A stretch of DNA of 64,000 nucleotides from Watersipora subatra (Eukaryota; Bryozoa; Gymnolaemata; Cheilostomatida; Watersiporidae), in NCBI RefSeq assembly GCF_963576615.1, contig NC_088711.1, positions 744,001-808,000 of the forward strand, given 5' to 3'. Each line of letters opens with the position of its first letter. Position 1 is the first letter of the stretch. Position numbers and translations under genes: made by a program. The notes below the pieces were generated by a model, which ran no database searches, was not told the DNA's origin, and saw only the letters and a program-made list of their open reading frames with translations. This document shows positions 1 through 64,000 of this stretch, one piece after another.

Positions 1-41
1 TATCTTTACATTCCTCGGGCGCGGGAGAACACTTTTCATCA
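1..41 (-). CDS. Partial CRD exon, cut by the window edge
   Basis: The acceptor is at 42-43 and the first 41 nt of the next CRD exon (one base plus [13 protein letters not shown]) lie at 1-41. The array or its downstream exons therefore continue to the left of this window. Whether a protease or other domain follows cannot be seen. Confidence 0.85.
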
Positions 42-3000
42 CTTCAAAACAAACAGAAAAATCATATCGAAATGGTTGAGCTCATGCTTGTAACTTCACA
101 GAAGTTAGTACAGAAAGCTATGAACAGTTACAGGTAGTGCGTATATGTGAAAACACACCCATGTGAAAACCGCATTAAATAAACCTAGTCAAGTTCTGTC
201 CATGGAGCAGAAGACAAAAAACTCGTATAAGACCATAAACTACTCAAAAATCCGGCATATGGTTTCTACATATTACAGTGAACGCAGAACATCGAAAATA
301 CAACTGACATCGCATCGTTTATGAGTGTAAAAATCTCAAGTAGCAAAATCACCTGCGCGCGTATCTATAAATTCACTGCAAACCTTCCAAACAATTCTTA
401 TACATGAAGACGATGTCGTCGTAGGATAATGAATACGATTTGTTTAAAAATATAATCATTGCGTACCACATCTCGTCTGCTCCAGTCCTGCAATCATAAG
501 TCTTGTCACATACGCTCAACCCGTGAATACATTTTCCGTCACCGCAAGGAAACTCATCTTCTCCACACATATTCATCATGTTGTCGATAGGCTCTGACAA
601 ACATCGCTCTTCCGGTAACTTCATGCACAGCATCACCAGCTGTTCTCGCCCTTCTCCGGAGCAATACTCATACGTAGCATCTGCAAAATGAACAGGTGAA
701 AATGACTAGCTAGAAATTTTTGAGACAACGAAATGTATTTTCGAAACAGTCATTACAAGAGGGCAAGATAGAAGCGTACTTAGACATGTATTTCTACAGA
801 GCTGTAACTCGAATCCCATCAGACATCTTGGGAACATCATGTTGCAGACACCCCATTTAGCCGTTAACTCATCTATAGTACAATTAGCCAGCGCCTTCTG
901 AATGGTCGTCGAGAAGTTCAAATAATCTTCTTCCGTCTCCAATTCAAAGATCTTATTTGGATAGGTGGTGTATGGAATGATATCTTTACATTCCTCGGGT
1001 GCAGGAGAACACTTTTCATCACTTCAAAACAAACAGAAAAATCATATCGAAATGGTTGAGCTCATGCTTGTAACTTCACAGAAGTTAGTACAGAAAGCTA
1101 TGAACAGTTACAGGTAATGCGTAAATGTGAAAACACACCCATGTGAAAACCGCATTAAATAAACCTAGTCAAGTTCTGTCCATGAAGCAGGAGACAATAA
1201 ACTCGTATAAGACCATAAAGTACTCAAAAATCCGGCATATGGTTTCTACATATTACAGTGAACGCAGAACATCGAAAATACAACTGACATCGCATCGTTT
1301 ATGAGTGTAAATATCTCAAGTAGCAAAATCACCTGCGCGCGTATCTATAAATTCACTGCAAACCTTCCAAATAATTCTTATACAAGAAAACGATGTCATC
1401 GTAGGATACTGAATACGATTTGTTTAAAAGTATAGTCATTGCGTACCACATCTCGTCTGCTCCAGTCCTGCAATCATAAGTCTTGTCACATACGCTCAGC
1501 CCGTGAATACATTTTCCGTCACCGCAAGGAAACTCATCTTCTCCACACATATTCATCATGTTGTCGATAGGCTCTGACAAACATCGCTCTTCCGGTAACT
1601 TCATGCACAGCATCACCAGCTGTTCTCGCCCTTCTCCGGAGCAATACTCGTACGTAGCATCTGCAAAATGAACAGGTGAAAATGACTAGCTAGAAATTTT
1701 TGAGACAACGAAATATATTTTCGAAACAGTCATTACAAGAGGGCAAGATAGAAGCGTACTTAGACATGTATTTCTACAGAGCTGTAACTCGAATCCCATC
1801 AGACATCTTGGGAACATCATGTTGCAGACACCCCATTTAGCCGTTAACTCATCTATAGTACAATTAGCCAGCGCCTTCTGAATGGTCGTCGAGAAGTTCA
1901 AATAGTCTTCTTCCGTCTCCAATTCAAAGATCTTATTTGGATAGGTGGTGTATGGAACGATATCTTTACATTCCTCGGGCGCAGGAGAACACTTTTCATC
2001 ACTTCAAAACAAACAGAAAAATCGTATCGAAATGGTTGAGCTCATGCTTGTAACTTCACAGAAGTTAGTACAGAAAGCTATGAACAGTTACAGGTAGTGC
2101 GTATATGTGAAAACACACCCATGTGAAAACCGCATTAAATAAACCTAGTCAAGTTCTGTCCATGGAGCAGAAGACAAAAAACTCGTATAAGACCATAAAG
2201 TACTCAAAAATCCGGCATATGGTTTCTACATATTACAGTGAACGCAGAACATCGAAAATACAACTGACATCGCATCGTTTATGAGTGTAAATATCTCAAG
2301 TAGCAAAATCACCTGCGCGCGTATCTATAAATTCACTGCAAACCTTCCAAACAATTCTTATACATGAAGACGATGTCGTCGTAGGATAATGAATACGATT
2401 TGTTTAAAAATATAATCATTGCGTACCACATCTCGTCTGCTCCAGTCCTGCAATCATAAGTCTTGTCACATACGCTCAACCCGTGAATACATTTTCCGTC
2501 ACCGCAAGGAAACTCATCTTCTCCACACATATTCATCATGTTGTCGATAGGCTCTGACAAACATCGATCTTCCGGTAACTTCATGCACAGCATCACCAGC
2601 TGTTCTCGCCCTTCTCCGGAGCAATACTCGTACGTAGCATCTGCAAAATGAACAGGTGAAAATGACTAGCTAGAAATTTTTGAGACAACGAAATGTATTT
2701 TCGAAACAGTCATTACAAGAGGGCAAGATAGAAGCGTACTTAGACATGTATTTCTACAGAGCTGTAACTCGAATCCCATCAGACATCTTGGGAACATCAT
2801 GTTGCAGACACCCCATTTAGCCGTTAACTCATCTATAGTACAATTAGCCAGCGCCTTCTGAATGGTCGTCGAGAAGTTCAAATAGTCTTCTTCCGTCTCC
2901 AATTCAAAGATCTTATTTGGATAGGTGGTGTATGGAACGATATCTTTACATTCCTCGGGCGCAGGAGAACACTTTTCATCACTTCAAAACAAACAGAAAA

Positions 3001-6000
3001 ATCATATCGAAATGGTTGAGCTCATGCTTGTAACTTCACAGAAGTTAGTACAGAAAGCTATGAACAGTTACAGGTAGTGCGTATATGTGAAAACACACCC
3101 ATGTGAAAACCGCATTAAATAAACCTAGTCAAGTTCTGTCCATGGAGCAGAAGACAAAAAACTCGTATAAGACCATAAAGTACTCAAAAATCCGGCATAT
3201 GGTTTCTACATATTACAGTGAACGCAGAACATCGAAAATACAACTGACATCGCATCGTTTATGAGTGTAAAAATCTCAAGTAGCAAAATCACCTGCGCGC
3301 GTATCTATAAATTCACTGCAAACCTTCCAAACAATTCTTATACATGAAGACGATGTCGTCGTAGGATAATGAATACGATTTGTTTAAAAATATAATCATT
3401 GCGTACCACATCTCGTCTGCTCCAGTCCTGCAATCATAAGTCTTGTCACATACGCTCAACCCGTGAATACATTTTCCGTCACCGCAAGGAAACTCATCTT
3501 CTCCACACATATTCATCATGTTGTCGATAGGCTCTGACAAACATCGATCTTCCGGTAACTTCATGCACAGCATCACCAGCTGTTCTCGCCCTTCTCCGGA
3601 GCAATACTCGTACGTAGCATCTGCAAAATGAACAGGTGAAAATGACTAGCTAGAAATTTTTGAGACAACGAAATGTATTTTCGAAACAGTCATTACAAGA
3701 GGGCAAGATAGAAGCGTACTTAGACATGTATTTCTACAGAGCTGTAACTCGAATCCCATCAGACATCTTGGGAACATCATGTTGCAGACACCCCATTTAG
3801 CCGTTAACTCATCTATAGTACAATTAGCCAGCGCCTTCTGAATGGTCGTCGAGAAGTTCAAATAATCTTCTTCCGTCTCCAATTCAAAGATCTTATTTGG
3901 ATAGGTGGTGTATGGAACGATATCTTTACATTCCTCAGGCGCAGGAGAACACTTTTCATCACTTCAAAACAAACAGAAAAATCATATCGAAATGGTTGAG
4001 CTCATGCTTGTAACATCACAGAAGTTAGTACAGAAAGCTATGAACAGTTACAGGTAATGCGTAAATGTGAAAACACACCCATGTGAAAACCGCATTAAAT
4101 AAACCTAGTCAAGTTCTGTCCATGAAGCAGGAGACAATAAACTCGTATAAGACCATAAAGTACTCAAAAATCCGGCTTTTGGTTTCTACATATTACAGTG
4201 AACGCAGAACATCGAAAATACAACTGACATCGCATCGTTTATGAGTGTAAATATCTCAAGTAGCAAAATCACCTGCGCGCGTATCTATAAATTCACTGCA
4301 AACCTTCCAAATAATTCTTATTCAAGAAGATGATGTCATCGTAGGATAATGAATACGATTTGTTTAAAAATATAATCATTGCGTACCACATCTCGTCTGC
4401 TCCAGTCCTGCAATCATAAGTCTTGTCACATACGCTCAACCCGTGAATACATTTTCCGTCACCGCAAGGAAACTCATCTTCTCCACACATATTCATCATG
4501 TTGTCGATAGGCTCTGACAAACATCGATCTTCCGGTAACTTCATGCACAGCATCACCAGCTGTTCTCGCCCTTCTCCGGAGCAATACTCGTACGTAGCAT
4601 CTGCAAAATGAACAGGTGAAAATGACTAGCTAGAAATTTTTGAGACAACGAAATGTATTTTCGAAACAGTCATTACAAGAGGGCAAGATAGAAGCGTACT
4701 TAGACATGTATTTCTACAGAGCTGTAACTCGAATCCCATCAGACATCTTGGGAACATCATGTTGCAGACACCCCATTTAGCCGTTAACTCATCTATAGTA
4801 CAATTAGCCAGCGCCTTCTGAATGGTCGTCGAGAAGTTCAAATAGTCTTCTTCCGTCTCCAATTCAAAGATCTTATTTGGATAGGTGGTGTATGGAACGA
4901 TATCTTTACATTCCTCGGGCGCAGGAGAACACTTTTCATCACTTCAAAACAAACAGAAAAATCATATCGAAATGGTTGAGCTCATGCTTGTAACTTCACA
5001 GAAGTTAGTACAGAAAGCTATGAACAGTTACAGGTAATGCGTAAATGTGAAAACACACCCATGTGAAAACCGCATTAAATAAACCTAGTCAAGTTCTGTC
5101 CATGAAGCAGGAGACAATAAACTCGTATAAGACCATAAAGTACTCAAAAATCCGGCTTTTGGTTTCTACATATTACAGTGAACGCAGAACATCGAAAATA
5201 CAACTGACATCGCATCGTTTATGAGTGTAAATGTCTGAAGTAGCAAAATCACCTGCGCGCGTATCTATAAATTCACTGCAAACCTTCCAAATAATTCTTA
5301 TACAAGAAGACGATGTCATCGTAGGATACTGAATACGATTTGTTTAAAAGTATAGTCATTGCGTACCACATCTCGTCTGCTCCAGTCCTGCAATCATAAG
5401 TCTTGTCACATACGCTCAGCCCGTGAATACATTTTCCGTCACCGCAAGGAAACTCATCTTCTCCACACATATTCATCATGTTGTCGATAGGCTCTGACAA
5501 ACATCGCTCTTCCGGTAACTTCATGCACAGCATCACCAGCTGTTCTCGCCCTTCTCCGGAGCAATACTCGTACGTAGCATCTGCAAAATGAACAGGTGAA
5601 AATGACTAGCTAGAAATTTTTGAGACAACGAAATATATTTTCGAAACAGTCATTACAAGAGGGCAAGATAGAAGCGTACTTAGACATGTATTTCTACAGA
5701 GCTGTAACTCGAATCCCATCAGACATCTTGGGAACATCATGTTGCAGACACCCCATTTAGCCGTTAACTCATCTATAGTACAATTAGCCAGCGCCTTCTG
5801 AATGGTCGTCGAGAAGTTCAAATAGTCTTCTTCCGTCTCCAATTCAAAGATCTTATTTGGATAGGTGGTGTATGGAACGATATCTTTACATTCCTCGGGC
5901 GCAGGAGAACACTTTTCATCACTTCAAAACAAACAGAAAAATCGTATCGAAATGGTTGAGCTCATGCTTGTAACTTCACAGAAGTTAGTACAGAAAGCTA

Positions 6001-9000
6001 TGAACAGTTACAGGTAGTGCGTATATGTGAAAACACACCCATGTGAAAACCGCATTAAATAAACCTAGTCAAGTTCTGTCCATGGAGCAGAAGACAAAAA
6101 ACTCGTATAAGACCATAAAGTACTCAAAAATCCGGCATATGGTTTCTACATATTACAGTGAACGCAGAACATCGAAAATACAACTGACATCGCATCGTTT
6201 ATGAGTGTAAATATCTCAAGTAGCAAAATCACCTGCGCGCGTATCTATAAATTCACTGCAAACCTTCCAAACAATTCTTATACATGAAGACGATGTCGTC
6301 GTAGGATAATGAATACGATTTGTTTAAAAATATAATCATTGCGTACCACATCTCGTCTGCTCCAGTCCTGCAATCATAAGTCTTGTCACATACGCTCAAC
6401 CCGTGAATACATTTTCCGTCACCGCAAGGAAACTCATCTTCTCCACACATATTCATCATGTTGTCGATAGGCTCTGACAAACATCGATCTTCCGGTAACT
6501 TCATGCACAGCATCACCAGCTGTTCTCGCCCTTCTCCGGAGCAATACTCGTACGTAGCATCTGCAAAATGAACAGGTGAAAATGACTAGCTAGAAATTTT
6601 TGAGACAACGAAATGTATTTTCGAAACAGTCATTACAAGAGGGCAAGATAGAAGCGTACTTAGACATGTATTTCTACAGAGCTGTAACTCGAATCCCATC
6701 AGACATCTTGGGAACATCATGTTGCAGACACCCCATTTAGCCGTTAACTCATCTATAGTACAATTAGCCAGCGCCTTCTGAATGGTCGTCGAGAAGTTCA
6801 AATAGTCTTCTTCCGTCTCCAATTCAAAGATCTTATTTGGATAGGTGGTGTATGGAACGATATCTTTACATTCCTCGGGCGCAGGAGAACACTTTTCATC
6901 ACTTCAAAACAAACAGAAAAATCATATCGAAATGGTTGAGCTCATGCTTGTAACTTCACAGAAGTTAGTACAGAAAGCTATGAACAGTTACAGGTAGTGC
7001 GTATATGTGAAAACACACCCATGTGAAAACCGCATTAAATAAACCTAGTCAAGTTCTGTCCATGGAGCAGAAGACAAAAAACTCGTATAAGACCATAAAG
7101 TACTCAAAAATCCGGCATATGGTTTCTACATATTACAGTGAACGCAGAACATCGAAAATACAACTGACATCGCATCGTTTATGAGTGTAAAAATCTCAAG
7201 TAGCAAAATCACCTGCGCGCGTATCTATAAATTCACTGCAAACCTTCCAAACAATTCTTATACATGAAGACGATGTCGTCGTAGGATAATGAATACGATT
7301 TGTTTAAAAATATAATCATTGCGTACCACATCTCGTCTGCTCCAGTCCTGCAATCATAAGTCTTGTCACATACGCTCAACCCGTGAATACATTTTCCGTC
7401 ACCGCAAGGAAACTCATCTTCTCCACACATATTCATCATGTTGTCGATAGGCTCTGACAAACATCGATCTTCCGGTAACTTCATGCACAGCATCACCAGC
7501 TGTTCTCGCCCTTCTCCGGAGCAATACTCGTACGTAGCATCTGCAAAATGAACAGGTGAAAATGACTAGCTAGAAATTTTTGAGACAACGAAATGTATTT
7601 TCGAAACAGTCATTACAAGAGGGCAAGATAGAAGCGTACTTAGACATGTATTTCTACAGAGCTGTAACTCGAATCCCATCAGACATCTTGGGAACATCAT
7701 GTTGCAGACACCCCATTTAGCCGTTAACTCATCTATAGTACAATTAGCCAGCGCCTTCTGAATGGTCGTCGAGAAGTTCAAATAATCTTCTTCCGTCTCC
7801 AATTCAAAGATCTTATTTGGATAGGTGGTGTATGGAACGATATCTTTACATTCCTCAGGCGCAGGAGAACACTTTTCATCACTTCAAAACAAACAGAAAA
7901 ATCATATCGAAATGGTTGAGCTCATGCTTGTAACATCACAGAAGTTAGTACAGAAAGCTATGAACAGTTACAGGTAATGCGTAAATGTGAAAACACACCC
8001 ATGTGAAAACCGCATTAAATAAACCTAGTCAAGTTCTGTCCATGAAGCAGGAGACAATAAACTCGTATAAGACCATAAAGTACTCAAAAATCCGGCTTTT
8101 GGTTTCTACATATTACAGTGAACGCAGAACATCGAAAATACAACTGACATCGCATCGTTTATGAGTGTAAATATCTCAAGTAGCAAAATCACCTGCGCGC
8201 GTATCTATAAATTCACTGCAAACCTTCCAAATAATTCTTATTCAAGAAGATGATGTCATCGTAGGATAATGAATACGATTTGTTTAAAAATATAATCATT
8301 GCGTACCACATCTCGTCTGCTCCAGTCCTGCAATCATAAGTCTTGTCACATACGCTCAACCCGTGAATACATTTTCCGTCACCGCAAGGAAACTCATCTT
8401 CTCCACACATATTCATCATGTTGTCGATAGGCTCTGACAAACATCGATCTTCCGGTAACTTCATGCACAGCATCACCAGCTGTTCTCGCCCTTCTCCGGA
8501 GCAATACTCGTACGTAGCATCTGCAAAATGAACAGGTGAAAATGACTAGCTAGAAATTTTTGAGACAACGAAATGTATTTTCGAAACAGTCATTACAAGA
8601 GGGCAAGATAGAAGCGTACTTAGACATGTATTTCTACAGAGCTGTAACTCGAATCCCATCAGACATCTTGGGAACATCATGTTGCAGACACCCCATTTAG
8701 CCGTTAACTCATCTATAGTACAATTAGCCAGCGCCTTCTGAATGGTCGTCGAGAAGTTCAAATAGTCTTCTTCCGTCTCCAATTCAAAGATCTTATTTGG
8801 ATAGGTGGTGTATGGAACGATATCTTTACATTCCTCGGGCGCAGGAGAACACTTTTCATCACTTCAAAACAAACAGAAAAATCATATCGAAATGGTTGAG
8901 CTCATGCTTGTAACTTCACAGAAGTTAGTACAGAAAGCTATGAACAGTTACAGGTAATGCGTAAATGTGAAAACACACCCATGTGAAAACCGCATTAAAT

Positions 9001-12000
9001 AAACCTAGTCAAGTTCTGTCCATGAAGCAGGAGACAATAAACTCGTATAAGACCATAAAGTACTCAAAAATCCGGCTTTTGGTTTCTACATATTACAGTG
9101 AACGCAGAACATCGAAAATACAACTGACATCGCATCGTTTATGAGTGTAAATATCTCAAGTAGCAAAATCACCTGCGCGCGTATCTATAAATTCACTGCA
9201 AACCTTCCAAATAATTCTTATACAAGAAGACGATGTCATCGTAGGATACTGAATACGATTTGTTTAAAAGTATAGTCATTGCGTACCACATCTCGTCTGC
9301 TCCAGTCCTGCAATCATAAGTCTTGTCACATACGCTCAGCCCGTGAATACATTTTCCGTCACCGCAAGGAAACTCATCTTCTCCACACATATTCATCATG
9401 TTGTCGATAGGCTCTGACAAACATCGCTCTTCCGGTAACTTCATGCACAGCATCACCAGCTGTTCTCGCCCTTCTCCGGAGCAATACTCGTACGTAGCAT
9501 CTGCAAAATGAACAGGTGAAAATGACTAGCTAGAAATTTTTGAGACAACGAAATGTATTTTCGAAACAGTCATTACAAGAGGGCAAGATAGAAGCGTACT
9601 TAGACATGTATTTCTACAGAGCTGTAACTCGAATCCCATCAGACATCTTGGGAACATCATGTTGCAGACACCCCATTTAGCCGTTAACTCATCTATAGTA
9701 CAATTAGCCAGCGCCTTCTGAATGGTCGTCGAGAAGTTCAAATAATCTTCTTCCGTCTCCAATTCAAAGATCTTATTTGGATAGGTGGTGTATGGAACGA
9801 TATCTTTACATTCCTCGGGTGCAGGAGAACACTTTTCATCACTTCAAAACAAACAGAAAAATCATATCGAAATGGTTGAGCTCATGCTTGTAACTTCACA
9901 GAAGTTAGTACAGAAAGCTATGAACAGTTACAGGTAATGCGTAAATGTGAAAACACACCCATGTGAAAACCGCATTAAATAAACCTAGTCAAGTTCTGTC
10001 CATGAAGCAGGAGACAATAAACTCGTATAAGACCATAAAGTACTCAAAAATCCGGCTTTTGGTTTCTACATATTACAGTGAACGCAGAACATCGAAAATA
10101 CAACTGACATCGCATCGTTTATGAGTGTAAATATCTCAAGTAGCAAAATCACCTGCGCGCGTATCTATAAATTCACTGCAAACCTTCCAAATAATTCTTA
10201 TACAAGAAGACGATGTCATCGTAGGATACTGAATACGATTTGTTTAAAAGTATAGTCATTGCGTACCACATCTCGTCTGCTCCAGTCCTGCAATCATAAG
10301 TCTTGTCACATACGCTCAGCCCGTGAATACATTTTCCGTCACCGCAAGGAAACTCATCTTCTCCACACATATTCATCATGTTGTCGATAGGCTCTGACAA
10401 ACATCGCTCTTCCGGTAACTTCATGCACAGCATCACCAGCTGTTCTCGCCCTTCTCCGGAGCAATACTCGTACGTAGCATCTGCAAAATGAACAGGTGAA
10501 AATGACTAGCTAGAAATTTTTGAGACAACGAAATATATTTTCGAAACAGTCATTACAAGAGGGCAAGATAGAAGCGTACTTAGACATGTATTTCTACAGA
10601 GCTGTAACTCGAATCCCATCAGACATCTTGGGAACATCATGTTGCAGACACCCCATTTAGCCGTTAACTCATCTATAGTACAATTAGCCAGCGCCTTCTG
10701 AATGGTCGTCGAGAAGTTCAAATAGTCTTCTTCCGTCTCCAATTCAAAGATCTTATTTGGATAGGTGGTGTATGGAACGATATCTTTACATTCCTCGGGC
10801 GCAGGAGAACACTTTTCATCACTTCAAAACAAACAGAAAAATCATATCGAAATGGTTGAGCTCATGCTTGTAACTTCACAGAAGTTAGTACAGAAAGCTA
10901 TGAACAGTTACAGGTAATGCGTAAATGTGAAAACACACCCATGTGAAAACCGCATTAAATAAACCTAGTCAAGTTCTGTCCATGAAGCAGGAGACAATAA
11001 ACTCGTATAAGACCATAAAGTACTCAAAAATCCGGCATATGGTTTCTACATATTACAGTGAACGCAGAACATCGAAAATACAACTGACATCGCATCGTTT
11101 ATGAGTGTAAATATCTCAAGTAGCAAAATCACCAGCGCGCGTATCTATAAATTCACTGCAAACCTTCCAAACAATTTTTATACATGAAGACGATGTCGTC
11201 GTAGGATAATGAATACGATTTGTTTAAAAATATAATCATTGCGTACCACATCTCGTCTGCTCCAGTCCTGCAATCATAAGTCTTGTCACATACGCTCAAC
11301 CCGTGAATACATTTTCCGTCACCGCAAGGAAACTCATCTTCTCCACACATATTCATCATGTTGTCGATAGGCTCTGACAAACATCGATCTTCCGGTAACT
11401 TCATGCACAGCATCACCAGCTGTTCTCGCCCTTCTCCGGAGCAATACTCGTACGTAGCATCTGCAAAATGAACAGGTGAAAATGACTAGCTAGAAATTTT
11501 TGAGACAACGAAATGTATTTTCGAAACAGTCATTACAAGAGGGCAAGATAGAAGCGTACTTAGACATGTATTTCTACAGAGCTGTAACTCGAATCCCATC
11601 AGACATCTTGGGAACATCATGTTGCAGACACCCCATTTAGCCGTTAACTCATCTATAGTACAATTAGCCAGCGCCTTCTGAATGGTCGTCGAGAAGTTCA
11701 AATAATCTTCTTCCGTCTCCAATTCAAAGATCTTATTTGGATAGGTGGTGTATGGAACGATATCTTTACATTCCTCGGGCGCAGGAGAACACTTTTCATC
11801 ACTTCAAAACAAACAGAAAAATCATATCGAAATGGTTGAGCTCATGCTTGTAACTTCACAGAAGTTAGTACAGAAAGCTATGAACAGTTACAGGTAATGC
11901 GTAAATGTGAAAACACACCCATGTGAAAACCGCATTAAATAAACCTAGTCAAGTTCTGTCCATGAAGCAGGAGACAATAAACTCGTATAAGACCATAAAG

Positions 12001-15000
12001 TACTCAAAAATCCGGCTTTTGGTTTCTACATATTACAGTGAACGCAGAACATCGAAAATACAACTGACATCGCATCGTTTATGAGTGTAAATATCTCAAG
12101 TAGCAAAATCACCTGCGCGCGTATCTATAAATTCACTGCAAACCTTCCAAATAATTCTTATACAAGAAGACGATGTCATCGTAGGATACTGAATACGATT
12201 TGTTTAAAAGTATAGTCATTGCGTACCACATCTCGTCTGCTCCAGTCCTGCAATCATAAGTCTTGTCACATACGCTCAGCCCGTGAATACATTTTCCGTC
12301 ACCGCAAGGAAACTCATCTTCTCCACACATATTCATCATGTTGTCGATAGGCTCTGACAAACATCGCTCTTCCGGTAACTTCATGCACAGCATCACCAGC
12401 TGTTCTCGCCCTTCTCCGGAGCAATACTCGTACGTAGCATCTGCAAAATGAACAGGTGAAAATGACTAGCTAGAAATTTTTGAGACAACGAAATGTATTT
12501 TCGAAACGGTCATTACAAGAGGGCAAGATAGAAGCGTACTTAGACATGTATTTCTACAGAGCTGTAACTCGAATCCCATCAGACATCTTGGGAACATCAT
12601 GTTGCAGACATCCCATTTAGCCGTTAACTCATCTATAGTACAATTAGCCAGCGCCTTCTGAATGGTCGTCGAGAAGTTCAAATAGTCTTCTTCCGTCTCC
12701 AATTCAAAGATCTTATTTGGATAGGTGGTGTATGGAACGATATCTTTACATTCCTCGGGCGCAGGAGAACACTTTTCATCACTTCAAAACAAACAGAAAA
12801 ATCATATCGAAATGGTTGAGCTCATGCTTGTAACTTCACAGAAGTTAGTACAGAAAGCTATGAACAGTTACAGGTAATGCGTAAATGTGAAAACACACCC
12901 ATGTGAAAACCGCATTAAATAAACCTAGTCAAGTTCTGTCCATGAAGCAGGAGACAATAAACTCGTATAAGACCATAAAGTACTCAAAAATCCGGCATAT
13001 GGTTTCTACATATTACAGTGAACGCAGAACATCGAAAATACAACTGACATCGCATCGTTTATGAGTGTAAATATCTCAAGTAGCAAAATCACCAGCGCGC
13101 GTATCTATAAATTCACTGCAAACCTTCCAAACAATTCTTATACATGAAGACGATGTCGTCGTAGGATAATGAATACGATTTGTTTAAAAATATAATCATT
13201 GCGTACCACATCTCGTCTGCTCCAGTCCTGCAATCATAAGTCTTGTCACATACGCTCAACCCGTGAATACATTTTCCGTCACCGCAAGGAAACTCATCTT
13301 CTCCACACATATTCATCATGTTGTCGATAGGCTCTGACAAACATCGATCTTCCGGTAACTTCATGCACAGCATCACCAGCTGTTCTCGCCCTTCTCCGGA
13401 GCAATACTCGTACGTAGCATCTGCAAAATGAACAGGTGAAAATGACTAGCTAGAAATTTTTGAGACAACGAAATGTATTTTCGAAACAGTCATTACAAGA
13501 GGGCAAGATAGAAGCGTACTTAGACATGTATTTCTACAGAGCTGTAACTCGAATCCCATCAGACATCTTGGGAACATCATGTTGCAGACACCCCATTTAG
13601 CCGTTAACTCATCTATAGTACAATTAGCCAGCGCCTTCTGAATGGTCGTCGAGAAGTTCAAATAATCTTCTTCCGTCTCCAATTCAAAGATCTTATTTGG
13701 ATAGGTGGTGTATGGAACGATATCTTTACATTCCTCGGGCGCAGGAGAACACTTTTCATCACTTCAAAACAAACAGAAAAATCATATCGAAATGGTTGAG
13801 CTCATGCTTGTAACTTCACAGAAGTTAGTACAGAAAGCTATGAACAGTTACAGGTAATGCGTAAATGTGAAAACACACCCATGTGAAAACCGCATTAAAT
13901 AAACCTAGTCAAGTTCTGTCCATGAAGCAGGAGACAATAAACTCGTATAAGACCATAAAGTACTCAAAAATCCGGCTTTTGGTTTCTACATATTACAGTG
14001 AACGCAGAACATCGAAAATACAACTGACATCGCATCGTTTATGAGTGTAAATATCTCAAGTAGCAAAATCACCTGCGCGCGTATCTATAAATTCACTGCA
14101 AACCTTCCAAATAATTCTTATACAAGAAGACGATGTCATCGTAGGATACTGAATACGATTTGTTTAAAAGTATAGTCATTGCGTACCACATCTCGTCTGC
14201 TCCAGTCCTGCAATCATAAGTCTTGTCACATACGCTCAGCCCGTGAATACATTTTCCGTCACCGCAAGGAAACTCATCTTCTCCACACATATTCATCATG
14301 TTGTCGATAGGCTCTGACAAACATCGCTCTTCCGGTAACTTCATGCACAGCATCACCAGCTGTTCTCGCCCTTCTCCGGAGCAATACTCGTACGTAGCAT
14401 CTGCAAAATGAACAGGTGAAAATGACTAGCTAGAAATTTTTGAGACAACGAAATATATTTTCGAAACAGTCATTACAAGAGGGCAAGATAGAAGCGTACT
14501 TAGACATGTATTTCTACAGAGCTGTAACTCGAATCCCATCAGACATCTTGGGAACATCATGTTGCAGACATCCCATTTAGCCGTTAACTCATCTATAGTA
14601 CAATTAGCCAGCGCCTTCTGAATGGTCGTCGAGAAGTTCAAATAATCTTCTTCCGTCTCCAATTCAAAGATCTTATTTGGATAGGTGGTGTATGGAACGA
14701 TATCTTTACATTCCTCGGGCGCAGGAGAACACTTTTCATCACTTCAAAACAAACAGAAAAATCATATCGAAATGGTTGAGCTCATGCTTGTAACTTCACA
14801 GAAGTTAGTACAGAAAGCTATGAACAGTTACAGGTAATGCGTAAATGTGAAAACACACCCATGTGAAAACCGCATTAAATAAACCTAGTCAAGTTCTGTC
14901 CATGAAGCAGGAGACAATAAACTCGTATAAGACCATAAAGTACTCAAAAATCCGGCTTTTGGTTTCTACATATTACAGTGAACGCAGAACATCGAAAATA

Positions 15001-18000
15001 CAACTGACATCGCATCGTTTATGAGTGTAAATATCTCAAGTAGCAAAATCACCTGCGCGCGTATCTATAAATTCACTGCAAACCTTCCAAATAATTCTTA
15101 TACAAGAAGACGATGTCATCGTAGGATACTGAATACGATTTGTTTAAAAGTATAGTCATTGCGTACCACATCTCGTCTGCTCCAGTCCTGCAATCATAAG
15201 TCTTGTCACATACGCTCAACCCGTGAATACATTTTCCGTCACCGCAAGGAAACTCATCTTCTCCACACATATTCATCATGTTGTCGATAGGCTCTGACAA
15301 ACATCGCTCTTCCGGTAACTTCATGCACAGCATCACCAGCTGTTCTCGCCCTTCTCCGGAGCAATACTCGTACGTAGCATCTGCAAAATGAACAGGTGAA
15401 AATGACTAGCTAGAAATTTTTGAGACAACGAAATATATTTTCGAAACAGTCATTACAAGAGGGCAAGATAGAAGCGTACTTAGACATGTATTTCTACAGA
15501 GCTGTAACTCGAATCCCATCAGACATCTTGGGAACATCATGTTGCAGACACCCCATTTAGCCGTTAACTCATCTATAGTACAATTAGCCAGCGCCTTCTG
15601 AATGGTCGTCGAGAAGTTCAAATAGTCTTCTTCCGTCTCCAATTCAAAGATCTTATTTGGATAGGTGGTGTATGGAACGATATCTTTACATTCCTCGGGC
15701 GCAGGAGAACACTTTTCATCACTTCAAAACAAACAGAAAAATCATATCGAAATGGTTGAGCTCATGCTTGTAACTTCACAGAAGTTAGTACAGAAAGCTA
15801 TGAACAGTTACAGGTAATGCGTAAATGTGAAAACACACCCATGTGAAAACCGCATTAAATAAACCTAGTCAAGTTCTGTCCATGAAGCAGGAGACAATAA
15901 ACTCGTATAAGACCATAAAGTACTCAAAAATCCGGCATATGGTTTCTACATATTACAGTGAACGCAGAACATCGAAAATACAACTGACATCGCATCGTTT
16001 ATGAGTGTAAATATCTCAAGTAGCAAAATCACCTGCGCGCGTATCTATAAATTCACTGCAAACCTTCCAAACAATTCTTATACATGAAGACGATGTCGTC
16101 GTAGGATAATGAATACGATTTGTTTAAAAATATAATCATTGCGTACCACATCTCGTCTGCTCCAGTCCTGCAATCATAAGTCTTGTCACATACGCTCAAC
16201 GAGTGAATACATTTTCCGTCACCGCAAGGAAACTCATCTTCTCCACACATATTCATCATGTTGTCGATAGGCTCTGACAAACATCGATCTTCCGGTAACT
16301 TCATGCACAGCATCACCAGCTGTTCTCGCCCTTCTCCGGAGCAATACTCGTACGTAGCATCTGCAAAATGAACAGGTGAAAATGACTAGCTAGAAATTTT
16401 TGAGACAACGAAATGTATTTTCGAAACAGTCATTACAAGAGGGCAAGATAGAAGCGTACTTAGACATGTATTTCTACAGAGCTGTAACTCGAATCCCATC
16501 AGACATCTTGGGAACATCATGTTGCAGACACCCCATTTAGCCGTTAACTCATCTATAGTACAATTAGCCAGCGCCTTCTGAATGGTCGTCGAGAAGTTCA
16601 AATAATCTTCTTCCGTCTCCAATTCAAAGATCTTATTTGGATAGGTGGTGTATGGAACGATATCTTTACATTCCTCGGGCGCAGGAGAACACTTTTCATC
16701 ACTTCAAAACAAACAGAAAAATCATATCGAAATGGTTGAGCTCATGCTTGTAACTTCACAGAAGTTAGTACAGAAAGCTATGAACAGTTACAGGTAATGC
16801 GTAAATGTGAAAACACACCCATGTGAAAACCGCATTAAATAAACCTAGTCAAGTTCTGTCCATGAAGCAGGAGACAATAAACTCGTATAAGACCATAAAG
16901 TACTCAAAAATCCGGCTTTTGGTTTCTACATATTACAGTGAACGCAGAACATCGAAAATACAACTGACATCGCATCGTTTATGAGTGTAAATATCTCAAG
17001 TAACAAAATCACCTGCGCGCGTATCTATAAATTCACTGCAAACCTTCCAAATAATTCTTATACAAGAAGACGATGTCATCGTAGGATACTGAATACGATT
17101 TGTTTAAAAGTATAGTCATTGCGTACCACATCTCGTCTGCTCCAGTCCTGCAATCATAAGTCTTGTCACATACGCTCAGCCCGTGAATACATTTTCCGTC
17201 ACCGCAAGGAAACTCATCTTCTCCACACATATTCATCATGTTGTCGATAGGCTCTGACAAACATCGCTCTTCCGGTAACTTCATGCACAGCATCACCAGC
17301 TGTTCTCGCCCTTCTCCGGAGCAATACTCGTACGTAGCATCTGCAAAATGAACAGGTGAAAATGACTAGCTAGAAATTTTTGAGACAACGAAATATATTT
17401 TCGAAACAGTCATTACAAGAGGGCAAGATAGAAGCGTACTTAGACATGTATTTCTACAGAGCTGTAACTCGAATCCCATCAGACATCTTGGGAACATCAT
17501 GTTGCAGACACCCCATTTAGCCGTTAACTCATCTATAGTACAATTAGCCAGCGCCTTCTGAATGGTCGTCGAGAAGTTCAAATAGTCTTCTTCCGTCTCC
17601 AATTCAAAGATCTTATTTGGATAGGTGGTGTATGGAACGATATCTTTACATTCCTCGGGCGCAGGAGAACACTTTTCATCACTTCAAAACAAACAGAAAA
17701 ATCATATCGAAATGGTTGAGCTCATGCTTGTAACTTCACAGAAGTTAGTACAGAAAGCTATGAACAGTTACAGGTAATGCGTAAATGTGAAAACACACCC
17801 ATGTGAAAACCGCATTAAATAAACCTAGTCAAGTTCTGTCCATGAAGCAGGAGACAATAAACTCGTATAAGACCATAAAGTACTCAAAAATCCGGCATAT
17901 GGTTTCTACATATTACAGTGAACGCAGAACATCGAAAATACAACTGACATCGCATCGTTTATGAGTGTAAATATCTCAAGTAGCAAAATCACCTGCGCGC

Positions 18001-21000
18001 GTATCTATAAATTCACTGCAAACCTTCCAAACAATTCTTATACATGAAGACGATGTCGTCGTAGGATAATGAATACGATTTGTTTAAAAATATAATCATT
18101 GCGTACCACATCTCGTCTGCTCCAGTCCTGCAATCATAAGTCTTGTCACATACGCTCAACCCGTGAATACATTTTCCGTCACCGCAAGGAAACTCATCTT
18201 CTCCACACATATTCATCATGTTGTCGATAGGCTCTGACAAACATCGATCTTCCGGTAACTTCATGCACAGCATCACCAGCTGTTCTCGCCCTTCTCCGGA
18301 GCAATACTCGTACGTAGCATCTGCAAAATGAACAGGTGAAAATGACTAGCTAGAAATTTTTGAGACAACGAAATGTATTTTCGAAACAGTCATTACAAGA
18401 GGGCAAGATAGAAGCGTACTTAGACATGTATTTCTACAGAGCTGTAACTCGAATCCCATCAGACATCTTGGGAACATCATGTTGCAGACACCCCATTTAG
18501 CCGTTAACTCATCTATAGTACAATTAGCCAGCGCCTTCTGAATGGTCGTCGAGAAGTTCAAATAATCTTCTTCCGTCTCCAATTCAAAGATCTTATTTGG
18601 ATAGGTGGTGTATGGAACGATATCTTTACATTCCTCGGGCGCAGGAGAACACTTTTCATCACTTCAAAACAAACAGAAAAATCATATCGAAATGGTTGAG
18701 CTCATGCTTGTAACTTCACAGAAGTTAGTACAGAAAGCTATGAACAGTTACAGGTAATGCGTAAATGTGAAAACACACCCATGTGAAAACCGCATTAAAT
18801 AAACCTAGTCAAGTTCTGTCCATGAAGCAGGAGACAATAAACTCGTATAAGACCATAAAGTACTCAAAAATCCGGCTTTTGGTTTCTACATATTACAGTG
18901 AACGCAGAACATCGAAAATACAACTGACATCGCATCGTTTATGAGTGTAAATATCTCAAGTAACAAAATCACCTGCGCGCGTATCTATAAATTCACTGCA
19001 AACCTTCCAAATAATTCTTATACAAGAAGACGATGTCATCGTAGGATACTGAATACGATTTGTTTAAAAGTATAGTCATTGCGTACCACATCTCGTCTGC
19101 TCCAGTCCTGCAATCATAAGTCTTGTCACATACGCTCAGCCCGTGAATACATTTTCCGTCACCGCAAGGAAACTCATCTTCTCCACACATATTCATCATG
19201 TTGTCGATAGGCTCTGACAAACATCGCTCTTCCGGTAACTTCATGCACAGCATCACCAGCTGTTCTCGCCCTTCTCCGGAGCAATACTCGTACGTAGCAT
19301 CTGCAAAATGAACAGGTGAAAATGACTAGCTAGAAATTTTTGAGACAACGAAATATATTTTCGAAACAGTCATTACAAGAGGGCAAGATAGAAGCGTACT
19401 TAGACATGTATTTCTACAGAGCTGTAACTCGAATCCCATCAGACATCTTGGGAACATCATGTTGCAGACACCCCATTTAGCCGTTAACTCATCTATAGTA
19501 CAATTAGCCAGCGCCTTCTGAATGGTCGTCGAGAAGTTCAAATAGTCTTCTTCCGTCTCCAATTCAAAGATCTTATTTGGATAGGTGGTGTATGGAACGA
19601 TATCTTTACATTCCTCGGGCGCAGGAGAACACTTTTCATCACTTCAAAACAAACAGAAAAATCATATCGAAATGGTTGAGCTCATGCTTGTAACTTCACA
19701 GAAGTTAGTACAGAAAGCTATGAACAGTTACAGGTAATGCGTAAATGTGAAAACACACCCATGTGAAAACCGCATTAAATAAACCTAGTCAAGTTCTGTC
19801 CATGAAGCAGGAGACAATAAACTCGTATAAGACCATAAAGTACTCAAAAATCCGGCATATGGTTTCTACATATTACAGTGAACGCAGAACATCGAAAATA
19901 CAACTGACATCGCATCGTTTATGAGTGTAAATATCTCAAGTAGCAAAATCACCTGCGCGCGTATCTATAAATTCACTGCAAACCTTCCAAACAATTCTTA
20001 TACATGAAGACGATGTCGTCGTAGGATAATGAATACGATTTGTTTAAAAATATAATCATTGCGTACCACATCTCGTCTGCTCCAGTCCTGCAATCATAAG
20101 TCTTGTCACATACGCTCAACCCGTGAATACATTTTCCGTCACCGCAAGGAAACTCATCTTCTCCACACATATTCATCATGTTGTCGATAGGCTCTGACAA
20201 ACATCGATCTTCCGGTAACTTCATGCACAGCATCACCAGCTGTTCTCGCCCTTCTCCGGAGCAATACTCGTACGTAGCATCTGCAAAATGAACAGGTGAA
20301 AATGACTAGCTAGAAATTTTTGAGACAACGAAATGTATTTTCGAAACAGTCATTACAAGAGGGCAAGATAGAAGCGTACTTAGACATGTATTTCTACAGA
20401 GCTGTAACTCGAATCCCATCAGACATCTTGGGAACATCATGTTGCAGACACCCCATTTAGCCGTTAACTCATCTATAGTACAATTAGCCAGCGCCTTCTG
20501 AATGGTCGTCGAGAAGTTCAAATAATCTTCTTCCGTCTCCAATTCAAAGATCTTATTTGGATAGGTGGTGTATGGAACGATATCTTTACATTCCTCGGGC
20601 GCAGGAGAACACTTTTCATCACTTCAAAACAAACAGAAAAATCATATCGAAATGGTTGAGCTCATGCTTGTAACTTCACAGAAGTTAGTACAGAAAGCTA
20701 TGAACAGTTACAGGTAATGCGTAAATGTGAAAACACACCCATGTGAAAACCGCATTAAATAAACCTAGTCAAGTTCTGTCCATGAAGCAGGAGACAATAA
20801 ACTCGTATAAGACCATAAAGTACTCAAAAATCCGGCATATGGTTTCTACATATTACAGTGAACGCAGAACATCGAAAATACAACTGACATCGCATCGTTT
20901 ATGAGTGTAAATATCTCAAGTAGCAAAATCACCTGCGCGCGTATCTATAATTTCACTGCAAACCTTCCAAATAATTCTTATACAAGAAGACGATGTCATC

Positions 21001-24000
21001 GTAGGATACTGAATACGATTTGTTTAAAAGTATAATCATTGCGTACCACATCTCGTCTGCTCCAGTCCTGCAATCATAAGTCTTGTCACATACGCTCAGC
21101 CCGTGAATACATTTTCCGTCACCGCAAGGAAACTCATCTTCTCCACACATATTCATCATGTTGTCGATAGGCTCTGACAAACATCGCTCTTCCGGTAACT
21201 TCATGCACAGCATCACCAGCTGTTCTCGCCCTTCTCCGGAGCAATACTCGTACGTAGCATCTGCAAAATGAACAGGTGAAAATGACTAGCTAAAAATTTT
21301 TGAGACAACGAAATGTATTTTCGAAACAGTCATTACAAGAGGGCAAGATAGAAGCGTACTTAGACATGTATTTCTACAGAGCTGTAACTCGAATCCCATC
21401 AGACATCTTGGGAACATCATGTTGCAGACACCCCATTTAGCCGTTAACTCATCTATAGTACAATTAGCCAGCGCCTTCTGAATGGTCGTCGAGAAGTTCA
21501 AATAGTCTTCTTCCGTCTCCAATTCAAAGATCTTATTTGGATAGGTGGTGTATGGAACGATATCTTTACATTCCTCGGGCGCAGGAGAACACTTTTCATC
21601 ACTTCAAAACAAACAGAAAAATCATATCGAAATGGTTGAGCTCATGCTTGTAACTTCACAGAAGTTAGTACAGAAAGCTATGAACAGTTACAGGTAATGC
21701 GTAAATGTGAAAACACACCCATGTGAAAACCGCATTAAATAAACCTAGTCAAGTTCTGTCCATGAAGCAGGAGACAATAAACTCGTATAAGACCATAAAG
21801 TACTCAAAAATCCGGCATATGGTTTCTACATATTACAGTGAACGCAGAACATCGAAAATACAACTGACATCGCATCGTTTATGAGTGTAAATATCTCAAG
21901 TAGCAAAATCACCTGCGCGCGTATCTATAAATTCACTGCAAACCTTCCAAATAATTCTTATACAAGAAGATGATGTCATCGTAGGATACTGAATACGATT
22001 TGTTTAAAAGTATAGTCATTGCGTACCACATCTCGTCTGCTCCAGTCCTGCAATCATAAGTCTTGTCACATACGCTCAACCCGTGAATACATTTTCCGTC
22101 ACCGCAAGGAAACTCATCTTCTCCACACATATTCATCATGTTGTCGATAGGCTCTGACAAACATCGCTCTTCCGGTAACTTCATGCACAGCATCACCAGC
22201 TGTTCTCGCCCTTCTCCGGAGCAATACTCGTACGTAGCATCTGCAAAATGAACAGGTGAAAATGACTAGCTAGAAATTTTTGAGACAACGAAATGTATTT
22301 TCGAAACAGTCATTACAAGAGGGCAAGATAGAAGCGTACTTAGACATGTATTTCTACAGAGCTGTAACTCGAATCCCATCAGACATCTTGGGAACATCAT
22401 GTTGCAGACACCCCATTTAGCCGTTAACTCATCTATAGTACAATTAGCCAGCGCCTTCTGAATGGTCGTCGAGAAGTTCAAATAGTCTTCTTCCGTCTCC
22501 AATTCAAAGATCTTATTTGGATAGGTGGTGTATGGAACGATATCTTTACATTCCTCGGGCGCAGGAGAACACTTTTCAGCACTTCAAAACAAACAGAAAA
22601 ATCATATCGAAATGGTTGAGCTCATGCTTGTAACTTCACAGAAGTTAGTACAGAAAGCTATGAACAGTTGCAGGTAATGCGTAAATGTGAAAACACACCC
22701 ATGTGAAAACCGCATTAAATAAACCTAGTCAAGTTCTGTCCATGAAGCAGGAGACAATAAACTCGTATAAGACCATAAAGTACTCAAAAATCCGGCTTTT
22801 GGTTTCTACATATTACAGTGAACGCAGAACATCGAAAATACAACTGACATCGCATCGTTTATGAGTGTAAATATCTCAAGTAGCAAAATCACCTGCGCAC
22901 GTATCTATAAATTCACTGCAAACCTTCCAAATAATTCTTATACAAGAAGACGATGTCATCGTAGGATACTGAATACGATTTGTTTAAAAGTATAGTCATT
23001 GCGTACCACATCTCGTCTGCTCCAGTCCTGCAATCATAAGTCTTGTCACATACGCTCAGCCCGTGAATACATTTTCCGTCACCGCAAGGAAACTCATCTT
23101 CTCCACACATATTCATCATGTTGTCGATAGGCTCTGACAAACATCGCTCTTCCGGTAACTTCATGCACAGCATCACCAGCTGTTCTCGCCCTTCTCCGGA
23201 GCAATACTCGTACGTAGCATCTGCAAAATGAACAGGTGAAAATGACTAGCTAGAAATTTTTGAGACAACGAAATATATTTTCGAAACAGTCATTACAAGA
23301 GGGCAAGATAGAAGCGTACTTAGACATGTATTTCTACAGAGCTGTAACTCGAATCCCATCAGACATCTTGGGAACATCATGTTGCAGACACCCCATTTAG
23401 CCGTTAACTCATCTATAGTACAATTAGCCAGCGCCTTCTGAATGGTCGTCGAGAAGTTCAAATAGTCTTCTTCCGTCTCCAATTCAAAGATCTTATTTGG
23501 ATAGGTGGTGTATGGAACGATATCTTTACATTCCTCGGGCGCAGGAGAACACTTTTCATCACTTCAAAACAAACAGAAAAATCATATCGAAATGGTTGAG
23601 CTCATGCTTGTAACTTCACAGAAGTTAGTACAGAAAGCTATGAACAGTTACAGGTAGTGCGTATATGTGAAAACACACCCATGTGAAAACCGCATTAAAT
23701 AAACCTAGTCAAGTTCTGTCCATGGAGCAGAAGACAAAAAACTCGTATAAGACCATAAAGTACTCAAAAATCCGGCATATGGTTTCTACATATTACAGTG
23801 AACGCAGAACATCGAAAATACAACTGACATCGCATCGTTTATGAGTGTAAAAATCTCAAGTAGCAAAATCACCTGCGCGCGTATCTATAAATTCACTGCA
23901 AACCTTCCAAACAATTCTTATACATGAAGACGATGTCGTCGTAGGATAATGAATACGATTTGTTTAAAAATATAATCATTGCGTACCACATCTCGTCTGC

Positions 24001-27000
24001 TCCAGTCCTGCAATCATAAGTCTTGTCACATACGCTCAACCCGTGAATACATTTTCCGTCACCGCAAGGAAACTCATCTTCTCCACACATATTCATCATG
24101 TTGTCGATAGGCTCTGACAAACATCGATCTTCCGGTAACTTCATGCACAGCATCACCAGCTGTTCTCGCCCTTCTCCGGAGCAATACTCGTACGTAGCAT
24201 CTGCAAAATGAACAGGTGAAAATGACTAGCTAGAAATTTTTGAGACAACGAAATGTATTTTCGAAACAGTCATTACAAGAGGGCAAGATAGAAGCGTACT
24301 TAGACATGTATTTCTACAGAGCTGTAACTCGAATCCCATCAGACATCTTGGGAACATCATGTTGCAGACACCCCATTTAGCCGTTAACTCATCTATAGTA
24401 CAATTAGCCAGCGCCTTCTGAATGGTCGTCGAGAAGTTCAAATAGTCTTCTTCCGTCTCCAATTCAAAGATCTTATTTGGATAGGTGGTGTATGGAACGA
24501 TATCTTTACATTCCTCGGGCGCAGGAGAACACTTTTCATCACTTCAGAACAAACAGAAAAATCATATCGAAATGGTTGAGCTCATGCTTGTAACTTCACA
24601 GAAGTTAGTACAGAAAGCTATGAACAGTTACAGGTAATGCGTAAATGTGAAAACACACCCATGTGAAAACCGCATTAAATAAACCTAGTCAAGTTCTGTC
24701 TATGGAGCAGAAGACAACAAACTCGTATAAGACCATAAAGGACTCAAAAATCCGGCATATGGTTTCTACATATTACAGTGAACGCAGAACATTGAAAATA
24801 CAACTGACATCGCATCGTTTATGAGTGTAAATATCTCAAGTAGCAAAATCACCTGCGCGCGTATCTATAAATTCACTGCAAACCTTCCAAATAATTCTTA
24901 TACAAGAAGACGATGTCATCGTAGGATACTGAATACGATTTGTTTAAAAGTATAGTCATTGCGTACCACATCTCGTCTGCTCCAGTCCTGCAATCATAAG
25001 TCTTGTCACATACGCTCAGCCCGTGAATACATTTTCCGTCACCGCAAGGAAACTCATCTTCTCCACACATATTCATCATGTTGTCGATAGGCTCTGACAA
25101 ACATCGCTCTTCCGGTAACTTCATGCACAGCATCACCAGCTGTTCTCGCCCTTCTCCGGAGCAATACTCGTACGTAGCATCTGCAAAATGAACAGGTGAA
25201 AATGACTAGCTAGAAATTTTTGAGACATCGAAATGTATTTTCGAAACAGTCATTACAAGAGGGCAAGATAGAAGCGTACTTAGACATGTATTTCTACAGA
25301 GCTGTAACTCGAATCCCATCAGACATCTTGGGAACATCATGTTGCAGACACCCCATTTAGCCGTCAACTCATTTATAGTACAATTAGCCAGCGCCTTCTG
25401 AATGGTCGTCGAGAAGTTCAAATAGTCTTCTTCCGTCTCCAATTCAAAGATCTTATTTGGATAGGTGGTGTATGGAACGATATCTTTACATTCCTCAGGC
25501 GCAGGAGAACACTTTTCATCACTTCAAAACAAACAGAAAAATCATATCGAAATGGTTGAGCTCATGCTTGTAACTTCACAGAAGTTAGTACAGAAAGCTA
25601 TGAACAGTTACAGGTAATGCGTAAATGTGAAAACACACCCATGTGAAAACTGCATTAAATAAACCTAGTCAAGTTCTGTCCATGAAGCAGGAGACAATAA
25701 ACTCGTATAAGACCATAATGTACTCAGAAATCCGGCTTTTGGTTTCTACATATTACAGTGAACGCAGAACATCGAAAATACAACTGACATCGCATCGTTT
25801 ATGAGTGTAAATATCTCAAGTAGCAAAATCACCTGCGCGCGTATCTATAAATTCACTGCAAACCTTCCAAATAATTCTTATACAAGAAGACGATGTCATC
25901 GTAGGATACTGAATACGATTTGTTTAAAAGTATAGTCATTGCGTACCACATCTCGTCTGCTCCAGTCCTGCAATCATAAGTCTTGTCACATACGCTCAGC
26001 CCGTGAATACATTTTCCGTCACCGCAAGGAAACTCATCTTCTCCACACATATTCATCATGTTGTCGATAGGCTCTGACAAACATCGCTCTTCCGGTAACT
26101 TCATGCACAGCATCACCAGCTGTTCTCGCCCTTCTCCGGAGCAATACTCGTACGTAGCATCTGCAAAATGAACAGGTGAAAATGACTAGCTAGAAATTTT
26201 TGAGACAACGAAATATATTTTCGAAACAGTCATTACAAGAGGGCAAGATAGAAGCGTACTTAGACATGTATTTCTACAGAGCTGTAACTCGAATCCCATC
26301 AGACATCTTGGGAACATCATGTTGCAGACATCCCATTTAGCCGTTAACTCATCTATAGTACAATTAGCCAGCGCCTTCTGAATGGTCGTCGAGAAGTTCA
26401 AATAATCTTCTTCCGTCTCCAATTCAAAGATCTTATTTGGATAGGTGGTGTATGGAACGATATCTTTACATTCCTCGGGCGCAGGAGAACACTTTTCATC
26501 ACTTCAAAACAAACAGAAAAATCATATCGAAATGGTTGAGCTCATGCTTGTAACTTCACAGAAGTTAGTACAGAAAGCTATGAACAGTTACAGGTAATGC
26601 GTAAATGTGAAAACACACCCATGTGAAAACCGCATTAAATAAACCTAGTCAAGTTCTGTCCATGAAGCAGGAGACAATAAACTCGTATAAGACCATAAAG
26701 TACTCAAAAATCCGGCTTTTGGTTTCTACATATTACAGTGAACGCAGAACATCGAAAATACAACTGACATCGCATCGTTTATGAGTGTAAATATCTCAAG
26801 TAGCAAAATCACCTGCGCGCGTATCTATAAATTCACTGCAAACCTTCCAAATAATTCTTATACAAGAAGACGATGTCATCGTAGGATACTGAATACGATT
26901 TGTTTAAAAGTATAGTCATTGCGTACCACATCTCGTCTGCTCCAGTCCTGCAATCATAAGTCTTGTCACATACGCTCAACCCGTGAATACATTTTCCGTC

Positions 27001-30000
27001 ACCGCAAGGAAACTCATCTTCTCCACACATATTCATCATGTTGTCGATAGGCTCTGACAAACATCGCTCTTCCGGTAACTTCATGCACAGCATCACCAGC
27101 TGTTCTCGCCCTTCTCCGGAGCAATACTCGTACGTAGCATCTGCAAAATGAACAGGTGAAAATGACTAGCTAGAAATTTTTGAGACAACGAAATATATTT
27201 TCGAAACAGTCATTACAAGAGGGCAAGATAGAAGCGTACTTAGACATGTATTTCTACAGAGCTGTAACTCGAATCCCATCAGACATCTTGGGAACATCAT
27301 GTTGCAGACACCCCATTTAGCCGTTAACTCATCTATAGTACAATTAGCCAGCGCCTTCTGAATGGTCGTCGAGAAGTTCAAATAGTCTTCTTCCGTCTCC
27401 AATTCAAAGATCTTATTTGGATAGGTGGTGTATGGAACGATATCTTTACATTCCTCGGGCGCAGGAGAACACTTTTCATCACTTCAAAACAAACAGAAAA
27501 ATCATATCGAAATGGTTGAGCTCATGCTTGTAACTTCACAGAAGTTAGTACAGAAAGCTATGAACAGTTACAGGTAATGCGTAAATGTGAAAACACACCC
27601 ATGTGAAAACCGCATTAAATAAACCTAGTCAAGTTCTGTCCATGAAGCAGGAGACAATAAACTCGTATAAGACCATAAAGTACTCAAAAATCCGGCATAT
27701 GGTTTCTACATATTACAGTGAACGCAGAACATCGAAAATACAACTGACATCGCATCGTTTATGAGTGTAAATATCTCAAGTAGCAAAATCACCTGCGCGC
27801 GTATCTATAAATTCACTGCAAACCTTCCAAACAATTCTTATACATGAAGACGATGTCGTCGTAGGATAATGAATACGATTTGTTTAAAAATATAATCATT
27901 GCGTACCACATCTCGTCTGCTCCAGTCCTGCAATCATAAGTCTTGTCACATACGCTCAACGAGTGAATACATTTTCCGTCACCGCAAGGAAACTCATCTT
28001 CTCCACACATATTCATCATGTTGTCGATAGGCTCTGACAAACATCGATCTTCCGGTAACTTCATGCACAGCATCACCAGCTGTTCTCGCCCTTCTCCGGA
28101 GCAATACTCGTACGTAGCATCTGCAAAATGAACAGGTGAAAATGACTAGCTAGAAATTTTTGAGACAACGAAATGTATTTTCGAAACAGTCATTACAAGA
28201 GGGCAAGATAGAAGCGTACTTAGACATGTATTTCTACAGAGCTGTAACTCGAATCCCATCAGACATCTTGGGAACATCATGTTGCAGACACCCCATTTAG
28301 CCGTTAACTCATCTATAGTACAATTAGCCAGCGCCTTCTGAATGGTCGTCGAGAAGTTCAAATAATCTTCTTCCGTCTCCAATTCAAAGATCTTATTTGG
28401 ATAGGTGGTGTATGGAACGATATCTTTACATTCCTCGGGCGCAGGAGAACACTTTTCATCACTTCAAAACAAACAGAAAAATCATATCGAAATGGTTGAG
28501 CTCATGCTTGTAACTTCACAGAAGTTAGTACAGAAAGCTATGAACAGTTACAGGTAATGCGTAAATGTGAAAACACACCCATGTGAAAACCGCATTAAAT
28601 AAACCTAGTCAAGTTCTGTCCATGAAGCAGGAGACAATAAACTCGTATAAGACCATAAAGTACTCAAAAATCCGGCTTTTGGTTTCTACATATTACAGTG
28701 AACGCAGAACATCGAAAATACAACTGACATCGCATCGTTTATGAGTGTAAATATCTCAAGTAACAAAATCACCTGCGCGCGTATCTATAAATTCACTGCA
28801 AACCTTCCAAATAATTCTTATACAAGAAGACGATGTCATCGTAGGATACTGAATACGATTTGTTTAAAAGTATAGTCATTGCGTACCACATCTCGTCTGC
28901 TCCAGTCCTGCAATCATAAGTCTTGTCACATACGCTCAGCCCGTGAATACATTTTCCGTCACCGCAAGGAAACTCATCTTCTCCACACATATTCATCATG
29001 TTGTCGATAGGCTCTGACAAACATCGCTCTTCCGGTAACTTCATGCACAGCATCACCAGCTGTTCTCGCCCTTCTCCGGAGCAATACTCGTACGTAGCAT
29101 CTGCAAAATGAACAGGTGAAAATGACTAGCTAGAAATTTTTGAGACAACGAAATATATTTTCGAAACAGTCATTACAAGAGGGCAAGATAGAAGCGTACT
29201 TAGACATGTATTTCTACAGAGCTGTAACTCGAATCCCATCAGACATCTTGGGAACATCATGTTGCAGACACCCCATTTAGCCGTTAACTCATCTATAGTA
29301 CAATTAGCCAGCGCCTTCTGAATGGTCGTCGAGAAGTTCAAATAGTCTTCTTCCGTCTCCAATTCAAAGATCTTATTTGGATAGGTGGTGTATGGAACGA
29401 TATCTTTACATTCCTCGGGCGCAGGAGAACACTTTTCATCACTTCAAAACAAACAGAAAAATCATATCGAAATGGTTGAGCTCATGCTTGTAACTTCACA
29501 GAAGTTAGTACAGAAAGCTATGAACAGTTACAGGTAATGCGTAAATGTGAAAACACACCCATGTGAAAACCGCATTAAATAAACCTAGTCAAGTTCTGTC
29601 CATGAAGCAGGAGACAATAAACTCGTATAAGACCATAAAGTACTCAAAAATCCGGCATATGGTTTCTACATATTACAGTGAACGCAGAACATCGAAAATA
29701 CAACTGACATCGCATCGTTTATGAGTGTAAATATCTCAAGTAGCAAAATCACCTGCGCGCGTATCTATAAATTCACTGCAAACCTTCCAAACAATTCTTA
29801 TACATGAAGACGATGTCGTCGTAGGATAATGAATACGATTTGTTTAAAAATATAATCATTGCGTACCACATCTCGTCTGCTCCAGTCCTGCAATCATAAG
29901 TCTTGTCACATACGCTCAACCCGTGAATACATTTTCCGTCACCGCAAGGAAACTCATCTTCTCCACACATATTCATCATGTTGTCGATAGGCTCTGACAA

Positions 30001-33000
30001 ACATCGATCTTCCGGTAACTTCATGCACAGCATCACCAGCTGTTCTCGCCCTTCTCCGGAGCAATACTCGTACGTAGCATCTGCAAAATGAACAGGTGAA
30101 AATGACTAGCTAGAAATTTTTGAGACAACGAAATGTATTTTCGAAACAGTCATTACAAGAGGGCAAGATAGAAGCGTACTTAGACATGTATTTCTACAGA
30201 GCTGTAACTCGAATCCCATCAGACATCTTGGGAACATCATGTTGCAGACACCCCATTTAGCCGTTAACTCATCTATAGTACAATTAGCCAGCGCCTTCTG
30301 AATGGTCGTCGAGAAGTTCAAATAATCTTCTTCCGTCTCCAATTCAAAGATCTTATTTGGATAGGTGGTGTATGGAACGATATCTTTACATTCCTCGGGC
30401 GCAGGAGAACACTTTTCATCACTTCAAAACAAACAGAAAAATCATATCGAAATGGTTGAGCTCATGCTTGTAACTTCACAGAAGTTAGTACAGAAAGCTA
30501 TGAACAGTTACAGGTAATGCGTAAATGTGAAAACACACCCATGTGAAAACCGCATTAAATAAACCTAGTCAAGTTCTGTCCATGAAGCAGGAGACAATAA
30601 ACTCGTATAAGACCATAAAGTACTCAAAAATCCGGCTTTTGGTTTCTACATATTACAGTGAACGCAGAACATCGAAAATACAACTGACATCGCATCGTTT
30701 ATGAGTGTAAATATCTCAAGTAACAAAATCACCTGCGCGCGTATCTATAAATTCACTGCAAACCTTCCAAATAATTCTTATACAAGAAGACGATGTCATC
30801 GTAGGATACTGAATACGATTTGTTTAAAAGTATAGTCATTGCGTACCACATCTCGTCTGCTCCAGTCCTGCAATCATAAGTCTTGTCACATACGCTCAGC
30901 CCGTGAATACATTTTCCGTCACCGCAAGGAAACTCATCTTCTCCACACATATTCATCATGTTGTCGATAGGCTCTGACAAACATCGCTCTTCCGGTAACT
31001 TCATGCACAGCATCACCAGCTGTTCTCGCCCTTCTCCGGAGCAATACTCGTACGTAGCATCTGCAAAATGAACAGGTGAAAATGACTAGCTAGAAATTTT
31101 TGAGACAACGAAATATATTTTCGAAACAGTCATTACAAGAGGGCAAGATAGAAGCGTACTTAGACATGTATTTCTACAGAGCTGTAACTCGAATCCCATC
31201 AGACATCTTGGGAACATCATGTTGCAGACACCCCATTTAGCCGTTAACTCATCTATAGTACAATTAGCCAGCGCCTTCTGAATGGTCGTCGAGAAGTTCA
31301 AATAGTCTTCTTCCGTCTCCAATTCAAAGATCTTATTTGGATAGGTGGTGTATGGAACGATATCTTTACATTCCTCGGGCGCAGGAGAACACTTTTCATC
31401 ACTTCAAAACAAACAGAAAAATCATATCGAAATGGTTGAGCTCATGCTTGTAACTTCACAGAAGTTAGTACAGAAAGCTATGAACAGTTACAGGTAATGC
31501 GTAAATGTGAAAACACACCCATGTGAAAACCGCATTAAATAAACCTAGTCAAGTTCTGTCCATGAAGCAGGAGACAATAAACTCGTATAAGACCATAAAG
31601 TACTCAAAAATCCGGCATATGGTTTCTACATATTACAGTGAACGCAGAACATCGAAAATACAACTGACATCGCATCGTTTATGAGTGTAAATATCTCAAG
31701 TAGCAAAATCACCTGCGCGCGTATCTATAAATTCACTGCAAACCTTCCAAACAATTCTTATACATGAAGACGATGTCGTCGTAGGATAATGAATACGATT
31801 TGTTTAAAAATATAATCATTGCGTACCACATCTCGTCTGCTCCAGTCCTGCAATCATAAGTCTTGTCACATACGCTCAACCCGTGAATACATTTTCCGTC
31901 ACCGCAAGGAAACTCATCTTCTCCACACATATTCATCATGTTGTCGATAGGCTCTGACAAACATCGATCTTCCGGTAACTTCATGCACAGCATCACCAGC
32001 TGTTCTCGCCCTTCTCCGGAGCAATACTCGTACGTAGCATCTGCAAAATGAACAGGTGAAAATGACTAGCTAGAAATTTTTGAGACAACGAAATGTATTT
32101 TCGAAACAGTCATTACAAGAGGGCAAGATAGAAGCGTACTTAGACATGTATTTCTACAGAGCTGTAACTCGAATCCCATCAGACATCTTGGGAACATCAT
32201 GTTGCAGACACCCCATTTAGCCGTTAACTCATCTATAGTACAATTAGCCAGCGCCTTCTGAATGGTCGTCGAGAAGTTCAAATAATCTTCTTCCGTCTCC
32301 AATTCAAAGATCTTATTTGGATAGGTGGTGTATGGAACGATATCTTTACATTCCTCGGGCGCAGGAGAACACTTTTCATCACTTCAAAACAAACAGAAAA
32401 ATCATATCGAAATGGTTGAGCTCATGCTTGTAACTTCACAGAAGTTAGTACAGAAAGCTATGAACAGTTACAGGTAATGCGTAAATGTGAAAACACACCC
32501 ATGTGAAAACCGCATTAAATAAACCTAGTCAAGTTCTGTCCATGAAGCAGGAGACAATAAACTCGTATAAGACCATAAAGTACTCAAAAATCCGGCATAT
32601 GGTTTCTACATATTACAGTGAACGCAGAACATCGAAAATACAACTGACATCGCATCGTTTATGAGTGTAAATATCTCAAGTAGCAAAATCACCTGCGCGC
32701 GTATCTATAATTTCACTGCAAACCTTCCAAATAATTCTTATACAAGAAGACGATGTCATCGTAGGATACTGAATACGATTTGTTTAAAAGTATAATCATT
32801 GCGTACCACATCTCGTCTGCTCCAGTCCTGCAATCATAAGTCTTGTCACATACGCTCAGCCCGTGAATACATTTTCCGTCACCGCAAGGAAACTCATCTT
32901 CTCCACACATATTCATCATGTTGTCGATAGGCTCTGACAAACATCGCTCTTCCGGTAACTTCATGCACAGCATCACCAGCTGTTCTCGCCCTTCTCCGGA

Positions 33001-36000
33001 GCAATACTCGTACGTAGCATCTGCAAAATGAACAGGTGAAAATGACTAGCTAAAAATTTTTGAGACAACGAAATGTATTTTCGAAACAGTCATTACAAGA
33101 GGGCAAGATAGAAGCGTACTTAGACATGTATTTCTACAGAGCTGTAACTCGAATCCCATCAGACATCTTGGGAACATCATGTTGCAGACACCCCATTTAG
33201 CCGTTAACTCATCTATAGTACAATTAGCCAGCGCCTTCTGAATGGTCGTCGAGAAGTTCAAATAGTCTTCTTCCGTCTCCAATTCAAAGATCTTATTTGG
33301 ATAGGTGGTGTATGGAACGATATCTTTACATTCCTCGGGCGCAGGAGAACACTTTTCATCACTTCAAAACAAACAGAAAAATCATATCGAAATGGTTGAG
33401 CTCATGCTTGTAACTTCACAGAAGTTAGTACAGAAAGCTATGAACAGTTACAGGTAATGCGTAAATGTGAAAACACACCCATGTGAAAACCGCATTAAAT
33501 AAACCTAGTCAAGTTCTGTCCATGAAGCAGGAGACAATAAACTCGTATAAGACCATAAAGTACTCAAAAATCCGGCATATGGTTTCTACATATTACAGTG
33601 AACGCAGAACATCGAAAATACAACTGACATCGCATCGTTTATGAGTGTAAATATCTCAAGTAGCAAAATCACCTGCGCGCGTATCTATAAATTCACTGCA
33701 AACCTTCCAAATAATTCTTATACAAGAAGATGATGTCATCGTAGGATACTGAATACGATTTGTTTAAAAGTATAGTCATTGCGTACCACATCTCGTCTGC
33801 TCCAGTCCTGCAATCATAAGTCTTGTCACATACGCTCAACCCGTGAATACATTTTCCGTCACCGCAAGGAAACTCATCTTCTCCACACATATTCATCATG
33901 TTGTCGATAGGCTCTGACAAACATCGCTCTTCCGGTAACTTCATGCACAGCATCACCAGCTGTTCTCGCCCTTCTCCGGAGCAATACTCGTACGTAGCAT
34001 CTGCAAAATGAACAGGTGAAAATGACTAGCTAGAAATTTTTGAGACAACGAAATGTATTTTCGAAACAGTCATTACAAGAGGGCAAGATAGAAGCGTACT
34101 TAGACATGTATTTCTACAGAGCTGTAACTCGAATCCCATCAGACATCTTGGGAACATCATGTTGCAGACACCCCATTTAGCCGTTAACTCATCTATAGTA
34201 CAATTAGCCAGCGCCTTCTGAATGGTCGTCGAGAAGTTCAAATAGTCTTCTTCCGTCTCCAATTCAAAGATCTTATTTGGATAGGTGGTGTATGGAACGA
34301 TATCTTTACATTCCTCGGGCGCAGGAGAACACTTTTCAGCACTTCAAAACAAACAGAAAAATCATATCGAAATGGTTGAGCTCATGCTTGTAACTTCACA
34401 GAAGTTAGTACAGAAAGCTATGAACAGTTGCAGGTAATGCGTAAATGTGAAAACACACCCATGTGAAAACCGCATTAAATAAACCTAGTCAAGTTCTGTC
34501 CATGAAGCAGGAGACAATAAACTCGTATAAGACCATAAAGTACTCAAAAATCCGGCTTTTGGTTTCTACATATTACAGTGAACGCAGAACATCGAAAATA
34601 CAACTGACATCGCATCGTTTATGAGTGTAAATATCTCAAGTAGCAAAATCACCTGCGCACGTATCTATAAATTCACTGCAAACCTTCCAAATAATTCTTA
34701 TACAAGAAGACGATGTCATCGTAGGATACTGAATACGATTTGTTTAAAAGTATAGTCATTGCGTACCACATCTCGTCTGCTCCAGTCCTGCAATCATAAG
34801 TCTTGTCACATACGCTCAGCCCGTGAATACATTTTCCGTCACCGCAAGGAAACTCATCTTCTCCACACATATTCATCATGTTGTCGATAGGCTCTGACAA
34901 ACATCGCTCTTCCGGTAACTTCATGCACAGCATCACCAGCTGTTCTCGCCCTTCTCCGGAGCAATACTCGTACGTAGCATCTGCAAAATGAACAGGTGAA
35001 AATGACTAGCTAGAAATTTTTGAGACAACGAAATATATTTTCGAAACAGTCATTACAAGAGGGCAAGATAGAAGCGTACTTAGACATGTATTTCTACAGA
35101 GCTGTAACTCGAATCCCATCAGACATCTTGGGAACATCATGTTGCAGACACCCCATTTAGCCGTTAACTCATCTATAGTACAATTAGCCAGCGCCTTCTG
35201 AATGGTCGTCGAGAAGTTCAAATAGTCTTCTTCCGTCTCCAATTCAAAGATCTTATTTGGATAGGTGGTGTATGGAACGATATCTTTACATTCCTCGGGC
35301 GCAGGAGAACACTTTTCATCACTTCAAAACAAACAGAAAAATCATATCGAAATGGTTGAGCTCATGCTTGTAACTTCACAGAAGTTAGTACAGAAAGCTA
35401 TGAACAGTTACAGGTAGTGCGTATATGTGAAAACACACCCATGTGAAAACCGCATTAAATAAACCTAGTCAAGTTCTGTCCATGGAGCAGAAGACAAAAA
35501 ACTCGTATAAGACCATAAAGTACTCAAAAATCCGGCATATGGTTTCTACATATTACAGTGAACGCAGAACATCGAAAATACAACTGACATCGCATCGTTT
35601 ATGAGTGTAAAAATCTCAAGTAGCAAAATCACCTGCGCGCGTATCTATAAATTCACTGCAAACCTTCCAAACAATTCTTATACATGAAGACGATGTCGTC
35701 GTAGGATAATGAATACGATTTGTTTAAAAATATAATCATTGCGTACCACATCTCGTCTGCTCCAGTCCTGCAATCATAAGTCTTGTCACATACGCTCAAC
35801 CCGTGAATACATTTTCCGTCACCGCAAGGAAACTCATCTTCTCCACACATATTCATCATGTTGTCGATAGGCTCTGACAAACATCGATCTTCCGGTAACT
35901 TCATGCACAGCATCACCAGCTGTTCTCGCCCTTCTCCGGAGCAATACTCGTACGTAGCATCTGCAAAATGAACAGGTGAAAATGACTAGCTAGAAATTTT

Positions 36001-39000
36001 TGAGACAACGAAATGTATTTTCGAAACAGTCATTACAAGAGGGCAAGATAGAAGCGTACTTAGACATGTATTTCTACAGAGCTGTAACTCGAATCCCATC
36101 AGACATCTTGGGAACATCATGTTGCAGACACCCCATTTAGCCGTTAACTCATCTATAGTACAATTAGCCAGCGCCTTCTGAATGGTCGTCGAGAAGTTCA
36201 AATAGTCTTCTTCCGTCTCCAATTCAAAGATCTTATTTGGATAGGTGGTGTATGGAACGATATCTTTACATTCCTCGGGCGCAGGAGAACACTTTTCATC
36301 ACTTCAGAACAAACAGAAAAATCATATCGAAATGGTTGAGCTCATGCTTGTAACTTCACAGAAGTTAGTACAGAAAGCTATGAACAGTTACAGGTAATGC
36401 GTAAATGTGAAAACACACCCATGTGAAAACCGCATTAAATAAACCTAGTCAAGTTCTGTCTATGGAGCAGAAGACAACAAACTCGTATAAGACCATAAAG
36501 GACTCAAAAATCCGGCATATGGTTTCTACATATTACAGTGAACGCAGAACATTGAAAATACAACTGACATCGCATCGTTTATGAGTGTAAATATCTCAAG
36601 TAGCAAAATCACCTGCGCGCGTATCTATAAATTCACTGCAAACCTTCCAAATAATTCTTATACAAGAAGACGATGTCATCGTAGGATACTGAATACGATT
36701 TGTTTAAAAGTATAGTCATTGCGTACCACATCTCGTCTGCTCCAGTCCTGCAATCATAAGTCTTGTCACATACGCTCAGCCCGTGAATACATTTTCCGTC
36801 ACCGCAAGGAAACTCATCTTCTCCACACATATTCATCATGTTGTCGATAGGCTCTGACAAACATCGCTCTTCCGGTAACTTCATGCACAGCATCACCAGC
36901 TGTTCTCGCCCTTCTCCGGAGCAATACTCGTACGTAGCATCTGCAAAATGAACAGGTGAAAATGACTAGCTAGAAATTTTTGAGACATCGAAATGTATTT
37001 TCGAAACAGTCATTACAAGAGGGCAAGATAGAAGCGTACTTAGACATGTATTTCTACAGAGCTGTAACTCGAATCCCATCAGACATCTTGGGAACATCAT
37101 GTTGCAGACACCCCATTTAGCCGTCAACTCATTTATAGTACAATTAGCCAGCGCCTTCTGAATGGTCGTCGAGAAGTTCAAATAGTCTTCTTCCGTCTCC
37201 AATTCAAAGATCTTATTTGGATAGGTGGTGTATGGAACGATATCTTTACATTCCTCAGGCGCAGGAGAACACTTTTCATCACTTCAAAACAAACAGAAAA
37301 ATCATATCGAAATGGTTGAGCTCATGCTTGTAACTTCACAGAAGTTAGTACAGAAAGCTATGAACAGTTACAGGTAATGCGTAAATGTGAAAACACACCC
37401 ATGTGAAAACTGCATTAAATAAACCTAGTCAAGTTCTGTCCATGAAGCAGGAGACAATAAACTCGTATAAGACCATAATGTACTCAGAAATCCGGCTTTT
37501 GGTTTCTACATATTACAGTGAACGCAGAACATCGAAAATACAACTGACATCGCATCGTTTATGAGTGTAAATATCTCAAGTAGCAAAATCACCTGCGCGC
37601 GTATCTATAAATTCACTGCAAACCTTCCAAATAATTCTTATACAAGAAGACGATGTCATCGTAGGATACTGAATACGATTTGTTTAAAAGTATAGTCATT
37701 GCGTACCACATCTCGTCTGCTCCAGTCCTGCAATCATAAGTCTTGTCACATACGCTCAGCCCGTGAATACATTTTCCGTCACCGCAAGGAAACTCATCTT
37801 CTCCACACATATTCATCATGTTGTCGATAGGCTCTGACAAACATCGCTCTTCCGGTAACTTCATGCACAGCATCACCAGCTGTTCTCGCCCTTCTCCGGA
37901 GCAATACTCGTACGTAGCATCTGCAAAATGAACAGGTGAAAATGACTAGCTAGAAATTTTTGAGACAACGAAATATATTTTCGAAACAGTCATTACAAGA
38001 GGGCAAGATAGAAGCGTACTTAGACATGTATTTCTACAGAGCTGTAACTCGAATCCCATCAGACATCTTGGGAACATCATGTTGCAGACACCCCATTTAG
38101 CCGTTAACTCATCTATAGTACAATTAGCCAGCGCCTTCTGAATGGTCGTCGAGAAGTTCAAATAGTCTTCTTCCGTCTCCAATTCAAAGATCTTATTTGG
38201 ATAGGTGGTGTATGGAACGATATCTTTACATTCCTCGGGCGCAGGAGAACACTTTTCATCACTTCAAAACAAACAGAAAAATCATATCGAAATGGTTGAG
38301 CTCATGCTTGTAACTTCACAGAAGTTAGTACAGAAAGCTATGAACAGTTACAGGTAGTGCGTATATGTGAAAACACACCCATGTGAAAACCGCATTAAAT
38401 AAACCTAGTCAAGTTCTGTCCATGGAGCAGAAGACAAAAAACTCGTATAAGACCATAAAGTACTCAAAAATCCGGCATATGGTTTCTACATATTACAGTG
38501 AACGCAGAACATCGAAAATACAACTGACATCGCATCGTTTATGAGTGTAAAAATCTCAAGTAGCAAAATCACCTGCGCGCGTATCTATAAATTCACTGCA
38601 AACCTTCCAAACAATTCTTATACATGAAGACGATGTCGTCGTAGGATAATGAATACGATTTGTTTAAAAATATAATCATTGCGTACCACATCTCGTCTGC
38701 TCCAGTCCTGCAATCATAAGTCTTGTCACATACGCTCAACCCGTGAATACATTTTCCGTCACCGCAAGGAAACTCATCTTCTCCACACATATTCATCATG
38801 TTGTCGATAGGCTCTGACAAACATCGATCTTCCGGTAACTTCATGCACAGCATCACCAGCTGTTCTCGCCCTTCTCTGGAGCAATACTCGTACGTAGCAT
38901 CTGCAAAATGAACAGGTGAAAATGACTAGCTAGAAATTTTTGAGACAACGAAATGTATTTTCGAAACAGTCATTACAAGAGGGCAAGATAGAAGCGTACT

Positions 39001-42000
39001 TAGACATGTATTTCTACAGAGCTGTAACTCGAATCCCATCAGACATCTTGGGAACATCATGTTGCAGACACCCCATTTAGCCGTTAACTCATCTATAGTA
39101 CAATTAGCCAGCGCCTTCTGAATGGTCGTCGAGAAGTTCAAATAGTCTTCTTCCGTCTCCAATTCAAAGATCTTATTTGGATAGGTGGTGTATGGAACGA
39201 TATCTTTACATTCCTCGGGCGCAGGAGAACACTTTTCATCACTTCAGAACAAACAGAAAAATCATATCGAAATGGTTGAGCTCATGCTTGTAACTTCACA
39301 GAAGTTAGTACAGAAAGCTATGAACAGTTACAGGTAATGCGTAAATGTGAAAACACACCCATGTGAAAACCGCATTAAATAAACCTAGTCAAGTTCTGTC
39401 TATGGAGCAGAAGACAACAAACTCGTATAAGACCATAAAGGACTCAAAAATCCGGCATATGGTTTCTACATATTACAGTGAACGCAGAACATTGAAAATA
39501 CAACTGACATCGCATCGTTTATGAGTGTAAATATCTCAAGTAGCAAAATCACCTGCGCGCGTATCTATAAATTCACTGCAAACCTTCCAAATAATTCTTA
39601 TACAAGAAGACGATGTCATCGTAGGATACTGAATACGATTTGTTTAAAAGTATAGTCATTGCGTACCACATCTCGTCTGCTCCAGTCCTGCAATCATAAG
39701 TCTTGTCACATACGCTCAGCCCGTGAATACATTTTCCGTCACCGCAAGGAAACTCATCTTCTCCACACATATTCATCATGTTGTCGATAGGCTCTGACAA
39801 ACATCGCTCTTCCGGTAACTTCATGCACAGCATCACCAGCTGTTCTCGCCCTTCTCCGGAGCAATACTCGTACGTAGCATCTGCAAAATGAACAGGTGAA
39901 AATGACTAGCTAGAAATTTTTGAGACATCGAAATGTATTTTCGAAACAGTCATTACAAGAGGGCAAGATAGAAGCGTACTTAGACATGTATTTCTACAGA
40001 GCTGTAACTCGAATCCCATCAGACATCTTGGGAACATCATGTTGCAGACACCCCATTTAGCCGTCAACTCATTTATAGTACAATTAGCCAGCGCCTTCTG
40101 AATGGTCGTCGAGAAGTTCAAATAGTCTTCTTCCGTCTCCAATTCAAAGATCTTATTTGGATAGGTGGTGTATGGAACGATATCTTTACATTCCTCAGGC
40201 GCAGGAGAACACTTTTCATCACTTCAAAACAAACAGAAAAATCATATCGAAATGGTTGAGCTCATGCTTGTAACTTCACAGAAGTTAGTACAGAAAGCTA
40301 TGAACAGTTACAGGTAATGCGTAAATGTGAAAACACACCCATGTGAAAACTGCATTAAATAAACCTAGTCAAGTTCTGTCCATGAAGCAGGAGACAATAA
40401 ACTCGTATAAGACCATAATGTACTCAGAAATCCGGCTTTTGGTTTCTACATATTACAGTGAACGCAGAACATCGAAAATACAACTGACATCGCAGCGTTT
40501 ATGAGTGTAAATATCTCAAGTAGCAAAATCACCTGCGCGAGTATCTATAAATTCACTGCAAACCTTCCAAATAATTCTTATACAAGAAGACGATGTCATC
40601 GTAGGATACTGAATACGATTTGTTTAAAAGTATAGTCATTGCGTACCACATCTCGTCTGCTCCAGTCCTGCAATCATAAGTCTTGTCACATACGCTCAGC
40701 CCGTGAATACATTTTCCGTCACCGCAAGGAAACTCATCTTCTCCACACATATTCATCATGTTGTCGATAGGCTCTGACAAACATCGCTCTTCCGGTAACT
40801 TCATGCACAGCATCACCAGCTGTTCTCGCCCTTCTCCGGAGCAATACTCGTACGTAGCATCTGCAAAATGAACAGGTGAAAATGACTAGCTAGAAATTTT
40901 TGAGACAACGAAATATATTTTCGAAACAGTCATTACAAGAGGGCAAGATAGAAGCGTACTTAGACATGTATTTCTACAGAGCTGTAACTCGAATCCCATC
41001 AGACATCTTGGGAACATCATGTTGCAGACACCCCATTTAGCCGTTAACTCATCTATAGTACAATTAGCCAGCGCCTTCTGAATGGTCGTCGAGAAGTTCA
41101 AATAGTCTTCTTCCGTCTCCAATTCAAAGATCTTATTTGGATAGGTGGTGTATGGAACGATATCTTTACATTCCTCGGGCGCAGGAGAACACTTTTCATC
41201 ACTTCAAAACAAACAGAAAAATCATATCGAAATGGTTGAGCTCATGCTTGTAACTTCACAGAAGTTAGTACAGAAAGCTATGAACAGTTACAGGTAGTGC
41301 GTATATGTGAAAACACACCCATGTGAAAACCGCATTAAATAAACCTAGTCAAGTTCTGTCCATGGAGCAGAAGACAAAAAACTCGTATAAGACCATAAAG
41401 TACTCAAAAATCCGGCATATGGTTTCTACATATTACAGTGAACGCAGAACATCGAAAATACAACTGACATCGCATCGTTTATGAGTGTAAAAATCTCAAG
41501 TAGCAAAATCACCTGCGCGCGTATCTATAAATTCACTGCAAACCTTCCAAACAATTCTTATACATGAAGACGATGTCGTCGTAGGATAATGAATACGATT
41601 TGTTTAAAAATATAATCATTGCGTACCACATCTCGTCTGCTCCAGTCCTGCAATCATAAGTCTTGTCACATACGCTCAACCCGTGAATACATTTTCCGTC
41701 ACCGCAAGGAAACTCATCTTCTCCACACATATTCATCATGTTGTCGATAGGCTCTGACAAACATCGATCTTCCGGTAACTTCATGCACAGCATCACCAGC
41801 TGTTCTCGCCCTTCTCTGGAGCAATACTCGTACGTAGCATCTGCAAAATGAACAGGTGAAAATGACTAGCTAGAAATTTTTGAGACAACGAAATGTATTT
41901 TCGAAACAGTCATTACAAGAGGGCAAGATAGAAGCGTACTTAGACATGTATTTCTACAGAGCTGTAACTCGAATCCCATCAGACATCTTGGGAACATCAT

Positions 42001-44666
42001 GTTGCAGACACCCCATTTAGCCGTTAACTCATCTATAGTACAATTAGCCAGCGCCTTCTGAATGGTCGTCGAGAAGTTCAAATAGTCTTCTTCCGTCTCC
42101 AATTCAAAGATCTTATTTGGATAGGTGGTGTATGGAACGATATCTTTACATTCCTCGGGCGCAGGAGAACACTTTTCATCACTTCAGAACAAACAGAAAA
42201 ATCATATCGAAATGGTTGAGCTCATGCTTGTAACTTCACAGAAGTTAGTACAGAAAGCTATGAACAGTTACAGGTAATGCGTAAATGTGAAAACACACCC
42301 ATGTGAAAACCGCATTAAATAAACCTAGTCAAGTTCTGTCTATGGAGCAGAAGACAACAAACTCGTATAAGACCATAAAGGACTCAAAAATCCGGCATAT
42401 GGTTTCTACATATTACAGTGAACGCAGAACATTGAAAATACAACTGACATCGCATCGTTTATGAGTGTAAATATCTCAAGTAGCAAAATCACCTGCGCGC
42501 GTATCTATAAATTCACTGCAAACCTTCCAAATAATTCTTATACAAGAAGACGATGTCATCGTAGGATACTGAATACGATTTGTTTAAAAGTATAGTCATT
42601 GCGTACCACATCTCGTCTGCTCCAGTCCTGCAATCATAAGTCTTGTCACATACGCTCAGCCCGTGAATACATTTTCCGTCACCGCAAGGAAACTCATCTT
42701 CTCCACACATATTCATCATGTTGTCGATAGGCTCTGACAAACATCGCTCTTCCGGTAACTTCATGCACAGCATCACCAGCTGTTCTCGCCCTTCTCCGGA
42801 GCAATACTCGTACGTAGCATCTGCAAAATGAACAGGTGAAAATGACTAGCTAGAAATTTTTGAGACATCGAAATGTATTTTCGAAACAGTCATTACAAGA
42901 GGGCAAGATAGAAGCGTACTTAGACATGTATTTCTACAGAGCTGTAACTCGAATCCCATCAGACATCTTGGGAACATCATGTTGCAGACACCCCATTTAG
43001 CCGTCAACTCATTTATAGTACAATTAGCCAGCGCCTTCTGAATGGTCGTCGAGAAGTTCAAATAGTCTTCTTCCGTCTCCAATTCAAAGATCTTATTTGG
43101 ATAGGTGGTGTATGGAACGATATCTTTACATTCCTCAGGCGCAGGAGAACACTTTTCATCACTTCAAAACAAACAGAAAAATCATATCGAAATGGTTGAG
43201 CTCATGCTTGTAACTTCACAGAAGTTAGTACAGAAAGCTATGAACAGTTACAGGTAATGCGTAAATGTGAAAACACACCCATGTGAAAACTGCATTAAAT
43301 AAACCTAGTCAAGTTCTGTCCATGAAGCAGGAGACAATAAACTCGTATAAGACCATAATGTACTCAGAAATCCGGCTTTTGGTTTCTACATATTACAGTG
43401 AACGCAGAACATCGAAAATACAACTGACATCGCATCGTTTATGAGTGTAAATATCTCAAGTAGCAAAATCACCTGCGCGCGTATCTATAAATTCACTGCA
43501 AACCTTCCAAATAATTCTTATACAAGAAGACGATGTCATCGTAGGATACTGAATACGATTTGTTTAAAAGTATAGTCATTGCGTACCACATCTCGTCTGC
43601 TCCAGTCCTGCAATCATAAGTCTTGTCACATACGCTCAGCCCGTGAATACATTTTCCGTCACCGCAAGGAAACTCATCTTCTCCACACATATTCATCATG
43701 TTGTCGATAGGCTCTGACAAACATCGCTCTTCCGGTAGCTTCATGCAAATGTTTTCCAATTCTTGCGTTTGGTTCTTCAAACATCCTTTCTCGATTGCCT
43801 CTAAACATATCGAACAAAACTAGATAACAACAAAAATCATTCAATATAGCATTTTAAAACTTGTTAGCATTTTTATATTTTCTTTAAATCACTTTAAAGC
43901 TTTTACTAATTACTCTACAGATATAATAGTTTAGATTCTCAGACTTTTCGTCTTTCCGTTCCATCCATTTTTTACCTAAACAGGTCTGTCGACATATATG
44001 CTGTTCCGACCCCAGCAGACATCTGGGAAAGGTCAGCTTACAAAACAGGGAGCGGGCCACACATTCATCTATCTTACAACTTTCCAGTTGGTTCTTGACT
44101 TCCACCATGAAGTTTGATTTCTCATCAGAAGTGTTCAGGCTGTAGACGGTGTTTGACAATGTTGTATATGGTACAATGTCTCTGCATTCCACTGGTACAT
44201 CACTACTGCATGCTTCAGCACTGCAATACAAGATTGGTTCTCATTTCATCTTTTCATGTTTTACCAGTTTACCCATGATTAGTTTCTTGATTTGTTCTTT
44301 TTGCATCATAAACAATCTGTATGTAGTAGTAATGGAGATAAGAGGAAATACATATGTAGCTATTATATCAATTATAGGCCATGACATTAGTGACCCTGTC
44401 TCCAATGCATAATAGCATAGCTAATCAAGGTGCTGGGCCTGAATGTCAGTGAGCAAGCCTAGGTGTGGGCTATCTTACATTATCCAACAAGTACTCTTCC
44501 AATGCAATTTTAAATTTATCAATACATATTATCTCTGTGAGATAAACAGAAAGACCAACCGGACCAGGCCGCAGATATCTGATATGAGACCTGTCTGGGG
44601 CCACAATATGACATAAAAGTGGGCCTAGGTAACTGTAGAGTGAGCTAGTATGGTGCAGGTTTTAAG

Positions 44667-44756
<90 letters not shown>

Positions 44757-47700
44757 CCTGTCTTTGTCTGTCAATTTAGACTGCGGAGTAAGGTAGTATG
44801 GTACAGGTTTCAAGGCTATGTATATTTATACGTGTCCCTGTCAGTCAATTTGGCTAAAATTCGTCACTTACCAGCCAATTTCATCTGCTCCACTTTGGCA
44901 ATCATATCTCTTGTCACAGACGGATAACACATCAATACATTTTCCATCCCCACAGTTGAATTGTTGATAGTCACATTGTCCGCTTTCCATAATAATTGAC
45001 ATGACAAGTTCAAAGACTGTCTGCCAATCAACTAATTCTAAACGGAAAACAAGCTAAATGTAAATAAATAGCATAAGTCAGCAAGCAACTTGTGATCGCA
45101 AGTTGCCCCTGGCAACATTTAACTTGGATCAATAAGCGGCTGTCAGCCCAGCAGCAAAAGGGCAGTTTGCAGCACAAGGGTCATACAGCAGCAAACAGAT
45201 TTAAACAAATCTTGTGCCATACTATAACTTTTAACACGATCTGGTTTCCCAACAAGTTCAAATCTGAAAGCTGCTCTAACCTGTAACTGGGGAAACTTCT
45301 GTAGCATTCAATTGCGTGAGATAGCCAATCAGAGTTGAGGTGACATTTTCCAGCTCAGTAATAATTATTAGGCGGTCGATCGTCTGATTCTGACGGAAGA
45401 CGAGAAGTACTTGCAGCACCAGATCGTTCATAGATTCCCTATCGATCAGGTTTATTAAATCAGTTAATAAAACAATGGTAGTAAATGCGGTAGTAAATGT
45501 AAGAAATTGCTGTCTACCCGCTTTAACAGCTTTCATGCATCATGTCAGCGATATTCTAGCATGAACTTTTGTAGCAAAATGTGAAAGGGCAAATGCACCG
45601 GCTTACAACATATCTTAAGAGCACTGACCAGACATTCCGCAGTCGGCAGCCGATGTAGACAGGCCGCAACGATGACTGAGCAATCCTCATATTTATAACT
45701 TCACACAACTGGTCAGATGTCTCGCCGAACTGTCTGCTCGAACTGTTGGTGAGTGTTTCATCTTTTGTCATGGCTGTTGTTATGTTTAGTACAAGTACAA
45801 CTACAAGCAGAAGGTATCACTGCTAAGGTCATGTCTGATTTGTTGGCGTAACGGTGAGGTTCAGCCTAGCATAGGAACTTATTACGCGTTACATACAACC
45901 TTATATGGCAATCTTTACTATAATAAGAGCCGTGTTACATACAACCTTATATGGCAATCTTTACTATAATAAGAGCCGTGTTACATACAACCTTATATGG
46001 CAATCTTTACTATAATAAGAGCCGTGTTACATACAACCTTAATAGCCAGGCACATTACCAGCCGTGCCACTCAACCACCCTGCTACATCGCCGAATAATT
46101 GTACAGATATCTATTACACCCGATGATCTCTTACGGCACACCGGACGACCAGGGTACTAGTAATATATAAGCCAACATAGCGACATTTCACATAGCGGGG
46201 CTGCACATGGGTTAACATAGTCCAAGCTAACCGAAAATGGTAAAATAAAACATTGGGATACTTGAAAATTGGTGTTTGGCAACAACAAAAATAATGATTG
46301 ACTGACTAAAGAAGCAACTATAAGGTCTGTTTAAGCAATTCCAAGCACTAAATTCATGCAATCGTCTTTATCGTTATAAGGCGTAAGCTGGAAAACGTTG
46401 TGGTTCCATCTCATTGGTCAAATGTAGCTCCTTAATACGTCATTTTGACTTTCTGCAATTTATTGGGATCTCTTCATTTTGTTTACAAGTTTAACAAGCA
46501 AACACTGAAGGATCAGCTTTGCCAGATCATCAAATATAGGCCGCCATTTTGTCTTTAAAAACATCCAGTTGACAATAGTGATAGAGGCTCATAGCCTGCT
46601 GGTGATAGCAATGTTTACTTACCCAGGTCGTCCGGGAGGGTCGGCTCTGTAGTGAACATAGAAGTAGTTGATAGGTGCTCTGTGCTGGTGCTCGTCATTG
46701 TCTGATCGAGGGTAGAAGCAGAGGTACTGGTGGTGGGGAGCGGGGCAGATGTTGACAAAGAGAACCCAATTATTATCAACAGCGAATCAATATCCTCTTC
46801 TGCAACAACTATTAGGAAACATGCTACTAGTTAAGCTCCTTAGCAGTGATAGTAAAATTTCTATTTAATGCTTCTTATCCCAACTTTCTCTATCCCAACT
46901 CTCCCTATCCCAACTCTCCCTATCTCGACTCTCCCTATCCCAACTCTCCCTATCTCAACTCTCCCTATCCCAACTCTCCCTGTCCCAACTCTCCCTATCT
47001 CAACTCTCCCTATATCAACTCTCCCTATCTCAACTCCCTATCTCACCTCTCCCTATCTCAACTCTCCCTATCCCAACTCTCCCTGTCCCAACTCTCCCTA
47101 TCTCAACTCTCCCTATATCAACTCTCCCTATCTCAACTCTCCCTATCTCACCTCTCCCTATCTCAACTCTCCCTATATCAACTCTCCCTATCTCAACTCT
47201 CCCTATCCCAACTCTCCCTATCCCAACGCTCCCTATATTAACTCTCCCTATCTCAACTCTCCCTATCTCAGCTTTCCCTATCTCAACTCTCCCTTTCTTA
47301 ACTTTCCTTATCCCAACTCTCCCTACCTCAACTCTCCCTATCTCAACTCTCCCTATCCCAACTCTCCCTACCCCAACTCTCCCTGTCCGAATGCTCTGAC
47401 TGATTCTAATGATCCTCATAGCTATCCTAACAACCAGAGAACAACCTGCAGTAGTAAAGGCAATTGTTGCTTTACGAGGCCCACTCTGGGCCACACCAAC
47501 TAGCAGACCCAACAGGTCAAACCACTAATTAGGAAAAGAAAAACATGAAGCAGCCGTGGCTTAATGGTCTGGAGTGCCTGTCCTGCAAACAGGAAGTTGC
47601 AGTTCCATTTTCAAAAAGCCCATTGTTGGTGACAAGAATTAAATTTTAAAGCGCTTTCTGCGGTTCCCTTGTCACTGGCCTGAGACATATTCAGCCAACA

Positions 47701-50700
47701 CGCGCAGTCTCCACTTCCAGCAAGCAAAGCAGACTTCATACTCGATGTTTGAAGAGTTGCCCACCACACACAAGCAGTAGAATCCTATACAGGCATGAAC
47801 TGCCTATTACTTTCCAGAAAACAGAGTGAAGGATACAGAGCTATGCTATTTGTGATATTCAGCTTTGCATGTTTTTGGCCACAGTAATCTAGTGTCAATA
47901 TTTTTACTAAATTTTTCAAATCGGTTTCTACAATCGTGATTGCAAACAACCTCTTAAATTAAACAGCATCAGCACTTTTTTATATAAAGCAGCTTACTAG
48001 TGACTCTCTCCAGAAGCACTCCTTAAAAAAATGTTCGCTTGACACACTCAATGGTTGGTGCCAATGTGGCTTCCACCTGAACGAGTTGTATAACAGTGAT
48101 ATATCTTATCTGAATCAGTACTCACCATTGACAAAGACAGTGTCTGGTATTATGTCTGGCTGTTGGATTGGCAAGACCACTATAAGAACATCAAGCACCT
48201 GCTCCGCGTAATTATCTGCTACTGACATATTTGCTGCGGGACTTTCGTTGATGAAGGCAAATATTAGCACAAAATTGGCAATCAGGGATCCTGACCTAAA
48301 GACAAAGTGAAGTTAAGTTAACAGAGAGCTGATCAACACTGTGGAGAGATCACATGGGCTTGTTCACAATACTTACTCAAAGCTGGTCACGTGGCAGCCT
48401 TGATAGTCCGTTTCAAGGGAAGTGTTTTGGTAGGAGACAGCAACACTGGCGCAGAGATCTGAAGCCTCTGCCTCAAACTCGGGAGAAGACGAGTTGGCCA
48501 GTTCAGGTGAAAAGGTCTTGTTGAGGGCGAGTGAGGAGTTGTAGGCAGCTGTAAAAATGTTTGGTAACTTAAAACACATGGCAGACTACGGGCTACCTTC
48601 TATGCATGTATGTTGTAATCCCAAACTACAAGCACCTTTAGCCCTCTTAGCACCACTCTGTAGTATGGTTGACATGCAATACTACACAGCACCATGTACT
48701 CTACTGCAGGTCTCTTAATGACTTTTAAAGAGCAATGAAAAGCAAAATCTCCCTATTCTCTACTCCCTACGTACCGACGACTCGACCAGCTAAAGTTGTT
48801 GATGAGACAGCCAGCGTTTGTCCGGAGCTAGTAGTTGCCTCAATTGTGCTGTTTAACATTCCGGTTACTATTGTGGAACCTCCTGTAGCAGCAGTTGCGT
48901 TTGCAGAAACTGTTGATGTCACTGTTTCTGTAGACAAAGTCACAGCAACTGTTGTTGCACTTGCAGAAGAGATTGTTGTTGGAGAAGGTGCTGTTGTTGT
49001 AGATGAGGTTGTTGTTTCTGTAGGAGAAACTGTTGTTGCAGCAGGAGAGCCTGTTGTTGCAGCAGGAGAAACTGTTGCTGCTGTAGGAGAAACTGTTGCT
49101 GCTGTAGGAGAAACTGTTGCTGCTGTGGGAGGAACGGTTGTTGCAGCAGGAGAGCCTGTGGTTGCTACAGGAGAAACTGTTGTTGCAGCAGGAGAGCCTG
49201 TTGTTGCTACAGGAGAAACTTTTGCTGTTGTAGAAGAAGCGGTTGTTGCAACAGGAGAGCCTGTTGTTGCTACAGGAGAAACTGTTGCTGATGTAAGAGA
49301 AACTGTTGTTTCTGTAGGTGAAGCAGTGGTTGAAAATACTCCAAAGTTCTGGCCTAAAATAAAATTTACATCGTATAAAATGAATAATTTTATCTGTCAA
49401 AGAGTGACTACCATTTCCACTATAAATTCCTTATGAAAAGTATATTTGTTAGCCTGGAGTTTTATAGAAAGAAAAGAATAAAGAAAAGAGTAAATAAAAG
49501 AAACAAGGCAATAAGTTCCATCACTAGTAATTCATTGAGTGTATCCACAAACTTTGGGCCCAGTCTGTTTGTAGGTTGGCTATAAACACATGGAAGGAAA
49601 TAAATTTAATTGGGAGCATAACTCCTCGGTAGTTTGAGCAGTTGCGAGTCTGTCTCGGGTGTAACAAATAGCTGGAGGTTTGTATGAGTCATACGATGAA
49701 TTATTGTGGGCAGCCTCAGTAAACCTACCATCCAACTGCAGACTCGTAGGATCAACAGTGTATTCACCAAATGTATCAGCTGTGGCAGCAGAGAAAAGAG
49801 ATTCTCTGAGGGCAGCAGTTATTGCATTGTTTGAGATATCAGCTTGAGATCTCTCATAGACCAGAGAGAATTCCACTATTACGCTTCCTGCACTGCAAAT
49901 TATAAAATAGTGTGGTTTTTTGGGCTTCAATTCCATAATTTATGTCAGCCATCAACGAGGAAGGTTCTGAAAGAGTCAGCACACTTATTGAGTAAAATAA
50001 AGTAGATTTATCTAGCTTCTATGGCTGACCTCAAGGAGGCTGCAATACATGACGTACCAGAAAAAACATCTACATGATAAACATAAAACCATGGAAAGCA
50101 ATCTATTAGTCAAGTTTGTTTAGAACATAATGAAAGTTATCAGCCATGATGGAATAATCAAAGATTTAACAAATATAAAACTGTAATAATTTCCTTTCTT
50201 CTTTGGAAATGCACCAAAGTCCTGTGCGTGCTTGAATAGTTTAAAGTTGAACAAGGATTCTCAATTATTGAATATTTATATAAAGGTAAAAAGTATATAT
50301 TTACACGAGTTGCGTGACAGAACAGCTTGCATAAAGAGAAGACAATTCTGCAGTTTCTTCATTGAGTTTCTTCATCTGCATATATAAATTAAGGGTTTTA
50401 ACAAACAGGGTGGCACAAAAACAGACATGCATTCGCATTATAGCTAACCACATGCAGCAGAAAGAAGGACAGAGAGACAAACAGACAGACAGCCAATTCA
50501 AACAAGATCCATTTGCGAAGAGTATGTCATTTACCACTTCTATGATGACATGTATATTTCCTTTTACGGTCTGGGTAAGTTTAAACAGCCCGGAGAATCC
50601 AGAAAAGCAATGTACAAGTTTGCTGACACAAAGAAACCTATAGGTTTGCTATAAATCCTGTCTTGAGATGAAAAGAAAAAAGGACTCGAGTAAGGGGCCA

Positions 50701-53700
50701 GGTCGAAAATAGACGAAGACAATGATAAAGAAAAGCTAACCACACAGACCACCTACCGATCTACAGAACTGAGTTTCAAAATCAGAGAATTGAGGAGAAT
50801 TTTTATCAGCATACTCCGGAACATAGGCTATGTTTTCAAGCCTCATACTACCTGTGAAGGTTTCAGCTGTAACGATAAACCAAATAATGACAGGTGTATT
50901 TTTAGAACATTTTGCTAGTTGATAAAGTACAAATGCTGGAATGAATAAGAGAAGATATTACCTATGCTGTTACATGTACATGTATTAGGACTATATTATA
51001 AGAAGGTAATGACAAGACCAATACATCTAATTGTAACAACATACTTATCCCCCCCTTGCAATCCCCACTAGCCCTCTCTTGCTCTATAATGAAACTTCCA
51101 ATTCCGTTTTGAGTTTTGTCTGCCGGTTTTCTTTTACCCTCATTCCCTTCAACTTCTTTACCCTCCATCTTTTTACCCTTTTTTGCTACTCTCCTTCCTT
51201 TTGCTCCCCTCCCATGACATGTTAACGTAAAGTAAGTACACGTATTCATAAGCATTATGAAACACTCTAAAATGCTTTGGGATTCAAACTATAAAAATGT
51301 AAGCAAGTAAATACTCACTAAATACAGTGCGTCTGACTGTCCCAGCAACTGTAACAGAGAAAACAACTTCCCAACAATAATCTCTCGCCATGATGCTACG
51401 TTATGTTCAATTTTGGAACACTTTTAAAACAAATAATTAAAAATTATAATATCAAAGCGTTATTTTACTCCTGGCAGCTCTAGGGCGGTGTACATAAGAT
51501 TTGGCAGCCCTAGCAAAATGCTCTCACAACACCTGTGAGCATTGGCAAGACAGTCTATCAAAGATCAAAACACATATTATCAGCATAAGCTGAAAAAGAT
51601 ACCAGCTTGTAAAGGTGGGTAAAGCAATAAACGAACAGGTGAATAGCTTCATTTAAAGATGTTCAGCTATTATCTGGAAAATTAAACGAATATACCGATT
51701 ATATCAGTATTAAAATTTTCAAGTAGTCTTTTGTTTCAATGAATGATTTTATGTCCATCTTGTTGCAAGTATGTAAGAAGATCTATGAGTTGTATGGATG
51801 ACGGGGTGATAGGGTTGGGTGCACTTACCAAGTATAGATGCTGATACGATCGCTGTCAGTACGAGCAAGACACCAACTGCAAGCATTGTCCACACCATGC
51901 AACCATTCTCTCTTCTCTTCTTATTCAGCTTTACTAGCACATTTTCATACCACAAGCCACTGTAATATGAGAGTGCAAGTGTAGTTTAAACAAATATGCT
52001 ACTACAGAGTAAATCAACAGAGTTACACTACTACAGGGTGAATTAATAAACGTATATACTACAACATAGTAAACCAATAGAGTTGCACTACTACACAGTG
52101 AACTAATAGAGGTATACTACTACAGGGTGAACTAATAGAGGTATACTACTACAGAGTAAACTAATAGAGGTATACTACTACAGAGTAAACTAATAGAGGT
52201 ATCCTGCTACAGAGTGAACTAATAGAGGTATACTACTACAGAGTGAAATAATAGAGGTATACTACTACAGAGTAAACTAATAGAGGTATACTACTACAGA
52301 GTAAACTAATAGAGGTATCCTGCTACAGAGTGAACTAATAGAGGTATACTACTACAGAGTGAAATAATAGAGGTATACTACTACAGAGTAAACTAATAGA
52401 AGTATACTACTACAGAGTAAACTAATAGAGGTATACTACTACAGAGTGAACTAATAGAGGTATACTACTACAGAGTAAACTAATAGAGGTATACTATTAC
52501 AGAGTGAACTAATAGAGGTATACTACTACAGAGTAAACTAATAGAGGTATACTACTACTGCTGAGCGAATTAATAGAGGTATACAACAGAGTGAACTAAT
52601 ACAGGTATACCTCTATAGAATGAGTTAATGGAAGCATGCTACTACAGAGTGAACTAACAGAGGTATGCTGCTACTAAAGAGAACCAATAGAGATATGACA
52701 CATAAGTATGTCACAAGTTTGTTTGTTTTATTTTACATTAAATCTTAACATAGGGTAGCAAAATGATAGAAAAAGTAAGGTGTAATGTGGGCTCATATGT
52801 GCAGTAATATGGCTATTCGAGGCACAGAGCCCGAGTTAACAGATGAGATTGTTAATAAAGAAAACATGGATAGTCTAAGCAAAAGAAATCAGAACAAATC
52901 GATTCCAGAGAATCCAGCAAGTACTGCTTCAAAGCAGTACTTGCTGGATTCCAGAGAATCCAGCAAGTACTGCTTCAAAGCAGCCCTACAACCATCATGA
53001 CTATCAATTTTCCTTAACCAAATTGTCAAGGAATTCCATGCTGATGACACACGATAGACAACCCGTCTATGGCCACCAGTAGAGGAGGATGGAAGAGGTA
53101 ATGAAAATAAGGAATGACGAGTGTTGTAATGTGTTGACAAGTTAGTTTGAGATTTAAATTGTGTGAAGGCTAAAAGACATATTCTTAGTTGGTATAGTTG
53201 CTGTATAGGCAAAACCCGAGATGTTTTAAACAATACAATACAAGGGAGTTGATGGAAAATAAGAGTTTTCATATCTTATTCTAAGCAACTGCTTCTAGAT
53301 GACCAAAATTTTGTTTAGGTAGCTCATTGGAGCATTTTCCCATGCTTCCAAGCAATAAACTATTTTACTGCTAATTAGAGTATTATATAAAAGCAAAAGA
53401 GGCATTTCTGGTTAGATCAATGAGGCCTGGTAAATAAGTCCCAAGCTTTGTCACAGTTGTTTTCTAAATAGTTCTGTTTCTTGACCAGTTTAGTGTACTA
53501 TCTATTGTAACGCCTAAAAATTTTATGCTATTCGTCATTTATATGTTTTGTCCATTCATGGAAATGTTTTTTGTTAATCGAAACTTATTTTGTGGATTTT
53601 GAATAACTATGAAATCAGTTTTGTCAACATTCAATGTTAGTTTGTTTTGATCACACCAATTTTTTATCCCATCTAATTCTCTGTTAATTATAGCTATATC

Positions 53701-55816
53701 TTTATTTAAGTATTTAGCAGTATAAAATAAGTTCATCAGCAAAGAAAATAATTTTAAATTTATCGGTACTTTTTACAAGATCATTTATATATAACAAAAA
53801 TAGTGTTGGTCCAAGGATGGATCCTTGGGGTACTCCACATTTAATTAGTAAAGGTTGGGATATTTTCTAAGATATTATAACACTTTGAGGACGATTTGAT
53901 AGATAATTTTGAATTAATTCTAAACTCGAATGAAAAAATTTACTTGCTTTAGTTTATTAATCGAGAGAGAGTGATCTATTGTATTAAAAGCTTTTGAGAA
54001 GTCAATGAATATACCTAAAACAGATAGACTATTGTTTAAAGCTGAAAGTGTATTGTTAGTGAATTCTATCAATGCTTCACGAGTTCCTTTCTCCTTCTGA
54101 AATCCAAATTGAGTTTCTGCGATGTTTTCTTAAATAGTGTAGTTATGGATTTGTTGGTTAATAATATGCTCAAAATTTTTTGAAAAAAATGGCAAAATAG
54201 AAATAGGTCTATAGTTATTAGATAACAGCTTACATCCTTTGTTTTTATATATGAGTAAACATTAGCACATTTCAGTTTAAGTTTTATCAAAGTTAACACT
54301 AACCTTTGATAAAGTTTGGGTGCTTGTGGCTCGTGAACATAAGCACCTGCTGACCTCTGACCCCTCCAGTTGGGATAGCTGATGGGCACATTTGTAGTTG
54401 CTGTTGTCTTTCCATATAAAGCATCTTGGGGACTTTGATACCGCCTCCCTTCTTCTGCATAACCTAATCTGTCATTTGGGTGGTTCGCGCCACCCGAGGA
54501 GCTGGCTGAGGATTCCTATACAAATATTACTCAGTCAGCACACAATAGACCTCTCTAAGCTGTCTGAGCGGCTCGGCTGACCACATTTAGTTAGACTCAG
54601 GCTGACATAGCGAGAGCAAAACATAATGGAACTAGTTTCTTCAATGGAAAGTAGCAAATCTTTAGGAAACTACAGTGTCCGTATAAAGGAGTTCACTTCT
54701 TGGTGATGACAAGGCTCGGTAAAGGCTGAGCACACGCGTTTGAAAGTTATACATACCTGATAAGTCTTACCGATAAAGCATCGTTAAGTATATTAAAATT
54801 GTTTACTAAAAAACCTGGAGCTATAGAATTTAACAGGCCCTCTGACCAGTTCTAATGTATGCTGCAGCGATCTCACCTTACTGCACAAAGCAATCACCGT
54901 ATTAGCTACAGTAGATGTACATAAATAGCAGACAATGAATATGTCTCAAATCAGCTGTAGATCTTGGCGCACAGAGAGTCGTCACATTGTTTAGTTTGTG
55001 GATATACCATTCCTTATTTTTGTTTTTTCTTTGTTTTCAATTTATTATTATCTCTGTTAATAAATCCCACTTTGTCATTGTGTGTCTGCATGTGTCTGTC
55101 TGCATGCACATGTCTGCAAAATTCAGTGCGTTCCCATATTTTCTCCTGACTTTGTACGAACTTCGCATGCATGCGCTCTGCGCTAGACCAAAAATATTGG
55201 GTATCAAACTCTGTTTGGTTCTTGAGAACCTGTTTCTTAAATGCCCATCAGATTAGGGACTCAAGGATATGTCTCAGCATGCATATGAATAGTTGTGCTC
55301 AAAAACCTATTTACGGATTGTTGTCAAAGCTGTGTAGCAGTTTGTGTGGAAAATCTACAAGGTGCTGTGAGCTATTAGATTGAGAATGAAAGAGAGCCTA
55401 GGTAATGGCTGGCTCACTGCTAGTTCAATAAATAATGGCTGACTCACTGCTAGTTTAATAAATAATGGGTACGTTGCGTAGAAGCATAAACCGATTAATA
55501 TGATGCTAAACATGTGACTACATACGAAATGACCTGCACAATAAGTTCTTATAAAGATATACTCAATATATCAAAAACTAAAAAATGCTGCACAGCATGG
55601 AAACAAATGTTTTCTATGTTATAGTTATAGCCTTAGAAATGTGGTCATTGAGAGGCGGTTTCTAAAGCTGTCTCGATTCTTCCATCAACCACAGGTATTC
55701 GGTCAACTCACACAGTTCTGTAAGACATTCAGGTCCAGACTTACCTTCAGGGATCCGTACCACGGATCTTGATTCGCTTCAAAGACAGCCGGCTTGTGCT
55801 TTCGGCGACTGGGCAT
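1..55816 (-). CDS. Giant type II membrane protein: TM, 3 SEA, 2 mucin-like stretches, then tandem (Frizzled CRD-LDLa) modules; 3' end beyond window
   Basis: Multi-exon gene, partial at its C-terminus. The coding exons in transcript order are 55745-55816, 54304-54515, 51829-51959, 50757-50866, 50305-50375, 49729-49892, 48775-49353, 48377-48548, 48126-48295, 46623-46799, 45629-45773, 45281-45438, 44872-45037, 43976-44220 and 43587-43800. Then come 44 pairs (780+980k..1021+980k, then 467+980k..680+980k, from k=43 down to 0), and part of one more exon at 1-41. Each junction has GT/AG and matching phase, and no stop appears, giving about 7,630 residues. The order of domains predicts a type II protein with a huge disulfide-rich, heavily glycosylated ectodomain. 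Corin shares CRD plus LDLa, and other TTSPs share SEA, but no protease, SRCR or CUB domain is visible. The exon model is inferred by eye; domain families are recognised from cysteine spacing and motifs. Function is unknown. Confidence 0.85.
467..2001 (-). CDS. Array modules k=1 and 0 (last complete modules in window)
   Basis: Two intact modules with PEERC. Exons are 1760-2001 and 1447-1660 (k=1), then 780-1021 and 467-680 (k=0). Module 0 has a replacement in its CRD (DIIPY instead of DIVPY) and a few private silent changes, so the array is slightly less uniform toward this edge. Confidence 0.86.
1961..9800. repeat. Higher-order duplication, period 3,920 bp (4 units)
   Basis: Units 2-5 and 6-9 share subtype order and private changes (ATCGTATCGA at 2021 and 5941; TAACATCACA at about 4011 and 7931; the k=4/k=8 ATGATGTC variant). 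A few later changes separate the copies, for example ATGTCTGAAG at 5231 against ATATCTCAAG at 9151. Confidence 0.85.
2427..5921 (-). CDS. Array modules k=5 to 2
   Basis: Four intact modules: PEERC at k=5, PEDRC at k=4, 3 and 2. The splice sites are as in all units: acceptor TTTTGCAG and donor GTACGC for the LDLa exon, acceptor GTTTTGAAG and donor GTACGC for the CRD exon. Confidence 0.86.
6347..9841 (-). CDS. Array modules k=9 to 6
   Basis: Four intact modules: PEERC at k=9, PEDRC at k=8, 7 and 6. The order and intronic markers (for example TTCAAGAAGATGATG in k=8) repeat those of modules 5 to 2 at a spacing of 3,920 bp. Confidence 0.86.
10267..13761 (-). CDS. Array modules k=13 to 10
   Basis: Four intact modules alternating PEDRC (k=13, 11) and PEERC (k=12, 10). 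Module 12 has the KWDVC variant. Modules 11 and 13 share an intronic ACCAGCGCGC in place of ACCTGCGCGC just downstream of the CRD-side intron, linking them as a two-unit repeat. Confidence 0.86.
14187..25521 (-). CDS. Array modules k=25 to 14
   Basis: Twelve intact modules. The TINEL variant is at k=25, PEDRC at k=24, 20, 18 and 16, IHSLSV at k=16, and KWDVC at k=14. The CRD exon of each carries NFS and NCT glycosylation sequons, and a third (NAT) is made across the splice junction to the LDLa exon. The block is an earlier copy of modules 37 to 26. Confidence 0.87.
25947..37281 (-). CDS. Array modules k=37 to 26
   Basis: Twelve intact modules. The PEDRC type occurs at k=36, 32, 30 and 28; k=28 also has IHSLSV instead of IHGLSV; k=37 has the Asn (TINEL) variant; k=26 has KWDVC instead of KWGVC. 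No frameshift or stop is seen. The order of subtypes and the private intron changes repeat those of modules 25 to 14. Confidence 0.87.
34301..43120. repeat. Higher-order triplication, period 2,940 bp (3 units)
   Basis: The unit order common, PEDRC, TINEL occurs three times running (k=35-37, 38-40, 41-43). Shared markers include TCAGAACAAACAG, TCTATGGAGCAGAAGACAAC and ACATTGAAAATAC in k=37, 40 and 43. The same trio occurs once more at k=23-25 within the 12-unit copy. Confidence 0.88.
37707..40221 (-). CDS. Array modules k=40 to 38
   Basis: This block repeats the subtypes of modules 43-41 in the same order: Asn variant (40), PEDRC variant (39), common type (38). Modules 39 and 42 share a silent change in the LDLa exon (CTCTGGA at about 38876 and 41816), so these two blocks are the most recent copies of each other. 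All exons are intact and in frame. Confidence 0.87.
40647..43161 (-). CDS. Array modules k=43 to 41 (first three array modules of the protein)
   Basis: There are three CRD-LDLa modules, each with a 242-nt and a 214-nt exon. Module 43 has Asn instead of Asp in the NCTIDEL segment. Module 42 has PEDRC instead of PEERC. Module 41 has two private intronic changes (near 40494 and 40540). CRD cysteines: seven in the first exon (C-S-P-A, E-C-K-D, N-C-T, V-C-N, FPRC, QLC, NTC) and three in the second (YEYC, MLC, ERC), making the ten expected for a Frizzled CRD. The LDLa follows with [13 protein letters not shown] and keeps its calcium-ligand acids. Confidence 0.88.
43587..43800 (-). CDS. Exon 15, hybrid: diverged CRD tail fused to array-type LDLa
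   Basis: The exon is 214 nt, exactly the array exon length, with acceptor ATATGTTTAG. Its first part encodes [20 protein letters not shown], which is unlike the array. From LPEERC onward the DNA is the array sequence. The similarity break lies at about 43738-43748, inside the exon. It therefore marks the edge of sequence homogenisation and shows the array unit arose from a module with the same exon structure. Phases (1 in, 2 out) are unchanged. Confidence 0.88.
43976..44220 (-). CDS. Exon 14, diverged Frizzled-type CRD, first part (pre-array module)
   Basis: The exon has 245 nt, acceptor TGTATTGCAG and donor GTAAAA, phase 2 in and phase 1 out. It encodes [14 protein letters not shown] near the start and [19 protein letters not shown] near the end, matching the array CRD exons in pattern ([28 protein letters not shown]), but the DNA is clearly different. 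It is three bases longer than array copies and carries one extra cysteine (KIDEC). This is probably an older single-copy module that escaped homogenisation. Confidence 0.85.
44221..44871. repeat. Intron 13 with (TA)n microsatellite at 44669-44756
   Basis: The intron between LDLa exon 13 and CRD exon 14 contains an almost pure TA run of about 88 bp. It is flanked on both sides by diverged copies of a segment of about 40 bp (TAGTATGGTGCAGGTTTTAA and TAGTATGGTACAGGTTTCAA). No coding or RNA gene is seen in the rest. Confidence 0.85.
44872..45037 (-). CDS. Exon 13, linker and first LDLa domain
   Basis: The exon has 166 nt, acceptor CCGTTTAG and donor GTAAGT, phase 1 in and phase 2 out. After a linker of about 20 residues comes an LDL-receptor class A domain. 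It starts [13 protein letters not shown] and ends [15 protein letters not shown]. The sixth cysteine is completed by the first base of exon 14. The four acidic calcium ligands of the family (Asp after Cys4, Asp before Cys5, and the final Asp-Glu) are all present. This copy has no preceding CRD tail, unlike later LDLa exons. Confidence 0.82.
45281..45438 (-). CDS. Exon 12, SEA domain 3, C-terminal part without the Gly-Ser turn
   Basis: The exon has 158 nt, acceptor GATCGATAG and donor GTTAGA, phase 2 in and phase 1 out. It encodes [18 protein letters not shown], aligned with [14 protein letters not shown] of SEA 1. The length (about 53 residues) fits the other two SEA second halves. The Gly-Ser cleavage pair is replaced, so self-cleavage is not expected. 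A longer open frame continues upstream, but only this acceptor fits both phase and length. Confidence 0.65.
45629..45773 (-). CDS. Exon 11, SEA domain 3, first part
   Basis: The exon has 145 nt, acceptor ATAACAACAG and donor GTCAGT, phase 1 in and phase 2 out. It encodes [20 protein letters not shown] and then RPVYIGCRL, aligned by eye with exon 8 ([21 protein letters not shown]). The methionine near its start is internal. Confidence 0.72.
45888..46040. repeat. 46-bp minisatellite, about 3.3 copies, in intron 10
   Basis: The unit starts GTTACATACAACCTTATATG and is repeated almost perfectly. It lies in the intron between exons 10 and 11 (45774-46622). Next to it, on the minus strand at about 46040-46100, is a segment with a tRNA box-A-like TGGTTGAGTGG. 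The rest of the intron shows nothing I recognise. Confidence 0.85.
46623..46799 (-). CDS. Exon 10, second Thr/Ser-rich stretch
   Basis: The exon has 177 nt, acceptor TTGTTGCAG and donor GTAAGT, phase 1 in and out. After a short hydrophobic run ([14 protein letters not shown]) it encodes a Thr/Ser/Pro-rich segment ([20 protein letters not shown] and beyond) typical of an O-glycosylated linker. An internal alternative acceptor (CCACCACCAG) exists, but its phase does not fit exon 9. Confidence 0.68.
46874..47395. repeat. 15-bp minisatellite in intron 9
   Basis: About 34 copies of CTCCCTATCTCAACT and close variants (CCC/CTC, ATA/GTC changes). The period is a multiple of three, so long Ser/Leu/Pro-type frames are open on both strands, but the stretch lies inside the intron between exons 9 and 10 (46800-48125) and has no splice or start context. 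Confidence 0.92.
47550..47645 (+). mobile_element. Possible tRNA-derived SINE head in intron 9
   Basis: The segment has TGGCTTAATGG (like a tRNA box A) and, after a plausible anticodon stem-loop (CCTGT...ACAGG), GTTGCAGTTCC (a degraded box B). The cloverleaf is imperfect, so a working tRNA gene is unlikely. A SINE head is the better reading, but no second copy in the window confirms it. Confidence 0.3.
48126..48295 (-). CDS. Exon 9, SEA domain 2, cleavage strand and C-terminal part
   Basis: The exon has 170 nt, acceptor GTCTTTAG and donor GTGAGT, phase 2 in and phase 1 out. It opens with [14 protein letters not shown], the G-S-L form of the SEA cleavage turn, and ends PDTVFVN before the next exon. 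Its length (56 codons) matches the equivalent exon of SEA 1 (54 codons). Confidence 0.8.
48377..48548 (-). CDS. Exon 8, SEA domain 2, first part
   Basis: The exon has 172 nt, acceptor TTTTTACAG and donor GTAAGT, phase 1 in and phase 2 out. It encodes [20 protein letters not shown] followed by [13 protein letters not shown] and the strand YQGCHVTSF, matching the SEA helices and the strand before the cleavage turn. Several N-glycosylation sequons are present (NSS, NKT, NTS). It lies between the mucin exon and the second SEA exon. Confidence 0.82.
48775..49353 (-). CDS. Exon 7, mucin-like Ser/Thr/Pro repeat domain (residues 255-446)
   Basis: The exon has 579 nt, acceptor TTTATTTTAG and donor GTACGT, phase 1 in and out. 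The open frame has no ATG of its own. It encodes repeats of about seven residues of the type [14 protein letters not shown], from a 21-bp repeat, then a Ser/Thr-rich tail with NAT and NST sequons. Such stretches are densely O-glycosylated, extended stalks in animal surface proteins. The opposite strand is also open for 233 codons, but that frame is a Val/Ala/Gly/Glu shadow without splice context. Confidence 0.8.
49354..49728 (-). other. Intron 6
   Basis: The interval between SEA 1 and the mucin exon has a GTAGGT donor side and a TTTATTTTAG acceptor. The reading frame of exon 6 continues open for about 50 codons into it, but the mucin exon joins in the right phase only if this is spliced out. 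Nothing else is recognised. Confidence 0.65.
49729..49892 (-). CDS. Exon 6, SEA domain 1, cleavage strand and C-terminal part
   Basis: The exon has 164 nt, acceptor TTTGCAG and donor GTAGGT, phase 2 in and phase 1 out. It begins with [13 protein letters not shown], containing the canonical SEA turn G-S-V-I-V, where SEA domains of MUC1-type proteins self-cleave between Gly and Ser. The rest contains a helix ([13 protein letters not shown]) and a linker to the mucin exon. Self-cleavage is a family property, not shown here. Confidence 0.82.
49893..50304 (-). other. Intron 5
   Basis: AT-rich interval between the middle and last exons of SEA domain 1, bounded by GTAAAT and TTTGCAG. No repeat or coding signal is recognised. 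Confidence 0.6.
50305..50375 (-). CDS. Exon 5, SEA domain 1, middle
   Basis: This short exon (71 nt) has acceptor ATATGCAG and donor GTAAAT, phase 0 in and phase 2 out. It encodes [18 protein letters not shown] and a few further residues: the SEA helix and the strand leading to the cleavage turn. Its methionine is internal and not a start. Length, phase and position between exons 4 and 6 complete the SEA fold. Confidence 0.75.
50757..50866 (-). CDS. Exon 4, SEA domain 1, first part
   Basis: The exon has 110 nt, acceptor CGTTACAG and donor GTAGGT, phase 1 in and phase 0 out. It joins directly to the membrane exon. The encoded start [18 protein letters not shown] and the following SPQFSDFE match the beginning of SEA domains (a beta strand, then the SpeF helix motif). 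It is the first ectodomain exon, so this SEA domain sits next to the membrane as in SEA-bearing type II transmembrane proteases and mucins. Confidence 0.8.
50867..51828 (-). other. Intron 3
   Basis: Interval between the membrane exon and the first SEA exon. It contains a polypyrimidine-rich stretch at about 51050-51210 (minus-strand open frame rich in Lys, Arg and Gly) and a short ATG-led frame at about 51319-51391. Neither fits the splice phase of the flanking exons, so I treat both as intronic. Confidence 0.6.
51829..51959 (-). CDS. Exon 3, signal-anchor transmembrane segment (residues 95-139)
   Basis: The exon has 131 nt, acceptor TATTACAG and donor GTAAGT, phase 2 in and phase 1 out. It encodes a juxtamembrane basic patch (NKKRRENG) followed by about 22 hydrophobic residues ([20 protein letters not shown]). 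Positive charge before the segment and the absence of a signal peptide predict type II topology, with everything downstream extracellular. A YENV tetrapeptide just before the membrane has the form of an SH2-binding YxNx motif, which is inference only. Confidence 0.82.
52030..52690. repeat. 29-bp minisatellite in intron 2
   Basis: About 22 copies of a unit starting GTATACTACTACAGAGTAAA and ending CTAATAGAG, with single-base variants and decay toward both ends. A block of several units is itself duplicated (the GTATCCTGC variant recurs at about 52199 and 52315). Confidence 0.92.
52890..54290 (-). mobile_element. Decayed non-LTR retrotransposon (LINE reverse transcriptase remnant) in intron 2
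   Basis: Pieces of a LINE reverse transcriptase can be read across several frames. From upstream: [14 protein letters not shown], then [41 protein letters not shown], a FAD-type active-site remnant followed by [28 protein letters not shown], and the C-terminal [14 protein letters not shown] with WNSL. Frameshifts and stops interrupt it, so it is inactive. The order is that of jockey/CR1-like LINEs; the clade is not determined. It is in the same orientation as the host gene. Confidence 0.85.
52913..52980. repeat. Perfect hairpin plus third copy at the LINE 3' end
   Basis: CCAGCAAGTACTGCTT and its exact reverse complement are separated by two bases at about 52917-52950. A third, direct copy follows immediately. 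The sequence is the end of the LINE open frame, so the structure is a local inverted duplication of the LINE terminus. Confidence 0.8.
54304..54515 (-). CDS. Exon 2, cytoplasmic tail (residues 25-95)
   Basis: The exon has 212 nt, acceptor TTTGTATAG and donor GTTAGT, enters in phase 0 and leaves in phase 2. It encodes a hydrophilic stretch rich in Ser, Gly, Pro, Gln and Tyr (for example [16 protein letters not shown]), with no recognised domain. The final two bases combine with the first base of the membrane exon to make a serine codon. It is immediately upstream, in transcript order, of an intron that carries a dead LINE, and a LINE-derived reading frame runs into it, but the exon itself is not LINE sequence. 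The exon call rests on splice sites and phase. Confidence 0.65.
54516..55744 (-). other. Intron 1
   Basis: Interval of 1.2 kb between the first two coding exons, with donor GTAAGT and acceptor TTTGTATAG. It contains two imperfect copies of a segment of about 32 bp (CTCACTGCTAGTT and AATAAATAATGG) at about 55406-55468. No other feature is recognised. Confidence 0.6.
55745..55816 (-). CDS. First coding exon of the giant SEA/CRD/LDLa gene (residues 1-24)
   Basis: It starts at ATG (55816, minus strand) with A at -3. An in-frame TAA lies 24 nt upstream, which supports this start. The exon encodes 24 residues beginning [12 protein letters not shown], ends in phase 0, and is followed by a good donor GTAAGT. 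The segment is basic and has no signal peptide, as expected for the cytoplasmic N-terminus of a type II membrane protein. Any non-coding 5' exons are not identified. It could be a chance open stretch, but phase, donor and stop placement all agree. Confidence 0.7.
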
Positions 55817-56514
55817 TGTATAGCCGTAAGTACGGCTTTAACACAGGCTGCAATAACTAAAAATCAATTTTACCAGGAACGTTTAAGCGCGCTGCCAGTT
55901 AGAAAAGAAAGAGAAAGCTTGCGACCATGTGTACACGCACATGCATATTGTTTAGCATAGCATCAAGCATTTGCTTTATGAAATCGTCAGCTCAGCTGGA
56001 CCACGCCTAATTAAGACGTCGCATTGTTGATTCAATAAAGTTATTCGTCAAAGCATAAGAGCGGAGAGTAAATAGACTCAACTGACAGTGTTATATTGTA
56101 ATATAAGCACTCTACCCCCTCTCAGATGTATTAGTACTAACATAATCTGTCAAGCCAGCAGACCTGCAGCAAGCGGCTGAAGAAAACCTGTGATACATGT
56201 GATACCATGTACACCCTCAAGCACCCTGCTGACCTCTTGTAGTATGTGTGATACCATGTAACACCATCTAACCCCGCCTGCTATCTAGTGGTCTGTGGTG
56301 GTACCATGTAACACTCTCCAGCACCTTGCTGCCATCTTGTAATAAGTGTGATGTTAAGCGCATGTAACACCCTTTAGCACCCTGGTGACTTCTTGTAGTA
56401 CGATTGATACCATGTGACACACTCTAGTGCCCTGCAGTACCACAATGATTATCTTATGATAGTCGTAGCAGACATCAGTAGGTGTAGGAATAAGCTGAGC
56501 ATGTCAACGCCGGA
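55817..56514. other. Upstream region of the giant gene with a degenerate repeat
   Basis: This stretch should hold the promoter and 5' untranslated region, but I see no convincing TATA box or start site. At about 56190-56445 there are four to five degenerate copies of a segment of about 60 bp built on TGATACCATGTAACACC and CACCCTGCTGACC. Confidence 0.5.
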
Positions 56515-58070
56515 GGTTGACTACAGATGAGGTTGACTACAGATGAGGCTGGCTACAGATGAGGTTGACTACGGATGAGATTGACTACAGATGAGGTTGA
56601 CGATAGATGAGGTTGACTACGGATGAGGTTGACTACGGATGAGGTTGACTACAGATGAGGTTGACTACAGATGAGGTTGACTACAGATGAGGTTGACTAC
56701 AGATGAGGCTGACTACAGAGGAGGTTGACTATGGATGAGGTTGACTACGGATGAGGCTGACTACGGATGAGGTAGACTACAGATGAGGTAGAATACAGAT
56801 GAGGTAGAATACAGATGAGGTTGACTACAGATGAGGCTGACTACGGATGAGGTAAACTACGGATGAGGTAGACTACAGATGAGGTTGACTACAGATGAGG
56901 TTGACCACAGATGAGGCTGACTACAGATGAGGCTGACTACAGATGAGGTTGATTACAGATGAGGTTAACTACAGATGAGGTTGACTACAGATTTGGTTGA
57001 CTACAGATGAGGTTGACTACAGATGAAGCTGGTTACGGATGAGGTTGATTACGGATGAGGCTGACTACGGATGAGGTTGACTACGGATGAGGTTGACTAC
57101 GGATGAGGCTGACTACGGATGAGGCTGACTACGGATGAGGTTCATTACAGATGAGGTTGGCTACAGATGAGGTTGACTACAGATGAGGTTGACCACAGAT
57201 GAGGTTGACGACAGATGGGGTTGACTACGGATGAGGTTGACTACAGATGAGGCTGACTACAGATGAGGCTGGCTACAGATGAGGCAGACTACGGATGAGG
57301 TTGACTACGAATGAGGTTGACTACAGATGAGGCTGACTATGGATGAGGTTGGCTACGGATGAGGTTGACTACGGATGAGGTTGACTACGGATGAGGCCGA
57401 CTACGGATGAGGCTGGCTACAGATGAGTTTGACTACAGATGAGGCTGACTACAGATGAGGTTGACAACAGATGAGGCTGACTACGGATGAGGTAAACTAC
57501 GGATGAGGTAGACTACAGATGAGGTTGACTACAGATGAGGTTGACTACGGATGAGGTTCATTACAGATGAGGTTGACTACAGATGAGGCTGGCTACAGAT
57601 GAGGTTGACTACAGATGAGGTTGACCACAGATGAGGTTGACGACAGATGGGGTTGACTACGGATGATGTTGACTACAGATGAGGCTGACTACAGATGAGG
57701 CTGGCTACAGATGAGGCAGACTACGGATGAGGTTGACTACGAATGAGGTTGACTACAGATGAGACTGACTATGGATGAGGTTGGCTACGGATGAGGTTGA
57801 CTACGGAAGAGGTTGACTACGGATGAGGCCGACTATGGATGAGGCTGGCTACAGATGAGGTTGACAACAGATGAGGTTGACTACAGATGAGGCCGGCTAC
57901 CCATAAGGTTGACACAGATGGGGTTGACTGCAGATGAGGTTGACGACAGATGGGGTTGACTACAGTAGATGAGGTTGACTACAGATGAGGTTGACTACAT
58001 ATGAGGTTGACTACGGATGAGGTTGTCTATAGATGAGGTTGACTACAGATGAGGCTGACTACAGACGAGG
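56515..58070. repeat. 17-bp minisatellite, about 90 copies
   Basis: The unit is GATGAGGTTGACTACAG with frequent T/C and A/G variants. Blocks of variants recur: GGTAAACTAC at 56851 and 57491 (640 bp apart), GAGGCAGACTACGG at about 57281 and 57713. It therefore has internal higher-order duplications. It lies upstream of the giant gene and is not coding. Confidence 0.93.
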
Positions 58071-58299
58071 CTTTCACAGGTTGCTAGTACTCGCTAGTTC
58101 ACAGCAGATCAATTATCAGAGACAGAAGGACAGTACTTATTAGTGCGATGTACACGCGTTGAGTGCTCACATGGCATAGGCGCTTCTCTTTAGACTGGGT
58201 TTGTTAAGCAGGTACAATGGAGAGCACAAGGGGTTTCATTTCCTTTTCATTAACTTTTTCTTAAAATGTGTCTCAAGTTTTTCCGCAGACTTTTCTGTA

Positions 58300-58445
58300 A
58301 CCCATGATATACATGTATATAGTAATACAAAGATACGAGTATGTATTGTAATATATGTATATATACGTAGTAGCATATATGCGCATGTATATATACATGA
58401 ATATAGTATATACAGTATATATATGTAGTATATACATTGTATGCT
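58300..58445. repeat. AT-rich microsatellite tract
   Basis: A tract of ATGTATATA/TATATACA variants. It leads directly into the GC-rich GCCCGGCGTTGCACGGG segment, an arrangement like the simple-repeat tail or end of a mobile element. Confidence 0.7.
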
Positions 58446-58480
58446 AACTAAATGCCCGGCGTTGCACGGGAAATAAAAAG
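58446..58480. mobile_element. Possible mobile-element terminus (GCCCGGCGTTGCACGGG)
   Basis: A short GC-rich imperfect palindrome stands out in AT-rich sequence between a TA-type microsatellite and an A-rich run. Similar motifs are widespread in invertebrate interspersed repeats as far as I recall, but I cannot assign a family from one copy. Confidence 0.3.
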
Positions 58481-58787
58481 GTTTGTGCACAGAAATTTTA
58501 TTTTTAATTGGCGAAGTTTCTCTACCAAATGAATTGTAGTAACTTAGCTAATAACTTTACTATAATATAAGCCGTTATTATAACTTATGCCAGCATTAGG
58601 AAGAAAAATTGCATCGTGGTGTCACACGCAAGGCCAGCCAAACACACAGTCTAGTGGTTTAGCAAGCCAGTCTGCAGAGGTTCCTAAAACTTTATAACTA
58701 TTAATAAATAGACACACGAACCACAAACAGCCAAATGACATCCACTGAGATCGATACATAATATATATACACTAAAAATGATCCTGG

Positions 58788-59315
58788 ATGCAACAAACCA
58801 TCCAACATATCATCAGTAGACGCAAGCAACTAGCCAGATTTGCAAATGCTCAGCGGAATAAGCGTGTCATAGGTGTCTATGTGGTGAGTATGGCCTTAAT
58901 AAATCACAACACTGGTGGAAAGCTCCAGAGAAAGTCAATGAGAAATACTGTTCTAAGCTTCTTTGGGGCTTCTACACTACATCCAGACTGACAAGTATGT
59001 CTTCACAAACCAGTCATATATTGTAGTGATTGACAAGAAGAACAAGAGGGTTGCTATAATAGATATAACAGAGCCCAAAGACTACAACACAGCCAGCAAA
59101 AAAAGTAAAGAAATATCTCCCACTCAGAAAGTAGATTGAGAAGTGCTGGCATGTAAGATCAACTGTAATTCCGGTAGTTATCGGAACATTGGGTCCAATA
59201 ACACAAACACATCACATGAGGCTTGCCCAAATACTGGCAACAGTCAACAAGTGAGTTGCAGGAAAGTGTTGTTGGGGATGACTATAATCTTGAAGCGAAC
59301 GATTAAACTCTCAGG
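58788..59315 (+). mobile_element. C-terminal fragment of a second, decayed non-LTR retrotransposon
   Basis: Across shifting frames on the plus strand I read a Trp- and Leu-rich stretch (KLLWGFYTT), then KYVFTNQSYIVVIDKKNKRV and AIIDITEP, then STVIPVVIGTLGPITQT, and RKVLLGMTIILKRTIKLSG. The series (IVVxDK, VxxIDI, VIPVVIGxLG, LGTxxILRRTLKL) is the usual C-terminus of a large family of animal LINE ORFs. Stops and frameshifts show it is dead. It ends at a TA microsatellite, which may be its 3' tail. Confidence 0.7.
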
Positions 59316-59520
59316 TATATATATATATATATATACCTGAGAGTATACCTGAGAAGCATACATACGTACATATAGCATATATATATATATATATACCTGA
59401 AAGTATACATATATATATCTATATATATATACATATATATATACACATGTATATATATATAATGTATATATACATAATGTATATATACATGTATATAGTA
59501 TATATACATTCTTTCTTAAA
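59306..59520. repeat. TA microsatellites with a perfect palindrome
   Basis: ACTCTCAGGTATA at about 59308 and its reverse complement at about 59332 enclose a TA run, forming a perfect palindrome of about 38 bp. Further TATA/ACATGTATATA tracts follow to 59510, with another ACCTGA at about 59395. Confidence 0.8.
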
Positions 59521-59930
59521 TTCTTATTCGCTACTATGCATTTGTATAACGTATTTGTTTACAAATAAATAGCTCTAAATGTATTTATATATATGCTGCT
59601 ATCTATATAAATACTATTTGTATTATCTTATGTAACTACAAACTTACTTCCAAGTAGATGAAAGTAGGTCCATAGACTTAGAAAGCTTTTGGCAACGAAT
59701 ACTCTACTATCCAGCACTACACGCTAGTGCCCATTGCCATTGTGTATCCCCAGACACTAACATGTAATCACATGTACTAGAAGGCACTAACATGCAATGC
59801 TATGCGCTATTGTGCATTACCATGCACTCCTAATCTCACAAACACCCAAGTGAGATTCTACAGAGCTACCTTGAGCAACCTCGCACCAGGAGTTGTGACG
59901 CAAATGTAAAGACAGAGAGTAAAGAAAAGG
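59521..59930. other. Intergenic stretch, nothing recognised
   Basis: AT-rich sequence with a few CACTA/ATGCACT-like motifs at 59715-59825. No gene or repeat family is supported. Confidence 0.5.
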
Positions 59931-59934
59931 TTCA

Positions 59935-60305
59935 GTTGGGGGAGATGCATAGGAAGGTTCCACTGGGGGAGATGCACAGGAAGGCTCAGCTGGGGGAGAT
60001 AAATAGGAAGGTTCAACTGGGGGAGATAAATAGGAAGGTTCAACTGGGGGAGATGAATAGGAAGGTTCAACTGGGGGAGATGGATAGGAAGGTTCCACTG
60101 GGGGAGATGCACAGAAAGGCTCAGCTGGGGGAGATGCATAGGAAGGTTCAACTGGGAGAGATGAATAGGAATGTGCAACTGGGGGAGATGCATAGGAAGG
60201 CTCAGCTGGGGGAGATGAATAGGAAGGTTCAACTGGGAAGATGCATAGGAAGGTTCAACTGGGGGAGATGCATAGGAAGGTTCCACTGGGGGAGATAAAT
60301 AGGAA
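59935..60305. repeat. 27-bp minisatellite, about 14 copies
   Basis: The unit is AGGTTCAACTGGGGGAGATG plus seven more bases (CATAGGA), with variants. The period is a multiple of three, so all frames can stay open (a nine-residue Glu-Pro-Ser-Tyr repeat on the minus strand). No splice sites or start context support coding. Confidence 0.92.
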
Positions 60306-60754
60306 GCGGATAGGAAGAGGCCAGAAACAAACAAATAAGAGTTTAAAAAGGCAAGCGTTGAGACAATCAGACAGACTATATTAGAAGCATACATACGTAC
60401 TTTTCCTGCTTGACAAAAAGGAATTCAATAATTATAACATGTCGTACACAAAGGTTGTACATAATCCTTCAATATGTACACAGAAGGTGTAATGTGTACA
60501 CAGACATGATATAAATATTCATAAAGCTATGAAAAACCCTGCAGTCAGTGAAAAATAAAGTAAGGGAGATAATTGTGGAATAAAATTAAATAAAGGATAT
60601 AACAGATAAATAAAATTAATATAAGAATGGTGAGAATTACCTTTAGAGAGAAAGTAAAAAGGGTGCTATTTATCCAAATGGTTGGAGAACAGTTTAGGCT
60701 TATTGATACCTGACCAGTGTTCAGCATAGTCTTAAAACATACATTCAAATCTGC
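60306..60754. other. Region downstream of the VAT1-like stop codon
   Basis: AT-rich sequence that should include the 3' untranslated region of the minus-strand VAT1-like gene. On the minus strand an AATAAG hexamer lies near 60705, a weak candidate poly(A) signal. Nothing else is recognised. Confidence 0.45.
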
Positions 60755-60841
60755 TCATTTCCCATCAGAGCCTGGGCTAGCTCTTAGCAATATCTTCCCT
60801 ATATTCTTGCGCTGGTAAATTCGAGCCATCGCCTCTTTCAC
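60755..60841 (-). CDS. Last exon of a VAT1/VAT1L-like oxidoreductase
   Basis: The acceptor TGTGTTTAG is followed by 28 codons and a TGA stop. The peptide VKEAMARIYQRKNIGKILLR is the typical C-terminus of VAT1/VAT1L proteins (members of the medium-chain dehydrogenase/reductase, quinone oxidoreductase branch), where the final strand ends NxGKxxL. Phase 0 matches the upstream exon, and the junction falls inside the conserved FEEV-KEAM segment. Confidence 0.85.
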   Translation of the reverse strand: MKEAMARIYQRKNIGKILLRASPGSDGK

Positions 60842-60894
60842 CTAAACACACATCAGAGTTCATGTTGAGCATTCATAAAGATACACAGCCATAA

Positions 60895-61522
60895 ATGCAA
60901 ATATAAGATCTAAATACTGCAGCATATAGCACCTAAATACTGCACCATATAGCACCTAAACACTGTAGCATATAGCTCCTAAACACTGTAGCATACAGCA
61001 CCTAAATACTACAGCATATAGCACATAAATACTGCAGCATATTGCACCTAAATACTGTACCATATAGCACCTAAACACTGTAGCATATAGCTCCTAAACA
61101 CTGTAGCATACAGCACCTAAATACTACAGCATATAGCACATAAATACTGCAGCATATAGCACCTAAATACTGCAGCATATAGCAACTAAATACTACAGCA
61201 TATAGCACTTAAATACTGCAGTATATAGCTCCTAAATACTGCAGCATATAGCACATAAATACTGCAGCATATAGCATCTAAATACTGCAGCATTTAGCAT
61301 CTAAATACTGTAGCATATAGCATCTAAATACTGTAGCATATAGCACCTAAATACTGTAGCATATAGCATCTAAATACTGCACCATATAGCACCTAAATAC
61401 TGTAGCATATAGCACCTAAATACTGCAGCATATATCACCTAAATGCTGTCGCATATAGCATCTAAATACTGCATCATATAGCATCTAAATACTGCAGCAT
61501 ATAGCATCTAAATACTGCAGCA
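60895..61522. repeat. 23-bp minisatellite in the last intron of the VAT1-like gene
   Basis: About 27 copies of CATATAGCACCTAAATACTG plus CAG, with variants (GTA for GCA, CATC for CACC). A block of about six units is duplicated (60921-61015 resembles 61040-61135). Confidence 0.92.
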
Positions 61523-62580
61523 TGTAACAGCATGGCACCAATAAGTATGTAACAGCATGGCACCAATAAGCATGTAACAGCATGGCACCAATAAGCATGT
61601 AACAGCATGGCACCAATAAGCATGTAACAGCATGGCACCAATAAGCATGTAACAGCATGGTGCTGATAAGCATGTAACAGCATGGCACCAATAAGCATGT
61701 AACAGCATGGCACCAATAAGCATGTAACAGCATGGCACCAATAAGCATGTAACAGCATGGCACCAATAAGCATGTAACAGCATGGCACCAATAAGCATGT
61801 AACAGCATGGCACCAATAAGCATGTAACAGCATGGTGCTGATAAGCATGTAACATCATGGCACCAATAAGCATGTAACAGCATGGCACCAATAAGCATGT
61901 AACAGCATGGCACCAATAAGCATGTAACAGCATGGCACCAATAAGCATGTAACAGCATGGCACCAATAAGCATGTAACATCATGGCACCAATAAGCATGT
62001 AACAGCATAGCACCAATAAGCATGTAACAGCATGGCACCAATAAGCATGTAACAGCATGGCACCAATAAGCACGTAACAGCATGGCACCAATAAGCACGT
62101 AACAGCATAGCACCAATAAGCATGTAACAGCATGGCACCAATAAGCATGTAAAAGCATGGCACCAATAAGCATGTAACAGCATGGCACCAATAAGCATGT
62201 AAAAGCATGGCACCAATAAGCATGTAACAGCATAGCACCAACAAGCATGTAACAGCATGGCACCAATAAGCATGTAACAGCATGGCACCAATAAGCATGT
62301 AACAGCATGGCACCAATAAGCATGTAACAGCATGGCACCAATAAGCATGTAACAGCATGGCACCAATAAGCATGTAACAGCATGGCACCAATAAGCATGT
62401 AACAACATGGCACCAATAAGCATGTAACAGCATGGTGCTGATAAGCATGTAACATCATGGCACCAATAAGCATGTAACAGCATGGCACCAATAAGCATGT
62501 AACAGCATGGCACCAATAAGCATGTAACATCATGGCACCAATAAGCATGTAACAGCATAGCACCAATAAGCATGTAACAG
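61521..62580. repeat. 25-bp minisatellite in the last intron of the VAT1-like gene
   Basis: About 42 copies of CATGTAACAGCATGGCACCA plus ATAAG. It abuts the 23-bp array directly, and the two units share the CATGTAACAGCA/CATATAGCACC pattern. The variant GGTGCTGATAAG recurs at about 61660, 61834 and 62434. No frame of the minus strand has a stop across the array, which explains the long Cys/Leu/His frames seen there. Confidence 0.93.
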
Positions 62581-62773
62581 TATTATGCTCTATTCTATTG
62601 TACAACTACTTTCAACATTAAACAACACTTTGCAGGCAAGATGCAGTATAAAGCTTCACAAGCCTTAGATCCTCATAAATCCAACGAAGTAGGTGAACAA
62701 AGACTAATGACCAACCCAAACTTGTAATAAATTTCTAACACGAGAACACAGAGGGTAAGCTCAAAGGTCTCAC

Positions 62774-63033
62774 CTCCTCAAAAGGATAAATGCTGTCTAT
62801 GACTGGTTTTATCTTGCCTTCTTGGTACAGCTCAACCAATGACTCCATGTTCCTCCTAACAATGCTGAAGTTGGCACGGTCTTTAACAAGCTTCCCCACA
62901 TGCAGCCCACCGACCATGACATTCTTGTCCATCAGCCCGAAGCCGTCATACGTGGGGGAGAAGAGCTTGTTGACTAGCGCTCTGTACATTCCATAGAACG
63001 TTAAGTTCTCTCCGAGTACATAACTTGAGCCAC
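62774..63033 (-). CDS. Penultimate exon of the VAT1/VAT1L-like oxidoreductase
   Basis: The exon has 260 nt, probable acceptor GATGTAG, donor GTGAGA, phase 1 in and phase 0 out. It encodes a Gly-rich start, then MDKNVMVGGLHVGKLV, and LVELYQEGKIKPVIDSIYPF. This last run is a hallmark of the VAT1 family (kIKPxIDSxxPFE, the strand before the C-terminal helix). It joins to the 60841 exon to finish the protein. The substrate-binding lobe seen here suggests an NADPH-dependent quinone or enone reductase; VAT1 proteins are cytosolic or at synaptic vesicle and mitochondrial membranes in vertebrates. Upstream exons are not in the window. The acceptor is the least certain edge. Confidence 0.83.
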
Positions 63034-63171
63034 CTACATCACATTCTTACGGTCAGCAAGCATTAGACCAGCATGAAAGTCTGTCTTGTTTACGGTGATC
63101 CTATGCGGGAGTTATTGATAAAATTAATGGTGGGGGTATATAAAGGCCTTACAAGTTAGTCTACACAAATA

Positions 63172-63988
63172 CAGACGGTTCCCAACCTACGAACGCGTTA
63201 CGTTCCGGACGATTGTTCGTAAGGTGAATTTGTTCGTAAGTTGCTTCAGTGCTATATTTTGTATTATAATTTATGTTTAAAGCCTATATAAGTATATTGA
63301 AGGTTTATATAAATATGTTTAAGGCTTGTATAATTAACCTGTATTGGTTTGTACTGAAAAAATATTTAATAAAATGGAAATAATACTTTGGTGGACGCCG
63401 GGCCATGACACTGCATTTCTTATTTATTGTATGTCTTGTCCTTTCTATTATATTGTTGTTTTAATCGTTATGCTATCACTTATCGTTGTTGTCTTATTTT
63501 TTGTATGTGTTGTCAGTTTATTATATCGTTGTTTCACTCGTTATGCTATTGTTATATCTGATATACTGTCATAACACTATCACTTATCGTCACTTAGATT
63601 GTTGTCATACCAACGCTCTAGCGGTCCTATTCATTCACCTTGTTAGCCGGTGTTCTTACCGTTTGCCGTTAGCCGGAACGGTTGATATTATTGTATATAA
63701 ATGAGTGCGCGCATTTAGTTGAGCAGAGCAAATAGCCGTATGCTTCTTGGCTGGTGAAAATTCCTTCGCTAATTAAAAGCTGAATGAAATTACAGGCACT
63801 CTCTTATCTTTATTTATTAGAAGAGATCTTGCCAAGTAAAGGCCGGCAAATCTCTTTACATTACGTATGTAAAGTTCAAACAAAGTTCAAACAAATAATT
63901 CAAAAGTTAATCGAGTTACGAACAACGTACATGCGTTCGTATGTACCGTTGTTCGTAACTCGAATGTTCGTAAGTAGGGAACCGTCTG
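63172..63988. mobile_element. Non-autonomous TIR DNA transposon, TA target site (Tc1/mariner-like)
   Basis: The element begins CAGACGGTTCCCAACCTACG and ends with the inverted counterpart GGGAACCGTCTG. The terminal repeats match at about 22 of 24 positions. A TA dinucleotide flanks both ends (63170-63171 and 63989-63990), the usual target duplication of Tc1/mariner/pogo elements. There is no transposase frame, so it is a MITE-like deletion derivative. It sits just upstream (in transcript order) of the penultimate VAT1-like exon, probably in an intron. Confidence 0.78.
63911..63963. repeat. Hairpin inside the right end of the TIR element
   Basis: TCGAGTTACGAACAACG (63911-63927) and its exact reverse complement (63947-63963) flank a loop that itself contains GTACAT/ATGTAC. 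It is a sub-terminal inverted repeat of the transposon end, repeating the GTTCGTAA motif of the TIR. Confidence 0.8.
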
Positions 63989-64000
63989 TATACCAAATTC

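Follow-up and report, generated by a model that had tools for sequence, protein, structure and literature searches.

Frizzled and sFRP proteins recognize Wnt lipids with their CRDs; in LDLa modules, an acidic calcium cage mediates ligand binding. The type II transmembrane serine proteases, such as corin, matriptase, and enteropeptidase, combine an N-terminal anchor with stems of LDLa, Fz, or SEA domains, and the pairing of SEA domains and mucin linkers is characteristic of membrane mucins and of transmembrane proteases. At the level of gene architecture, the closest described system is kringle IV of LPA, with two exons of ~160 and 182 bp in a unit of 5.6 kb, present in 1 to ~40 units, and with KIV-2 as a coding tandem repeat of highly homologous two-exon units that each encode one disulphide module (PMC11462820). 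At the level of the protein, the closest is MUC16, a very large tethered surface glycoprotein with SEA modules and 60 repeats of ~156 residues (PMC6780288).

The locus described here lies on chromosome 4 (C4; OY755161.1) of the 783.72-Mb assembly of the bryozoan Watersipora subatra and is reminiscent of all three systems. We consider it probable that one gene of this animal encodes a giant SEA-tethered surface glycoprotein in which 78 LDLa and Fz-like CRD modules would serve as a filament, and the protein appears to be an unusually large case of lengthening by the copying of one exon pair. Similar to LPA KIV-2, whole exon-plus-intron units that are phase-compatible and near-identical stand in tandem, each with two exons and one disulphide-bonded type of module. 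The main differences from LPA KIV-2 are the module, which is LDLa-CRD rather than kringle, the size of the unit (980 bp rather than 5.6 kb), the number of array copies (~75), and the rest of the protein. Like MUC16 and other tethered mucins, the predicted product is a very large surface glycoprotein that combines SEA modules with many consecutive repeats of similar residue length. Unlike MUC16, the bryozoan repeats are LDLa-CRD rather than mucin, the anchor-like segment is N-terminal, and the Ser/Thr/Pro-rich parts, which form the bulk of the ectodomain in tethered mucins, are short, accounting for 193 + 59 of 12,506 residues. The SEA or LDLa/Fz-type modules are shared with the corin-type proteases, as an N-terminal anchor would be if E1 encodes one; these proteases in contrast have a handful of such modules rather than 78 pairs; no protease, SRCR, or CUB family was matched in Pfam on the pieces scanned. 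Assignment as a type II transmembrane serine protease was ruled out, as the frame ends after the last CRD and the C-terminal piece contains no protease family.

The window, which is the whole 64,000-nucleotide stretch of C4 that was analysed, contains 43 complete 980-bp units at 961–43100 and partial units at 1–960 and 43101–43747, as visualized by blastn self-comparison; these units are 97.9–100% identical to the reference unit, with no gaps. The coding strand is the minus strand, as for all exons given below. The array (1..43747) passes the left edge of the window and runs 30 kb further, to C4:714111, for a contiguous length of 73.6 kb. Each unit holds two exons that together add 152 residues: exon A (242 nt; for example 780..1021, repeated every 980 bp up to 42920–43161), which encodes the first seven CRD cysteines and supplies, with its first base, the final nucleotide of the last cysteine codon in the LDLa before it, and exon B (214 nt; for example 467..680, repeated every 980 bp up to 42607–42820), which encodes the last three CRD cysteines and the LDLa. 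An intron of 99 nt lies between A and B, and one of 425 nt leads from B to the next A. At the right-hand end, exon B1 (43587..43800) is a chimaera of array sequence (LDLa and the CRD end) and diverged sequence, with the array boundary at 43747. All 75 exon-A copies extracted by coordinate from the entire array, and all 74 standard exon-B copies (B1 and B76, whose ends are diverged, are left out of the count), are free of stops and have AG/GT borders, and all 74 core modules contain 152 residues and 16 cysteines, ten of CRD type and six of LDLa type. Two A exons carry an Asp-to-Ala change at module position 2.

A preliminary description of the window had proposed, for 1..43800, an array of 44 or more near-identical modules of this size and cysteine content, with every copy intact, splice phases that join throughout, and more than 6,600 residues in the window. 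These proposals are borne out: exon B1 ends at 43800, the window encodes 44 modules (44 × 152 = 6,688 residues), and the whole gene model contains 78 LDLa-CRD pairs in one reading frame. The copies outside the window, both ends of the gene, the N-terminal part, and the minus-strand orientation are additional to that description. A search of the whole genome with exon A returned 78 near-full matches, every one at C4:703–788 kb, and at the sensitivity of this search the array is a single locus; a dispersed satellite was ruled out on the same observation. Mutually exclusive alternative exons of the Dscam type were also ruled out, as the copies are nearly identical and form one phase series. An Rfam scan of the window gave 0 matches. 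A search for mitochondrial COX1 gave 0 hits, and searches for molluscan haemocyanin and GFP, whose controls were equally uninformative, gave none.

The gene model, which runs on the minus strand from C4:795959 down to C4:701616, comprises 167 exons, which join in order into 12,506 codons of one frame; the diverged first and last copies are part of it, and the only stop is the terminal one. It predicts a protein of 1.41 MDa with a pI of 4.3, composed of a membrane-anchor-like segment, three SEA domains with Ser/Thr/Pro-rich linkers, and the 78 LDLa-CRD pairs, the frame stopping 11 residues past the last CRD cysteine. Chance open frames were rejected on the diverged terminal exons, which are open and in phase. 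The borders of these and the N-terminal exons were chosen by eye to keep the frame, and their openness is thus partly by construction. The last two CRDs are set apart from the remainder by an intron of 9.4 kb that harbours a degenerate retroelement, and the sole direct repeats found in the search for a pair bounding this element are 126 nt long and 238 nt apart. A truncated exon-A fragment accompanies the retroelement on the 3′ side of the array; it can be skipped with the frame unchanged.

The model begins with exon E1 (51829..51959), which encodes a basic stretch, KLNKKRR, and then a hydrophobic segment of ~24 residues. Because the model lacks a first exon, this segment could be either a type II membrane anchor or a signal peptide. 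SEA1 is encoded by exons E2 (50757..50866) and E3 (50305..50375), both placed by the gene model and the SEA scan, and by exon E4 (49729..49892), which contains a putative self-cleavage motif, G-S-V-I-V. Exon E5 (48775..49353) encodes a mucin-like linker of 193 residues (54% S+T+P) with a 21-bp tandem repeat at 49010–49322. SEA2 is divided between E6 (48377..48548; gene model and SEA scan) and E7 (48126..48295) and contains a second candidate cleavage motif, G-S-L-I-A. Exon E8 (46623..46799), in which an additional in-frame acceptor is present, encodes the second Ser/Thr/Pro-rich linker, of 59 residues (49% S+T+P). The first half of SEA3 lies in E9 (45629..45773; gene model and SEA scan) and the second half in E10 (45281..45438), and no clear cleavage motif is seen in SEA3. 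Exon E11 (44872..45037) joins the end of the SEA3 region to the first LDLa (LDLa0) and is followed by exon A0 (43976..44220), which encodes the diverged first CRD and has 46% amino acid identity to array exon A. Each scanned alone against the SEA family (PF01390; cut-off 26.4), SEA1, SEA2, and SEA3 score 50.3, 54.0, and 33.7 bits, and scanned together they score 120.1 bits; a profile search of the PDB with SEA1 returned only an unrelated chain (E = 0.14).

The preliminary description had named the module as a Frizzled CRD and an LDLa and had proposed a check of the spliced module against both Pfam families. The LDLa half of this assignment stands. Matches to PF00057 exceed the Pfam cut-off of 24.1 for two modules (54.0 bits), LDLa0 (30.4 bits), and the C-terminal piece (27.9 bits), one six-cysteine LDLa spacing pattern is matched 78 times in the model protein, and the array residues D, D, D, and E align with LDLR modules at the presumed positions of the acidic calcium cage. 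The CRD half does not hold at the level of Pfam: the array CRD has no match to Fz (PF01392) at a threshold of E = 10, in a search whose HMMER filters discard most matches above E ~0.1. The diverged terminal copies come closer while staying under the curated cut-off of 32.1 bits, with 18.5 bits (E = 0.003) for the first CRD, scanned as A0 plus B1, and 24.7 bits (E = 3.7e-5) for the last. The ten-cysteine CRD spacing is found in 77 of 78 CRDs, the first CRD having one extra cysteine. When compared by hhalign with six Fz domains that this genome encodes, the array CRD profile scores 28.6 (E = 2.2e-4, probability 45%), and 0 of 150 cysteine-preserving shuffles does as well (maximum score 23.4). 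From these weak terminal-copy matches and a profile comparison that beats the shuffles, the array CRD is called Fz-like. A search of the PDB with its profile returned no solved Fz structure, only a RAG1 chain (E = 0.59), and the best Pfam match over the CRD, DUF3822 (E = 7e-4 across two modules; 19.3 bits, cut-off 24.9), was taken as chance.

Variation among the copies is consistent with ongoing exchange under selection. The 74 units comprise 42 distinct DNA sequences, 23 of which occur once, yet at the protein level no more than 10 sequences are found among the 74 modules. Variable columns are fewer in exons (16 of 456) than in introns (46 of 524; Fisher p = 0.0009), while the intron between A and B is nearly as uniform as the exons (pi of 0.0062 versus 0.0057–0.0059). 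Purifying selection on the array exons is visible in the seven synonymous and nine nonsynonymous changes (pN/pS = 0.31, p = 0.02, a test based on 16 sites). At the diverged ends, matches of whole-unit blastn are confined to exon sequence, with 97 bp at A77 and 72 bp at E11, and do not extend to any intron, and dN/dS against the array is 0.15 for A0 and 0.23 for A77, with dS of 3.1 and 1.2, close to or past saturation; these values indicate that the terminal exons diverge under constraint. Block duplications of unit types (ABCABC, HGHGHG, and LMHNBG twice) show exchange of several units at a time. The array probably grew through unequal exchange, as human LPA kringle-IV-2 did, a process that, by moving whole 980-bp units in blocks, would both expand it and keep its copies uniform. 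The two introns of each unit match in phase, so that gain or loss of units does not break the frame, and one would expect the gene to be a coding VNTR whose length varies. With 42 DNA types and 10 protein types, constrained exons, and a freer long intron, the locus offers a clean system for concerted evolution.

The same variation bears on whether the array is as long, and as alive, as it seems. The mean HiFi read is ~6.05 kb (13.30 Gb in 2.20 million reads), one segment of 12,363 bp recurs in the array as an exact second copy, and only 81% of 6,050-bp windows in the array are unique, so the copy number is uncertain, and far fewer real units, with the 73.6 kb partly an assembly artefact, would be conceivable. 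We regard such inflation as improbable, since 42 distinct units, 23 of them single, could not be produced by read duplication at a consensus QV of 63; moreover, after the 12.4-kb repeat the longest exact self-match at a whole-unit lag is 4.4 kb, shorter than the mean read, and the region is without N. Tens of units should be real even if 75 is inexact, barring two mixed haplotypes. It seems very improbable indeed that the array is a satellite, non-coding or decaying, derived from part of a gene that was multiplied as DNA and no longer yields a giant protein: the truncated exon-A fragment and retroelement would fit such decay, but the fragment is skippable, the 149 core exons are open with intact borders, exon variation is depressed, and both reading frame and phase hold through the terminal modules and the N-terminal exons.

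If the gene is transcribed and translated as modelled, its product may act in other ways than as a tethered filament. A multivalent sink or receptor for a ligand such as Wnt, lipid, lipoprotein, or microbe, with no structural role, would suit the retained LDLa calcium residues and the avidity expected of near-identical modules. We judge this reading somewhat unlikely: whereas seven near-full-length Fz domains in this genome score at least 100 bits, the array CRD has drifted beyond detection by Pfam Fz and PDB Fz searches and thus gives no indication of a conserved Wnt groove, and the SEA domains and Ser/Thr/Pro-rich N-terminal part suit a surface-coat protein equally well or better. A secreted, untethered polymer built into the exoskeleton, cuticle, or attachment layer is a shade less credible still. 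The animal is encrusting, the polymer is acidic, cysteine-rich, and predicted to bind calcium, and E1 taken alone could start at an internal Met and act as a signal peptide, but the basic KKRR ahead of the hydrophobic segment resembles a type II anchor, and the SEA domains with their mucin-like linkers likewise speak for a membrane protein. The preliminary description had left open a fibre or a decoy; the anchor-like, SEA, and Ser/Thr/Pro-rich N-terminal part shifts that reading toward a tethered surface glycoprotein.

As a tethered surface glycoprotein, the product would extend from its N-terminal anchor through three SEA domains and two Ser/Thr/Pro-rich linkers into alternating LDLa and Fz-like CRD modules, with no protease. 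The modules (pI 4.3) would form a long extracellular filament, calcium-bound through its 78 LDLa modules and bearing ~three N-glycan sites on each module (three sequons per module, 233 across the array region), held on the cell by the anchor and perhaps releasable by cleavage at SEA1. Such a strand of folded disulphide modules might serve, in the manner of a tethered mucin, as a barrier, a lubricant, or an adhesive. Tentatively, and with more doubt than confidence, we suggest an undescribed class, a ‘folded-module mucin’: a ~1.4-MDa tethered bryozoan filament of 78 calcium-binding pairs with more than two hundred N-glycan sites, SEA self-release, and length variation between individuals. No description of this architecture was found among the titles and abstract openings considered, and to our knowledge the run of Fz-type CRDs is the longest known. 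A signalling-type domain, the Frizzled-like CRD, would here have become a polymer building block, comparable to LPA kringles and MUC16 repeats, in a model protein close in scale to the largest proteins. Such genes are presumably easily broken or missed by annotation and short-read methods, and the number of giant modular proteins in little-studied phyla is probably underestimated as a result.

A mosaic of the same domain types is present elsewhere in this genome, at C4:37.65–37.72 Mb, where several LDLa exons occur with CRD-type and EGF-like exons. Its copies are mutually diverged, unlike those of the array, and its best matches are E = 0.013 to array exon A, 6e-4 to A0, and 4e-7 to the exon-B LDLa.

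The tandem exon array claimed in the preliminary description is real: alignment of the unit to the window recovers 43 full 980-bp units at positions 961-43100, with partial units at both ends, 0 gaps, and 97.9-100% identity to the reference unit. The coding strand is the minus strand, and each unit is composed of exon A (242 nt), exon B (214 nt), and introns of 99 and 425 nt. Exon B ends in TG and exon A begins with T, such that the codon for the last LDLa cysteine spans the B-A junction, and exon A ends in one codon base that is completed by exon B. Because these split codons complete each other, the frame is kept with any number of units. The window spans positions 744001-808000 of chromosome 4 (OY755161.1; C4 in coordinates below) of assembly tzWatSuba1.1 (783,720,542 bp, 239 contigs), for which the Watersipora subatra genome note gives a span of 783.70 Mb, 240 scaffolds, and 16,835 protein-coding genes (PMC12902671). 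With flanks of 80 kb on the left and 20 kb on the right added, the contiguous array occupies C4:714111-787747 (73,637 bp, N-free) and contains 74 full units and two partial units. An extra A-B pair is located at C4:704160-704717, beyond a 9.4-kb intron that precedes the last A-B pairs and holds a truncated exon-A fragment (C4:704934-704986) and a degenerate retroelement that retains part of a reverse transcriptase (RVT_1 E = 1.5e-12; positions 900-10000 of the flanking piece L009, C4:705-714 kb). A genome-wide search with exon A, in which 80 candidates were scored and counts are lower bounds, returned at least 80 matches; 78 near-full matches and the truncated fragment all fall within C4:703-788 kb, and the remaining listed match, on another chromosome (C5), contains a stop and is at chance level (E = 4).

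Joining 167 exons from C4:795959 to C4:701616 yields one frame of 12,506 codons, with a partial first codon and a sole stop at its end, and a model protein of 1.41 MDa and pI 4.3. The core exons were placed by coordinate. For the N-terminal and terminal exons, borders were selected by eye from GT/AG sites that fit the phase, and the openness of these exons is therefore partly by construction. The gene structure as modeled is considered highly probable. In the modeled protein, a hydrophobic segment preceded by a basic stretch (exon E1) comes first, followed by SEA1 (E2-E4), a linker of 193 residues that is 54% Ser+Thr+Pro (E5), SEA2 (E6-E7), a second linker of 59 residues that is 49% Ser+Thr+Pro (E8), SEA3 (E9-E10, perhaps with the start of E11), and LDLa0 (E11). 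From there, CRD and LDLa modules alternate up to the last CRD, whose exon places the stop 11 residues past the final CRD cysteine. All 78 LDLa modules match the cysteine-spacing pattern, as do 77 of the 78 CRDs; the first CRD has one extra Cys. Because the exon 5′ of E1 was not found, E1 can be read in two ways: it may be a type II anchor, which is favored by KLNKKRR ahead of the hydrophobic stretch, or it may be a signal peptide started from an internal Met. Remains of a LINE-type reverse transcriptase are present upstream of E1 (window 52889-54300, minus strand), with one fragment just under the RVT_1 cut-off (E = 8e-7, 29.4 versus 29.6 bits), and the exon missing from the 5′ end may be located past these remains.

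The SEA and LDLa assignments are supported by Pfam: SEA1, SEA2, and SEA3 score 50.3, 54.0, and 33.7 bits (cut-off 26.4), and LDLa scores 30.4 bits in the N-terminal piece, 54.0 in two array modules, and 27.9 in the C-terminal piece (cut-off 24.1). Support is weakest for the CRD: Pfam Fz gives no match to the array CRD at a threshold of E = 10, and its matches to the first CRD (E = 0.003, 18.5 bits) and the last CRD (E = 3.7e-5, 24.7 bits) are below the 32.1-bit cut-off. A profile of four CRDs of the giant gene (array, first, last, and penultimate) was aligned by hhalign with six Fz domains of the same genome, giving a score of 28.6 (E = 2.2e-4, probability 45%). This score exceeds those of 150 shuffles of the non-cysteine columns (best 23.4, mean 12.9) and 150 full shuffles (best 20.5), which argues that the similarity goes beyond cysteine spacing. 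On sequence grounds, the array CRD is classed as Fz-like and not as a member of PF01392. The same profile retrieved no Fz structure among solved structures, only one RAG1 chain (E = 0.59). Of the Pfam families scored over the array CRD, DUF3822 ranks highest (E = 7e-4 with two modules and 0.13 with a single module); it is under cut-off and was taken as chance.

AG/GT borders are present, and stops absent, in each of the 75 array exons A and 74 standard exons B, and every one of the 74 modules is 152 residues long with 16 cysteines. Taken alone, this intactness is weak evidence of coding, given the 98-99% identity of the copies; stronger evidence is that the 74 units comprise 42 distinct DNA sequences and the 74 modules only 10 distinct protein sequences. 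Variable columns are fewer in exons (16/456) than in introns (46/524; Fisher p = 0.0009), and the exonic changes are 7 synonymous and 9 nonsynonymous (pN/pS 0.31, p = 0.02). The intronic excess, however, sits in the long intron (π 0.020): the short A-B intron (0.0062) shows roughly as little variation as the exons (0.0059 and 0.0057), which counts against reading the difference as exon constraint. The diverged exon A0 at the 5′ array edge and the terminal exon A77 retain all seven cysteines at 46% and 66% protein identity to the array, with dN/dS against the array of 0.15 and 0.23; the dS values, 3.1 and 1.2, approach or exceed saturation. The dN/dS ratios for A76, B1, B76, and B77 are 0.12, 0.31, 0.38, and 0.42; eight pairs were compared in all, and dS was not estimable for the B78 pair or for A0 paired with A77.

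In all likelihood, the array arose by unequal exchange. When each unit joins the first earlier representative no more than 3 bases away, 18 classes result, and their transcript order at the array start (ABCABCABDEFGHGHGHIABDEFGHGHGHHGJGHHKBBHKBBLMHNBGMLMHNBG...) contains copied blocks of two to twelve units, the mark of such exchange. Units differ by 1.2% on average (maximum 2.7%) and also recombine internally or by conversion, since 158 of 1,225 informative-site pairs fail the four-gamete test. The mean read is ∼6.05 kb (13.30 Gb in 2.20 million reads), and within the array a 6,050-bp window is unique in 81% of cases. The longest exact self-match, at a 12-unit lag, is 12,363 bp and exceeds the mean read (among lags of whole units, the second longest spans 4,366 bp), and the 12-unit block may have been doubled or collapsed in the assembly. 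Counting distinct units, of which there are 42, gives a firmer lower bound on copy number, in view of the primary consensus QV of 63.2 (PMC12902671) and if haplotypes are unmixed. The genome note states 39-fold coverage (PMC12902671), whereas 13.30 Gb over 783.7 Mb amounts to 17-fold. Many unrelated minisatellites with 15-29-bp periods and as many as 97 copies occur both upstream of the N-terminal part of the gene and inside it (window 46876-47384, 51995-52696, 56513-58070, 59927-60306, and 60910-62580), suggesting that the region, or else the genome, is prone to tandem expansion. A second region at C4:37.65-37.72 Mb (pieces L027-L033, plus strand) carries many LDLa, several diverged CRD-type, and EGF-like exons, and may be related to the source from which the array modules came.

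LDLa modules fold around calcium, and in the array LDLa the four acidic residues at the calcium-cage positions described in the LDLR literature align with LDLR modules. Each module has a pI of 4.3 and three N-glycan sequons (NFS, NCT, and NAT; 233 across the array region), and SEA1 contains G-S-V-I-V, the type of self-breakage site found in SEA domains of mucins and matriptase. Based on these features, we tentatively favor a product that would form a long, acidic filament with bound calcium and N-glycans, tethered at the cell surface and able to be released at SEA1; its topology, cleavage, calcium and glycan loading, and role are conjectural. The giant protein resembles the stems of corin-type proteases but lacks a protease. 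It is also reminiscent of MUC16, whose 156-residue repeat occurs 60 times and which carries 16 SEA modules (PMC6780288), except that its bulk does not consist of mucin repeats. As described in that source, the SEA domain of MUC1 self-cleaves, and MUC16 is not cut at a conserved SEA site (PMC6780288). At the gene level, the array is similar to LPA KIV-2, in which each unit likewise has two short exons and two introns and encodes one disulfide module (PMC11462820). Open-license paper searches for tandem architectures of Fz, LDLa, and SEA listed no description of this protein, which does not prove its absence from print.

Just past the 3′ end of the giant gene and convergent with it, two collagen-type Gly-X-Y open frames, named by sequence only, are present on the plus strand at C4:694-698 kb (positions 174-692 and 3426-4063 of the flanking piece L008). 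An open frame at window 62735-63046 (minus strand) matches a zinc-binding dehydrogenase (PF13602, E = 2.4e-6) and is probably quinone-oxidoreductase or VAT1-like. On C5, a 20-kb stretch at 57.629-57.649 Mb holds three related open frames with one Fz domain each (pieces L018, L019, and L021); two share a strand, and the third is on the opposite strand.
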